Assembly (NCBI GenBank): GCA_958009055.1
Contig: OY253651.1
Span: 434,001 to 498,000, forward strand
From: Choricystis sp. odSpoLacu1
Lineage: Eukaryota > Chlorophyta > Trebouxiophyceae
Reading direction: 5' to 3'
Length of the DNA: 64,000 nucleotides
Position numbers and translations under genes: made by a program. Shown here one piece after another: positions 1-64,000 of this stretch. Numbering within the stretch: position 1 is the stretch's first letter; each line of letters starts with the position of its first letter. Under the pieces are notes generated by a model. That model saw only the letters and a list, made by a program, of their open reading frames with translations, was not told the DNA's origin and did not search any database.

Positions 1-953
1 GTGAGGCAGCGGTGGCTGCCGCCCGCGCAGACGTGGCGAGGCGGGAGAGGGTGGCGGACGAACTGCGGTCGACCGCGCGCGCGGCCGCGGCAGAAGTCGC
101 AGCGGCCGCGACATCCGCCGCGACCGCGCTCTCAGCCGCCGGCCCCGACGCGCCCGCCGTCATCGCCACCCTGCCCGACGACCCGGACGAACTGGACGCC
201 ATTGTGTCCGAAGCCGACGCCCTGGCGGGCGGCGGCGACCGCGGCGACGCGGCCGCGCTGGCGCGCTTTCGCGAACGCGGCCGCGGGCTCGCCGCCCTGC
301 GCGCGCGCGCCGCCGCCGCCGCCGCGGACGCCGTCGCCGCCGCCGCCCGCGTCCAAGACGCGCGCGCGTCCTGGGAGCCCCGCGCCCGTGCGCTTGTCAG
401 CGCGGTGGGGGCAGAGTTCACGCGCGCGATGCGGGCGCTCGGCTGCGACGGCGGCGTGGCGCTCGACCCGGGCCCCCCTACCGCCCCCGACGCCGCCGCG
501 GTGCGCGTCTCTGTCCGCTTCCGGGACGGGGAAGCCCTGCACCCGCTGGACGGACGCAGGCAGTCGGGCGGGGAGAGGGCGGTGGCGACGATGCTGTACC
601 TTGTCGCGCTGCAGGCAGGGGGTGACGCGGTGTCCGCTGCGGCTGCAGCCGCGGACGCCACCACCACCAACAACGACACCCGCCCTCCTCCTCCGCGCCC
701 GGTCGCCCCGTTCCGTGTGGTGGACGAAATCAACCAGGGCATGGACCCCCACAACGAGCGCGCCGTGTTTGGGCTGCTGGCCGCGCGGGCGGCCGCCCCG
801 GGCACCCCCCAGTGCATTCTCCTCACCCCCAAGCTGCTGCCGGGGCTGCCCTACGGAGACGCCGTCACCCTGCTGCAAGTCATCAACGGCAAACTGGCGC
901 ACGGCGTGGCGGCGGCGCCCGTGGCGCCGGGGCGGTTGCTGGGTGGTGTGTGA
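1..953 (+). CDS. SMC5: SMC5, C-terminal part (5' truncated by window edge)
   Basis: Structural maintenance of chromosomes 5 is the ATPase partner of SMC6 in DNA repair and sister-chromatid handling. Only the last ~317 residues lie in the window; the frame is open from nt 3 with no start. An Ala/Arg-rich coiled-coil end comes first, then the ABC signature QSGGERAVATMLYLVALQ near residues 189-206, the Walker B/D-loop stretch FRVVDEINQGMDPHNER near 236-252, and LLTPKLLPGLPY. The INQGMD wording is typical of SMC5 rather than SMC6 or cohesin/condensin SMCs. A low-complexity insert (Ala then Thr/Asn then Pro) separates signature and Walker B. Stop TGA is at 951-953. No intron is seen in this part. 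Confidence 0.93.
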   Translation, partial: EAAVAAARADVARRERVADELRSTARAAAAEVAAAATSAATALSAAGPDAPAVIATLPDDPDELDAIVSEADALAGGGDRGDAAALARFRERGRGLAALRARAAAAAADAVAAAARVQDARASWEPRARALVSAVGAEFTRAMRALGCDGGVALDPGPPTAPDAAAVRVSVRFRDGEALHPLDGRRQSGGERAVATMLYLVALQAGGDAVSAAAAAADATTTNNDTRPPPPRPVAPFRVVDEINQGMDPHNERAVFGLLAARAAAPGTPQCILLTPKLLPGLPYGDAVTLLQVINGKLAHGVAAAPVAPGRLLGGV

Positions 954-1145
954 GAAGTATGTGTGCTTTTTTGTGTGTGTACGAGTCTCTCCCACTCCCT
1001 CTGTGTGCCACATTCAACAAAACAACAACAATAACAAACCCCAAGTTGTGTGTCCAACGATAAGAAAAAAAAGGGGTGTGGGGGGACAAGAAAAAAAGAA
1101 AGAAAAAACGAAACGGCACAAATCACGCCCCCCACACAAACCCAA

Positions 1146-2197
1146 TCACGCCGCCCCCCCCTCCACACAACGCGGGCACTTCCACTTGCCCATGCGCTGG
1201 GCGCGCCAAGGGGTCATGGCGACGCAGCCGCCACAGTACCAGGTGTCGCAATAATCACAGGCGATCCAAAACTCGCCGACTGTGTACAGCCGGCGGCAGG
1301 CGGGGCAGGGGTCGCCCTCGCCATCGGCGTAGGTGGTGGTGGCGGCCGCGGCGGCGGCGGCGGCTGCATCGGCGGCGGCGGCGGCGCGGGCGGTCTTGGC
1401 GGGGCGGCCCGAGCCGCCGCCGGCGCGGCCGGCTTTGCCGCCCCCTGTGCCGGCGCCTCCACCCGCCACACCATCCCCTACGTCGGCGGCTTTGCCGGAC
1501 ACGACTTCGTAGCAGGTGGGCAGCTCGTTGACGAGCTCGAACAAGCGCTCCCGACCTTCACGATTCAGGCGAGCGCCGTTGTAACAAGCAACTCCGACCA
1601 GCCAGGCATCCGAGTGCACCGCCACCAGGGCCAGCCAGTAGGGGCGGGCCATGCCGTTGCGGGCGAAGTTGATGCCGAGGGCAGGCTCGGGCAGCTCGGG
1701 CGGGACCTGGGGTAGAGGGTGGTGGGGAGGTGAGAGAAGGAGGCGGCCACGGCGACAAACAAAAAACGCGGACAACCCCCCTTTCTCAACTCACCTCCTC
1801 CGCCGGCAGGTCCACCTCCCACGTGGAGTCGGGGTTGCCGTACAGGCACAGGTTCTCGCGGTCGGGGTTGGCCAGCTCGTAGAAGCGGTCCTGACTGTGG
1901 GAAGGTTTGAGGAGGAGGGGATGGATGGGGGGACGGCGGTCGGCATGCGGCCGGACAAAAACAAAAAGAGGGAGAGCGTATGCCCCACGCAGCTTTCTCC
2001 CCGCCTGCCTGCGTTGTCATTTTGTCGCGACACAGCTGGCGGGCTGGCTGGCGCGAGGGGTGGAGAGGCGCACGCGGCGGGGGGGGAGCAAAACCGAACC
2101 AAAAAAAACGCCCCGCAACTCACTCTGGGCCGAGCGCACGCAGGATTCCGCGCCGCCGTGCCGAGAAGTCGGCGAACACTTCCTCGGGCGTCCTCAT
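1146..2197 (-). CDS. Alfin1-like PHD-finger protein
   Basis: Plant-type nuclear chromatin reader; the family binds H3K4me2/3 through a C-terminal PHD finger. Three exons on the minus strand: 2197-2124, 1894-1795 and 1706-1146 (244 aa), all GT-AG, with phases closing exactly. The Alfin domain opens with [18 protein letters not shown] and continues with [27 protein letters not shown] and [19 protein letters not shown]. After an Ala/Gly linker the PHD finger (about residues 190-238) carries [16 protein letters not shown] and WKCPRC, supplying the Cys/His ligands. The ATG at 2197 is chosen because family members also begin a few residues before this motif; an in-frame upstream extension lacks a plausible ATG. 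The Ala-rich linker is the only unusual part. Confidence 0.92.
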
Positions 2198-2485
2198 GAG
2201 GGACGTGGAGGGCTGGAATGCGTGTGAGGAAGGCGGTGGCAGCCCCGTGGAGTGTGTGGTGGGGCGGCGGGGGCGGCAATGTGGCCACCGAAAGAACTGT
2301 GGGCCGACGACGGTAGTCGGCGTCTGACGACTTTTCTTTGTTTTGTTCGTCTGTGGCTTTGCATCTCTCCCCACGCGCCTCGCGCGACGCGCGTGTGTCC
2401 CTTCTCCTCAAGCGCCACTGCTCGTGCACGTGTGTGCGTGGCCGTCTCGAGCGCGCACGCTGGCCCACAAACACACACTTCCACC

Positions 2486-3244
2486 ATGGCCCCCCGCCGC
2501 ACCACCCTCACCTTCACCTCGGACGACGTCGCCGCCCCCGCGCACGAGGGGCTGGTCGTGCTGTACTGTCAGGCCAGCGGGCTGCACGCGCTGACGACGG
2601 ACGTGGACCTGGCGTCCGCGCCGCGGCGACGCACCGACGGCGCGACCATACTGGACACGAACACTGCAGCCGCCGCCTCCAAAACCGTCAAACTGTACGC
2701 CCGGGACGCGGACACAGTGGTGGTGACGCGGCGGGGTGCACGTCGAGAAGTGGTGACCAGGCTAGTGGTGGGTGGGGAGGGCGGGGATGCGGGGGTGGCG
2801 GCAAGCACGTCCCTGCCCGCCGTGCAAGTCGGGTACCGCTCCCCCGCCCGCCCGGGTCTCATCTACTTGCTGCCCGACGCGTTGACGGATGCGCCTGGCA
2901 CGTCTGCCACGGGGGACGCGCCGCCACCGCCACCGTGCATCACGCCACTGAGCGGAGGTGGTTGTGCTGTGACACTGGCTCTTGTGGGGGGTGCCGCCAC
3001 CCCGTCCGTGGCCGCCATCTCCGCTGCCGCTGTGACACTGGCCCTGGAGCCTCCCGACGGGGCCGCCACCCTGGACGAGGCGGCGGTGGACCTGGCGCAA
3101 AAACTTTTAAACGTGCGTCGCTCACAGCTCGCTCTCCAACCCGGCCCCGGTGGGCCCGCCACGCGCCTGCTGCTGGTGACGCTGGTGCCGCCGCCGGAAG
3201 CGTTTGCCAAGTTAGTGGAGGCAAGGAAGGGGGTGGTGGCGTGA
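2486..3244 (+). CDS. STEEP1-like/UPF0235 (DUF167) fusion protein
   Basis: Intronless, 252 aa, start in a strong context (ccaccATGG). The layout matches the plant protein annotated UPF0235 (At5g63440 type): an N-terminal STEEP1/UPF0428-like half (VLYC, HALTTDVDLASAP, RRRTDGATILD, RPGLIYLLPDAL) followed by a UPF0235 half (PCITPLSGGGCAVTLAL, LDEAAVDLAQKLLNVRRSQL, LLLVTL). The plant protein as I recall it has CxxC pairs in the first half that would form a zinc site; here those positions read YCQASG and VQVGYRS, so the metal site looks lost. Function in plants is not established. It shares a divergent spacer with the Alfin1-like gene. Confidence 0.8.
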   Translation: MAPRRTTLTFTSDDVAAPAHEGLVVLYCQASGLHALTTDVDLASAPRRRTDGATILDTNTAAAASKTVKLYARDADTVVVTRRGARREVVTRLVVGGEGGDAGVAASTSLPAVQVGYRSPARPGLIYLLPDALTDAPGTSATGDAPPPPPCITPLSGGGCAVTLALVGGAATPSVAAISAAAVTLALEPPDGAATLDEAAVDLAQKLLNVRRSQLALQPGPGGPATRLLLVTLVPPPEAFAKLVEARKGVVA

Positions 3245-3626
3245 TTGTTTGGTGGGGGGAGGGAAAAAACACTGACATGAAAGAAAAAAAAACGCTGCAG
3301 CTTTTACACAGAAAGAAACACGATCAAACAAAACACATGCAGTCTCTCTCGTCACTCGTTGCCTGCTTTCGCGCGCGCGCGTTCACTCGCTCAGAATGTT
3401 GGCTTCGCTTTTGACGGGGGGGGTCGCGGGTAAAAGAAGGGGGGCGGAGAAGGGTTTTTTTGTTTTCTAAAATCAAAGCACGACACCACGCACCAGAGGT
3501 TGAAGACGAAGCGGGCAGAAAAGAAGACGGCCCCCTGGAAATCGACGGCAGAACGCAGCAGCTAGAACACACGAACCACGGAAAAAAAGAGAAGCACAGC
3601 AAGAAGACAGCACAACTTTTCCATCA
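3245..3626. other. Convergent intergenic spacer
   Basis: 382 bp between two convergent genes. It is clearly less GC-rich than the coding DNA, with A- and T-rich runs and a CG-alternating stretch near 3370. No ORF with family resemblance, no tRNA and no repeat was seen; it probably holds the 3' UTRs of both neighbours. Confidence 0.5.
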
Positions 3627-4757
3627 TCACCTCCCAAACCGCTGGCTCGTGGCCCCATACCTCGCCAGCGCGCTCCTGACTCCCACACTGGACGCGCGCG
3701 TGAGGGGCCCCATCGAATAAATCTCAGAGTGGCGCAGCGGCCAGGGGGGGTAGCCTGCAAGGGTGAACGTCCTCCCATACACGAGCACGATTTCGGGTTC
3801 GGCCAGGGTGGCGGGGCCGCAGGTGGCGGCGAGGGAGGCGTCCAGGGTGGCGGGGGTCAGAGGCGGGACGCGCGGCGGGGGTGGTGTGCCGCCACCGCCA
3901 CCGCCGCCCCCAGGCGGAGACGCTGCCGGCGACGGCGTGGCCGACCGGGACAGCGCGTCCGCAGCAGCCAGCAGGGGGGCCTCCGCATCGCGGGCGGACA
4001 GCAGGCGCACCACGACGGTCGGCGGCTGGGGCGGGCGTGGCGGCGGGGGAGGCGACGCGTGCCCCCCCGTCACGTCGGCCGGCTTGCCCCCCAGGACGCG
4101 CGCATTGGCGTCAGCCAGGGCGGGGCGGCGGCGGGTGAGGGACGCAGCGGATGGTGGGTCGGACGGGGGCAGAGGGATGGGGACGCCGTCCCACCCGACG
4201 CGCACACACACCGCGCGCGCCAGCTGGGCGCGAAGGGCGGGGGCCGACTCCTTGAGGAAGCCGGTGGGGTCGTAGGCGAAGAGGCGGGTGATGCCGGCTT
4301 GGGCGCACCTGTGTGGAGGGAAGGTTTGAGTCGGCGTCGAGAGGAGCGGCAAAAAAAAAGACGCGCGCGATTCGGTTTCCGTTTCCTTTTCTCCCGCCCC
4401 CTCTTTCACTCACCAATGCACCACCGCCGCAACCCTCTCCAGCGGCATGTCGCCCGGCGTCACCTCCGCCAGCACCAGGGCCGCCGTGCGGGCGGGGGCG
4501 GGGGGGGCGCCGCGCCGACGCGGCACGCCGCCGACGCGGCGCGGCGCGCGCGCCCACGCCAGGGCAGCGGGCACCCACGATGGCGCTGCAGGCAGCGACT
4601 CCAGGGCTGTCTGCGCCCAGTCGGCGGCGGCCCAGCGGCCGGTGGACCACCAGAGGGTGGCGCGTTCCTCGAGAGCGGAGAGCAGGTGGAGCCACCAGAG
4701 CAGGGCGACGCGGGCGGTGCGGAGGAGGCGGGAGAGGAGGGACAGAGGGTGGCCCAT
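3627..4757 (-). CDS. NUS1: Dehydrodolichyl diphosphate synthase complex subunit NUS1/LEW1-like
   Basis: Non-catalytic partner of the cis-prenyltransferase that makes dolichol precursors at the ER. Two exons, 4757-4414 and 4308-3627 (341 aa). The N-terminus (MGHPLSLLSRLLRTARVALL) has a hydrophobic, membrane-anchor-like stretch. The middle (CAQAGITRLFAYDPTGFLKE) fits the degenerate prenyltransferase fold, and the C-terminus PEIVLVYGRTFTLAGYPPWP then HSEIYSMGPL is the diagnostic block of LEW1/Nogo-B receptor proteins. The chain ends QRFGR, close to the usual RxG or NYGS end that contacts the catalytic subunit. A Pro/Gly-rich insert of about 60 residues interrupts the C-terminal domain. Confidence 0.85.
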
Positions 4758-4949
4758 TGTGTGTGTTCAAGGGGGTGGGAAAGGGGGTGCGGAGGTGGTC
4801 AAATAGCGCCCCCCAGCGCGAATTGACGTCGGACTGAGACCGACGTTTTCGACGAGGCGAAGGACAGTGTCGCTGTTTTTTTGTCTCCGCAGCGCACGAC
4901 ACCCGCTTTGCAGCCAGCCAGCGTCTTCGCACACATTCTTCTCGCATCA

Positions 4950-6623
4950 ATGAGACACGCGCTCCTGTGGCGCTCCGCCACGCGCGCCCTGGCCCGCCCC
5001 CGGCCGCCGCCCCCCCTCCTCCTCCCGCGCCCGCCCCTCCCCCTGCGCGCTCTGGCAGTGGCGGCGTCCCCGCCTCCCCCCACAACCCACTCGACACCCT
5101 CATTCGTCGGCTTCAGCGCGGCGGGGCTGGATCCCGACGTCGTGGCCGCGCTGGCGTCGCTCGGCATTGACAAACCGACCGAAATTCAGGCGGCCGCCAT
5201 TCCTGCCCTCCTTGCAGGCGGCGACACCCTGCTCGCCGCCCGCACCGGGTCGGGCAAGACGCTGGCTTTTCTGGCGCCCCTGTTTCACAGGCTGCGCGCG
5301 GCTGAGGCGGCGGCGGGGGGTGCCCGCCTCGCGCGACCGCGGCGGCCACGCGCGCTGGTTCTGTGCCCCACCCGCGAACTGACCGACCAAACCCTGCGCG
5401 TGGCCAAAGCTCTGTCGAAAGGCGGGGCCCCGCTGGCTGTGGCGGGGGCGGACGCGACGGGCGGCATACGGGAGCAGACCGCGGCGCTGGCTCGTGGCGC
5501 AGACCTTCTGGTCGCCACCCCCGCCCGCGTCGCCACGCTCAAGGCAGGAGGCGCGCTGGCGTTGGGCGATGTGGAGGTGGTGGTGCTGGTGAGTTAGTGA
5601 AAAGGGGTTTATGGGAGGGAAGAGCGCGTGTGTTTTTGCGTCTGGTTTTTTCGACCAAACCCCTCTTTCCTCCCTCCCTCCCCTCCCCTCCCACAGGACG
5701 AAGCCGACACCCTGTTCGACGGCGGCTTCGCGGCTGAAGTCACCCCCCTGCTGGCCGCCCTGCGCTCCAAGACGCGGCCCGCGGACGTGGTGCTGGTGGC
5801 GGCAACGGCACCCAAGGCGGCCGCGCGCGCGTGGGCTGCAGCCCTTGGCGGCAACGACCCGCGCCGCATAGAAGCCGCCGGCCTCCACACACCCCCCCCC
5901 ACCGCCCGCCACGAGTTTGTGTCAGCGGGCGCGGACGACCGCATCACGTTGCTGTTGGATGCGGCGGCGCGGGCCACCGCACGTGGCCGCCGCGCGATCG
6001 TGTTTTGCGGCACGCTCTCCTCCGCGCGCGCCGTCGGCCACGCCCTCACAGAGGCAGGCCACGACGCCGCCTGCCTGCACGGCGACGTCCCCTCCGACGT
6101 GCGCACGGCCGAGCTGGCGCGGTTCAGTGCGGCGGTGAACCACGGTGGTGGTTGGAGGGGGCCCATTCTTGTCGCCACCGACGTCGCCGCGCGGGGGCTT
6201 GACATCCCGGGTGGCGTGGACGCGATCCTCAACTTTGACTTTCCACGGTCCGCGGTCGACTACGTCCACCGCGCCGGGCGCACCGCAAGGGCGGGCGCGT
6301 CAGGCCTGGTCATCTCCCTGGTGGCGGGGCATGACAAGGTGCTGGCTGATCGCATTCGGGACGCTGTGTCCCGCGGCGCGTCACTCGACGGCCTGACCCG
6401 CAACAAAGCCGACACCCCCCCACACATGGCGCCCAGTGCTGCCACGAAGGCCCGGCGGGCGGATGAAGCGGCCGCCGCGCGGGCGGGGAGGCGGGGGCGG
6501 CGGGGGGCGGCGCGGTTTGAGGAGGAGAGGGGTGGGGGGGGCGGCGCCCGGCGGCGGCCGGCGGCGGCCGGCTGCGCCGCGGCAGCGGTCGACCAAGCGG
6601 TGAAGAGAGAGTGTGTGTTTTGA
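4950..6623 (+). CDS. DEAD-box RNA helicase, organelle-targeted
   Basis: ATP-dependent RNA helicase. Two exons, 4950-5588 and 5697-6623 (521 aa); the intron falls just before the DEAD box. The N-terminus is Arg/Pro/Leu-rich and lacks acidic residues, like a chloroplast or mitochondrial transit peptide. Motifs in order: Q motif GIDKPTEIQ, I ARTGSGKT, Ia PTRELTDQ, Ib TPAR, II DEAD, III AAT in place of the usual SAT, IV IVFCGT, V ATDVAARGLD, VI HRAGRTAR. The tail is a Gly/Arg-rich extension suited to RNA binding. It may correspond to plant RH39-type plastid helicases that act on rRNA, but that is inference. A coding C9 run at 5892-5900 keeps frame. Confidence 0.9.
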
Positions 6624-6744
6624 TTGTTTGATTGATTTTGCAAGAATTGAATGAACAGGCAGGTTGATTTTTTCTTTGATCGACGGATCACGCAAAGAAA
6701 AAAAGGGAAAAAAAAAAAACTAGACGTAAAGACAACGCACACAC

Positions 6745-8298
6745 TCAAGCCACCGACGCGCCTTCCACCTCCACCCACCCCTGCCGCGCGCCACGCACCA
6801 CCCACGCATCATCCGCGGGGGGCGCATCCGGCCCATCCCCGTTGCGGCGCCACGTCCAGTGGGCGTGGGTCGCGTTGGCCAGTGTGAGCTGGCCAAACCC
6901 AAACGACGATTCACGCACCACGCTCCATTTTGGCGCCGGGTCCAGCCAATGCGTCGCCGGCCCCTCCCGGTTGCCGCCATCCCCGATGACGATGTGAACG
7001 GGGCCGGCCGGGTTGAGGGACCGCTTGGCGACGCGCGCGACGCGCTCGAATGCATGGACGTGCCCCACACACACGATGTCGGCGCCGTGCTCGAGAAGCA
7101 GAGGTTCCAGACTCCTCCGCATGCCGTCCACCTCGTCCAGGTGGGCGGTGTTGGAGGAGTACCAGGGGGCGTGCATGCCGACGAGGAGCCAGGGCGTGCG
7201 CGCGCGGTCGACGGAGGCCAAGTCGGCTGCGAGCCACGCCCTCTGAAGCGAGCCCGCAGACCAGTCGGCGTACGTGCCCAGCATGACGATATGGGCGCCG
7301 GGGACGTCGTAACTGTAGTACAGCTTGGTGTTGGAGCGGGAGGGGACGGAGGGAACAGCGAAGCGAGAGTTGTAGGCGACAAACCCAGCACTGCCCGACC
7401 CAGCCAGCTCTTCCTCGTGGTTGCCCTCGATGACCATCCAGGGCACGGTGGCCGCGTGGTAGTCCACGAGGCGGCCCCACGTGTCCCAACGGGGTTGGTA
7501 GCCATCGGCGTAGGAGAGGTCGCCAACGTTTAACACGTGGCCTACTTCTTTAACACCTGCCACTCCAGCCAGCGTCTCCTCAGAGTCGGCTGTTTGGCCG
7601 AGGTCTCCGATCACGGCGATGGTATACGGCAGAGCATCGGTGGAGGCGGGGGGAGGCGCGGTGAAGGCCGCGGGCGGGGACCAGGCCCCGGTGTCGGGGT
7701 CACCCACAATGTACACATACCGCGCCCCAGGACTCAACGGCCCCCCATCCACGGCATCCCCGCCGCCCATGGTGGCGGTGTGCAGGGCGCCCGAGCGGTA
7801 GGCGTCGGCCGCGTAGCAGGTGAAGGAGCCGTTGGTGGAGCGGGGGAGCGTGACGGCCAGAGAGGCACCGTTGTTGCCACCACCCGCGGTCGCCGCCACC
7901 ACAGCCGCCATCAAGCCGTCCTCGCCATCCTCACCATCCACCCTGCCGTAGCGCACGACCGAGTTGAGGGGCAGGCCCGCCAAGTGGCGGCACCCCGCCG
8001 TGCGGTGGCGGCGCGCCAGGCCGGCGTCGCGAGCCCCGCCCGTCAGGCGGGGGTCATCCTGCGGGTGCGTGACCCAGGTCACGGTGACGGCGCCCAGGCC
8101 GGCCAGGGACAGCATGCGTTGTTCAGGCGCGTGCGGGTGGGCGGGCGCCGTGCGGGCGAGCCTGGGGTGGTGCAGCGGCAGCGGCAGCGACGGTGGTGGG
8201 CGCACGTAGGAGGAGGGCAGGCGCGTGGTGGTGGTGAGAGGGGGGCGCAGGGCGGTGGTGGCGGCCGCCAGCGACGCGAGGAGGAGCAGGCCGCGCAT
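6745..8298 (-). CDS. Purple acid phosphatase
   Basis: Secreted metallophosphoesterase that releases phosphate from organic esters. Intronless, 517 aa. The ATG at 8298 gives a clean signal peptide (MRGLLLLASLAAATTA); the frame is open further upstream but the signal peptide decides the start. An N-terminal fibronectin-like domain (VTWVTHPQDDP, YVYIVGDP) precedes the catalytic domain. Metal ligands are all present: GDLG, GDLSYADGY (Asp and Tyr), GNHEEE, GMHAPWY and GHVHAFER. The order and the Tyr that gives the purple charge-transfer colour match the plant high-molecular-weight class. Its lack of introns contrasts with most neighbours. Confidence 0.95.
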   Translation of the reverse strand: MRGLLLLASLAAATTALRPPLTTTTRLPSSYVRPPPSLPLPLHHPRLARTAPAHPHAPEQRMLSLAGLGAVTVTWVTHPQDDPRLTGGARDAGLARRHRTAGCRHLAGLPLNSVVRYGRVDGEDGEDGLMAAVVAATAGGGNNGASLAVTLPRSTNGSFTCYAADAYRSGALHTATMGGGDAVDGGPLSPGARYVYIVGDPDTGAWSPPAAFTAPPPASTDALPYTIAVIGDLGQTADSEETLAGVAGVKEVGHVLNVGDLSYADGYQPRWDTWGRLVDYHAATVPWMVIEGNHEEELAGSGSAGFVAYNSRFAVPSVPSRSNTKLYYSYDVPGAHIVMLGTYADWSAGSLQRAWLAADLASVDRARTPWLLVGMHAPWYSSNTAHLDEVDGMRRSLEPLLLEHGADIVCVGHVHAFERVARVAKRSLNPAGPVHIVIGDGGNREGPATHWLDPAPKWSVVRESSFGFGQLTLANATHAHWTWRRNGDGPDAPPADDAWVVRGARQGWVEVEGASVA

Positions 8299-8528
8299 CA
8301 GACCTGTTTTTTTTCGTGCTAGCGACGCCTGCACACGCTCCCCGCGTGTACCCCGTGAGGCGCTGTGGGGGCGGGAGTTTGGCCCGACAAGCACGCGCGC
8401 GCGTGGCGTGGGAATGCGCCGGGAGGCACGGAGGTGCCGTCCAGAGAAAAGTTGTGCCTTTGTGCCTCTGTCTGCGGTCGGAAAACGGCGTCGTCGCCGA
8501 AATCATTCTTCATCACCTTTCTCCTCTC

Positions 8529-11500
8529 TCAAAACCCCACCCTCGCCACCGCGTCCCCCCTCGCCAAAAAGTAGCACGCGCACGTTCCTGTTCCCCCACC
8601 CCGCAGACCACCCAGCACAGCCGGCGGCCCTGGCGCGGGGCCGGAGGGAACATCGACGCGCGTCAACAGGCCGACCGCCACCAGCCGCGCCAACAGCGCG
8701 CGCGCAGACGGCCCACACAGTGCGCCCAACGCGCCCACCGCCCCGTCCTCGGGCAGGCCGGGCGATGCAGCCACGGCCGCCACCGCGCGCCGGGCCAGGG
8801 CGGTGAACAGGGAGGCGTCGGGGGCGCCGTCTGCGCGCGTCCAGGGGCTGCGGGTGGGCGCCGCCGCCGGCGTTGCCACCGTGCGCGCGCGCTTGCGTGG
8901 CGGCGGCCCTGCCGGCGTGGGCGGCGAGGGGGGCACTTCCACCGGCGTCAGCACGAGGCCGCCGTCCCACGGGGCGGGCGCGTCGGCGGCGGCAGGGGCG
9001 GCTGCTGCGGCACCGACGGCACCCAGCGCGAGCGAGGCAGGGGCAACACACAGAGACCCGTCCACCAGCCCACCCGCCGCCACCGCCAGCGCACCCAGAG
9101 GCACAAGGGCGGAGGGAGCTGAGCTCAGACCACCATCCGCAGCCGTCAGCACCGCCAGCGGGCCGCACAGGGGGGCAGGGAGGCGCGGCGGCGCGCGCGT
9201 CGCAGCAGCACGCAGCGCGGACGCGACCGCCGCGGCTTCATGCCACGCGTCGTCGGGCAGGGAGGGGGCCGTGGACAGGGCGCTCATGTAAGCGTCCGAC
9301 AGGCCGCGCCCGCCACGGCCGGCGTGGCCGGCGGCGGAGAGAGCGGACGCGGCTGCCGCGCCGGCACCTGCGCCGTGTGCCGCGTCCACCGCACGCACCG
9401 CGTCCGCCGTGGCGCGCGCCACATCGCGCAGGCCGCGCCGGGCAAAAAGTTCGGCACGCAGCGTCTCCAGGGCGGCGACGGCACGCGCGTCGCGCGGCGC
9501 GGCGGCGGCCGCGCGCGCGCGGCGCGCGCGGCGCGCGCCGGCGGCGGCGTGGGGGGGCGCCCCGCCGAGCTTCTCTCGGCCAGCACGGCCTCGCCTGCAT
9601 CGTCCTCGAAGCAGGCGGGTGCGGGCGCGGACGGCGCCAGGGGGACGGGGGAGGGAGGGGTGGAGGGTGCAGACAGAGGGCGGCGCGCTGGGGAAGCGGG
9701 CGGCGCGGCGGCGGCTGGCGCGGCAGCCGGCGCAGCCCCAGCCCCAACCCGGGGCGGGCGCAGGGGGGCCACATCCACAATGGAGTCGATCAACTCGGCG
9801 GCGCGCGGGGGCAGGGGCGGCGGGGAGGCGGACCGCGCCCCCCGCGCCGCGTTTTCTGCGCGCGCCGCGTCGAGCGCCGCGTCCAACGCCACCACCAGCC
9901 CCCCCGTCGCCCCGTCCCGGCGCAACCGGTCCAGCCGGCGCGCTCCCTGCCTCTCGTCCGCGGTGACGCCAGGCAGGCGGGCGGCGCGGCGCAGGGGGGG
10001 GGGGCCGTCCCGGCCGTGCGAGAGGACGTGCGCCGCGTACACGCGCAGCACGGCCCGGTCCTCCGCCTCGCTCCACCTCACTTTGCGGGTGGCGGGAGGC
10101 GCAGGCGTGGTGGTGGTGATGGTGGTGACAGCAGCAGCAGGAGGAGGAGGAGGGGGAGACGGCGCGGGAGGGGAGGGGGGCGAGGGGGGGGGCGCGGGCG
10201 CCGCAGCGCGCGCCGGCGCGCGCGCCGGCGTCGGCGCGCCCCACTCCTCGCTCCTCACCCCACCCCGCCACGACCCACGCGCCGCCAGTTCAGGCACGCG
10301 CGCCGCCAGCGGGGATGCCGCCACTGCGGACGGCGGGGCGACCGAGTAGCGGCGGAGGGCGCGCCAGACAGCGGCGAGAGCGTCTGCGTCGACCGCGAGC
10401 GGGGGCGCTCCAGAGCGGGTGCCACCCCCTCCCCCCCGCACCACGTCGAACACCGTCTCCTCCAGCATGGAGGCGCCGTCCACCACGTTATCCGGGTCTC
10501 TGTCGTCGCCGGCGTCGCCGGCTGCCGCGATGTCGGCGGTGGGGGCGACGATGCGGGGGCGGGGGACGACGGTGCAGAGCGGGCGCGGCGGCGGCCGCCC
10601 GCGGCAGCCGCCCCCGCTGCTCTCGGGCAGGTGCATCCTCACCAGCCCCAGGCGGCGCAGCAGCTGGACAGCCGCATCCAGCCGCCTCTCGGACGCGGCA
10701 TCGCGGGCGGCGGAGGCGGCGGGGAGGGGGGCGGCGCCGAGGGGGAGCGAGTCGGGGGCGCCACACCGCCGCAGGGCGGCCCCCACATCGCCCTTGCACC
10801 CGACCGCCGCCCGCAGCACGGCCAGCGGCATGCAATCCAGGGCGGAGGACACCGAGAACGCGACGCCGCCGACGGCGGGGGCGTCGGGCGGGGCGCGGGT
10901 CGCGCCGCCGCCGCGGCCGCCACCACCACGCGCCGCGTGGTCACACAACCACCCGTGCAGCCGGGCGGCGCGGGCCAGGCAGCCGCGCGCGTAGCCGTTG
11001 GCCAGCATGGTGCGCAGCTCGGCTGCGACTTTGTCGCGTGGGGAGGGGGTGGGGAGGGCGGGGGGGAGCGGCGCGTCCGCGTCGGCGCCGGCGGGCCGCG
11101 CGCCGGCCGCGCTGCTCACACCAGGCCCTGAGCGCACAACAGCAACGCGCTCCACCGCGCTCCCACCGCCCGGGGCGGCTGCTGCTGCAGCCGCGGCAGT
11201 CGCCGCACGGGCGGCCTGGGCGCGGCGCAGCTCGCCCCGAAACCCGAAGAACGCGGCAGCCACGGCCCCACGCTGCACGTCGGGCGGGACGCGCGCGCGG
11301 TCACCCACGCCCAGTCCCGCCGTCGCGGCCGGCGCCACCACCAGGCCCGCCGACCGGGCGGCTCCGGCGGCCGCCCCACCCGCGGTGGAGGCGGCGCCGT
11401 AGGGCATGGTGAGCTGGACGAGGCCGATGATGCCGCGAGCGACCCCCGCAGCGATAATCCGGTCGAGCGTCCTGCGATCCGGCCTCGCACACACCGCCCC

Positions 11501-13406
11501 TCCCTCCGCCTCCGACAGCAGCCGCGCCAACCGAGCGCGCAGGATGAAGCCGTCCCGAGAGACGGCGGCGGCCAGCAGGCGCAGGCGGGCTTCTTGTTGG
11601 GGGCCAAGGCGGTCGGACCGAGCGAGAGTCGCCGTCCCGCCCGCCGCGGGCGCGCGGGGGGGGGCGTCCACCGCGAACGCGGCGTCCGCCAGGACGTCGT
11701 CCAGTTCGGCTTCTTCCGTGGGGTCCAGCACGGGGGCGGGGGGGGGAGGGGGGAGCGCGATGTCGGGGAGGAGGGAGGACGGGTCGGCCGAGGCGGGGGC
11801 GGGTGGCGCTGCCCAAGCCGCGCCCACGCCGCCGCCACCCCCACGCGGCGCGGGCGTCGCAGGCCACGGTGGCGACGGCCCCGCCCCCGCAGCCTGGGGC
11901 GATGGCTCTCCCACTCCCAGTGGCGCCAGCCCCACGGGCGACGCGCCGCCCGCGGCCGCAGCCACCGCGGCCAGAAACCCGCCCTGCGGCCGCGCGGGCG
12001 GCGCGGCTGCGCGCGCGGCGGCAAGCGCAGCCTCCGGCAGCGACCAGAACCGCATGACTGCTTTGCCCAGTTGGCGGGAGGATTCGGTGGCGCCGACCGC
12101 GTCGCGGGCGGCTTCGAGGCGCGACTTGGCGCGGTGGGTGCCAAACGCGCGGGCGAGGGCAGCGACGGGAACACCGCCCCGCCCGCCCTCCGCGAGCAGC
12201 CGCCCCAACTGAGCGTCCAGCCCTTGTTCCGCTGCCAGCGCAAAGGCGGCGGCAGCGTCCGCGCCTGGGTCGGTGGGGGGGTCGTCGGTGGCGGCGGCGG
12301 CGGCGCGGGCTTTGGGGTCGGCGGCAGCCGCGAGCGCGTCGCCACCGTCCCACGGCGCAGCAGCCACCAGGGCGCCCCGTTCAGCGCCCCGGCCGACTCC
12401 GAAGCCGTCGTCGTCGTCATCGCCTCCACCCAGGCGCACGGTGACGATGCGGGCGTAGCCAGCAGTGACGAGCAGGGTGCGCAGGCGGCGCCAGGCGCGG
12501 TTGCCAGCTTGACCCGGTGGGAGGCCCAGCATGCGTTTCAAGTCGGCATCTGGCGTGGCAGCGGGCGCAATCGCGGCCAGGCGGGCGCACACGGTGGCCA
12601 CGGAGGCAGCGTCGTCGCGCACGCCGTCCGGGGTGGAGGCGCCTCCCTCTCTCAAGACGGCAGCTGGCCCCAAGCGCGGCGCGTAGCGCGGCAGGTGCAG
12701 CCTCGCGGTCGATTGAGCGGGGCGCCCCCTCGCCGCCGCCAGCAACACTTTGGTGGCGGTCACCAGGCCGCGGGCGGCCAGGTGGGTGATGACAAAGTGA
12801 AAGTTGCGGGGGTCTGCGCCGCGCGCGCGAGCGAGGTCGGGGCGCAGCACGCCCTCCCCCCTCGCCCGGGCCACCACCTCCAACGCATCCAGCTGCGCGG
12901 CAGACGGGGCGTGGGTGCACAGGTCGTCGTCGGACAGGCCAACAACGGCGCGCCAGAGGGGGAGGGAGGGGGTGAGGCGCAGTGGGAGGGGGGGGGGGGG
13001 TCGCCAGCGCGAGAGAGAGGGGTGTCTCCCCCTCCACCACCACATCGCCTGCCGCGATGGGGCCGGCGGTCAGGGCGGCGCCCAGGTCGGCCAGGGTGGG
13101 GGGGTCGAGGTGGGTGTAGCCGGAGGTGGGGAGGCGGGCAGTGAGGCGGGTGAGGAGGGTGGGGAGGGTGCAGCCTGTGGGTTTGTGCGTGTGTGTTTTG
13201 TGAGTGGACAACCCCCCATATGTTGCGTGTGTCCGTGCCACATGTGTGGCCGCTGGCTGGGCGGTGGCGCGGGGAGACGTGGGGGGCGGCATGTCGAATT
13301 TACGCGCCGCATGCGGGCCACCGACGTCGGGGAGCCGCCGCTCACTTGTCCTCCCTTCCAGCGCCAACTCTTCTGCCGCCACCACGGCGAGGTCGGCTGC
13401 CGACAT
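8529..13406 (-). CDS. TFIIIC largest subunit (B-block binding, GTF3C1/TFC3-like), frame broken twice
   Basis: RNA polymerase III general factor that binds the B block of tRNA promoters. Exon 1 is 13406-13346; exon 2 runs 13174-8529. About 1567 aa if two frame breaks are bridged. It starts MSAADLAVVAAEELALEG, then CTLPTLLTRLTARLP. The B-block winged helix is visible at QLDALEVVARARGEG and FHFVITHLAARGLV. A SANT-like block lies at RKVRWSEAEDRAVLRVY. The C-terminus reads ARALLARLVAVGLLTRVDV and CACYFLARGDA. The frame shifts at a 13-base C run (12988-13000), where dropping one base joins the frames, and again in a CG-alternating tract between about 9505 and 9590, where dropping two bases (or adding one) does so. 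Good family similarity on both sides of each break argues for a living gene with repeat-length errors. Confidence 0.8.
12988..13000. repeat. 13-bp G/C homopolymer breaking the TFIIIC frame
   Basis: Thirteen G on the plus strand, C on the coding strand. The upstream frame (ending GDVVVEGETPLSLALAT) must lose one base to join the downstream frame (LRLTPSLPLWRAVVGLS). No GT-AG intron can replace the shift, since no AG follows before the downstream domain. Confidence 0.85.
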
Positions 13407-13722
13407 GGTGTGGACGTGTTGAGGCGGCCCCAAGTGTGGGGCAGAGTGTTTTTGGCCTCGGAAATAAAAAAAAAAAAGAGGGAGCAAGGACGGCGAAAGG
13501 GAGTGAGGGAGTGACGGAGGTCAAAACTCTCGACGTTTTTTTGTTTCAAGTCGCTAGAAAACACGCGCCTCCCTCGCCAGTGGTTGCACACAAAAGTAAA
13601 AGAAAAAACACGGAAATGACCCCACACGAGGAATGAGAATGAAAGGAAAAACAGAGATCGACGGGAGAAAGGGAGGGGGTGTGCGTGGCGCACCCCACCA
13701 CTTCACGTTGCTCCTCTCCTTG
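13407..13722. other. Spacer between TFIIIC subunit and polyprenyl synthase genes
   Basis: 316 bp holding the presumed promoter of the TFIIIC gene and the 3' UTR of the synthase gene. It is much less GC-rich than coding DNA, with A11 (near 13467) and several short A or T runs. No gene or RNA feature recognised. Confidence 0.45.
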
Positions 13723-15296
13723 CTACTTGTGCCTCGACATCACAATGTCAGCCAGCCGGGCCAGCGCCCCCCGCGCCGCCACCGCGTCCTCGGTGGCGGG
13801 GGGTGGCAGGGAGGCGAGCGCGGACACAGCGGCCGCCGCGTGGCATGCGGCCAGCACACGCGCTGCGGCGCACCCCCCTCCCGCCGCCACCAGGTCGCGC
13901 GCGGCGTCCGCGTCGCCCGGCCTCTTGAACTTGCGCCGGATCAGGGGTTCCAGGGCGGGAGAGGCGGGCAGAGCCAGCAGGGCGGGGGCGGTGACCAGGC
14001 CGGCGCGAGCGTCGGCCAGCGCGGGCTTGCCCAAAAGAGTGGACGTCGATTCGTAATCCAGCGCGTCGTCCACGATTTGAAAGGCGAGCCCCAGTCGCCG
14101 CCCATACTCGTGGGCAGCGTCAGAGGCGGTGGCCCGGGCGGTGGGGTCGTCGCGAGGGAAGGACACGTGGGCCGCAGCGCGCGCGGTGGCCGCAAACAGG
14201 GACGCGGTTTTTAGATAGCACCGCCCCTCATACGCGCCCAGGGACAGCAGGTCCTCCCCCGCCGCCGCAATCTGAGCGATTTCACCCGCCACCAAGTCTT
14301 CAATGACGCTGGACATTAGGGCCGTGACGGTGTGGGACCGGATGGAGGCCAGCGTGACGGCCGCGCGCGCCAACAGAAAGTCGCCCGCCAGCACGGACAC
14401 CTTGTTGCCCGCCACCGCGTTGAGGGCGGCCAGTCCTCGGCGCAGGGTGGCGGAGTCGATGACGTCGTCGTGGAGGAGGGAGGCGGCGTGGATGGTTTCC
14501 GAAATTTCGGCCACTGCTTGCGCCCTCCGCCGCCCGTCTGGAGGCGTGGAAGGCGCCCTCTCATCCACGGTCAAGTCGGCAGCAGCCGGCCCTCCCACTG
14601 GTGACACCGCGGTCGCCATGAGGAGGGCCAGGGCGGGGCGCACGCGCTTGCCGGCCGCGCGTGGGCGAAACAGGTAGGCAGCCGCCTCCCGCAGGACGGG
14701 GGCTGACGTGGCCACCACGCAGCGGCGCAGGCGTTCTGCGACGGCGTCGACTTCGGGGGAGGTCAGGGTGAAGGGGTCGGGCAGGGGGGAGGGGGGTGCG
14801 GGGGCGTGCGCGGTGGCGCGCTGTGGAGAGGAGAGGAGGGTGCGTGCTGGAAAGAGAGCGCCCCATCCACAGCCACGCACGCGCTCTTCACGCACCACAT
14901 TCCACACTCACCACGGGCACCGCGCTGGCGGCGGGTGCAGCGGTGCCGACGCGCGCGAATTGCGGCGCAAAGCGTGCGTGCCGGCCGGTGGTCCAGGCTG
15001 GAGAGGGAGGGAGTTTCGTTGGTGTGTGTGTGGTGTGAGTGAACGTGGTTTGCACCAGACGATGTGGCGGCGTTGTGAAAGGGGGGCGGCGGGGGCGCAG
15101 GGCGTGTGGGGAGACCCACGTCGGCGCTGTCCGCTGGTCGGGGCCTCGGTCGGGAAAACAAAAACACGTCGCCGCCAGGCCGCGGCGTTTGCCCCCACAT
15201 TCATACGTGGCACACAGCCAGTACACACACGCACGCACCTGCGTCCTGTGCCGCGGACGCCAGCAGGGCGGCCGCGCGCTTGGCGGCGCGCCGCAT
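13723..15296 (-). CDS. Long-chain polyprenyl (solanesyl-type) diphosphate synthase
   Basis: trans-Prenyltransferase making the side chain of ubiquinone or plastoquinone. Three exons: 15296-15239, 14997-14912 and 14820-13723 (413 aa). The first two exons encode only a basic Ala-rich leader (MRRAAKRAAALLASA and on), a likely mitochondrial or plastid transit peptide. The catalytic part begins TLTSPEVDAVAERL; the first Asp-rich motif is HDDVID in SLLHDDVIDSATLRRG, the second is QIVDDALDY, both DDxxD. GKRVRPAL binds diphosphate, and YLKTASLF and GDFLLARA also fit. The chain ends LADIVMSRHK as in solanesyl synthases. Chain length cannot be read with certainty from sequence alone. Confidence 0.93.
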
Positions 15297-15815
15297 TGTG
15301 GGGAGAGCTTTGTTTGGGCGCACGAGCAGAGGCACACGAATTGCCGCGCCTGGGGCCACAGCCAGCAGCAGGCGGGCGCAGCCTCTCGAGCGGGCGGCTT
15401 GTGTGTGGCACACGAGACACAGCCGCCGGACGCTCTCGTTGGTAAAGAGTTGTGAGAGAGGCAAACAACGACGACGGAAAAAAAAAAAAAGAAAAAAAAA
15501 AGACCTCACTCTCTCCGACCGAACGTCGACAAGCAAGGTGCGTCCGCGTGCTGCCTGTCCAGCGCCTCCCCTCCACTCTCACCGCCCCCAATCACGACGC
15601 GCGACTGCTGGCCGCTGCCGCGCGGGCGGGCGGGCGAGCGGTTGTGGGGAAGGAAACGCCACCGCACCCCGAAACGCGAGCGTGCCCGCCCCCCGATCAG
15701 CCGGCGGCCCCCCGACGCCTCCCCTCATCGTTTCCCTCCCCTCCCCTCCCCAGGCACCTCCCGCCTTGTGCGCACTCCGTCTCTACACACACACACACAC
15801 TCCTCAACACATCCA
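15297..15815. promoter_or_regulatory. Divergent spacer between polyprenyl synthase and RPS2
   Basis: 519 bp of head-to-head spacer that should carry both promoters. An A-rich block (15479-15502) is the only AT-rich island; a CA repeat (15786-15800) precedes the RPS2 start. No clear TATA box and no tRNA. The assignment rests on position only. Confidence 0.4.
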
Positions 15816-16944
15816 ATGGCTGACCGCGGCGGTTTCGAGCGCGGCTTCGGCGGCGACCGCGGGCGCGGGCGCGGGCGAGGCGACCGCGGCGACTGCGGCG
15901 ACCGCGGCCGGGGGCGCGGCCGCGGCCGCGGCCGCGGCAAGGACGACGGCGACGGCCCGTGGACGCCTCTGACCAAGCTGGGGCGCCTCGTGCAGCAGGT
16001 GAGAGGAAGGAGGGTGCGCGATCGCGAGAAGAGGGGGATCGGCCGCCGCTGGCAAAGCGCGGCTGTTGCTGCCCGCCGGCACGCGCCACTCCTCGCTTCG
16101 AAGCAGCGTCGCGGTCGCAACGTGCTCCTGCATCGCTGTGGTGGGCGCATGGGTTTGGATCGGGGGGCGGGCGCGAGAGGAATCGGCAGGAGAGCGCGGC
16201 GCGCCGGCTCACCGCGCCCACCGACAACAAAACTCACCCTCCCCTCCCTCCCCACCTCTCCCACCCACCCCACCACCTCCCCAGGGCAAGATCAAGTCCC
16301 TGGAGCAGGTCTACCTCTTCTCCATGCCGGTCAAGGAGTACCAGATTGTGGAATCCTTCCTGGGGCCCGCGCTCAAGGACGAGGTGATGAAGATCATGCC
16401 CGTCCAGAAGCAGACGCGCGCCGGCCAGCGCACCCGGTTTAAGGCGTTCGTCGTGGTGGGCGACTTCAACGGCCACGTGGGGCTGGGCGTCAAGTGCGCC
16501 AAGGAAGTCGCGACCGCGATCCGCGGCGCGATTCTCCTGGCCAAGATGGCGTGCGTCCCCGTGCGCCGCGGCTACTGGGGCAACAAGATTGGGCGCGTCC
16601 ACACCGTGCCCACCAAGGTCACCGGCAAGTGTGGCTCCGTCACGGTGCGCCTCATCCCCGCGCCGCGCGGTGCGGGCATCGTGGCCGCGCGCACGCCCAA
16701 GAAGGTGCTGCAGATGGCGGGCATTGAGGACTGCTACACCTGCTCCCGCGGCTCCACCAAGACGCTGGGCAACTTTGTGAAGGCGACGTATGCCGCCCTG
16801 GCGTCGACGTACGGCTTCCTGTCCCCCGACCTGTGGGCCAAGACGCGGTTCACGGCGCCCCCCCTGCAAGAGTTCACCGACCTGCTGGCCAAGCCCATCG
16901 TGGCGGAGAAACGCCGCGGCGGGGACGAGGACTACGGCTACTGA
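15816..16944 (+). CDS. RPS2: 40S ribosomal protein S2 (uS5)
   Basis: Small-subunit cytosolic ribosomal protein. Two exons, 15816-15998 and 16285-16944 (280 aa). The first exon encodes an RG-repeat N-terminus ([10 protein letters not shown]), a typical arginine-methylation region, then [13 protein letters not shown]. The second opens [20 protein letters not shown] and includes [43 protein letters not shown] and [13 protein letters not shown], all near-invariant in eukaryotic uS5. The intron (286 bp) shows no C/D or H/ACA box pattern that I could find. Confidence 0.98.
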
Positions 16945-17398
16945 AGAGTGGGGGGAAGGGGGGGGGTGCCAACGTTTTGTTTTTCTTTGGGGGGGTCCTG
17001 TTTCTTCCTGACTCCTCGAAAGGGGGGGCGCGCGAGTGTGGGAGGAGAGGCGTGGCGTGGCGTGCGTTTTGGACGTGCAAAACCGAGTACGCCGCCCTCG
17101 CGCCCCCTCCGTTCTAACGACGGGGGGCAGAAGGACGGGTCCTGCATCAAAAACAAGGGAGGAACGAGGGTGTTCGGTTGAGCGAAGAACGTTCTCTCTC
17201 TTCACTCGCTCTGCGCGCGCCTTTTGCGGCCGCCCCCCTGTTGCCTGTGCCTCACCCCGCGCACACCACACCACTGCATCGCACGTCTCTCTGGTTGGGC
17301 CAGCACGCCAGAGTCGACGCTCCCGCGTGTCCTGTCGCGCCTGTGCCACGAAAAGCGGGCACATTTGTCTTCCCTTTTTGCACCACACACATCTCACC
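16945..17398. other. Spacer between RPS2 and synaptotagmin
   Basis: 454 bp between two genes on the same strand. The first part is G-rich with short T runs (RPS2 3' UTR), the last 200 bp are pyrimidine-rich and end in ctcaccATG. No conserved ORF in either strand, no repeats. Confidence 0.45.
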
Positions 17399-20044
17399 AT
17401 GTGGGGCTGGATTGTCACCCTGTGCTACTACTGGGCGGCCGTGCTGGTCGGCTCATTTGTGAGTGGGGGGGGCGGGGGGTGGGTGGGGCGGGGAGGCTGT
17501 GTGGGGGGCGGGAAACCACCGCTGCCGACCGACCCTTGTGGACGGGTGCTCGTGGCGCAGCGCCCGCCCCATCGCTGCCCCCAGTCGCGCCGGCGTCCAC
17601 CCCAGTCGGTGACTGGTTGTGTCAGTCGCGTGTGCGCAGCAAAGGGGGGAGGGGGGGTCCGGCTGTTTGCCCCGCAACGCGAGTGCCCAAACGACGCACA
17701 TGCGAGAGGGCTCCGCTTGCGCTCACCAAACCCTCCACCGCCACCCCAGGCCGTCGGCCTCGCCCTCTCCCCCCGCTCCCGCCGCCCCGACGTCTCCCGC
17801 CTCGACATCTCGGCCGACCTGGATGACGCGGTGCCCGTCCCCAACCTGGCGGGCAAGCCCGTGCCCGCGGGGTCGCGCAAGTTTCTCGAGTACGCGCCGC
17901 TCTGGGCAAAGTGGCCCGACGTCAACCAAGTCCTCTTCGTCAACCGCATCATCCGCACCCTGTGGCCCCGCTACAATGCGGCCATCGGCAAGATTGCCAC
18001 CGATGTGGCGGGCCCCATCCTTCAGGAGATTTGCAAAAAAGTGCCGGCCGGGCTGTTGCAGGCAGTGGACATTGAGAAACTCGACCTGGGCGGCTTCCCC
18101 CTCGCCATCGGCGGCATCAAAACCTACGCCACCAAGGACGACTCCTGCATCTTTGAGGCGCCCATTCAGTGGGGGTCCACGATGGCGGTGCGTGTGGCTG
18201 CGCGGCTCAAGTTTGGCCCGTTTGTCATCCACCTCCCGATCGACGTCGAGAATGTGCAAGTCCGCGCCGTGGCGCGCGTCTCGCTTCGCCCCCTCGTCGA
18301 CGAACTGCCCTGCCTCGGCGGCGCCGAAGTCTCCCTGCTGGAGCTGCCCCACTACGACCTCACCCTGTGCATCATCAATGCTGTGGACTTGATGCGGTTG
18401 CCCGGGGTCAAAGCCATCGTTGACACCGCCGTCGCCAAAGTCGTGGGCGACCTCGCCCTCTACCCCAACCGCTTCCGCGTCGACCTCATGCCGGGCGGCG
18501 GCGTGCCCCCCCCTCCGCTGGGCATGGTCGAAGTCGCCATCGAGCGCGTGGAACGCATCTCGGATGGTGGGACCCTGTTTTCAAAAGTCGACCCATATGT
18601 CGAGGTGCGCTGCCGGCGCGGGCGCGTCACGCGCACGCGCACCATCTACAACACCGCCTCCCCCGTCTACAACGAAACCATTGCCGCCATCGTGGACGAC
18701 CCTGACAACCAGGCCCTGCATGTTTCGTTGTATGATGACAACGGAGGCTACAACGACAAACTGATTGGTGAACTGGAGCTGCCGCTGTTGACGTCCGACT
18801 TCTTTGCCGCGCCGCGCACAGACGTACACCTCATCCTCCCCTTCTCCAAGCCCGCCCCCGAGGACGATGAAGACGACTTCGAGTACGCCCCCATGGATGG
18901 AGGGGGCGCGACGGGCGGGGTGGGCGCTGGGCCGGTGGACGGCGGCGCGCCGTCGTCGGCCGCGAAAAAAGCGAAAAAGCCGAAAGAAAAGCTCAAGGAC
19001 AAGGTGCGCCGCCTGCGCGGCAAGCCGCCCCGCCCCGAGGTGGGGTTGATCCACATGACGGCGCGTTATTTGCCGTTCCGTGTCGACCCCAGCCAACTGG
19101 AGAGACTGCAGGCGGCCAAGGATGCTGCCGCTGCCGCGCGCAAGGCTCAAGCCGACGCGGCAGTGGGTGAAGCCAAGAAAGAGCTGGAGGAAGCCTCTGC
19201 CGCGGTCGGCGCCGCCGTCGCCACCTCCAAACGCGACAAAGCCGACCTGGAGGACGCCACGTTCACGCTGGGGCGCGCCGTGTCGACCGCGCGCCGCGCG
19301 GGCGTCGACGTGAGTGGCGTCATCTCTGGCGCCGCCCCCGACGCCGCCCCCGTCGCCATGTCCGACGTCAAGACGGAGGTCGCGGAAGCGGTGGAAGCGG
19401 CCGAAGACGCGGTCGACGCGGCGGCCGCGCTGAAGCAGGCGAGGAAGGATGCTGATCGGGTGGCTGCGGAGAAAGTGGAGGCCTCCAAACGCGCGGCCGA
19501 AGTCCCTGTCGTCGACATTTCCGAAGGCCCCATCACCCAGGACCTCAAAGGCATCCTCACCCTCACCCTCGTGTCCGCCCGCAACCTGACGGCGGACGGG
19601 CAGGTGGACCCGTTTGTGGAGCTGTCCCTTTTCAACCCCGCCACCGGCACCTCCAAAAAGCAGACGTCCGCCACGTGGAACAATGAGCCCAACCCCAAGT
19701 GGGGCGAAAAGTTTGACTTTGTCAACATTTCGGCGACGTCTGTGCTGACGGTGACGGTGTGGGACAAGAAGGGAGTGCTGGAGTCGGTGATGAACGCCGT
19801 CAAGTCGCTCGCCTCCAACCGCGCGATGACCGAAAAGATTGGCGTGCTCCGCCTGCGTGTCGACGAGATCGCGCGCAACCGCCGCATCAAGGACGAGTGG
19901 GCCCTGCAGGAGACGCAGAAGGGGGACCTCACACTGCAGTTGGAGTGGTTCCCGGTGGCCGTGGATGACGGCACCGACGCGGCGGCGCCGGCCAGGGCGG
20001 CGCCCCCCAAGCTGGCGGCCGCGGCGGCGCTGTCTGGGCTGTGA
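17399..20044 (+). CDS. Plant-type synaptotagmin (SMP plus C2 domains)
   Basis: ER-plasma membrane tether and lipid-transfer protein of the SYT/extended-synaptotagmin class. Exon 1 (17399-17458) encodes exactly a 20-residue hydrophobic anchor, MWGWIVTLCYYWAAVLVGSF; exon 2 is 17750-20044 (784 aa total). The SMP domain spans about residues 65-265 (FLEYAPLWAKWPDVNQVLFV, LDLGGFPLAIGGIKTYA). The first C2 domain (about 280-380) has SKVDPYVEVRC and NTASPVYNET. An acidic then Lys-rich linker and a coiled coil (about 470-620) follow, then a second C2 domain (LTLVSARNLTADGQVDPFVE, WNNEPNPKWGEKFDF). The intron separating the anchor from the rest is a clean exon-domain boundary. Confidence 0.9.
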   Translation: MWGWIVTLCYYWAAVLVGSFVSGGGGGWVGRGGCVGGGKPPLPTDPCGRVLVAQRPPHRCPQSRRRPPQSVTGCVSRVCAAKGGGGVRLFAPQRECPNDAHARGLRLRSPNPPPPPQAVGLALSPRSRRPDVSRLDISADLDDAVPVPNLAGKPVPAGSRKFLEYAPLWAKWPDVNQVLFVNRIIRTLWPRYNAAIGKIATDVAGPILQEICKKVPAGLLQAVDIEKLDLGGFPLAIGGIKTYATKDDSCIFEAPIQWGSTMAVRVAARLKFGPFVIHLPIDVENVQVRAVARVSLRPLVDELPCLGGAEVSLLELPHYDLTLCIINAVDLMRLPGVKAIVDTAVAKVVGDLALYPNRFRVDLMPGGGVPPPPLGMVEVAIERVERISDGGTLFSKVDPYVEVRCRRGRVTRTRTIYNTASPVYNETIAAIVDDPDNQALHVSLYDDNGGYNDKLIGELELPLLTSDFFAAPRTDVHLILPFSKPAPEDDEDDFEYAPMDGGGATGGVGAGPVDGGAPSSAAKKAKKPKEKLKDKVRRLRGKPPRPEVGLIHMTARYLPFRVDPSQLERLQAAKDAAAAARKAQADAAVGEAKKELEEASAAVGAAVATSKRDKADLEDATFTLGRAVSTARRAGVDVSGVISGAAPDAAPVAMSDVKTEVAEAVEAAEDAVDAAAALKQARKDADRVAAEKVEASKRAAEVPVVDISEGPITQDLKGILTLTLVSARNLTADGQVDPFVELSLFNPATGTSKKQTSATWNNEPNPKWGEKFDFVNISATSVLTVTVWDKKGVLESVMNAVKSLASNRAMTEKIGVLRLRVDEIARNRRIKDEWALQETQKGDLTLQLEWFPVAVDDGTDAAAPARAAPPKLAAAAALSGL

Positions 20045-20675
20045 AGAGAGGGTGTGTGGTGTGTGGTGTGCGTGTTGCACACGCACCCACGTGTGGATGG
20101 GTGGGTGGTTTGGGTGGGGGTGGTTTTACGAGGTGCGTGTGCCGAGTTTTCAACTCGTTTTCTTTCTTTCGTGTTAGTGAGGCCAATCTTTTCTTTTTCA
20201 CCGTGTGTTGGGCGGGGAGGGAGCGGTGCTTGGGGGCGAGAGAGAGGCGGAGAGAAGCACGGCTTGAAGAAAAAACGCTTTTTTCCCTGGTGAGGGTCTT
20301 TTTGTGTGTGGTGTGGTTTTCAAGAGGGGGGGGGGGGGGGCGGGGGGATGGGGGGGGATGGGGGTGATGGAAACGAAGAAAAAGGGGGGAGGCACGGGAG
20401 GGCGGGGGGTGGAGGCCGGCGCGGGGACACCACGCTCGGGTGCGCGCCGAGTCGACACAGGCGCACACACGCACCCTCCTCCCCACCGCCCCACCGCGCC
20501 TCACACACAAACACGAACTAAACGCCCCCCCAACACCCACGCGCGGAGGAAAAAGCGCAGCCACGCTCGACACAAATCTCCCTGTCCTCCTCCCTCCGCC
20601 GACACACCGCCTCCCGCGTTCGCGGTCCCCCGCCTCTCGCTCTCCTCCACGTGTGCCATGGGCCCCACCCCCTCC
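20045..20675. other. Convergent spacer with G15 run
   Basis: 631 bp between the 3' ends of the synaptotagmin and carrier genes, the longest intergenic stretch here. It contains a G15 run (20326-20340), a purine-rich G/A block to about 20430 and a pyrimidine-rich right half. ORFs crossing it match nothing I know and are low-complexity. No RNA gene seen. Confidence 0.45.
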
Positions 20676-22515
20676 TCACAGGTGCTCGTCGATGACCTTC
20701 TTGATCTCGTCGTACATGACGAGCACCAGGGCGCCCCCCGCCCCGCGCAGCACGTTGGACAGGGCGCCCTTGAAGAACGCGCCGGTGCCTTCCGTCTTCA
20801 TGATCTTGGACCAGCAGTCCGCGGTCGACGTGTACACGCGCTCCCCGCCCGACTGCATCATCAGGCGGCGGCGCACGGTGTCGAAGGGGTAGGAGCAGAT
20901 GCCGGCGGCGGCGGTGACGGTCTGGGCGACCGCCCACTTGGCCAGGATCGACGCCTTTTTCTCGTCCTTGAACAGGACGCCTTTCGCCGTGTCGTACAGA
21001 CCAAAGTACGCGCCGCGGTAGACAATGATGCCCTGCACCGACACGCCAAAGCCCTGGTACAGGGCCATGGGGCCGCCCCGCTTGACCGTCTTCGACAGGC
21101 AGTCGATGAGGCCGGTGAATTCACGAGACTTGCCGGAGCCGACGTCGGCCGCGAGGCGCGTGCGCGCAAAGTCGAGCGGGTACACGATGAGCAGGGACCC
21201 CGCGCCCGCCAGGCCGCCGGACGCCATGTTGGTGGCGAAGAAGCGCCAGAAGTCGGTGTGGGGGTCGTAGCGGGGGAACGTGTTCTTGATCGTGTCCTTG
21301 AACGCAAAGTTGAACGCCTGCGTGGGGAAGTAGCGCACCACGTTGGCCAGGTTGCCACGCCAGAAGGACGCGACACCCTGCTCCGAGGCGACACGGGAGA
21401 AGCAGTTGACGATGCCGGTGTAGCGCGGGATCTCACCCGACTTGATGCGGGGGTTGGAGTCCTGCGTCTGCAGGAGCAGCTTGACGCGCTCGATGGGGGC
21501 GACCGCGGTTTTAGAGATGCCGCCCGCCACGCCACCCGCCAGCAGGTCGGCGATGAACTTGTAGGTGGGGTTGGAGCCTTCTTTGGGGGCGTGGGCGACG
21601 GTGGTGGGGTGGCTGGGGAGGGTGTGTGTTGGGGGGAGGGGGTCCGAGGCGAGAGAGTCGGCGGCGGCGCTTGGGTTCTCATGCAGGTGACCCCAAGTTT
21701 GAGGAACGCTCCCTCCCACCGTGCTCCTGGCCGCCCCCCACTTGCCCCGCCTGGCCACCACACGCTGCCTCGGCCGCGATGGCGGGGGGCGGGCCGGTCA
21801 AGGCGGGCGCAGGGCGTGGCGGCGGGGCGGCGGTTGTTGGGGGGGTGGCCATGGGCCGCGCACCCTAGAACCAGAGGACGCGAAAAAACGACGGCTCTGC
21901 GACCGCCGCACCGCGCGCCGCGGGAACTGCGCCCTCGGCCCCCCGGGTGGGGGCGCCATGGCAGCCAGCACGCAGTGGCTGCAGGCGCCGAGGCGGCCGA
22001 GGCCGTGACGGCGCGGGAGGGCGCAGCAGAGGGAGGATGGCACCCCCGCACGTGGTTCGCCCTCCCCCCTCCCCGCACTGCCCCCGCCCCCCACGGTCGC
22101 CTGCCCTGCTCCCCGCGCTCGATCGGGGGCGCGTACGTGGAGCGCACACGACCCGTGGCCAGGGGGGCGCAGCCCCGGCCAGAGCAGGGGTGGGGCGAGG
22201 CAGCCGCCGGAGGGGGCGCCACGCGCGGCGCGGCGCTCCCTGCGCGTGTGGAGGGCGGTCGCCCACTCTGTTCGCTGCCTCCCCTGCCGCACGTGGTGCG
22301 CAGAGTCCCCAGCCTCGGGAGGGGGCTGGCGGAGCGCGCGATCGCGGGGCAGGCGGGGCGCCAGGGGCGCGGGGGGCGGCCGTTGTTTCCGCGCGCTCAT
22401 CGGCCGCGCCGCTCTCTCCCCCACACTCCCCCACAACTCACCCGGACGCGGGCGCGACGGACGAGGCCATCAGGCCCTTGATGCCCGCGCTCTTGTAGAG
22501 GGGCGAGGAAAGCAT
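20676..22515 (-). CDS. AAC: Mitochondrial ADP/ATP carrier
   Basis: Inner-membrane antiporter exchanging cytosolic ADP for matrix ATP. Exon 1, 22515-22442, encodes [19 protein letters not shown] and on; exon 2, 21612-20676, encodes the three-repeat carrier (336 aa). Carrier signatures are [24 protein letters not shown] and [14 protein letters not shown]; the last contains the RRRLMM variant of the carrier hallmark RRRMMM. Also seen are [23 protein letters not shown] and ILAKWAVAQ. The 829-bp intron is the longest in the window. A 19-base C run on the coding strand ends 4 bp before the ATG, so the 5' UTR is unusual. Confidence 0.97.
21613..22441 (-). other. Unusually long intron of the ADP/ATP carrier gene
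   Basis: 829 bp, GT-AG, with phase matching both exons. It is as GC-rich as coding DNA, unlike many other introns here, and carries long open frames on both strands as expected from GC content alone. I recognised no protein domain, snoRNA box or tRNA within it. Confidence 0.6.
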
Positions 22516-22518
22516 GTT

Positions 22519-22537
22519 GGGGGGGGGGGGGGGGGGG
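22519..22537. repeat. G19/C19 homopolymer upstream of carrier start
   Basis: Nineteen G on the plus strand, so a poly-C tract in the 5' leader of the carrier gene, a few bases before its ATG at 22515. It is the longest homopolymer noticed in the window and may not be exact in length. Confidence 0.9.
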
Positions 22538-22727
22538 AAAGGGGAGGGAAAAGGGGAAAAGAAATGAACTGTGCAGGAAGACGAAACCCGGTCTCGCTCG
22601 CTCGGCTCCAACTGCCCTTCCGCCCGCGTTTCGATGATCCGCTGCCGACCGCCCTGCCCCACAACGAAGGAAGAAAGAAGGCCTTCAAAAACAGCTACAA
22701 GAAATCAAGCGCACACACCCTGCTCCC

Positions 22728-24972
22728 TCACACGTTGACCATCGCGTCGCACCGCAGGTCGCCCCCCGCCGCCGCGTCGGCCCACGCTTGCGCCGCCCCC
22801 CCCACCCGCGTCGTCTCCGGCGCCACGATGGCCTCCACCTGGGCGATGGGCGAGTGGTTCGGGTCCAGGCGGGAGGACCAGCCCTCCAGGACGAGGGTGG
22901 TGACCAGCACGGCAGACACGCGCGCGGGGAGCACCACCCCGTGCGTGCGCACGAGCTCGAGAACCCCTGCCAACGCTTTGGCGCCGTCAGTGGGGGGGGC
23001 GCCCGGGGCACGGGCAGCCTCCCGGTCGGCGGCCAGGGCGTCAAAGTAGGTCGCCATGTCCCTGCGAAAGGCGGCCGCGTCGCGGCACGACTGGGCGGGC
23101 GCCGCAAACTGCAGCGCGCGCGCGGCCACCGTGTCGCCGTCGTTGCGCGCAAACGCGGCAAACAGGTCGCACATGATCCCTTTGTCTGCCTCGGACAGGG
23201 AGGTCGTCATGCCGACATCCAGCAGGACGAGGGAGGGGCGCAGCCAGCCGCGCGGCGGGTGGACGCCGGCGGCGGCCAGGGCGCGGGCGAGCGCGCCCGC
23301 GGGGCCGCGCTTTGGGGGGTCCAGGCGGACGAGGATGTTACCGGGGTGCTGTGAGTGAGGGGGGGGGGGGGAGGGGCGGTGAGGGAGAGCGACGCAGAGG
23401 CGAGGGGGAGCCAACCCTCTCCCCAACCCTCCCACCCACACGTCTCACCAAGTCGGCGTGCACAAAGTTGTCCACCAGCAGCATGTGCAGCACAGCGTCC
23501 GACCCCAGCCTGGCGAGAGCGGTGCCGTAGCGTCCGCCAGGGCCGGCCGACACGTGCTCCGTGATCGCGCCCCCACTCTCGAACGTCTCCACCAGCACCG
23601 CCGGCGACACGAGCGGGTACACGGGTTGAGGAAACCGCACGCCATCCCTCTCCCTGAAGTTGTAGCAGAAGCGCCACAGGGAGCGGGCTTCGTGCTCAAA
23701 GTCGACTTGTTCGCGCAGGGGGAGTTCAAACTGGGCGAGCGTCTCTGCAAACCGCGCGTCGGCCAACGACGGCAGCACGACGGTGGCCGCCCGCGCGGCC
23801 GCCATCATGATGGCAAAGTCGCGCGCGATGGCGGCTTCCACGCCCGGGTGGCGCACCTTGACGGCGACGATGGTGCCCGGGGGCAGCCGCGCGCGGCGCG
23901 CGCCCGCGTCGGAGAGCCTCGCGCGGTACACCTGCCCAATGCTGCCCGACGCGACGGGTTTGTCGGGGAACCCGTCGAACAGGTCGTCCAGGGATGCATC
24001 GAACGCGGACGCGACAGCGGCCGCCGTCACAGAGCGTGGGTGGGCGGGCGCGGCCGCGTGCAGGCGTTCCAGTTCGGAGCACAGGTCGCGCGGAAACAGG
24101 TCGTGCCGCGTCGCCGCCCACTGGCCATACTTGATGAAGGCGGGGCCCGCCCGCTCCAGGGTGGAGCGCAGGGAGGCGATCCAGGTGGACCGGTCGGGGT
24201 GGCCTGCGTCGTGGGACAGGCAGCGGCGCGCGGAGAGGGCGAGCGGGGCGAAGACGGCGGCCAGCCACGCGGCACGCACCGCCACCTGCAGTGCTGCCAC
24301 GACGACCACCACCACCGCCGCCACGCGGGCCACTGCGCGCGCCACGGGGCCGGGGGGCGGGGGAGAGCGCACGGTGGCGGGGGGGGGGGAGGCGGGGGCG
24401 GGCAGGGGCGGAGGGTCGGCCGCTATCGCGCGCGCGGCCAGCGACGGCAGCGCCCGCAGCACGACGCCGCCCGCGGGCGTCAAGCCGAGCGCGTCCAGGA
24501 TGGCGATGCGGGCGCGGGGGCCGGGGCGGGCGGTCCACTCGGCGGGCAGCCAGCGCGCGCCGGGGCGCGGGGCCCAGGCTGTGCGTGGGGAGGGCGAGAG
24601 AAGGGTGGGGAGGGCGGGACAGGTGAGGAGCGACGCACGCTGCCCACACACACGCGCCTCCACGTGCCTCCCTCGCTCTCTCTCTCTCTCTCCCTCACCT
24701 TCGGGCGCGTTGAGCCTGGACTTGACCCACGCAGGCACCGCACGTGGCCGCCCGCCCGTCGCCGCGGCGGAGCTGCCGCCGCCGAGAGCCCACTGCGTCA
24801 GCGAGTCCAGGGCCCCCCTCGCCACGCCGGGTGGCAGGGAGGGGGGCGGTTTGCCCGTTCGTCGTGCTGACGCGTAGGCCCGGGTGGTGGCGTGGGGGGG
24901 CAGGTGGGTGAGCGAGGTGGCCACGCGGCGGCGGCGCGCGGTCGCCCACGCCGCCGCACTGGAGCGCAGCAT
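22728..24972 (-). CDS. ABC1/ADCK-family (UbiB) atypical kinase, ADCK2-like
   Basis: Organellar kinase-like protein of the coenzyme Q/UbiB family. Three exons: 24972-24699, 24578-23449 and 23348-22728 (674 aa). The N-terminus (MLRSSAAAWATARRRRVATS) resembles a mitochondrial presequence. A hydrophobic segment (RVAAVVVVVVAALQVAVRAA) is a likely membrane helix. Family motifs: the KxGQ variant AFIKYGQWAATRHDLFP, the Ala-rich loop ASGSIGQVYRARL, VAVKVRHPGVE, HADLHPGN, which the second intron splits cleanly, and LDVGMT replacing DFG. An extended Pro/Ala linker precedes the kinase core. ADCK2 is the closest family I recall, because of the long N-terminus and the helix. Confidence 0.87.
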
Positions 24973-25172
24973 TGGGGAGTCGGTCGGCGAGAGGTCGGTC
25001 CGCGAGAGGTGTGTGTGGGGCCCTCCCGTCCCTCGCGGCCGGCAGCAGGGGGGGCAGGAGGCGCGCGTGTGGAGCGCGAAATGCAGTTGAATGTGGGTGC
25101 TGTTTTTCGCTTCTTTCTCTCGTGCAAAAAACGCACACCTCTTCTGGCTCTTAACACACCCTCCCCCACCAA

Positions 25173-26278
25173 TCACTCCTTCACACTCGTCGGCAGCGAC
25201 GCCGACTCCGCCCTCCGCAGCGCGGCCGCCACGCGCACCGGCAGCCGCGCGCGCAGGGCGGGCGGCATCGCGGCCGCCGCCACCCGGTCAACGCCGCCCG
25301 CCGCCAGGGCGGCGACGCCCGCCAGCGTGACTGCCCACGCCGCGACGCGGGCGGGCAGGGCGGCGGGGGAGGGGGCGAAGGGTTCGCCCAGGGCGGCCAC
25401 GCCCAGGGCTGCTCCAGACAGCATGGACGACACGGCGGCCGCGGTGCAGACGCCGACGGAGGCGCCCGTTTTGAGGGCGGCCGTCTGGATGGCCATGCCA
25501 AAGCCCGACAAGAGGCTGGAGGCGGCGACACCTGCGCAAACCATGGCCGGCGCCCCTGCACCCAACGCAAACCCGGCCCGGCACGCGGTGGCGCCCAGCC
25601 CAAACACGATGCCCGCCCGCGCGCCTTGGGCGGTGGGGGAGGCGGGTGGCGGCGGTTTGGAGGGGGTGCGCGGGCGCAGGCCGCGCCGCACACGCGACGC
25701 GCCCAGGCGGGCGCGCAGAGAGGGGCCCAGCAGCACGGCCAGCGAGGCGAGCGCCAGCACAGCACACGCACGCCCACTGGAGGGTGGAGGCGGGGCGGGC
25801 GGTGATGTGGCGCCGAGGAGGCCAGCCCCGGCTGTCGCGACGGCAGCGGCCGCCCACTCGCCCCGGGACAGGCGTTCGTTGAGGAAGACGTGGGCCAGGA
25901 CGGCTAAGACGACCAGGCCGATGCCGGACACGGGCTGGACGAGGGAGACTGGGGGGTGTGGATGGTGTGTGGTGGGGAGGGAGGGTTGGCGTCGGCATCG
26001 CGCGGTGTTTTTTTTCGTGTTTCGTCGTCCCCTCCCGCCCTCCTCTCACCTGGCGCGACCGCGTACGCGCGTATTTGCAGCACGGCACCAACCACGTCCA
26101 GCGCCACTCCCGACGCCCAGGCCCGGTCGCGCGCAAAGGCGGCGAGAGAGTGGCGCGAAAAGCGGGGCAGACGTCGTGCCGCGCTCTTTTGCAGGGCCTT
26201 GCCCACGGCTGAGACGCAGGCCGCGGCGACCGTGAGGAAGACCGCAGGCCAAACATCCGCCGCCGGGGAGGCGTCCAT
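25173..26278 (-). CDS. NIPA-type magnesium transporter (NIPA8/9-like)
   Basis: Multi-pass membrane protein of the DMT superfamily, NIPA (DUF803) branch. Two exons, 26278-26050 and 25948-25173 (334 aa). The first helices appear in VWPAVFLTVAAACVSAVG, then LDVVGAVLQIRAYAVAP, VSLVQPVSGIGLVVL and LAHVFLNERLSRGEWAAA, the pairing seen in plant NIPA9-type proteins. Later helices are Ala/Gly-rich (VCAGVAASSLLSGFGMAIQT, VSSMLSGAALGV). About 8-9 helices can be counted. The Mg role is family inference; substrate residues cannot be judged here. Confidence 0.7.
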
Positions 26279-26371
26279 TGGGAGGCGGGAGAGGGAGAGT
26301 TTGTTTGGGGTTTTTTTTTTCGCGCGATTTGTGTAGGAAGGAGAGGGAGAGTTTGTTAAGCGCTCGCGCCG

Positions 26372-26385
26372 CCCCCCCCCCCCCC
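26372..26385. repeat. C14 homopolymer upstream of NIPA-like gene
   Basis: Fourteen C on the plus strand within the 217-bp spacer between the NIPA-like and RNase Z genes. Non-coding, so its length cannot be tested by reading frame. Confidence 0.9.
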
Positions 26386-26495
26386 TTGGATCCCTCACCG
26401 GCCCTCCCACCATCATTCTCCACAGTCACTCTGCCTGTGGAGAGCCTCCGCCCTCTCACCGCCACCACCCTCCGGCCGACGAGCCACCGCCACGG

Positions 26496-28223
26496 TCATG
26501 AGGTCGCGAGCAGCCAGCACTTCGCACACGGGGGGCGCGCCGCCCCCCCCCGCGCACGCCGCCCCCCCCCGCCGCGCGCGAGCGACCTGCGCGCCTCACT
26601 CACCAGCGCCTCAATCGCGCGCTGGGGCGCGTCCACGCCGATGGCACCATCCGAGTCGTCTGAATCAGACGACCAGGACACGCCGCGGGCACGGCGCCCG
26701 CCGCCGCGGGGCGAGGCGGAGGGGCCGACGTCGTACCGCCCGGAGAAGTGGGTCAACACCAGCCGGCGAGCGCCAACCGCCCCCGCAAAGGCACCCGCCG
26801 CAGCCGCGGTCGAGTGTTGGGCCATGGCGGCTTTGGCGGCCATGGGGGCGGCGAACGTGGCTTCGTGGGAGAGGAGGTCGCAGCCCGCGGCGGCGCGCGC
26901 GATGGCGGCAGAGGAGGCGGTGTCCCCCAGGATGACCACGTTGCGCCCGCCCGAGGCCTCAGACTCCCTCAATGAATACCCCCAGCACGGGACACGATGT
27001 TGGAGTTGAGCGGCGACCGCGGTCAGGCCGCCCGTGCCCAGGGGGAGGGTCCACGTCAACCCGACGACGGGCGTCGGCCCGCGCCGCCCGCGGCGGTGGT
27101 GGTCGCCGCCCCCGCGGGCTGCAGCCGCCGCCTCCTGCCGCGCAGCCGCCAACGCATCCCGCGAGGCGGGAGTGTCGTCGGGGGCGAGGGTGGCGAGGGC
27201 GACTGAACCGGGAACGCCGCGCGCGCGCGCGCGGGGCGCACGCCCGCGCCAGGATCAGCAGTCAACTCGACGACGAGCACGGAGGTGGGAAAAGGGGTGG
27301 AGGACAGTCTGAGTCCAGCCAGCACCAAGGCGTGCAGGCCGGGCGGGCCTGCGACCAGGAGGCGGGGCAGCGGGTCGACACCCGCGGACGCGGCAGCCGC
27401 CGCGCGCGCGGCGGTCACGGCAGCCACAACCGAGTGCACGCCAAAGCAGTGGTCGCCGTGCAGGTGGGTGATCAGGAGGGCGCCCACGTGGGCCAGGGGC
27501 ACGCCCGCGGACGCGAGCTGGACGGCGGTCCCTTCACCCGCGTCGACCAACACGGTCGCGCGCGCGCACCGCACCGCCACGCTGGACACATTGCGCCCGG
27601 GCGTGGGGGCGCCTGACGACGTGCCCAGCCAGGTGACGGCGAGGCCTGTGCCAGCGGCGGCTGGGTCGGGGGGGGTGGAGGGGGCGGCAGGGGCGGGAGG
27701 CGGAGGTGCCTGCGTCGCTGCAGCCTGTGCCGCCACGCCGCGCGTCGTCGGTTGGCCTCCCTCCCCCACCAACCTGGCCACCAGGTCGGCTTTCAGACCA
27801 GCGGTGGGCAGGCCTGCTGCGGCGGCGAGAGCACGCAGGTCGGCGACACGCATGCGTGCGAGCCCCGCGCGCGTCGTGGCGGGGGGTGGGGTGGAGGGCG
27901 CGACTGCCGCTTGCACCGGGGCAGTGGTGGAGGCACAGGCGTGTGACGAGAGCCTGTGTGGATAGAGAGGGAGGGAGGGGGAGGCGCGTGGTGGGAGGAG
28001 GCGGTGTGGTGGAGCGTGGTTGCGTTGTTGGCGGCTCTTCTCTCGGCGTCCCCAGCCACCCTTCGTCCGCCGCGCATTTCCCTCCCACACGCCCACACAC
28101 CACCACACGACACTCTCACCTGTCACTGTGCGCGGCCGCGGCCGTGACGGTGCGGCGGGCCCTCCGCACCGCCGCGCACAGCGCCCGCATGCGGAGCGCG
28201 GGCCGCGGGGCCGGGGGGCGCAT
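26496..28223 (-). CDS. Short-form RNase Z (tRNase Z) with N-terminal SAP domain; one frame break
   Basis: Endonuclease that trims tRNA 3' trailers. Exon 1, 28223-28120, encodes a basic leader (MRPPAPRPALRMRALCAAVR), likely an organelle transit peptide; exon 2 is 27953-26496, about 519 aa if one break is bridged. A SAP nucleic-acid-binding motif (ARMRVADLRALAAAAGLP) comes before the metallo-beta-lactamase domain. Metal motifs: HLHGDHCFG, GDTASS, HEAT and LTHFSGRY; NVSSVAVR and GYSLRESEASGGRN are also family blocks. The frame shifts in a CG-dinucleotide tract (27219-27236): dropping one dinucleotide joins VVELTADPGAGV to VPGSVALATLAPDD. No intron of plausible length explains it. Confidence 0.83.
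27219..27236. repeat. CG-dinucleotide tract breaking the RNase Z frame
   Basis: Alternating C and G inside the RNase Z coding region. The two reading frames that carry RNase Z motifs differ by two bases across it, equal to one repeat unit. Confidence 0.75.
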
Positions 28224-28383
28224 GAAACAGAGGGGGGGGGGCTCGCGTGTGTGCGGAGGAAGTTAACGCTTGTGTGTGAAAGCGTGGTAATATAGGCACA
28301 CAGGCGTCGACCAGCCGCCAACCGACAAAAACGAAAAGAGTGTTGAGACCCCCACATTGTGTTCTGTGTTTTCCTCTCCGCCA
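28224..28383. promoter_or_regulatory. Divergent promoter region between RNase Z and USB1 genes
   Basis: 160 bp head-to-head spacer. An AT-rich patch (ggtaatatagg, 28286-28296) lies 65-95 bp from both ATGs and could act as a TATA-like element in either direction. This is position-based inference only. Confidence 0.35.
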
Positions 28384-29043
28384 ATGGACGCACTAGCCGC
28401 CTACGCGTCGTCGTCGTCAGGCGGCGACACACCGTGTCCAACCACCCGGCGCACGCCCGCGTTTGCGGTGCACGTGAAGACGCCCGCCCCACTCGACGAG
28501 GCAGCGACACGCGCGGCCGCATCTCTGGCTGCCCGCGTCACGGCGGCCGTGCCGTCCGCCGTAGCAGACGCTCGCCTGTGTGAAGCGACGGAGACCAGCG
28601 GCACAGGCGCAGCCACGCTGCACGTGTCGTTGTCCCGCGGCGGCGCGCTGCCGTCGCTGGGCGCGGCGACCGCGCTGCTGGACGCACTCGCATCAGTGCT
28701 GGCGGATGCTGCGCCCTTCACGCTGTCCCTGGGCGGCGTGTGCGTGCTGCAGGGAGGGGACGCCGCCACCCCACGCGTGTTCGTGTGCATCGGCGGTCGC
28801 CAACCCGACCCCCACTTCTCGGCCTTTGTGCGCCGCGTCGACGACGCGGTGGCCCTGTCTGACCTGCCCCCCTTCCACGCGGTGCCCCTGCCCCACATCA
28901 GTGTGGCGTCTGCGCCTGCGGCGGATGCGGCGGAGGTGGAGGCGGCGGTGGTGGGAGTCGGCGTCGCGCCACTCACCGTGCGCGTGCGCTCTGTCGAGTG
29001 CCGCGTCGGCAACCGGTCGCACGTGGTGTGGAGGGCAGAGTAG
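28384..29043 (+). CDS. USB1: U6 snRNA phosphodiesterase USB1
   Basis: 2H-family exonuclease that trims and caps the U6 snRNA 3' end in the nucleus. Intronless, 219 aa. It starts MDALAAYASSSS, like USB1 proteins, which open with a short SLVAYSSS-type stretch. The two catalytic HxS motifs are LHVSLSRG (about residues 79-86) and PHISVAS (about 169-175), spaced as in the family. FVCIGGRQPDPHFSAFVRRVD and the final NRSHVVW are also family-like. It is followed by a pair of strong hairpins. Confidence 0.88.
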   Translation: MDALAAYASSSSGGDTPCPTTRRTPAFAVHVKTPAPLDEAATRAAASLAARVTAAVPSAVADARLCEATETSGTGAATLHVSLSRGGALPSLGAATALLDALASVLADAAPFTLSLGGVCVLQGGDAATPRVFVCIGGRQPDPHFSAFVRRVDDAVALSDLPPFHAVPLPHISVASAPAADAAEVEAAVVGVGVAPLTVRVRSVECRVGNRSHVVWRAE

Positions 29044-29044
29044 A

Positions 29045-29100
29045 ATGGTTCATGCTTTAGTAATGAACCATGAACCATGTCATTGCAAAGAATGCAATGA
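29045..29100 (+). other. Two tandem perfect hairpins just after the USB1 stop
   Basis: Hairpin 1: ATGGTTCAT (29045-29053) pairs with ATGAACCAT (29063-29071) around a 9-nt loop. Hairpin 2: TCATTGCA (29080-29087) pairs with TGCAATGA (29093-29100) around a 5-nt loop. They begin 2 bp after the stop codon in an AT-rich island. They could shape 3'-end formation or mRNA stability; no function is known to me. Confidence 0.7.
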
Positions 29101-29199
29101 AAATAGAAAACGTCGTTTGTTTGCATGTTTTGTGTGTTGTCTAGAAAACGTCGCGCGAAGAAAAACACTCACTCTGACTTGTCCCTCCCCTCTCTCTCT

Positions 29200-29977
29200 C
29201 TACTCCACTGGTCTCGCCGCCGCCCCACCTTTGCCATAGTTCTTTTTGCCCCAGGAGAAGGGGACGTAACGGTGTTTGAGCATGTGGCGAATCTGGCGCT
29301 TCATCGTCACAAAAAAGAGCGCAAAAAAGTAGGCCACCAGAATGGGCCAGAAGACGGGGACGTCGAGCAACGGGAAAAAGGTGGCGGCAAAGCCCAGTGC
29401 AAAGGAGCGGGTAGCTGCCCACCAAAATTTGAACTCGGGCAGGCGGCGCACAAACGGGCGAAACTCGTCGGCGGCCGCGGAGGGCAAGGTGGGGCCGTCG
29501 AGGTCGGGGTCGACCTGTGTGTGGTGTATGTGGTGTTGGCAAGGTGTGTGTTGGTTGGTTGGTCGCTCTGTTTTGCCGCGCACGCGGGGTGGGAGCCAAG
29601 GTTCTCTCTCTCGGGTGTCCCCTGGCGCGCCCGCAATCGAAAAACAAAACAGCCGCGCGGCTTTCTCCCTCCATTCCCTCTCTCCCTCCCTCCCCCACCA
29701 CACACACAACACTCCCACGCACACACTCACCTGCGGCGTCAGGAAGCCGAGCAACAGGTTGAGGTTGTAGATGGCGAGCGCGTACGAAACGATGTGGAAC
29801 CCTTTCAAACTGTACACCCGACCCCCGTACGCCAGCACGCCCAGGGCCAGGGCGCCCCATCGGGGGGCGATGTGGGGGGCGACGGTGTCCAGGGCGCGGC
29901 GCAGACGGGACCGCGCAGACGCGAGCGCGTCGGCGAGGGGGCCGGGGGGGGGGGGCGTCGACGTAGGACTCTGCCAT
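29200..29977 (-). CDS. RER1: RER1 (ER retrieval receptor); frame broken at C12
   Basis: Golgi-to-ER retrieval receptor with four membrane spans. Two exons, 29977-29731 and 29514-29200, 186 aa once one base is removed from a C12 run. Family blocks: YGGRVYSLKGFHIVSYALAI, YNLNLLLGFLTPQ, DEFRPFVRRLPEFKFWW and FVTMKRQIRHMLKHRYVPFS. The only in-context ATG (29977) reads MAESYVDAPPP, which is out of frame with RER1 by one base across 29944-29955. With C11, MAESYVDAPPP runs straight into GPLADALASARSRL. No other ATG is available in the RER1 frame nearby. Confidence 0.88.
29944..29955. repeat. G12/C12 homopolymer breaking the RER1 frame at codon 8
   Basis: Twelve G on the plus strand inside the RER1 first exon. 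Eleven would restore a continuous protein from the ATG at 29977. Confidence 0.85.
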
Positions 29978-30118
29978 TTGGGTTGTGTGTGAATGGGGGA
30001 AAGAAAGAGATGCTGCGCTGGGTGTATGCCAGCCCACAGCCGTGTGTGAGATGTGGCGGCAGCAGGCGTTTGAAAAACGCGAGAGTTTTTGTGTGGGGAT
30101 TCACTTTTTCGCGAATTT

Positions 30119-30445
30119 ATGGCCTCCTTTGACTCCATTTCGGCGGCTGAGCAGTCCATAGCTGCCGCTGTGGACGCCGCCGCCGACGTCGCGTCCCAGC
30201 TGGCGCGCGGCACGTCGGCCGACGCACGCGCGGCAGGGCGGTCCGCGTCAACTGCGCTGGCCGCTGCGCACGACGTGGCGGCCCGCCTGATACCGGCGGC
30301 CAAGGCGTACGCTGCCCTGCGCGACCCGCACGCCGGGTGTGCGGGGCCGGAGAGGTTGCGTGCCGCGTCTGCACGCGCGGCTGCCGCGCTCGCAGAGAGG
30401 CACCTGGCTGTGGCCGACGCGGCGGCAGCGCGGGCGCTGGAGTGA
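30119..30445 (+). CDS. Small Ala-rich helical protein, possible Mediator subunit 11
   Basis: Intronless, 108 aa, start in the context gaatttATGG. It reads as two or three amphipathic helices (FDSISAAEQSIAAAVDAAAD, AARLIPAAKAYAALRDPH). The spacing resembles Med11, a small Mediator head subunit, which has an N-terminal IE-rich helix, a central VE-L-I-YL helix and a short third helix. Similarity is only pattern-level, so this name is tentative. Its stop lies 23 bp before the next start on the same strand, so the two ORFs may share one mRNA. Confidence 0.45.
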   Translation: MASFDSISAAEQSIAAAVDAAADVASQLARGTSADARAAGRSASTALAAAHDVAARLIPAAKAYAALRDPHAGCAGPERLRAASARAAAALAERHLAVADAAAARALE

Positions 30446-30468
30446 GAGGGAGTGTGAACACACACACG

Positions 30469-31299
30469 ATGGAGCTACCCACCAGCACCGCCACCTATGG
30501 CGACGTGGCCTACTGGAACTCGAGGTTCGAGGAGGAGACTGACTTTGAGTGGTGCGGCCGGTTTGACCAGTTTGCGCCGATCGCGCGCTCCGCCCTCGCC
30601 TCCGCCCGCCGCATCCTCATCCTGGGCAATGGGACGTCGGACCTGCCCCTGGCGTTGGCGGCGGACGCAGGGTTAAGAGAGTTGAAAGAGGTGGTGGTCA
30701 CGGACGCTGCCACCGTTGCGGTGGACCGAGGCCGGGCCCGCGCCGCCGCCGATGCAGCGGCCGTGACAGCCGCCGCGGCCGCATCTGGACGGTCCACACC
30801 GCCCGCCACGCTGACGTGAAGCGTGGCGGATGCAGCGTCGATCCCGTTTCCTAATGCTTCATTCGACGCTGTTGTCGAAAAGGGAGTCCTCGACGCTCTC
30901 GCCGCCCGCCACGCGGGCGCCGACCCGTGGGCGCCCCCCCCCGGCCTCGTCACCGATGTGGGCGGCGCGGCTGCGGAGGCGGCGCGCGTGACGCGGCGCG
31001 GCGGCGTGCTGATGTCTGTCTTGTTTGCGCAGCCCCACTTTAGGAGGCCGCTGCTGCTGGCGAGTGGAGCAAACGTGTGGTCCGACGTCACCGTGACTCC
31101 CTTTGGCGATGACGCCGGCGCCATCCAGTATTTTGCGTACGTGTGTGTGCGTGGGGGCGGCGTCGCGGCGCCTCCATCGACAGCGGTCGATCCAGCCGCA
31201 GGCCTCGTGGCCTGGAAACCGACCCAGCCGCCGTCGCACGACCACATGGAGAGTGACGACTACTTGCTGCGGTGCGGGCTGGACAGCGGGGAAGAGTGA
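30469..31299 (+). CDS. EEF1A-lysine methyltransferase-like (METTL13/EEF1AKMT4 group) with in-frame TGA
   Basis: Class I SAM methyltransferase. It opens ATYGDVAYWNSRFEEE, with EWCGRFDQFAPI, the N-terminal hallmark of this group. Motif I is ILILGNGTSDLPLAL. Then the frame hits TGA at 30817-30819 and continues in the same frame with SVADAASIPFPNASFDAVVE and KGVLDAL, the post-I/motif IV region, and ends FGDDAGAIQYFAYVC. With the TGA read through the protein is about 275 aa, a normal length. In relatives the residue at the TGA position (L-x-W before the D-x motif) is usually Trp, so TGG to TGA is the simplest change. No intron donor/acceptor pair removes it. Start is 23 bp after the preceding stop. 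Confidence 0.8.
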
Positions 31300-31370
31300 C
31301 AGTGTTTTTTTTGTAAGTGTTTTGTGTTTTGACAAGAATCCTGTTTGTTTTTCGCACCCCTCCTCTCCCT

Positions 31371-33316
31371 TCACACCGCCCCCCGCACCGCGTCCAGCAC
31401 CCTCCTGAACGCGCCATCCAGCCCGGGCACCGTGGGCCGCACCCCCGCATCCGCCAGCACGCGGTGGGCGCAGCCAAACCCGGAGAAGACGACGGCGTTG
31501 ACGCCTTGCCCCGGGAACGTCGAGTCGCCGACACAGTACAACCCTGGCACTTCAGTCGTGTTGAACGGCATGCCCAGCATGCCTGCAGGGCGGCGGGAGG
31601 GGACGGGGCCGTAGGAGCCATCCACACGGTTGAGGAAGCGGCGGTGGGTGCGCGGCGTGCCGACGGTCTTGAATTTGATCGCGGCCCGCAACCCCGGAAA
31701 CGCGGCCGCCTCCAGCCGGGCCAGCACTGCATCGGCGACGGCCTCCTTGGCAGCCTCATAGGCGGCAGGGTCCAGGCCAGCGTAGGCGTCGATCCAGTCG
31801 GGGGTGAAGGCGTGGAAGGTGTGGGTGCCGGGGGGGCAGAGCGACGGGTCCAGGAGGGACGGAATCGACACAAACAAGGTGCCACGTGCGTCTTCCAACG
31901 CGGCCCAATCCTCCAGCACGATGTGGTGGCACTGCGTGCCGGGCGGCAGGACAGCCGCATCGATGCAGGCGTGGATGGACAGGAAGGAGGGGGCCTTGGC
32001 GTAGCGTTTGAAAAAGGCGGCCTCCGATGGTGGCAGCGGGGCGGGGGCCTCGTTTGCGCCGCCACCACCACCCCTCGTCTTCAACAACTTCTCAAACGTG
32101 TCCCACCGTGTCGCGTTGGACACGATGGCTTTGCCGCGGTACACACGCCCGTCCGTCGTGCGCGCCGCGACGGCGCGGCCGGTGGTGGGATCTGTTTCGA
32201 TCGCCGCGACGCGGGCGGAGTACTCGACGTGCCCCCCCCTCTCTTTGACCCCCTCCGCCAACGCTTCCGCCAGCACGCCCGTGCCGCCCACCGGGTAGTT
32301 AATGCCGCCGTAGTGGCGGTCGCAGAAGACCATGCCTGCATTGATCATGGGGGTGAAGTTGGCATCAACAGTCGACCAACAGTAGCACTCCATGTCGATG
32401 AATTTCAACAGTTCCGCATCCTTGATGTGGCGCCTTGCCACGTCGCCCGCGTTGGTGGCCAGGAAGGAGGCAAGGGTGAGACAGGCGAGAGGGCGCTTGA
32501 CAAACTCTGAGTTTTTTGTGAGGGGCAGGTGGGTGGTGAGTCTGTGTGTCTGCAGCCTGTTTTTCCATCTTCCAACACTCCTTCCGCCCACCCACCAAAC
32601 ACCACCAACACCTCCTTCCCCCTCCCACAAACCTCGCACACACATACACACTCACCTCCCAACAAGTAGCGCGGCTCCTCCAGCGACTTGAGGTCGAGCG
32701 CGTTGAGCGAGTCGAAAACGCGCCAACACTCGCCATAAAACTTTTTGATGCCCGCCTCCTCGTGCGGAAACTTGGACACCAGCTCCTTGACAAACTCGTC
32801 GTACGACCGCCACACTTGAACCTCCAGGCCGGACGGATGGGCGGTGGAAGGCGGCAGGTGGTAGTGAATCTGTGTGGGATCGGGCACTGTCGCCACCTCC
32901 TTCCCCACCGCCGCCAGCGCGCGTGTGATCAGGTTGGTCGTGCCGTGCGCCCCCAGCCCAAACATCATGGATGCGCCCACGTCGAAGGTACAGCCGTTTG
33001 ATTCAAAGTGGCCGCCCGAGCCGCCGGGAATGATAAAAGCCTCTAGCACCACCACCGACCGCCCAGCCGCCGCCAGCTGGCTGGCCACCGTCAACCCGCC
33101 GAAGCCGCCCCCCACGATGACGGCGTCGTACTCGACGTTGGTGGGGGCGGGGCGGGAGGGGCGGGACGGGGAGGCGGTGGCGGAGGGTGGGGGGAGGGGG
33201 AGGCGGGGGGCGGGGGTGCGGGCGGGGCGATGGGGTGGCGCGTTGGTGGGGCGCCGCCCCACCAATGGGAGAGGGGCTGCGCACAGGCGCGTGTGCGCTG
33301 CCGCGGGGGCGTGCAT
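31371..33316 (-). CDS. CRTISO: Carotenoid isomerase (prolycopene isomerase), plastid
   Basis: FAD-dependent plastid enzyme converting poly-cis-lycopene to all-trans-lycopene, or the close CRTISO-like paralog. Two exons, 33316-32656 and 32506-31371 (598 aa). The first ~55 residues are Pro/Arg/Ala/Ser-rich, a transit peptide. The dinucleotide fold is at YDAVIVGGGFGGLTVASQLA, followed by GGSGGHFESNGCTFDVGASM. The splice joins RYLLGE to FVKRPLACL. Later blocks: CYCWSTVDA, YGGINYPVGGTGVLAEAL, and the C-terminal GLYCVGDSTFPGQGVNAVVF. These match the CRTISO/phytoene-desaturase-related family closely. Confidence 0.94.
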
Positions 33317-33498
33317 CGCGTTTTTTTCGGGCGGAGGCGGCACACCGAAAAACGTTTTTCGGACTTATCGACGCTGCACAAGTCGACGCAGCCTCCAGTT
33401 TTCTGGCTGGTTTTTGTTTAATCTGCGCGAGCGTGCCGCCTCCCACACACGCTCCACCTGTCGCGTGAGACCCCGACACAGATCCTCACGAGCACCTC

Positions 33499-36234
33499 AT
33501 GCCTTGCGCGAAAGGTCCACACACGCGGCGACACGCTCACGCAATGCGCCGCTCGGCGTGGCCACATGCGGGGCGCCCGTTGCCCCCCGCCCGCGCCGTC
33601 TCCCCCCGCCCACGGCCACAGGTGGCACGAGCTGCTACTTCTGATGGCTCCACCGTAGCCACGGGCCCAAACGCTCACGCCCTCAGCACCCGGGTGGGGG
33701 GCGAGGACGGTCCAACGCTGGCTGCCACAGTCGACGCGTTTGTCCAGCTGGCCAAGGTGAGAGAGGGAGAGAAGGAGTGCTTGAGGAAGAGTCAGAGCAA
33801 GCGAACAATGGAAAGTAAACCAAAAAAACCTGCCCTTTTTACCCTCAACAGTCCGTGCGCCGCCACACGACCCCCTCCGGCCGGGCCGCCCTCGCCGCCT
33901 CCCCCGCCGCCGCCTCCCTGTCGTCCACGCTGGTGGCCGCCGCCGACTCGTTGACACCCGCCGCGGGGGCCGCCCTGGCCCGCGCGCACGGGGCGGTGGG
34001 GCACGCATCGCCAGCGCTGGTGGCCGTGTTGGCGGCACGCGCCCCCGCGGCTGCCGCGACGGGCGGTGCTGACGGCGCGGCCTGGGTGGCGGCCCTGGTG
34101 GCGTCCCCCCGCGTCGGCACCGCGGCCGCCCGGGCGGCCCTGCTGGCGCAAGCAGCGCCGTCGCTCGCGGGCGGCGGCGCGCACGCGCTGCCGCTGCGCA
34201 CGCTGTGCGACGTGGCCGCTGCCACAGCCGCCATCCTGGCGGCTGGCCAGAGTGGAGGACTCGCAGACGCCACCTCGGACGACGCCGCGTCCGAGAGCGA
34301 CGACGGCCTGTGGGCGTGGGGGGATGCGGCTGCCGCGGCCGCGACCGCGGGGCGGTCGCCGACAGCGCGCGCGGCAGAGGCGGGCGCACCGCCGCCGCCC
34401 GCCCTCCCCGCCCCCGCCCACCTGGCTGCAGCAGTCTCCCTCTTCGACACGCTGGCCACCTCGGCGGCGGGGCGGGAGCATGAGCTGGACGGTGCGTCGG
34501 TGGCCCGCCTGGCGCGCGCGCTGGTGGAGAGCGGCGCGCTGCGCGCGGCGCGCCGCGCGCGCGGCGCGCCCGTCCCCGTCACCGCCCTCCTGGACGCCCT
34601 CTGCCGCCGCGTGCAGGCGGGCGTGCTGGATGGGCGGGCCGCCACCCCGCCCGACGTGTGCAACACGGCGTGGGCGCTGGGGCGGGCAGCGCGCACGCTG
34701 CCGCACGACGCAGCCGCGCCCGCGCTCTCTGCTCTGGCCGCCCTGGCCCGCCCCCTGGAAACCGCCGCCCCGTCCGCCGACGCGGCCGCCGTGGCGGCCG
34801 CCGCCTGGGGCCTGGCCGCCAACTCGGGCGCGGTCGCGGGCGCGTGTGGCGCCGCCTCGGGCGACCGCGCGGCGGCGGCGCTCGACGCGCTTGCCAGCCG
34901 AGCGGCCGCGCTGGCCGCGCGCGGCGGCGCAGACCCGCGCTGGGCCGCCACCACGCTCTGGGCCCTGGCCCGCGCCCGGCACCGCCACCGGCCCGCGTTT
35001 GCAGAGGTGGCGGCCTGCGTGGATGCAGCGTCGCTGCGTCCACGCGATGGCGCCACGCTCGCCCTGGCTGCCGCGCACGCCGGGTGCTGGGACGCGCCTG
35101 CCGTCGCCCGCCTGCTGGACGGCATCGGGGTTGCGACCTTGGATGCTTTGTCCCGCAACGAGTGCCCCCCCCGCGCCGCCGCCAACGTGTGTTATGCTCT
35201 CGCAGCGGCGGGGCGGCTGCCGCCACGGTTGCAAGCGGCGGCGGCCGCCGCCGCGGCGCGGGCGCCGACGCCCCCCCCCCCCCGCCGAGCTGGGCCAACT
35301 GCACGTGGCAGCAGTGGTTCTGCGCGCAGAGGGAGGGATGGCTCCTCCCGGCACCCCCCCTCCCCCCCACACCGTCGGCGATGCGACCGACTTTTTACGC
35401 TCTCTCTTTGACGCTGGCCGCGTCACCACCGCCGCGGCCGCCGCCTGGGCGGCGGGCGGCCCCCTGGGCCCCACCCGCGTCACCGCGTCCCACAAACAGT
35501 TGTTGACGTGCCTGCGGGAGGCGCACGGGTGGGAGGAGGTGGAGCCGGAGCACAGGGCGGCAGGCCTGGCCGCCGTCGACGTCGCCCTCCCCTCCGCCCG
35601 CGTGGCTGTCGAGCTGGACGGTCCCTCCCACTTTTTCGCAAATGCGCCCTCCGTCCCTGTCGGCGGCACCGCCTTCAAGCGGCGGTTGTTGCGTGCCCTT
35701 GGGTGGCAGCTCGTGTCGGTGCCACACTTTCACTGGGCTCAACTGGCCACGGGGGCCGCCCGGGCCGCGTATGTGGCACTGGCACTCGCAGGCTCGCTCG
35801 CCGCCCTGCCCGACGAGGATGTGCGGGCCGCGCTGGCGGGGCTGGGGCCGCCCCGCGCGCGCGCGGGCGCGCTGGCGGTCGAAATCGCTCGCATGCTGGC
35901 CGAATACTCAGCCAGCGATGCGGGTGGCCACGATCGAGGCGACCAAGTGGCCCGCTTGGTGGCCGAGCTGGAGGGCGAGGAGGAGGCGGTGGCGGAGGGT
36001 GGGGAGGGGGTGGAAGCGGAGCAAAGTGTCGTCGCCACTTCGCCACCACCATCACCACCCCCACCACCGCCGCCCGACCCAAACGCCATCGCCACGCGTG
36101 TCATTCGCCTGGCCGCGGTGCGCGGGCGACAGGGCAGGCTGACCGCGTCCGCCGCGCTGGCTGCGGGGCGGCGCGCGGCGCAGGGGAAGCGGGACGATGG
36201 CGACGACGACGACGACGAGAGCGCGGGCGAGTGA
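33499..36234 (+). CDS. RAP-domain organellar RNA-binding protein; frame broken at C13
   Basis: Likely plastid or mitochondrial RNA-processing factor. Exon 1 is 33499-33756 (Arg/Pro-rich transit-like start); exon 2 is 33852-36234; about 879 aa once one base is removed from a C13 run. The middle is a helical-repeat region (VCNTAWALGRAARTL, AAAWGLAANSGAVAG, WAATTLWALARARHRH, NVCYALAAAGRLPP), of the FASTK/OPR-RAP style. The C-terminal RAP domain reads RVAVELDGPSHFF, GTAFKRRLLRALGWQLVSV and PHFHW. The tail is acidic and Pro-rich. The two frames meet at 35271-35283. Confidence 0.8.
35271..35283. repeat. C13 homopolymer breaking the RAP-protein frame
   Basis: Thirteen C on the coding strand. Removing one base joins the repeat region (ARAPTPPPP) to the frame that carries AELGQLHVAAVVL and the RAP domain. 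Confidence 0.85.
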
Positions 36235-36304
36235 GTGAGAGAGAAAGACAATGATGAACAGTTAATTGTGTTACAGATCAGTGTATTGTTTTATTTCTTT
36301 TCCT

Positions 36305-37136
36305 TCACACCCCACCCACTTTCCCCACCACCCGTCTCCGCGCCCCCCCACCCTCCTCCCGCTTGGGCGGCGCCCTCTCCAGCAGCGGCCTCGCAAACCG
36401 GGTCACCGGCCCCGCTGCGGCGGGCGCCAGGCGGACGTGCAGGTGGGCTCGGTACAGCGACCGCACCCCCGTCCTCCCCTTGCCGTGAAACCAGGGCCGC
36501 TTGGCGGTCGGCGCCCGCCCCACGACTGCTTCTGCCACCGCCAGCGCTCCTCCATCCAGGCCATGGTTGGTCACCGCGTTGGCGCGCGCGGACGCGATGA
36601 CGCCGCGTGTCACGCGGGCCGCCTTGGTGGGGGACACCGCGCACTGCGCCAGCGCGTCGTCCACGTGCAGGCCCGCGACCGCCCGCACAAAGCGGGCCAA
36701 CTTCTTGGGGGAGATGCGCACGCCGCACAGGGTGGCGGACGCGTCGGAGCGGGGGGCGGGGGCGGGCGGCGCGGACGGTGACGACGACGACGCATCGGTG
36801 GGGGCGCGGTGCGCCTGCATCAACGGGTTGCGTTGAGCGTCGTCGGCAGGTGGCGATGGTGGCGGCGCGTCCGCGGCAAAGGACTGGGGAGTGTTGTGAT
36901 GGAGGGACGGTAGGGGGGCGGGTGAGCGTCTGGTTTGCCGGCAAACACGCCCTCCCTCCCACGCCCCTCCTCCCGCGCGCGTGATCCCGGCACCCCCACA
37001 CGCCAATGCCAACACCCGGTCACACACTCACCCTGCGCCAGGCGCCCGCGAACGCGGCTGCGAGTGTGCGCGGGGCGCCCGCATCGGCGCCGCCGCTCGC
37101 GACCGCGGCGGCCGCGCGGCGGCCGGCAGCCTGCAT
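36305..37136 (-). CDS. Organellar ribosomal protein L22 (uL22)
   Basis: Large-subunit protein of the mitochondrial or plastid ribosome. Two exons, 37136-37032 and 36883-36305 (227 aa). Exon 1 encodes an Ala/Arg leader (MQAAGRRAAAAVASGGADAG), a targeting peptide. The uL22 core reads GVRISPKKLARFVRAVAGLH, then VTRGVIASARANAVTNHGLD and RSLYRAHLHVRLA. A Pro/Ser-rich linker separates leader and core. Which organelle is served is not clear from the sequence. A C17 run lies just upstream of the ATG. Confidence 0.85.
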
Positions 37137-37147
37137 TTTGTGTGTGT

Positions 37148-37164
37148 GGGGGGGGGGGGGGGGG
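37148..37164. repeat. G17/C17 homopolymer in the uL22 5' leader
   Basis: Seventeen G on the plus strand, 11 bp upstream of the uL22 ATG, so C-rich on the coding strand. It is similar in position to the C19 run before the ADP/ATP carrier start. Confidence 0.9.
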
Positions 37165-37343
37165 AGCGGAGTGGCAGGGAGAGGAAGAGAGAGTTCTGTG
37201 CCACGTGGGCTAGAGTGTGGCGGTGACGTGTGGCGTGGAAAACGGTTCAGCCACCAGCGAAACGAGGAGAAAACTGAGTTGGAAAACGCCAACCTTCGTT
37301 TTTCTTATTTCGGTTAACAGAAAGCGACACACACACCAAACTC

Positions 37344-38907
37344 TCACGCCTTCTCCGTCGTGCCCAGCCAGTCGGAGAAGACTTCGTAGTCTTGGCCGAC
37401 GTAGTCGTGGTCGGACGTCATGCGCGCCAGGAACGCCTTGGACGGCGCGCGCGCATCTGCCGGCCGGCCACCCTTCTTGGCGCCGCCCTTTTTGGCCGCC
37501 AGCGCGTGGCGCTTGGCCACCTTGGCGTACGGGTTGAGCTTGAGCATGGCGCCCAGGTTTTTGAGCGGGTTCTTGCGCAGGCCGCGGCGCGGCGGCGCCG
37601 AGCGCGGCGCGTGCACGACCGACTGCACTTCGTCCGAGTTGACCAGGCGGGCGACGTCCGCGTTGGTCATGATGTGGCGGGGCAGGGTGTAGCCCTTCTT
37701 GGAGGTGGAAACGGCGCCGTCGCCGGTGCCAAAGAGGGTGTCCAGGCGGTCAAACGCAGATTTGGTCCACACAATGAACCGGCCCACGTGGCCGCCGGGA
37801 GCCAGCTGCAGCAGGTTGAGGGACTCCACAGACGCGACGTCGACGCCGGGGATGGCGCGGAAGGCGCGGGAGACCGCGCCGTCGCCGCCGTAGACAAGCA
37901 GGGGGCCGCGGCGCGACACGTAGCGCCGGTTGCGCATCTTGCCCTTGCCCTTGCGAATGTTGCGGGACGCGCGCGCGCGTTCCACGTCGGCGCCCGCGCC
38001 CAGGGCGGTCAGCAGGGCGATGGCTTTGGAGGTTTTGGTGAGCGTTTCGGCCGCGTCATCGACAACGAGGGGGAGCTCCGGGACGGCGTCGACGCGGTGG
38101 CCGCGCGCCATCACGAGCGACGGCAGCGCAGAGGCAGCCAGGGCAGACGCCACAGCATAGCGCTTGAGGTTGACGTTGACCTTGCGGTGCCAGCGGCGCC
38201 ACGTCTTGGTGGGGGCGAACATGCGGCCGCCGCGGCACATGTTGCCAAACGCGCCCTGGCCCGCACGGTGCGTGCCGCCGCCCGGGACGCGCGGGATGCG
38301 CGACACCGCGCGCCCAGTGCCCCACGACTCGGCGGCGGTCTGCATGCCGGCGGGGTAGGAGACGGCGTACGGCTGGCGCGCGTTCTTGTTGAGGCCGGTG
38401 TGGACCTGGGGGGTGGAGGGAAAGGGAGAAAAAAGGGTGAGCGCGATCGCACCGGCGGCCGGGGGGGCGTGGCAGCGTGGTGTTTGGCGCCGTTTGCGGG
38501 TGGCTCCCCCTCGGGCGGTGCACCTGCACGCCCCTGGACAAGCCCCACGGCGGGATCGGGGGAGAGGAGGCGGGCGAGAGGGAGGGCGCGAGGGCGGGCT
38601 CCCGAGCCGACGCGCGGCGGCCGGCCGACGCACGCAGCCGGCGGTCGCCGCCCCAGCCTCTCCACCCCGGATCACGCGCCCCGCCGCCCGCGCCCAGCGC
38701 GTCTGGTCTCAATTGCAGGACGCGGGGGGGAGATGGCCGCAGAGAGGCAGCGTGCGCGCGGGGGGGAGCGCGATGCTTTGCACACACACGCACCTGCAGC
38801 ACGACGTCGGGCCGAATCGGGGCCGTGAACACGGCGGGCAGGGGGACCTGGCCCGCGGCGGCGCCATCCAGGCCCTGCACGGTGACGAGGGGGCGAGCGG
38901 CGGCCAT
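37344..38907 (-). CDS. RPL4: 60S ribosomal protein L4 (uL4)
   Basis: Cytosolic large-subunit protein lining the peptide exit tunnel. Two exons, 38907-38794 and 38405-37344 (391 aa). It starts [20 protein letters not shown] and [17 protein letters not shown]; the splice leads to [40 protein letters not shown] and [20 protein letters not shown] are near-invariant. The C-terminus is Lys-rich (KKGGAKKGG). The 388-bp intron shows no snoRNA boxes that I could identify. Confidence 0.98.
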
Positions 38908-39029
38908 CTGGTCTGGGTGGAAACGAGTGGCAGCAGCGGCTGGTAGGAGAAAAGGAAAAGACGTGTGAGCCTGCGGTGCGAGTCTCTCTCTGGAGCTCTC
39001 GCACACCCTCTTCTCTCTCCTCTTATCCT

Positions 39030-39565
39030 ATGCCGCCCACACGCGCCGCCTGCCGCGCCGCCGCAGCCGCCGTGCTGGATGGTGCGTGCTTGAAGGAAGG
39101 CTGACCACCGCGCGTGTGTGTATTCTTTGTGTGTGCGCGTCTGTTCGTCTTCCCCCCCCCCCCACCCACCCTCCCTCTCCCGCCCACACTCAGGCACCCA
39201 CCCTGACTGGGCCGCCGCCTTCACCGCGGCCGGCGTGGACCCCCCCCCCGCCACCACGCTGGCCCTGGAGCTGCCGTCTGGGCTGTCTCTGGAGGCGGCG
39301 GCGGCGGCTTTCGGCCGCATGGCGGCGTGCGCGGCCGCGGCCGCGGCCGCCGCCTCCCGCTCGGACGACGCCCTCGCCCGCGCCGCCTTTGGCGCGCTGG
39401 GGGGTGGCCCCTCTGCCGACGTCTCCGTGGAAGCTCTGCGTGCGGCCGCGGACGCGGTGGGGTTGGGGGGGGGGGGCGCTCGCGGCTCGCCTGCGCCGCG
39501 CGCGCGTGGGGGCAGCCAGCATGACGCTGTCCCAGGTGAAGGCGGCGCTGGCGGCCAGTGTGTGA
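39030..39565 (+). CDS. Small Ala-rich protein of unknown function; frame broken at G12
   Basis: Two exons, 39030-39081 and 39194-39565, about 140 aa if one base is removed from a G12 run (39465-39476). It starts MPPTRAACRAAAAAVLDG, then HPDWAAAFTAAGVDPPP, ALELPSGLSLEAAAAAF and, after the break, ALAARLRRARVGAASMTLSQ. No family recognised. The N-terminus could be a targeting peptide. It shares a 122-bp divergent spacer with RPL4. The clean phase-1 intron supports it as a real gene. Confidence 0.55.
39465..39476. repeat. G12 homopolymer breaking the small unknown gene
   Basis: Twelve G on the coding strand. Eleven would extend the protein to the natural-looking end KAALAASV and a stop at 39565. 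Without it the frame runs on into 3' sequence. Confidence 0.75.
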
Positions 39566-39660
39566 GGCGGAGAGAGAGAGCGTTGCCATCGTGCCATGTT
39601 GGTTTGCATTGTTGTGGTTGACACACACACAAGGGGGCACGTTCTTGTGGGGGGGGTCGG

Positions 39661-39708
39661 TTTTTTTTTTTGAAAGTTTTTTGATTTTTTTTTTTGAAAG
39701 TTTTTTGA
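39661..39708. repeat. Tandem duplication of a 24-bp T-rich unit
   Basis: Eleven T followed by gaaagttttttga, twice in direct succession (39661-39684, 39685-39708). It lies in the 268-bp convergent spacer between the small unknown gene and the BAR-domain gene. Confidence 0.85.
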
Positions 39709-39833
39709 GTGCTCCCTCTCCGTCCACACTCCCCCAACCCACAACTCTGTGGGGCCACAATGAAGAAGAAAAAGGGAGGATAAAAAAAGGAAAAACCCCG
39801 GGGAGTTTATGTACACAGAAAGACGACCTTTTC

Positions 39834-41453
39834 TCACCACACCGCCCCCGCGTCGGCCGCGTACCGGTCAAACGCGGCGCGGTCGCCGCCGTCAGTCGAC
39901 CCCACCGTCCCCGACCGCTTGCCGGTGGTGCCGTACTGGGCCCCATTCTCCTTGCCCGCGGCGGCAGCGGCGGCGCCCGCGGTGGCGGCGGCCGCGTAGC
40001 CGCCGACCTTGGCGCCGCTCGTGAGTCGGCCGCCGCTCGGCGGCGACCGCGCGGCGCCAATGGTGGCGGCGGCCGCGGGGGCGGCAGGCGCAGCCCCACC
40101 GTAGGCAGCGTCCACGGCGGCGGAGGCGGGGCCGCCCGCAGAGGCGGCGAGCACCACTTTGGAGGGACCAAGGGCCGCGCCGGCCGCCGAGTACGCGTCG
40201 GCCTGCAGCCGCATGACCGCCCCCAGGTACGACTTCAGCCACACCGCGTCCCGGATGAGTTGAGCCAGCTGCTGAAACACGAGTGCCTCCTGCTCCTTGA
40301 ACGCTTGGCGGGCGGCCGCCAGCTTGGCCTCCTTGTGCTGCAGCCTTTTAATGGTCTGCTCCATCTGCCACTCCCCTTTGGACCGGGTATGGGGCAGGCG
40401 CAGCCTCTGCTTGTCGATGGCGGTGCCCAGGGAGACCACGGTGCGGCGGCGGGAGTCGACCTCCAGGCGGACGCCTTCCAGGCGTTTCATGCGGGTGGCG
40501 ACCGTCGTGTAGGCCGCGGCCCAGCGCGCCATCGGGGCCAGCACTTCAGCCTCCACCTTTTTAGCCGCGTCCTTGGCCACGGCATCCAGGTCGTCCGGCG
40601 CAAAGTCGCCGCCCACGGTGCCGGCGCCACCCGGCCCCGGAGGCGCGGGCGCCGCACGGCCAGCGCCCGTGTCTTCAAACACGCGCGGCAGTTGGGAGGC
40701 CAGGACGGAGGCGGTGGTGGTGAAGAGAGCTGTGTGAGGGAGTGTGTGTGTGTGTGTGTGTGTGTGTCAGATGATGGAGGGTGTGGGACAACAAGGGGTC
40801 GGCGGGCGCCGGTGGTTGGGCCGCGCGGGCGGCACGCCAACGGTCGTGTTGGCGCGCGCGCGCGGCCTCCCCCCTTTCCCCGCCGCGCGCGCCCCCATTC
40901 CTCCTCCTCTCTCTCTCTCTCTCCACACAACACACAGCTCTCACTCACCTTCAGCCGCGTTCTTGACGCCCCGAATGTCTTTCTCGCACCGCTTGAGCGC
41001 GGCCGCAAAGTCGGCCGCTTCGCGCAGCATCGCGGTGTTGCGCGCGTTGGGCGTCGGCACAAACGACGGGTCGAAGTCGAGGTGCAGGTCTTGGCGGGCC
41101 TGTGGGTGTGAAAGGAGGGTGTGTGTGACGAGGCGAGTGAGAGGGGCGTGGAAACAGGGTGGAGGCGGGGCGGGCGTTGGGGGGATGGAGGGCCTGCGCG
41201 CGTCGCCCGCGGCAATGCCGTCGTCCTTGTCCCTGGGCTGCGCCCCTCCACACGCCTCCTGTCCGAAAAACAACGTGCGCCAGCCACAGCAAGAACCTTC
41301 CTCTATGCAACGAGGGAGGAGCACAAGGAAGCGGCGGCGGTGGCGGGCGTGGGGGGGCGGTGTTGACGTGGGTTGGCGGTTGATGTTTGGGCCCCTCAAT
41401 GCGCGTCCTTCCTTGCACACCTTTTCCGAGAAGCGGCGCCACCCGACACTCAT
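39834..41453 (-). CDS. BAR-domain protein
   Basis: Predicted membrane-curvature protein acting in endocytosis or trafficking. Three exons: 41453-41421, 41099-40949 and 40729-39834 (359 aa), phases closing exactly. The N-terminus MSVGWRRFSEK leads to LDFDPSFVPTPNARNTAML and RCEKDIRGVKNAAE. The long helical region continues ARWAAAYTTVATRMKRLEGV, RRRTVVSLGTAIDKQRLRLP and KRLQHKEAKLAAARQAFKEQ, consistent with a BAR coiled coil. The C-terminal 120 residues are low-complexity Ala/Gly with no SH3 domain. Assignment rests on the helix pattern rather than on invariant residues. Confidence 0.7.
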
Positions 41454-41778
41454 GGTGATTAGTAGGTGAGAGAGGCACGGGAGGGTGGACTTGTGTGTTG
41501 AAAGAGGCACCCGCGGCGAGGGGTGGCGGCGGTTTGGAGAGAGAGTGTGAGCGTTGCCGTTGGTTCTCGCTCTCACTCTCGGTTTTTCGTCGAAAAACGG
41601 GGCAGTGCGCGTGTGGTCCTGCGCCCCTCCCCACACCTCTCTTCCTCGAGCCGCGGGGACTGTCTGGTGCTGCACGTGGCTGTGCACAGGCGACAGGCAC
41701 AGGAGGGAGAGCGAGGCACCGGCGTCTGTGTGTTTTTGCACGCCGCCCAATTTTCGCTCGGCCGCACACAAAACACAA
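41454..41778. promoter_or_regulatory. Divergent spacer between BAR-protein and THO1 genes
   Basis: 325 bp head-to-head spacer expected to hold both promoters. Moderately GC-rich, with no TATA box, repeat or RNA gene noticed. Confidence 0.4.
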
Positions 41779-43880
41779 ATGACGGCCGCTGCCGCCACGC
41801 GCCGCGCTCTGGAGGTGAGTGAGAGAGTGTGTGGTCGTGTGCAGAAGAGAGAGAGAGAGAGGCGCAGGCTGCGTGTGCAGCGGCCAAACAAAAAAATACG
41901 CACGTCGACCGGAGTCCCAATCCCCGACTCCCCCCTTCCCAGGCCGCCATCACCTCCGCCGCCACAGCACCCGAACCCTACCCCACACTCCTGGCCTCTG
42001 TGGCAGCGGACGCCACCACTTCAGCCCTGGTGACTCCCTCCGGCCTGGCCCTGGACGCCGCCCCGAGCGGGCGCCTGCTCTTTGACGCCGCGCTGCGCTC
42101 CTCCCTCGCGACCTCCCTGGCGGCCGCCTCCGCCGCGGGCGGCCGCGTCGCCGATTATGTGGCCCCGGGCGCGTCGAAGCCAGCGGTCCCCGCCCTGCTG
42201 GCCCTGGCGTGCGCGGCAGCCACCGCGCGCGGCGTGGAGGTGGCGACCCCACTTGCCGCGCTGGAAGACGCTGTGGAGGCCACCCCCGCCTCCCAGGCAG
42301 CGGACGCGGCAGCCCTCGTAGAAACGGTGGGCGCCTCCGCCCTGGCGGTGGCGGGGTGGGACAAGTGCAAGCTGCCGTTGTTGCGCGTGTGTGCGGGGCT
42401 GCTGGCGCGCGTGCCACGCCGCGCAGACGGCGGGCCGTCTGCCGCCGCGCGCCTCCACTTCTTCCTGGCGTCCGCCGCCCCGCCCTCCGACAAGTCGGGG
42501 CTCAACCTGTTGGGCGCCGCCAATGACGGCCACCCCGTGACCTTGGAGGAGGCGACGGACGGCGGTGATGGTGATGACGGCGCGAAGGTCGACGCCCAAC
42601 TGTACACCTCCTTCTGGTCGCTCGCCCCCGCACTGCAGGACCCGGTGACCCTCCTCCCCCCGGACGCGTGGCCCGGGTTCGCGTCCAGAGTGAGGACCGT
42701 GCTGGCCGCCTTCAAGGCCACGCCTGTCGCGGTGGCGGCGGGCGGGACGTCGACCACAGCGCCGTCCGACGCGGCGACCGACGCGCTCCCCCCCGTCGGC
42801 CCTTTTCACCTCGCCTCCCCCTCTCTCTTCCCCCTGCAACTGCGGGACGGCACCGCGAGGCGCGTGTTTCTGGTGGCCGCCCTGGCGGCCGTGCACGCGG
42901 CGCGGCACCCACCCCCCAAGCTGGCGGCGCGGCGCGGCGTGCTGCGGTCGAAAGCGTTGGCCGACGCCGCCGCTCTGGAGGCTGACCTGTACTCCGCCCT
43001 GGCCGCCACCCCTGAGCGTGGGGCCGCCTTTGCGGAGGCGGTGCGCGCCACCCTGGCGCGCGAGACCGCGTGGGTCGAGTGGAAGGCGGCCGCGCCGCCG
43101 TGCCCGCCGATCGACAGGGCGCCGCGCGCGCCGCCGCGGCCGCCCGCGCCGGCGGGTGGGCAGGGCGCCCCCCCCGCCCGCCCACCGCGCGGCGGCCTGG
43201 GCGCGCCCCCACCCCCCACCCTCGGCACCCCCGACCTGGACCGCCTGTGGTCCGTCACCCCGGACAACGCGGTGGCCGACCTGAAATCAGCGGACCGGGG
43301 GGTGGTGCCAACCCTGCGTGAATTTTTGCGCCCCGTGGCGTTGGAGATGGACCCTGAAGCCGGCATCGAGAAACCCTACAAACGGCAAGCGTCCGCCGTG
43401 TACCAGTGGAAGGCGTTGAGGCGGGTGGCGAGGACGGACATGGCCGCGTTTGGGGCGAGCCTGGCGGCGGGGCGTGATCTTGAGGTGGCGCTGGCGGCAC
43501 TGTTCCCCGAGGACGTGCCGGAGGGGTGGGCGCCGCCCGCGCCGCCGCCGGTCAAGGAGAAGGAAGGTGATGGAGCCACCAGGAAACGCAAGGCCGGTGA
43601 TGGCGATGGCGGAGAGGACGCAGAGGGCAAGGAGGGGGCAGGTGAAGCGGTCGCGGCTGCCACGAGCGAGGGCGTCGCGGCTGCCACGAGCGAGGGCGGC
43701 GCGGTCGCGCCCGCGCCGCTGTCGCCCGCCAAGAGTGGCGCCACTGGGGAGGAGGCTGCTGGTGCTGGTGGCGCGGACGTGGCGATGCCGTCACCTGAGG
43801 GTGATGCTGGTGGGGAGGAGGCTGCAGCCGGGTCGCCCGGCGACAGCGACGGCGGGGAGGCAGTGGTGGAGGGCGAGTAG
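41779..43880 (+). CDS. THO1: THO complex subunit 1 (HPR1/THOC1)
   Basis: Nuclear subunit of THO/TREX, coupling transcription to mRNA export. Exon 1 (41779-41814) encodes 12 residues, exon 2 (41943-43880) the rest (657 aa). Family blocks: KCKLPLLRVCAGLLARVPRR, LHFFLASAAPPSDKSGLNLL, YTSFWSLAPALQDP and the C-terminal DLDRLWSVTPDN, GVVPTLREFLRPVALEMD, GIEKPYKRQASAVYQWKALR. The tail is acidic and repetitive: AATSEGVAAATSEGGA reflects an imperfect 27-bp tandem repeat near 43650-43700. A Pro-rich insert (about residue 410-440) is not in other members I recall. Confidence 0.9.
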
Positions 43881-44103
43881 ATGAGAGTTTTTTTTATGTT
43901 GCATGCTGACCTGATGTTGTTTGGTTTGGGAGTGCCTGTGTGTGTGAAATTCGACCGCCTGTTTGTGCGTGTGCGAGTGGGCAAAAACGGGGGGACGACA
44001 GCCGTGTCGAGAGCGAAGAGACGAGACGGACGCGAGCGAAGCAGAACGCTCTTCTCTTTCACCCGCCTCTCGCTCCTCCCTTCCCACCTCCCCTCCGCTC
44101 ACC

Positions 44104-45175
44104 ATGGCCTCCCTCCGCACCACAGTACGTCGCGCAGCCTCCTGAATGTGTAGGCGTGTGGGCTTGGGGTGGCGCAGGGGTGGCGGTCGGCAAGCAAAGA
44201 CCACTCTCTGGCCAAGCCTTGCCCCCGAGCCCCGAACGCCCCTCGATCCCCGCCCGCCCCCCCGCCTCGGCCCCCCTCCGCCGCCCCCAAGTGGCGGCGT
44301 GTGGCCACCACCACCGCTGATAGAGGGTGGTTGGGCGCGCTGAGGCGTGGGCAGCGGCGGCGGGGGGGGCAAACAACCTCACCCCCCGAGAGAAGAGCGC
44401 GGCGTCCTTGCGCAGCAGCCACGCCCCGCGCCCTGCCCCGGCTGACGTCGCACTGCGTGGGCTCCGATTGAGGGGCCCACGCTGGCAGGCGGGGTGGAGT
44501 GGGCGTGGTGTGGCAAAGGCTGCCGCCTCCCCCCAATTCGCGCCGCGCCGCTCACCCTCACCCGACCCTCGCGTTTTCTCTCTCGCTCACGGCCTCTCCC
44601 ACCACCCCACCCCACAGGTCCGCCCCGCGACCACCCCCCGCACCCGCGTCGTCGCCGCCGCCGCCGCCCCCAACGCCGACCGCCGCGCTTTCCTGGCCGG
44701 CGTCGCGTCCGTCCTGGTCGCCGGCCCTGCCGCCGCCATCGACCTGTTCGACGACCGCAAAGCCAAGAACACCGGCTTCGACATCATCTACGAGGCGCGC
44801 GACCTGGACCTGTCCCAGGCGGAGCGTGACGGCATCTCCCAGTTCCGCGGCTCGCTGGACGCGACCAAGAAGCGCATCAAGGAGTCTGAAGCCCGCATCG
44901 ACACCAAGCTGCCCGGCTTTGTGGAGAAGAAGTACTGGACCCTGGCCCGCGAAGAGCTGCGCGGCCAGCTGGGCAACCTGCGCTTCGACCTGAACACGGT
45001 CGCCGAGACCCTGGGCAAGGACGGCAAGAAGAAGGCGCTCGCCGCCAAGGCCGACTTCCTCAAGGCGGCCGACACGCTCGACTTTGCCATCCGCAAGAAG
45101 GACGCGGACAAGGCGACCGCCGCGCTGGCCGCGACGCGGGCTGCGCTGGACGCTGCCCTGGCGGCGCTGGGCTGA
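44104..45175 (+). CDS. PSBQ: Photosystem II oxygen-evolving enhancer protein 3 (PsbQ)
   Basis: Lumenal extrinsic subunit stabilising the water-oxidising complex. Exon 1 (44104-44124) encodes MASLRTT; exon 2 (44618-45175) the rest (192 aa). The leader is bipartite: an Arg/Thr/Pro/Ala stroma-targeting part, then a twin-arginine thylakoid signal (DRRAFLAGVASVLVAGPAAA) with a probable cut before IDLFDD. The mature part is a four-helix bundle (NTGFDIIYEARDLDLSQAER, KKYWTLAREELRGQLGNLRF, DLNTVAETLG, AADTLDFAIRKKD). This gene shows that the host is a photosynthetic green alga. Intron length is 493 bp. Confidence 0.96.
44125..44617 (+). other. Long intron of PSBQ
   Basis: 493 bp, starting GTACGT rather than the usual GTGAG of this genome and ending CCCACAG. 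No ORF with family resemblance in either direction. Confidence 0.7.
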
Positions 45176-45471
45176 ATGGTCCCCCCGATTAGGTTGGTTA
45201 CCTCGGCTTGAGAGAGAAAGAGAGGGGGGAAGGGTTTGTGGGGGAGGCGGTTTTTGGTGTCAGGGAAGCAGGGGCGGCCCCGTTTTGAGCAAACAAAACG
45301 AAGCCACAGCGGAGCCGTTCCCCTCCCCGACCTGGCGGCGTCCTCCTTGTTTCCTCCGCGTTGTGTGGAGTGTGTGTAAACCTTGGCCCGCGACCTGTTC
45401 CCACCCTCGATAAGAAAAAAACGCACCTGCTCTCTCCTCAAGCCACACCCCCTCCCAAAATTTGCGCCCGC

Positions 45472-46342
45472 ATGGCACCCGACGCCCGCCGGAAAATCCC
45501 TGGGCGGCTGGCCCCACGTCAAGCACTGCACGTACAACGCCTTACCCCCATGCGGGCGTCGGGCGCCCCCCCCCCCCTCCCCCGTGGACGCGGCCGCGGC
45601 AACCGCCGTCGCTCGCTTTGTCCGCACCGGTGACGTCGTCGGCGTCGGCCCCGGCGCCCTGGCCGCCCCCCTCCTCGCAGCCCTGGCCAACCGAACCGAC
45701 GATGTGCGCATCCTGGCGGCAGGGGACGCGCCCGCGGCGGAGGCAGCGCTGGCGGGCGTGCCTCAAGCTCCCGCCGACTCGCCCGTCTCCATAGCCTTCA
45801 TCACCGCCGACGAACTGGATGGCGACGCCACCCCCACCGGCTTTGCCTACATCACGTGCCGCGGCGACGGCGTGGAGACGGCGGCCCAGCCTCAGCTGGA
45901 CCGAGTGGCTGGCGTGAGCGCGCGCGCGGCGCGCGGCGTCGTGGCCTTGCTCCCCCACCCGGAACGCCTGGTCACGAGGCTCGGGGGCGACGTCCCCGTG
46001 CTGGTGGACCTGGAGTCATTCGAAGATGTGGCCGACGAGATTGACGACATCTTCATCGGCGACGCCGAAGTGTGGCGCCGGCCGGCGCGGCCGGACGACA
46101 CGACGGTCGGCCCGCGTGGCGGCCCGTCCCCCCACGCCGACCCTGTGGCCTCTGCCACTCTCCTCGATATCCGCTTTGGGGACGCCCCCCTCGTCAAGGA
46201 TGGCGAAAAAGTGGCCTACACCGACATCCTGGACGCGGTGGCGGGAGTGCCGGGGGTGCGGGCGGTGGGGCTGGGGTTTGCTGGTGCTGCCGTCGTCGCG
46301 GGCGGCGCGGCGGGCGGCGCGCCGGCCGTGCTGGAAACGTGA
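45472..46342 (+). CDS. Ribose-5-phosphate isomerase-like protein (RPI4-like); frame broken at C11
   Basis: RpiA/NagB-fold protein resembling the divergent plastid RPI4 of plants. Single exon, about 289 aa after removing one base from a C11 run (45566-45576). Both candidate ATGs (45472 and 45550) lie upstream of the run in the same frame. The domain reads AVARFVRTGDVVGVGPGALA, SIAFITADELDGD, LVTRLGGDVPVLVDLESFED and VAGVPGVRAVGLGF. RpiA hallmarks are altered: DGADEID is TADELDGD, the GGGG loop is TCRGDG and the DESK lysine is replaced (HPER). It is therefore probably not an active isomerase of the usual kind. Confidence 0.7.
45566..45576. repeat. C11 homopolymer breaking the RPI-like frame
   Basis: Eleven C on the coding strand, between MRASGAPPP and SPVDAAAATAVARFV. 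It is the shortest coding run that breaks a frame in this window. Confidence 0.85.
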
Positions 46343-46544
46343 AAACACGTTGTGGTGGGGGGAAAAATGCAGTTCCACACTTCTTTTGAGGTCACACACA
46401 AGGCAAATAAGGTAAGACACACGCGCCCGCACCACCCAGTCACGGTGGTGTGGGGGTGTTGTGTTTTCGCGGCAGTCGTTTTGTGTTTTTGGTGTGCGTC
46501 ATTGCCACTCCCTCACTCTCTCTCTCTTGCTTCAAAATGATGCC

Positions 46545-47888
46545 TCAATCAACCACCCGACTCTCTCGCGCCCACCCAAACTGGACGATGACGGCGGTGA
46601 CGTCGTCGACAGCGCCTTCCTCTTCGACCGCCCAGCGCGCGCGGGCGGCGGCGACGAGTGAGCGCGCGCCGTCGGCCGGGGTGCGGGCCGCGGCGACAAT
46701 GTCCACCGCTTCCTGGGACGACAGAAACTCCCACACGCCGTCGGTCGCGAAAATGGCGAATAAATCACGCCTGGGGTCGAGAGGAAGAGACACAACGTCG
46801 GGTGTTGAGACGACGCCGACGCGCCTAGCCAGTCCATCGCCCAGCGCACGCGACATGGCCAGCCCGGGGACCCAGGCGGCCGGCAGCCAGACGCGGGCGG
46901 GGCCGACGGGGGCGCCGTCGGCGTCTGTGAGGGGGCAGACACGAGCGCCGGCCGCCATCAAGCGCGCGCGTTCTCCCGCCAGTGTCGGCTTGTGGTCGCG
47001 CGTGACGTCGACCGCGATGGGAGGGGGCCCCCCACCATCACTGCCGCCCAGTGTGCCGGGGTCGCAGGGGGCGGCGTCACCGCGCGACAGGCGGCGCGGC
47101 GGCGCGCGCGCGATCACGGCGCGCGAGTCGCCCACCCACCCACACCGCAGCATGCCGGTGGCATGGCCGTCTGTGGCCGGCTCGACCACGGCCACGGTGG
47201 CGGTGGACCCGGACGTTCCGCACGAGGCGGCGGGGCCGGACCGTGCAGCACCGTCAAGAGCCGCGAAAGCGGCGGCCAGCGCAGCGCGCGGGACTGAAGC
47301 GTCACTGTCACCCTCCGCCGCCGCCGCGGCTGCAGCGGCCAACGCTGGCGAAAGCTTGCGTGCTGCCAGGCCGGAGACGGCGGCGCCCCGGGGGCCGTGG
47401 CCGTCAAAAACAGCGAATAAACCACAGTTCTGGACGCGGCCGGTTTCGGACGCCCGCCGCGGCCCGCCGCGCCACGCGTCGCACGCCAGGGCGGCGTCTT
47501 GGTTGGGTTTGGGGACGCCATCAGTGGCCCCCGCAGACGAGGACACCGCCGACCGCCACACCAGGCGCCCCGGGGCGGAGGGGGTGGGGAGCGGGTCGCC
47601 GTGTTCCTTGGGAGGCCAGACAACTTCCGCGACGCGTGTAGGAGACGGGGAAGGCGATGGCGCGACCGCGGTCGACTTGATGCCAGAGCGCAGGCTGCGC
47701 TGTTTTGAGGGTCTGGGCAGGCTGGGCGGGTGGGACGAGTCTGTGTGTGGAGGGCGGGGAGGTTCGGACACGGTTACGGCGGTTGGCGAAACACACAAAC
47801 GGAGTTTTGCTCTCTGGGCGTCCTCTCTCCCCCCGCCCAACTCTCGTTCCAACGCACCCAGCGTGGGGTGTGACACTGTGCACCCCAT
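46545..47888 (-). CDS. PP2C-type protein phosphatase, N-myristoylated
   Basis: Mg/Mn-dependent Ser/Thr phosphatase. Intronless, 447 aa. The ATG at 47888 gives MGCTVSHP, a consensus N-myristoylation site with a Cys for palmitoylation, so membrane association is likely. Catalytic motifs: KPNQDAALA, LFAVFDGHGPRGAAVS, GTSGSTATVAVV, CGWVGDSRAVIAR, VTRDHKPTLAGE, PGLAMSRALGDGL, AIFATDGVWEFLSS and DDVTAVIVQF. All metal-binding Asp and Gly residues are present. It resembles plant MGC-type PP2Cs. An N-terminal extension of about 115 residues is low-complexity. Confidence 0.94.
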   Translation of the reverse strand: MGCTVSHPTLGALERELGGGREDAQRAKLRLCVSPTAVTVSEPPRPPHTDSSHPPSLPRPSKQRSLRSGIKSTAVAPSPSPSPTRVAEVVWPPKEHGDPLPTPSAPGRLVWRSAVSSSAGATDGVPKPNQDAALACDAWRGGPRRASETGRVQNCGLFAVFDGHGPRGAAVSGLAARKLSPALAAAAAAAAEGDSDASVPRAALAAAFAALDGAARSGPAASCGTSGSTATVAVVEPATDGHATGMLRCGWVGDSRAVIARAPPRRLSRGDAAPCDPGTLGGSDGGGPPPIAVDVTRDHKPTLAGERARLMAAGARVCPLTDADGAPVGPARVWLPAAWVPGLAMSRALGDGLARRVGVVSTPDVVSLPLDPRRDLFAIFATDGVWEFLSSQEAVDIVAAARTPADGARSLVAAARARWAVEEEGAVDDVTAVIVQFGWARESRVVD

Positions 47889-48056
47889 GGTGTGAGGCCG
47901 GGCGGTTTTGTGGGGCGTGTGGACAGAGGCAGCGCAAAACGAATGCGCACGCCTTTTGTTGTCTAGTAGAGTGACGAGCGCATTTCGCTCGAACACTTTT
48001 TCTTTCTGCGGCAAACACATTTGCACACAGCCCCGCGTGTGCAAGAGCGCCACACG

Positions 48057-49797
48057 ATGGCGTGCACCCACATCATCACGACACACCCACGCTGGCTGCC
48101 CCCCCGCGCGGCAGCACCCCGCGTACTCCGGCCGACGCCAATGCGCTCGACGCTGGTCACCCCGCGCCGCTCACCAGCCGCGCGTGCAGCCTCCACGCCT
48201 CCCCCCACGCCAGCAGGTGCACCTCACTGGCGCTGGGACGAAACCGACGACGCGGTGCGCACGTACTGCGTGCAGCTGGGCGTGCTGGCTGTTGGCCCCG
48301 TCGCAGCCAGCGTCATCGGCAGTGCCGCCGTGTTTCCGTACTTCTTGGGGCTGGTGAGTGTGTGTGTGCGAGGCAGAGAGGAGGAGAGACTGCGTCTCGG
48401 GGATCGAAATGCGCGGGCGAGAGCAAACAAAAAACGCTGACGACGTCGCACGCGTATTTTTTCGTCGTCGTGTCAACCCCGCAATGAAGGCGGCCACCGC
48501 CCCGGCGCCCACCTCCGCGGCCAAGCCGCGCACCCTGCTGGCGGCCGCGCCCAACCCCGACCCTCCACCTCCACAGGCCGCCACCACCATCTACGCCGGC
48601 TCCCACCGCGGCCTCACCTCCCGCGCGCGCGCGCCTCTGTCCCTGTCACAGTCAGCCCTGCTGCCCCTGTGCGCGGCGGGAGGGCCGGGGGCTGTGTATT
48701 TGCTGCTAACATTCACCGAACTCGACATCACCACCTTCACCCGTGTCTACTTCTTCATCCTGTCGACCGTCGCCATCACGGCGGCTGCCGCGCCTCCGTT
48801 GCGTCATGTCACGCGGGGTGCCGGCCTGCCGACGTGGAATCTGGCCGTGCCGGAAGGGTGGTTGATCGACGTCGAGGGCGACTCGATCACCTCCTTCCCC
48901 GTCTCCCCCACTGATGCGCTAGCCGCCGTCGCCGCCGTCGCCATCGCGGCAGCCGACGCGGCCACCGGCCACACCAACTTCACGCTGTCCAACGCGTGCG
49001 CGGTGGCGGTGTGTGCTGACGTGTTGCGGCTGCTCGGGTTTCGCAGTTTTAGAGCCGCGGCCGCTGCTCTCATCGGTCTCGCCCTGTACGACGTCGCCGC
49101 CGTCTTTGCCACCTCCCACTTCACGCACGATGGCCAGAGCGTCATGGCCACCGTCGCCCTGTCCGACGCGTTTGCTGGGCCGACGCGGCTGCTCTTTCCT
49201 CGGGACGGTGTCGCCGCCGCCGCTGCGGCCGCCGTCCCCGACGCCCCCATCTTCCCACACTCCCTCCTCGGCCTGGGCGACGTCGCCGTGCCCGGCATCT
49301 TTGCCGCGCTGTCGTTGAGGTTTGACGCGTCCCGCGCGGTGGACATGCCTGCGCGGGCAGCAGCAGCCGCGGCCGCCATCGACGCTGCTCTCGCCAACCT
49401 TCCCAAAACACTCTCCGACCGCGAAATCGGCGAAGTCGCCGCCGACGCCGCCGCCGCCGCCTACGACGGCGTCGCTGACGGCGAACAAGCCGCCCGCGAT
49501 GCAGCTGTGGGGGAGGGTGGCGCGCCCGGCGGCCACGCCACACCCCCTCCAACCACGGCCGTGCTGTCGAGCCGCCCCTATTTTGGCGCTGTCTTGTTGG
49601 CGTACGCGGTGGGTTTGGGGGCCGCGTTTGCCATCAACTCAGCCACGGGCGCCGCCCAGCCTGCCCTGCTCTATCTCGTGCCAGCGACGCTGGGGGGTGC
49701 CGCCGCGCTGGCGGTGGCGAGAGGCGACGTGGGGCGGCTGGCCGCGTTCACTGACGCGGCGCCGAGTGTGTTGGAGGCGGGGCGGCAGAAGCAGTAG
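48057..49797 (+). CDS. SPP: Signal peptide peptidase (intramembrane aspartyl protease)
   Basis: Presenilin-type protease that cleaves leftover signal peptides in the ER membrane. Two exons, 48057-48353 and 48577-49797 (505 aa). Catalytic motifs: LYDVAAVFATSHF (YD, usually YDIFWVF), HSLLGLGDVAVPGIFAALSL (GLGD) and QPALLYLVPATLGG (PAL). Multiple hydrophobic helices surround them, e.g. TRVYFFILSTVAITAAAA. An insert of about 90 residues after the GLGD helix (SRAVDMPARA to PPPTTAVLS) is unusual. The N-terminus is Pro/Arg-rich; a second ATG at 48141 is a possible start. Confidence 0.9.
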
Positions 49798-50082
49798 ACT
49801 TTGTTTTTTTTGTTGTTGCGTGTGTGTGCGTGTGCATGCGTGTGAACTGTTCAGAGCCCCGCGTGGCGGCGCGGCCTCGCCTGAACAGGGAGGGAAAGGG
49901 CATAAAGGGGGGACAAAACGAGAGAGCGGCGTCGCGCGTTCCAGGGAAGCAAAAAAACAAAACAAAACTCTTCCTCGCAGCGTTCTCGGTGCAGTCCCCC
50001 CGTTGTGCACCCCTTACCCCACCCCACCCCGCAGCACAGTCGCCGTTGCTCTCCTCCACGTCACCCCACCCCACGCCACACA

Positions 50083-51835
50083 ATGGCCCGCCTCCCCACC
50101 ATCTACACGCAGTGCACCCCGGGGCAAAGCGACGGCGGCATCGTGTCACTGACGCTGCGCCCGGGCGACCGCACCGCCCCGATTGAGCTGACCGTGGAGC
50201 TGGACCAGGGCGAAGGTGAGAGGCGTGGGGTCGCGTGGGCGGGAGGCGCGTAAACAATTGTCGGGTGACGCAGCACATTGGCTGGAGGGTGCACGGAAAG
50301 AAATCGCCACCACCCTGCCGCGCCCCCCGCGCGCGCCGTCGCCAACGTGTCGTGACACTGTGTGTCGGCATTGGCGGGGGGGGGGGGGGGCGCGCCAACC
50401 GCCACAGAGACGACGGGAGAACGCGCGAGTCGCACGTCCCGCCCAGTCGCGAGTGACGGGCCACGAACCTACACCCGACAACCCTCTTCCCTCCCTCTCC
50501 TCCACACACACAGACGCCACCCCACCCACCGTCGGCGTCACCATCACTCGCGACGCGGGCGCCACCCTGTTTTCCGAGACCGCGGACGGCACCCGCACCA
50601 CCCTGGCGTCCTCACACGCGGGCGGCTACGGCCCCGTCTGCCCGGGGGGCGCCGCCTTCTGGCTCTCCTACGACGCCGTGGGCGGCCTGCGCTACGGCCG
50701 GGGCTACATCGTGGAAGCCGCCGTGCTGGCCTCGTGCCGCGCCCCCCGGTGCGCGGTGGAAGCTGGCGGCCCTCTCTGCCGCGAGCCCGCGCCGCGCCGC
50801 GTGCGCGTGCGGGTGGGGGGCTTCTCCGCTCCCCCCGTCGCCGCCACGCCGCACGCGGCCCGGCTGGCGGCGCGCAAGGGGGGCGACCGCCCGCCCGCGG
50901 TGTGGTGTGGGAGGCTGCCGTTGGCGCACACGCCCTCCCCGCTGGCGCTGCCGCCGGGCGCGCCCGCGTCTCTGGCCGGCCTGGGCGACCCCGCCGCCCC
51001 CGTCCGCTTCGAGGAGCTGCCCCGCGCCTGCGCCCAGCTGGTGGCCGCCGTGTGTGCGCCAGGAGTGGGGCTGGAGTGGCCGGGCACGCCGCGCGGCGCC
51101 CTCGCGGCCGCCATCTCGCACTCCCTGCGCGGAGGCGCCCTCGCAGCCCGCCTGGCGGCCAAAGCGGCTGCTTCCGGCCTCAAGATTCCCTACCTTAGAG
51201 TGGCAGTCGCCGCCCCCCGGCGGTGTGCTCCCGGGGAGCCTTTTGTGCTGGAGCTGTGGCCCGCGGGGTGCGCCTCCCCCGTCCACTCGCACGGCGGCGC
51301 GTGCGGCGTCTTCCGCGTGCTGCACGGCACCTGCACCCTGCGCACCTTCAACGCGGCCCACGCGGACGGCCCCCCCGACGACAGGGGGCGCGTCCCGCAC
51401 TGTGAGGCGAGGGCGCTGCCGCTGGGCAGCGTGGGGTGGTTTGATGGGGGGCGCCACCAGACCCACCAGATTGTGTCGGCGGGTGGACCCCCGGGCACGT
51501 TTGCCGCCACGTTGCAAGCGTTCCGGTATGATGATGACGACAACGTGGCGTGCCCCTTCATGGAGGTGGAGGTGGCGGCGGACAGACCGCTCGATGCTGC
51601 TGGGGGCGACGCGGCCGCCACTGCCGCCCCCGCTCCGTCCTCCTCCTCCCCGCGCGACTTTGAGCCGGTGTCGGACTACACGTTTGCCGAGCTGGCGGAG
51701 CTGGTGCTGGCGGAGCACGCGGCCGCGGTGGCGGCCGTGGACGCGAGTGCCGCACCCACAGCACCCGCGCCCTCGACCAAGCGTGTGCGCGGCGAGTCGC
51801 CCGGCGACATGGAGAGGTTTGACTGGGCGATTTGA
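50083..51835 (+). CDS. Cysteine-dioxygenase-like cupin protein with N-terminal beta domain
   Basis: Two exons, 50083-50215 and 50514-51835 (484 aa). The C-terminal half holds a CDO-type cupin: PFVLELWPAGCASPVHSHGG with the His pair, ACGVFRVLHGTCTLRTFNAA, LGSVGWFDGGRHQTHQIVS with a third His, then FAATLQAFRYDDDDNVACPF. These match the three-His iron site of cysteine dioxygenases. The N-terminal ~120 residues (ATLFSETADGTRTTLASS, AAFWLSYDAVGGLRYGRGYI) form a separate beta-rich domain that resembles FA-type lectin-like modules; this is uncertain. The tail is Ala/Pro-rich. Substrate unknown. Confidence 0.6.
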
Positions 51836-51988
51836 GAGGAAAGATGGTTAATGTGGGGGTGGGGAGGGTGGGAGAAGACTGCTTTGTTTGCTCGCCGCGA
51901 AAAATAGTGTCCCATTTTTTTGATTATGTCAACCAACCCACACACAAGTGCTGCTACATAAAAAAAAAAAACATCGCCCTCCCTTTCA

Positions 51989-52515
51989 TCAAAACAGGTG
52001 CACCCAGTTGTGGGCCAGCGTCCAGAACAACACAAACGTCAGCAGCGCGGTCGACCCCGCCGCCTCCCCCGCCAGCAGGGAGGTGGCCGAGGGGGCGAAG
52101 GCCGAGGGGGCGCCCACCGCCTTGGCGTAGAGGACGGCAGCGGCCTGAGTGGGTAGGGTGAGTAGGGGTGGGTCGATAGGCCGAAGAAAAAAAAACGCAC
52201 CCGTTGGTGCCTCCTCCCCTCCCAACTCTCTCTTCGCACCGCTGCCTGGGCGACGCCATAGTACACAAAGCCGGACCAGCCTTCCACGCCCAGCACGCCG
52301 GCCACGAGGGCCGCGATGAGGGCGAACGAGACGGAGCTGTGTGAGATTGGGGGTGTGTTGTTTGCATCGGCTGTGATCCCTCTCCGCCACACGCGCCCCG
52401 CACCCCTCCCTCTCCTCTCTAACCACACTCACACATACTGGGCCACGCCCGCGTTGTGCTTGAGCGCGGTCACGCTGGCCACGTTCTTCAGCAGCGGCTG
52501 CGGCTGGGGCGGCAT
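51989..52515 (-). CDS. EMC6: ER membrane protein complex subunit 6 (EMC6)
   Basis: Small core subunit of the ER insertase for tail-anchored and multipass proteins. Three exons: 52515-52433, 52336-52240 and 52144-51989, 111 aa, the usual EMC6 length. It opens MPPQPQPLLKNVASVTALKH, then three hydrophobic segments: SVSFALIAALVAGVLGVEGW, GFVYYGVAQAAAAVLYAKAV and ALLTFVLFWTLAHNWVHLF. The last block matches the FVLFWTFAYDIVHIF end of plant EMC6. All splice phases close. The largest single reading frame covers only a third of the gene, so it is easy to miss. Confidence 0.88.
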
Positions 52516-52702
52516 GGCGAGCGAGGTGTGTGTGTGTATGTGTGTGTGTGTGTCAGTGCGTGTGGTCGCCCCGCCCAGTCAGCCCAGTGGAAGGGAGGAG
52601 AGAGCGATACAGAGAGAAGTTCTGCCTCGTACTGATCGAAGGTGGAAAAAAAGCAGGCAAGTTTTTTTTTTCGTTTTTTCGTTTTTCAACTCTCTAAAAA
52701 AA

Positions 52703-55700
52703 TCAGGCTTTCCTGGACACCTTGCCCTCCGTCAGCTCCACCACCGCATCCGCCGCAGGCACAACACCATCATCCCCCTCCGTCGACCGCCGCATCATAG
52801 CGGCACTGATGCGGGCCCGCACGCGGGGCACCAGTGTCCTGTGCCTCTCCGGTCCGCCGTCGCCGCGCCCGAGCGCGCGCGCGGCAGCCAGCCGGGCCAC
52901 ACTCACGCACAGGTAGGACAGGCATCCGCCCGACGTGATGGCCCCCAGCACGGGCACTACAGAGAGGCGGGCGTCCCCGATGAAGCGGGCGGTGGTGGCG
53001 GTCACAGCGAGGCCACTGGCCAGCGCTGTCGCAGCCACCACCACGTGCGTCGCGGCCCCGCGCACCAGGCCCGCCGTGCTCCCCGTCTCCAGCATGCGGT
53101 CCAGGGCGGTGACAGAGAAACATTCATAACGCCACACGTCGGCGCGTTCGCCCCGGGTCGCCAGTTTGAGGAGGTGTGTTTTGCGTCCAGACACTGGATC
53201 CACCGCCGGCTCCCCCGCGTCGTGGGCGGCAATGCCGGCCTGCACCGCGGCCGCGATGGCGGGTGTGCGAATGGGGAAGCGGGCTTTGAAGCAGAAGGCG
53301 ATGGAGGCGGAGAGGACGGGCAGGGCAACGAAAGCAGCGGCAATAAACCCACGCACGCGCGCGGACTGGGGCTGGGACACGCCGTCCACAGGCGGCGCAA
53401 ACCCCAGCAAGTTGATGGCGGCCAGGGGCAGGGCGGAGGCCGGGATGGCCAGGAATTTTGGGATGATCGTCGCAAACACACAGAACGAGGCTTCGCAGCG
53501 CGCGCCGTGCAAAAACTGGTCGTAATCGATGACGTCTGCCAGGATGGAGTGAGTCAGGAAGGCGCCGCCAATGGGGATGCCGTTGAGGGCCATGAGGGCG
53601 ACGGTGAGGTAGGGGCGGCCGCCTGGGGAAGGAGGGGAGGGTGAGTTTGTCTTGTGCCTCTCTTTCTCCTCACATCACGCCCACACACATCCATCCCATC
53701 CACATCACTCACGTAGCGGCACCAAAAACAGCAGGTTCAGCGTCGTCGCCGCCGCCGACACGACGAGCCACACCCTAAACTTGCCCCACTTTCGCGACGC
53801 GGCCAACCACAGCGGTGCAGCCGCCATCGCCACCAGCAGCAGGCACATGACGCCCCCGCCCAGGGTGGCGGTGGGGTCCAGGGCGCGGCCCGCGGCCACC
53901 GCGGCGGGGCCGTCCGACTCGACGACGTAGCGAACGAAAAAGGGGGCCATGGTCAAAAGGGAGGACAGCCCCAGCCCTTCCAACGCCCAGGCAGCCAGCA
54001 ACGGCCTGAACGCCCCGTTTTTGAAGGCGCGCATCATGGAGGGGACCAAGGGCACCCTCTCCACCGCGTCGGGGGGGAGGGGGCGCTCCCGCACGCGCGC
54101 CGCGGCGATCAGGGCAGCCAGAACGTAGTACACGCCAAACGAGGTTGAAATGGCGGCGTACGCGCCCCGCTGGGCGGCCAGGGCGGGCATGGCGTAGCGC
54201 GTGAAGGTGGCGCAGGGGGTGGTGGACGGGCAGGCGGACGCACCACCGACGTGGACCAAGGAGGCACACGCGGGCGCAGGTGGCGGCGCTTGCCCCGTGG
54301 CCGCCACCAGCGCCGCCGAACACGCCGCCGTCACGCGCCCGATGGCGGCTTCAAAGCGGGGGGGCGCGCCCGCCCACCCGGGGGCTGGGTCGGAGGGGGC
54401 GGGGGTGCCGACGGCTGCTGCGAAACAGAATGAGCCGGATCCACCCGAGCACGCCTGCGCGGTGACACACCCACCTGCCGCGTCCCTGGGGTCGGCATAC
54501 GAGGGCGGCACGAGGCGGTAGATGCCGTGTGCGTCCCGGTGGGCGCCGACGGCCAGCCCCACGCACTCGACGCCGACTCTCAAAGCGCCGCGCGAGCGGA
54601 GAGCGAACGCCGCCAGCGCGGGCAGGGCGGCCGCAGCCAGCATGCCAGCCTGGTTGAACAGTTTGGCGATGAAGAAGACGCGGGAGCGCTCGGTGTAGTC
54701 GTCGGTGAGCTCGGGGCCCAGGGCCTGTGAGAGAGGGAAGGGTGGGTTGGTAAAAAAAGTGATTGCTTCTTTTTGTTTCACCCACCACCCACAGCACACG
54801 CCATTCACAATCTCTCCCTCACCTCATAAGGCACGTTGCACCACGTGTCCGCCAGGTAGAAGAAGAAGTAGGTGCCCGCAAACCAGGCGACCACGTGCGC
54901 GACGCGCGGGTCGTCCGGGCTCAACCGCCCCGCCAGCGCGGGCGGCAGGATCGAATGAGGCGGCGAAAAAAGCATGGCAAACAGCGCGCCATACACGAGG
55001 CACCCGGACAGTTGGTAGGGGCGGCGCCGGCCGTAGCGGGTGCGCGTCCTGTCGGACAGCCACCCCATGAGGGGGTCGGTGATGACGTCCAGAGACCGGG
55101 AGGCGGCGGTGAAGAAGGTGAGGAAGGTGAGGGGGGCGCCCAGGGACACGTAAAAGTCGACGAGGTAGACGTTGACCTGTTGGTGTGGGTGTGGAGGGTG
55201 AGAGGGAAAGCAGAGAGAGAGACGCGCCATCATAGTTCGTTCTCTCTCTCTCTTTCCATCGCACCAAAAACGACAGGCTCGTCGTGGCCAGCGCGGGGGC
55301 GCCGTACGCCAGCTTGGTGAGCAGGGGCAGGCGGCCTGTGGGTGTGGTGGTGTGGAGTGTGTGAAAAGAAGGCCTTGTGCAAGCCATCACAATCGAGCCG
55401 ACGGTTGGCGCCCGTTTCACCCGATGCAAAGTCCCACTGCACGCAGTCAATTGCATCCAACCCGTGCCAGCAGGCGGGAGGCGGCGGCGGCGGGCTGGTT
55501 TCCAACGGCGAGGTACCTGCGCCGCAGGCGCGCGCATTGGCATGTCGCGCCGCATTGGCGTGCGTGTTCCTTCCTCCTCCACCCACGCACCAACATACGG
55601 CCGCCCCCCGCTGTCCTCCGTCTTCACGTGGCCAGGCGTCAGGGGGGCCACGTCGGCGGGGAGAGGCTCCCCAGTCGCGTCCAGGTAGTCCGCGAGCAGC

Positions 55701-55778
55701 ACCGTGGTCGACGCGTCGAGCGGGGCGCCCAGGGAGGGGCGGCGGGCTTGGGGGGGGGGGGGGGAGGGGGTCGGTCAT
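52703..55778 (-). CDS. GPH-type (Na/melibiose-like) MFS transporter; frame broken at C15
   Basis: Multi-pass sugar:cation symporter-like membrane protein. Five exons: 55778-55591, 55335-55265, 55176-54823, 54724-53713 and 53622-52703; about 847 aa once one base is removed from a C15 run right after the start. Motifs: LPLLTKLAYGAPALATTSLS, FFTAASRSLDVITDPLMGWL and SDRTRTRYGRRRPYQLSG (the family RxGRR loop), NVPYEALGPELTDDYTERSR, GAFRPLLAAWALEGLGLSSL and SILADVIDYDQF. A 100-residue Ala/Pro/Cys-rich loop follows the sixth helix. It carries the most introns of any gene here. Substrate cannot be read from sequence. Confidence 0.82.
55750..55764. repeat. G15/C15 homopolymer breaking the transporter frame near the start
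   Basis: Fifteen G on the plus strand. With fourteen, the ATG at 55778 reads MTDPLPPPP straight into QARRPSLGAPLDASTTVLL, in frame with the transporter. Confidence 0.85.
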
Positions 55779-56087
55779 TGTGTGTGTGTGTGTGTGTGTG
55801 GAGGAGGCAACACGGTGCGGACGCGGGTCGGCGCGGCCCGATAACGAACCCTGTGGCGGGTCTGTGCATGTGGTCTCTCTCGTTTCTCTCTCGTTCGTCC
55901 TCACTCTCTCGCAGGCGTTCTTTTGCACGCCCACACACAAAACGCCGTGCACCCGCCCGCGCGAGTCGCGCTCCTCCCCCTCAGTCGCCTGGTCCATTCA
56001 CCACACGAACAGTCCAGATAGAGTGCGGTTTGCTGGGCCCCCATCGTGCACACTAACACACACCCCAGCACACTCCCCTCCCTCCAC
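55779..56087. promoter_or_regulatory. Divergent spacer with TG microsatellite
   Basis: 309 bp between the transporter and HECT-like genes, starting with a (TG)n run (55780-55800). Expected to hold both promoters; no TATA box recognised. No RNA gene seen. Confidence 0.4.
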
Positions 56088-58125
56088 ATGGGCGCCTGCC
56101 AGTCCTCTGCCGGCGTGTCCGTGCTGGCCTCCTCCTCCGACAACACAGAGTGTCGCGGCCTGTCGGACGGCAGTGAACCCGCCGCCCCGTTCTCGCCGCT
56201 CGCATCGGTGCGCAGCGCGCCGCGGCGTGCGCCCAACAGCGTGCTGGGCCTGGTGGACGGCAAGCCGGGCTATTTGGATGTCAAACAGTGGACCAGCAAC
56301 CTGGATGTGCCTGTCGTCAAGTGAGTGCGGGTGGGGAGAGGAGGAGGGTGGGGCGGGGGGCGTGGCCACTAGCCCAATTTGCACGTCGCTTTTCTCGCCT
56401 TCTTGGACACGGCCGCCGCGACACGCAGCCGTCTCCACGCCCAACTCTCACCGCGATGGCGTTTAATGGATGATGGATGCCGTTAGTGAGGGTCGAATGG
56501 CACGGAGAGGCGCGGCCGAGGCGAAAGCCGCGCCCCCCATCAGTGCATGTGGCCTCTCGGGCCGAACGGAGAAAAAACGTGCGCGGGCTCACCCACAAAA
56601 AACACACCTCCACCCTCTCCCCAGAGCCCGCGCCACCGCCCTCGAGCGCGGCATCAACTCTGTGCTCAACCCGGTGCTGGCCCAGTTGATGCCGTTGATC
56701 GCAGCCCACCCGCCTGGCGCTGCGCGCGTCGCGGCCGCGGCCGACGCGCTGCCCCGCGCGTCCGCCGCCGCCGCGGTCGGCCACCCCGCCGCCGCCACGC
56801 CCGCCGTCGTGGGCGGCATGCTGACCGTGTTGAACGCGCTGGCGGCAGCAGCAGCAACCTCTGCGCCCGTACCGCTCGATTTGTTTTCTGTGTCGAGTGT
56901 CGCAGCACTGGCATCGCTCGCGGCCGCTGCGGCCGACGCGGACGACGCGCCGTCGTCGCGCGGCCCGTCGGTGGATGAAGAGGCAGGTTCGCCCACTCAT
57001 AGCATGCCAGCAACACCGTCGTCGTCCACCGCCATCGACACCGCCCCCGGCGCTGCGTGGCGTGCGTGGACACGCTTGCTCTCCGCCTTTGCCACGACCC
57101 CCTCCTCCCTCGCCGTTGCGCTCGACCCCCCCTCCAAAGCCGCGCTCGCCGCCCTGGAGGCGCCAGCCCTGGTCACCAGTGGGCTGTCAGCTCCTGGGCG
57201 CGCCCACCGGCGTGTCGTGCGGCTGAGCGCGCCCGCGGGCGGCGCGCTGGCCGCGGTGGCGGCAGCGCTGGACGCTGGCGGCCTGCTGACTGGCGGTGGC
57301 TGTGGGCCCGCCTGCTTGAGGGTGGCGTTCACGGCGAACACGGATGCTTCAACTCTGCCGCTGCGCGGGCGGGCGGCCACGATGGCCCTGTTTGAGAGCG
57401 CGGGCGCAGAGTTGGTGGGGCTGACTGCCGGCAGCGCGCTCGCGCCGCCCCCGCCCGCCGCCGTCTTTGCGTTTCGCCCCTCTGCCAACGCCGTCTGGTT
57501 TGAGCCGGGCGCCCCTCCCTCCCCGGCCGCATCTGCCGCCTGCCGTGCTGCCGGCTGGCTGGCGGCACAGGCGGTCGCGACGCGCGCCCCCCTGGGCCTG
57601 CCGCTGCCGCCGACCCTGTTTGCTCGCGTCTTGGCGGGGCCCCTCTTCATCCCCACCCTGGAAGCGCTGGCCGACTTTGACCCCGCCGCCGCCGCCGCGG
57701 TGCGCGCCGCCGCCTGTGCCGAGGGTGGCGCCTACGCGGCCGCCTGTGCGGCGGCAGGGCTGGCCCCCACGACGCCGCGTCCGCTGTTTGCCGCGGCTGC
57801 CGCGAAAGCCGCCCTCATCGACGCCGTCGCCTGGCAGGTGGACGCTTTTGCGGAGGGGTGGTGGGCGGGGGCAGATAGACGGTCGCTAGCCCGTTGGAGG
57901 TGGACGCCCGCCGACCTGGCGGCGGTGGTGGGGGGCGACCCTCCGGCGCACGCGCGCGTGCTGCGAGTGCGCGCGGCTGCGGCCGAGCGGGCGGCCGCCC
58001 CACCACCGCCCCCCTCTGCTGCCGCGACCGCCCTGCCCCCGCTGCCGCCCCTGCGCAAAGCGGAGCGTGTGCCGGTGGGGGTGAAACTGACGGCGCGCGC
58101 CAGCGGGGGGGTGCTGATGAGTTAA
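56088..58125 (+). CDS. HECT-like protein lacking a recognisable catalytic C-lobe, N-terminally lipidated
   Basis: Two exons, 56088-56320 and 56625-58125 (577 aa). MGACQSS is a consensus myristoylation plus palmitoylation site. The second half resembles the N-lobe of HECT ubiquitin ligases: AACRAAGWLAAQAVATRAPL, LPLPPTLFARVLAGPLFIPT, LEALADFDPAAAAAV, then WQVDAFAEGWWAGADRRSLA and TPADLAAVVGGDPP. The sequence ends about 60 residues later with a Pro/Ala tail and no catalytic-Cys block (the usual LPTAHTC type). The match is by pattern and may be distant. An Ala-rich region sits between the N-terminus and the HECT-like part. Confidence 0.5.
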
Positions 58126-58200
58126 AAGTTTTGTTTGCTTTTTTTGTTTATTTGAATCCTGCATTTTTGACTCTCCCGTGTTTTTTCTTTATTGATGGCG

Positions 58201-58254
58201 CCTGCTTGGAGACAAGAGGACTCCATACCTGCTTGGAGACAAGAGGACTCCATA
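58201..58254. repeat. Perfect 27-bp tandem duplication
   Basis: The unit cctgcttggagacaagagga followed by ctccata occurs twice back to back, without mismatch. It lies in the 177-bp convergent spacer after the HECT-like gene. Perfect identity suggests a recent event. Confidence 0.9.
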
Positions 58255-58302
58255 GCTGTAAAACCCCTCATTATTTTTCCGTGTGTGCTTTTTTTTACTT
58301 TT

Positions 58303-59210
58303 CTACAGTTTGCCCTCCTTCTTGAGCTTTTTGATCGAGCGATCCACGTCGGCCTGCACCAGCTCATCCGCCCAGTGCAGCAGCGTCTGAGGATCGTAGG
58401 GAAGAGGGAGGAAAGGGAGGGCCATTGAGTTGGAGAGGTTGTGCGACGCCGAGGCCGTGTCGTCCACCCCTTCCCGAGACGGTGTGGGACGCCCGCCGCG
58501 TCCCTCCCCTCCCCTCCTCCCCCACTACTCACCTGACAAATGACGGGCGACACCCGAGCCGCCGCGTCCGCCCCCAGCCCCGCCCTCGCCAGCCGGTTGG
58601 CCAGCGTCACGCGCCACCGCCCCGTGTCGGACGCGACGCCCTTCCACCTGGCGATCTGGCGCGCGTCGTCATCGCAGCGCCGGCCCAAAAAGAAGTTGCA
58701 GTACCATTGGAAGTGTCCCCTTTTGTCGGGGCCGCACATCCAGCCCTTGGACTCCCAATACTCTTGGTCCTGCCCCGCGACGACGCCAAATTTGTTGACG
58801 GCGGCGTTGTAGCGGCGGCCAGCGTGGTGAGTGACGGGCAGCCCCTCAAACCACTCAGCTGGAAAGTTGTTGACATCGATGGGGACGCCGCCGCCAGGGT
58901 ACTTGAGGATGCCAGGCTTGCCGCCGAAACGGTTAAAGTAGATGCCGCCGAACGAGCCAGCCGCAATGACTTGCGCAGGCGTGAAGCGCGGGCGAAAGTC
59001 GGGGGCGTCAGGGAATATGAGGCGACCGGAGGGGTCGCGTGGCGGGTCGGCCGGCGCGGCGGGGCGCTCGCGTTTGACCGCGGCCGTCGTGGCGGCGCGT
59101 TTGCGGGGTGGCTGTACCGATGCCGGCTCCTGCTTGAGCTCCTGCTTGACTGTGACTGGTGCGCTGCGCTTGCGCGCCTGGCGGGAGGCCGCAGAGGCGG
59201 CGCGGCGCAT
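58303..59210 (-). CDS. Conserved protein of unknown function with WESKGW/FQWYC core
   Basis: Two exons, 59210-58533 and 58386-58303 (253 aa). After a basic, Lys/Arg/Ala-rich, nucleus-like N-terminus, a compact domain reads FTPAQVIAAGSFGGIYFNRF, EWFEGLPV, EYWESKGWMCGPDKRGHFQW, YCNFFLGRRCDDDARQIARW and RVSPVICQ, then after the intron TLLHWADELVQADVDRSIKK. I recall similar domains in fungi, algae and protists with no assigned role. The short last exon falls at a conserved Q/TLLHW junction, supporting the model. Confidence 0.7.
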
Positions 59211-59521
59211 AACAGGACGGGAATTGGAGCAACGAAGATGTGAGACGCCGTGTTTTATTTCTTTTTTCGACTCTCAAAAACGCAGGCGTTTTACACAAGA
59301 AAGGGCGTGGGTGCGTCCAGCGTGCGCTCTTGTTGACTCTCGTGACGTTTGTTTTGCACCACAAGGTGTAGAGAGAGGGGAGGGAGGGGAGGGGAAGGCA
59401 AAACCAGCACGTCTTGACGCGTTTTTAACCAGCGCTTTTTTTTCGTCGTTTATTCGTCGCTTGGGTGCGCGCTGGCTGCTTTTTCACGCGCGTGACGCGT
59501 GAACGGAAACGTTCATCCCCA
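59211..59521. other. Spacer between the unknown-function and FKBP genes
   Basis: 311 bp between two minus-strand genes. Mixed composition with short T runs; around 59484-59504 there is a run of near-palindromic CG-rich words (cacgcgcgtgacgcgtgaac). No gene recognised. Confidence 0.4.
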
Positions 59522-60236
59522 TCACTTAATGTCGATCAGCTCGACATCGAAGATCAGGTCCGCATTCGGGGGGATGACGCCGCCCGCGCCACGCGCGCCG
59601 TAGCCGTAGTCAGCGCTGATATTCAGCGTCGCGCGCTGTCCTTTCGACATCTTGCTGACCCCTTCATCCCAGCCGCGAATCACCTGGCTAAAGGCGTGTT
59701 TCGGGGCGTGTTTAGGGGGGGGAAGTTAGAAGAAGTGTTTTTTTTGTCATCACCACCAAAACACAAACAAAATCCGCTCCCCACACACTCACCCGACGCC
59801 GATCACGAATTTGAAGGGCTCGTTGCGGTCACGGGACGAGTCGAACTTCTGGCCGTTGGTCAGGGTGCCGGTGTAGTGCACGATGACGGTCTGGAAAGGA
59901 GGAAAGTGTTTCAACCCGGTGGGTTGTAAATTGGTGTGCGTGCTTTTTATCGTGCCCCGCACGCGCCGCTCACCCCTCTCCACCCCGGCACGTGCTTGTT
60001 GTGAGCCCACAGTGAGAAGGGGGGGGGTGGTTGCGGGTGGCACGAGCTTGCGGGGCAGTTCAAGACGCTGGCCGCCCCCAATGAAAACGCACCTGGCCCT
60101 TCTGCGGGAAGGTGGCGCCGTCGCCAGGAGACACGGTGTCGACAGAAACGCCCATCGCGCGGGTTGTGACGTGGAAGCGGCGGGCGGGGCGGGAGGCGGC
60201 AGCGAATGCGGGGCGAGAGAAGCGAGCAGCAAACAT
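59522..60236 (-). CDS. FKBP-type peptidyl-prolyl isomerase
   Basis: Proline isomerase of the FK506-binding type. Three exons: 60236-60093, 59890-59793 and 59687-59522 (135 aa). The FKBP core: [40 protein letters not shown] and [30 protein letters not shown]. Tyr, Phe, Asp, Val-Ile and Trp pocket residues are present. The leader [20 protein letters not shown] looks mitochondrial, so this may be an organellar FKBP12-like protein. The last acceptor is read as TTTAG, because the later AG would create a stop. Confidence 0.92.
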
Positions 60237-60312
60237 CGAGAGCAAAAGTGATCAAAACCACTCTTCACTCCGCTTTTCTTCCCCCCCCCCCCGCCCGACC
60301 AACCTCACAACC
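60237..60312. promoter_or_regulatory. Very short divergent promoter between FKBP and CFAP58-like genes
   Basis: Only 76 bp separate the two start codons, so the 5' UTRs and promoter elements must overlap. A C-rich run lies near 60281-60297. Likely a bidirectional promoter, by position. Confidence 0.45.
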
Positions 60313-61422
60313 ATGCCCCTCTACTCCGCCATCTCCGGCCTCACCCCCACCACATCCTCCTCCTCCGACGCCGACTGGGCTGCTGGCCTGCTGGACGGCG
60401 GCGACGCTGGGTCGACGCGCGTTGCCCCAACCGTGCCCGCTCGCGCGTCGGTCGACACGCAGACGCCGCAAGTGCCCCGCCGCCGCTGCCGCCCCAGCGC
60501 TGCGGCGGCAGCGCCTGCGTCGCCCTCCTCAAGCACTCTGGACGCCGTGCTGGCCGCCAACGCCGCCTTTGCGCGCCTGAAGCGTGAGCGCAAAATGGCG
60601 ACTGCGGCCGCGGCGGCCGCGACGGCGGACGCGGCCGCCGCCCGCGGCGAAGCGGCCGCGGCCGACCGGGCAGCGGCCGCCGCCCGGGCTGCCGCCGCGG
60701 AAACCGAGGCGCGCGCCACCAAGGCGGACGTGCGCGCCGCCAAGCGCGACGCCGAAACGGCGCGCGCGGTTGCGGCCGCCCGCGCCGCAAAAGAGCGCGC
60801 CTCGTCTTTGGAGATATCTCTTACTGCCGCCCGTGCCGACCTGGACGCCGCCGACGACGAGTCCCGCCGCCTCAAGCTCGCCGCCGGCGCCGCCGCGCGC
60901 GACGCGGCGGCTACGCGCGCGGGCGCGGCCGCGGCCGCCTCCCTGCGTCGCGAGGTGGCCACCCTGGCGGCCGCCCTGCTGGCTGAACGCACGCGGGCGG
61001 CGACATTGGAGGCGGAGCTGGAGACGCCGCGCAACATGCACCGGTGAGAGGGAGAGGTGGTGGTGGGGAGGAAACGTCGACGGCCCAGCTAAAAAAAGAA
61101 AAACTTAACCCTCCTCCCCCCCACCCACACTCTCTCCAGCTGGCGCGCCCTGTCAGGCACCGACCCTTCCACCCTGGACCTGCTGCTTAAAGTGCGCGCT
61201 CTGCAGCGCCGCCTGCTGGAGACCGCCACCGAGCGCGCGTTCGCCGACGCGGCCGCCGCGTCGGCTCGCGACGCCGAGGCCGCCGCGCGCGCCGCTCTGG
61301 CGCGAGCTCCCGGGCCGGGGGCGGCGGCAGAATTGTCCGCGCTGCGGGCTGCCGTGCGGGCGGCGGCCCGGCGGGAGGCGGCGCTGGAGGCGGAGGTGGC
61401 GGCGGTGGGGCGGGCGGCGTGA
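60313..61422 (+). CDS. Short CFAP58-like coiled-coil protein
   Basis: Two exons, 60313-61043 and 61140-61422 (337 aa). Most of exon 1 is an Ala-rich coiled coil. Exon 2 carries a block characteristic of cilia- and flagella-associated protein 58: MHRWRALSGTDPSTLDLLLK, VRALQRRLLETATE, then ARAPGPGAAAELSALR, matching HRWRKLEGSDP and ARQPGPEVAEQLS of CFAP58 as I recall them. Full CFAP58 is about 870 aa, so this copy is much shorter and more Ala-rich. It may be a reduced ciliary protein or a repurposed one. Confidence 0.6.
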
Positions 61423-61572
61423 AAAACGAGACTCTCTCTCTCTCTCTCTCTCTGTGACCCCTGCGTTGGGCTTGTGTGTGTGTCTTGCACGCTTTGGGCG
61501 CGGGGAGCACGCGTGTGTCTCCTATAAAATCGTTCCCTTTTCCACCAACCCTCTCTCCCTCTCTTTCTCTTC

Positions 61573-63550
61573 TCACACAACCTGGTACCCCTCCGCCGTC
61601 AGCCGCGCCCGCAGGCCGTGCTTGACGGGCTCCCCCTCGTCCACGTCCACGACGGCGGACACGGTAACTCCCGCCAGGGTGGCGTCGGCAATGAAGGACA
61701 CGTCGACCGGGAAGAAAGAGTCGGCGGGCGCCGCGGGAACAACAAACTCGGCCGACCCGCTGCGGTTGGAGTCGTCCACCAGGTCGATGGTCCACAGGAT
61801 GGCGCGCCGCTTGGCGTCGTAGCGCCAGTCGCCGTCCACGGTGTTGGCGCGGGGGGGGCCGGCGGAGGGAACGGCGACGACGACGTCACGGACATCGAAT
61901 GCTGCCCCACACTCGCACTCCAGGTTGAGGTAGGCTTCTGCGCCAGAAATCGAGGGCCAGCACGTGATGGTCAAAGGGAGGAGGGCTTCCGCGGGGGCAC
62001 CGGCGAGGCGCCACTTGAGGACACCGAGCGGCGCGCCGGGGGGGAAGGGGCGCGCCGCATCTTTCAACCGCAGCACCGAATCGCCCGCGTAGGCGGCTTT
62101 GTCGATGTTGGGGTGCGTCTTGAACGCAAAACCGGCGGCGGCGGCGGCGGTGGTGTCCACGGTGAGGGCGACGCGGCATGCGTCTGGCGCGTGGACGGCA
62201 AGGGACAGGGTGCCGCTAATCTCCACGCCCTCCACGCCGCCATCCTTGAGCAGGGTGGCAGCCACGCGTTCGTCCAGGGCCACGGTGAGTGGTTCGCCCG
62301 GGGGTGGGGGAGGGGGCGGGGCGGGGCCGCCCGCCGCCGCAGCTGCCGCGGCTGCTGCGGCCGCAGCAGCCACATCCACCCCTTCCGCCCTCAACGCGTC
62401 CGCCAGGGAGCGGCCACGGCCGCCGCCCGCGCCCAGCTGCAGGCCGCGGCGCGGGGCGGCGGCGACGGGGCTAGAGGAGGCTGGGGCGGGCGCCGCGGGG
62501 GGCGGGACGGCGGGGGCGCCGTAGCCACCAGCAATGGCAAACCCGCCGCCTCCGCCACCGCCGTAGCTGCCGCCACCGACGCCACCACCATATGGCACGC
62601 CGCCACCATAGCCCGGGCCGCCACCGCCGCCCCCAGACGGGCGCCCCGAGCGCGCGTCCGCCTTCGCGCGCTCGATTTCGGCCGCCTTCCTCTTCATCGC
62701 GTCCCGCGTGTCCGCCACCTTGCTCGCGATGATCATCTTGTGCAGCTTCTCCTCGTGCGACTCCATCTCGCACGCCGCCCGCACGGAAGTGGGGGTGGCG
62801 GCGTCGCGGATGCCGAGCGCTTCGTCAAAGGCGAAGAGCAGGTCAAAGGCGGCGTGGGCGACGCCGTCTTCGTCGACGGGATGGACGTAGTCGGGCACGA
62901 TCTGGGGTGGGTGGGTGTGTGGGTAGTGGGTGGAATGATGTGTCGTTGGCACACGGGCGGACCCACTCTATCTTCTTTTTTTCCTCCCCCCCACACGCAC
63001 CTTGGCCAGCAGGCGCAGCGTTTCCAGATCCTCCAGAATGTTGGACCCTTTGTTGGTGATGATGAGCAGGTAGAGTGACTGTGGAGAATGATGGTGGGAG
63101 GGTCGTGAGGGATTGCGTTTTTCGATCGCGCGTCGATGTTTGCCTCTCCGCCCCGCAGCGCGCCGCAACCCCTCGCGCCCCCCCCCCCCCCACACACACA
63201 CACACACACATCCCTCCACCAATTCCTCCTCAAACTCACTTCCAGCGGTTGGTACAGGTAGCGCACGTTCTCCGTCTCCACCACCGTGTGCTGCCGCGCG
63301 CCGCCCCCCGACGCGGCCAGCTTGGGCAGGGCAGCCAGGAGCCCCTCCACGCGGGCGCGCGTCATCTCCACAAACTGGCGGGAGACGAGGGCTGTGTGGG
63401 AAAGGGGGAGGGGAGGCGGTTGAGTGGGCAGAGAGAGGGAAAAAAACCGATGCGCGCAGCCATCGCGCGTCCCGCTCGCGTTTCCCTCCGTCCCGGGTCC
63501 AACTCACCACGCCCCGACTTGGACACGATGCTGGCGGCGAGGACGACCAT
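61573..63550 (-). CDS. ARCN1: Coatomer subunit delta (delta-COP)
   Basis: COPI coat adaptor subunit for Golgi-to-ER transport. Four exons: 63550-63508, 63391-63240, 63078-63001 and 62901-61573 (533 aa, family length). N-terminal longin domain: [71 protein letters not shown]. Then [11 protein letters not shown] and [19 protein letters not shown], a Gly/Tyr-rich linker, and the C-terminal mu-homology domain ([49 protein letters not shown]). All phases close. Three introns crowd the first 100 codons. Confidence 0.96.
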
Positions 63551-63779
63551 GGTGTGAGGGAGAGAGGGGGGGTCGCGGTGCAGGAGAGGGAAAGAGGCGC
63601 GCTCCGCACACCCGCGTTTTCTTCGGGCGGTCTGAGACGACCGCCCAAATTTTTCGGTTTCACTTCTCGCGTTTTCTTCGCGGTTGGGCGCGACGCGCGC
63701 CTGTGTCTGCGCACGCACACAGGCCTGCGCACTGTGCCAGGCGCTCACACACGTGCGCGCACGACCAGACCCTCCCCGC

Positions 63780-64000
63780 ATGCGTGCCGCCCACCCACCC
63801 CCCTCCGCGCGCTGTGCCGCACGCCTCCCCCCGGTCGCTGCCTGGCCCGGCCGCCGGCGCGCCCCCCCGCCCTCCCCCCCCGACGGCCCTCCCCGCCCCA
63901 AGAAGAGGGGCGACCCCGCGGCCGAGGACGCGTATGAAGGGTGGGCCGCGCCGCCACCTCCCGGCGTGTGGGGCGTGACCCGGCTGGACGACGGCACCGT
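63780..64000 (+). CDS. Start of an unrecognised gene (3' truncated by window edge)
   Basis: An ATG at 63780 opens a frame that runs to the window end: MRAAHPPPSARCAARLPPVA, a Pro/Arg-rich stretch, PKKRGDPAAEDAYEGWAAPP and GVWGVTRLDDGTV. The frame is low-complexity except for the last 25 residues. The N-terminus could be a transit peptide. No family recognised from this fragment, and the start and even the strand are uncertain. Confidence 0.35.
   Translation, partial: MRAAHPPPSARCAARLPPVAAWPGRRRAPPPSPPDGPPRPKKRGDPAAEDAYEGWAAPPPPGVWGVTRLDDGT

What the first reader, a model, noticed from the sequence alone, without database searches (positions are those of the whole stretch)
9505..55764. All coding C/G runs of 11 or more break the frame by the same amount, as if one unit too long
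Six genes break at homopolymers: TFIIIC (C13, 12988), RER1 (C12, 29944), RAP protein (C13, 35271), small unknown gene (G12, 39465), RPI-like (C11, 45566) and GPH transporter (C15, 55750). In every case removing exactly one base joins two frames that both carry family motifs. Two dinucleotide cases (RNase Z at 27219 and TFIIIC near 9505-9540) fit removal of one CG unit. Coding runs of 9 (5892, and one near 10190) keep frame. Both sense-C and sense-G runs are affected. The shared sign points to systematic length overcalling in the assembly, or less likely to a tolerated +1 recoding at C/G runs. Only the change modulo 3 is known.
Basis: partly seen in the sequence, partly recalled or inferred. 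Interest (0 to 1): 0.8.

Follow-up and report, generated by a model that had tools for sequence, protein, structure and literature searches.

The report
Assembly repeats one unit too long
Many genes in this small green alga's genome record look broken because long stretches of one repeated letter (C or G), or of CG pairs, are written one unit too long; this is most likely a sequencing or assembly error and not a new way of reading genes.

The parts
35271..35283 (+). C13 in the RAP-domain gene; frame changes by +1
   Evidence: Model +1 0.95, 0.92; RAP domain downstream; homologues P0001, P0003, P0004, P0005 continue across the site
39465..39476 (+). G12 in a small unknown gene; frame changes by +1
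   Evidence: Model +1 0.91, 0.90
27218..27233 (-). CG repeat of 16 bases in RNase Z; frame changes by +2
   Evidence: Model +2 0.81; Lactamase_B_2 positions 2-65 before (25.2 bits, below its cut-off of 27) and 67-200 after (36.1 bits); P0006 and P0008 intact with one CG unit fewer
12988..13000 (-). C13 (sense) in the TFIIIC B-block gene; +1 suggested
   Evidence: Flanking coding segments differ by +1 with gaps of 35 and 42 bases; B-block_TFIIIC downstream; run itself not called
29944..29955 (-). C12 (sense) near the start of RER1; +1 suggested by a start codon only
   Evidence: Rer1 profile 5-68 downstream; upstream frame from an ATG
45566..45577 (+).
   Evidence: no Pfam match downstream
55750..55764 (-). 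C15 (sense) near the start of the transporter gene; +1 suggested by a start codon only
   Evidence: the 56-residue first piece has no Pfam match
9567..9577 (-). +2 frame change in the TFIIIC gene, site uncertain
   Evidence: CG repeat at 9510-9521 itself leans to in frame, 0.78
9994..10004 (-). C11 (sense) that keeps frame: counter-example
   Evidence: Inside the stop-free frame 9284-13069; in frame 1.0
24379..24389 (-). C11 (sense) that keeps frame: counter-example
   Evidence: Inside the stop-free frame 23338-25287; in frame 0.999

Best explanation
The printed record has systematic length errors at long GC-only repeats: homopolymers of C or G, and CG dinucleotide repeats, are often written one repeat unit too long, and more often the longer the repeat. 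Inside genes this changes the frame by +1 (mononucleotide) or +2 (dinucleotide). The organism's own genes are most likely intact and read normally. Shown: the shared sign, the dependence on the repeat unit, the rise with length, intact orthologues, and a one-base difference between near-identical array copies. Inferred: that the extra unit arose in sequencing, consensus calling or polishing and is absent from the living genome. Which platform or program did it is not known.
For: 16 against 0 for +1 over +2 at C/G runs of 8 or more, p = 3e-5; equal detection of both signs in simulation; 0 of 266 called control stretches shifted; fraction shifted among called runs 2/43 at length 8, 3/9 at 11, 2/3 at 12, 5/5 at 13; CG repeats of 14 or more +2 in 4 of 5; RNase Z relatives P0006 and P0008 have exactly one CG unit fewer; P0086 has four prolines at the C13 site and fits 10 bases at the G11 site; array copy with C12 broken where three C11 copies are in frame; long-read assembly corrections lie over 99% in homopolymers and dinucleotide repeats (PMC13174521, passages).
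Against: No raw reads. At the third ZRANB3-like site (G13) the relative has one residue more than one base fewer would give, which fits two bases more or a natural difference. 19 of 35 frame changes in a general scan lie at no C/G run of 8 or CG repeat of 10; 10 of these are +1 and 9 are +2. The error runs opposite to the deletion bias described for MinION (PMC12007338, passages), and I found no paper describing the same bias. One 14-base C run and one 16-base CG repeat are in frame. A second public record of the same organism has the same breaks (P0002, P0007, P0087), possibly not independent.
Confidence: 0.91

Rival explanations
1. Tolerated +1 ribosomal frameshifting: Pro and Gly tRNAs slip by +1 at CCC-C and GGG-G, so genes with one extra base are still read correctly.
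For: The sign at C/G runs fits, and both Pro (C) and Gly (G) runs are hit. +1 slippage of tRNA-Pro without m1G37, and by SufB2, is known in bacteria (starts of abstracts of PMC7577736 and PMC7803779).
Against: CG repeats shift by +2. In-frame C11, C12 and C14 runs exist. In 11 of 11 nuclear tRNA loci examined ARAGORN found a tRNA gene; the 8 drawn have 7-base anticodon loops, including two Gly; no Pro tRNA was recovered, so this is weak.
Confidence: 0.02
2. Transcriptional slippage: RNA polymerase drops one repeat unit at long GC repeats, and genes are tuned to one unit more in DNA.
For: Explains both +1 at C/G and +2 at CG repeats and the rise with length.
Against: In-frame long runs in the same genome; relatives have the shorter length at three of four sites; no RNA data were available; such a complete effect at C/G runs is not known to me.
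Confidence: 0.03
3. True insertions in the sequenced culture (real slippage mutations or pseudogenes).
For: Array copies differ in length at C runs and also by four substitutions, and one broken copy among four could be tolerated.
Against: Conserved genes are hit, one of them three times; single-unit losses, which slippage should also give, are absent (0 of 16).
Confidence: 0.04

Closest known systems
Homopolymer and dinucleotide-repeat length errors of long-read assemblies (PMC13174521 and PMC12007338, passages)
   Same: Errors concentrate in the two repeat classes seen here and break genes.
   Different: MinION errors at homopolymers are described mainly as deletions; here the called errors are one unit too long, at GC-only repeats.
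+1 frameshift suppression at C/G runs (SufB2, m1G37-deficient tRNA-Pro; starts of abstracts PMC7803779, PMC7577736; SufA and SufD recalled)
   Same: +1 sign at runs of C or G.
   Different: CG repeats shift by +2; long in-frame runs coexist.
Medakamo hakoo genome (PMC9871001, passages)
   Same: Tiny GC-rich trebouxiophyte alga with TTAGGG telomeres, assembled from long reads.
   Different: 15.8 Mb, 18 contigs, 72.7% GC, longest 1,473,234; here 14.59 Mb, 19 contigs, about 70% GC in the sampled parts, C1 1,515,297. Not the same assembly.

Membership tests
Long-read assembly length error | Frame breaks concentrate at long homopolymers and dinucleotide repeats | tested here: met
   Rise with length at C/G runs and CG repeats; but 19 of 35 changes in the general scan lie elsewhere, without sign bias
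Long-read assembly length error | Change is a whole repeat unit, independent of coding | tested here: met
   +1 for C/G, +2 for CG; in the array a non-coding-called C10/11 and C19/20 vary by one too
Long-read assembly length error | Raw or independent reads show another length | not testable with these tools
   No reads held; P0087 and others repeat the same breaks and may not be independent
+1 ribosomal frameshifting at C/G runs | +1 step whatever the repeat unit | tested here: not met
   CG repeats of 14 or more: +2 in 4 of 5, +1 in 0 of 5
+1 ribosomal frameshifting at C/G runs | Suppressor-type tRNA with enlarged anticodon loop | tested here: inconclusive
   8 drawn nuclear tRNAs have 7-base loops, two Gly; no Pro found
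Transcriptional slippage | RNA lengths differ from DNA lengths | not testable with these tools
   No RNA reads
Pseudogenes or true insertions | Both gains and losses of a unit | tested here: not met
   16 gains-type against 0 at C/G runs of 8 or more, with equal detection

The most novel reading that the evidence does not exclude
The printed lengths are true, and this alga drops exactly one repeat unit at long GC repeats when it makes mRNA (or its ribosomes skip it), so that its genes are written one unit too long and read correctly.
Probability: 0.05. Interest if true: 0.9.

Novelty: not a real feature. Interest (0 to 1): 0.15.

Why it matters
Extrapolated from about 284 kb, on the order of a thousand frame breaks in this 14.6 Mb record would be spurious (16 at C/G runs; 5 at CG repeats of 12 or more). 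Gene counts, pseudogene lists and any recoding claim from it would be misled. The one-sided error in both repeat classes is a handy diagnostic for GC-rich assemblies: tabulate the sign of frame changes by repeat unit.

Tried and rejected
Rejected: the rule '11 or more always breaks' (in-frame C11 twice in the window, C12 and C14 elsewhere). Rejected as the general cause: short introns at the runs; at the RNase Z repeat and at the C13 and G11 runs of the ZRANB3-like gene, profile halves or orthologue residues join without room for one. Rejected: detector bias towards +1; simulated +1 and -1 are found in 121 and 125 of 184 (array copies not dropped there), +2 and -2 at CG repeats in 142 and 147 of 193. 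Tried without use: tRNA search of the window (0), a tRNA-Pro pattern recalled from memory (0), literature for an insertion-biased platform, literature for the organism. A/T runs could not be tested: no A/T run above 7 was callable.

Full report
Setting. The window is G000:C3:434001-498000 of a 14,593,115-base, 19-contig genome; the window and the sampled parts have 69-70% GC. C18 and C19 look organellar by tRNA density; C19 is 91,072 bases and C1 begins with TTAGGG-type telomere. The nearest named RNase Z homologues are Coccomyxa, so a trebouxiophyte green alga is likely. The published Medakamo hakoo assembly differs in size, GC and contig lengths (passages).

Observation in the window. C11 at 9994 and C11 at 24379 are in frame inside stop-free frames of 1261 and 649 codons. 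C13 at 35271 and G12 at 39465 break by +1 in an unbiased model. C13 at 12988 is flanked by segments that differ by +1, but the run was not called. RER1 (29944), the 'RPI-like' frame (45566, really C12, no Pfam match) and the transporter (55750) rest on a start codon upstream, so they are consistent but weak. The other nine runs lie in gaps between coding segments and were not called. The RNase Z repeat breaks by +2; the TFIIIC change near 9570 is +2, but its site is uncertain.

Frame model. A periodic order-3 model with six coding states and one non-coding state was trained on 264 kb: the window and C1-C4:100001-150000. At each repeat the letters were made uninformative and +1 and +2 were given equal prior. 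C4:150001-170000 was added from then on, 284 kb in all. For the counts, copies 2-4 of a four-copy array were dropped, except the C12 run. Control: all 266 random stretches that could be called were in frame. Simulation on 184 in-frame runs of 7-11 (array copies included): +1 found in 121, -1 in 125; the rest uncertain apart from one -1 case called in frame.

Result for C/G runs (p>0.7; total, in frame, +1, +2). Length 6: 447, 240, 2, 0. 7: 174, 100, 0, 1. 8: 86, 41, 2, 0. 9: 40, 25, 3, 0. 10: 15, 5, 1, 0. 11: 15, 6, 3, 0. 12: 12, 1, 2, 0. 13: 10, 0, 5, 0. 14 or more: 23, 1, 0, 0. For 8 or more: 16 against 0, p = 3e-5; at p>0.8, 13 against 0; at p>0.9, 11 against 0. For 10 or more, sense C has 10 in frame and 4 at +1, sense G 3 and 7. 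106 of the 201 runs of 8 or more were not called.

Result for CG repeats (p>0.8). Of repeats of 14 or more, 4 of 5 are +2 (18, 17, 16 and 14 bases; 0.81 to 0.97) and one 16-base repeat is in frame (0.81). Of 20 repeats of 12-13, 9 are in frame, 1 is +2, none +1. Of 71 of 10-11, 55 are in frame and 1 is +1; of 201 of 8-9, 145 in frame, 1 at +1, 1 at +2. Simulated gain and loss of one unit are found about equally (142 and 147 of 193). So at long repeats the shift follows the unit. A ribosome that skips one base would give +1 at both kinds.

Relatives. P0006 (91% identical RNase Z, ENA contig of 211,342 bases) and P0008 (58%) are intact and have the residues expected from 14 bases instead of the printed 16 (letters). 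P0086 (88% identical, 1373 aa) reads through all three ZRANB3-like breaks. At C13 it has four prolines, that is 12 bases; at G11 its length fits 10 bases. At G13 it has one residue more than 12 bases would give, which would fit 15; the relative's stretch is not a pure glycine run, so this site does not decide. RAP homologues P0001, P0003, P0004 and P0005 continue across the C13 site with linkers of varied length. P0002, P0007 and P0087 are identical to this organism over the matched part and have the same breaks, on contigs of 1,010,850 and 1,322,324 bases, which are not the lengths of C3 (1,265,114) or C1 (1,515,297); whether they are independent is unknown.

Internal comparison. C4:118624-150067 holds four copies of a 7.86 kb unit. 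Copies 1 and 2 are identical. The four differ by four substitutions and three one-base length changes, all three at C runs (10/11, 11/12, 19/20); three other C/G runs of 10 or more, the A/T runs of 8-17 and the CG repeats keep their length. The coding C11 is in frame in three copies and printed C12, broken by +1, in the fourth. There 'broken' is directly one base longer than 'in frame', but a true mutation cannot be excluded.

Against the reading. 19 of 35 frame changes in a general scan lie at no C/G run of 8 or more or CG repeat of 10 or more; 10 are +1 and 9 are +2 (four of these nine are copies of one array site). They may be short introns, model noise or other errors. The direction of the error is the reverse of the deletion bias described for MinION (PMC12007338, passages). 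I found no paper with the same bias. PMC13174521 (passages) reports that over 99% of corrections to its long-read assemblies lie in homopolymers or dinucleotide repeats, which fits the two classes seen here.

Conclusion. One unit too long at long C/G and CG repeats, with a chance that grows with length, best explained as length error in the record (0.91). Ribosomal recoding (0.02), transcriptional slippage (0.03) and true insertions (0.04) remain possible until reads are examined.

Noticed in passing
G000:C4:118624-150067 (L026-L029): Four tandem copies of a 7.86 kb unit, two of them identical; differences are four substitutions and three one-base changes at C runs.
   Followed up: partly
about G000:C1:134600-138800 (L012): A ZRANB3-like helicase-HNH gene broken three times by +1 at G13, G11 and C13, while a C11/G11 run inside it keeps frame.
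   Followed up: yes
P0002, P0007, P0087: Public protein records identical to this organism with the same breaks, on contigs of lengths other than C1 and C3: another version of the assembly or another record of the same reads.
   Followed up: partly
L031 (C1:1-2000), C19: Human-type TTAGGG telomere repeat instead of the plant-type TTTAGGG (the contrast is recalled), and a 91,072-base plastid-like contig; similar in kind to Medakamo hakoo, but another assembly.
   Followed up: partly
C4:119048-119060 and its copies; C1:140490; C2:121939; C4:161127 and others: Frame changes in the general scan with no long repeat nearby; both signs equally common; short introns, model noise or other errors.
   Followed up: no
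window 23359-23371 and 39152-39163: G13 and C12 between coding segments whose frames differ by +1; could be introns, gene ends or further breaks.
   Followed up: no
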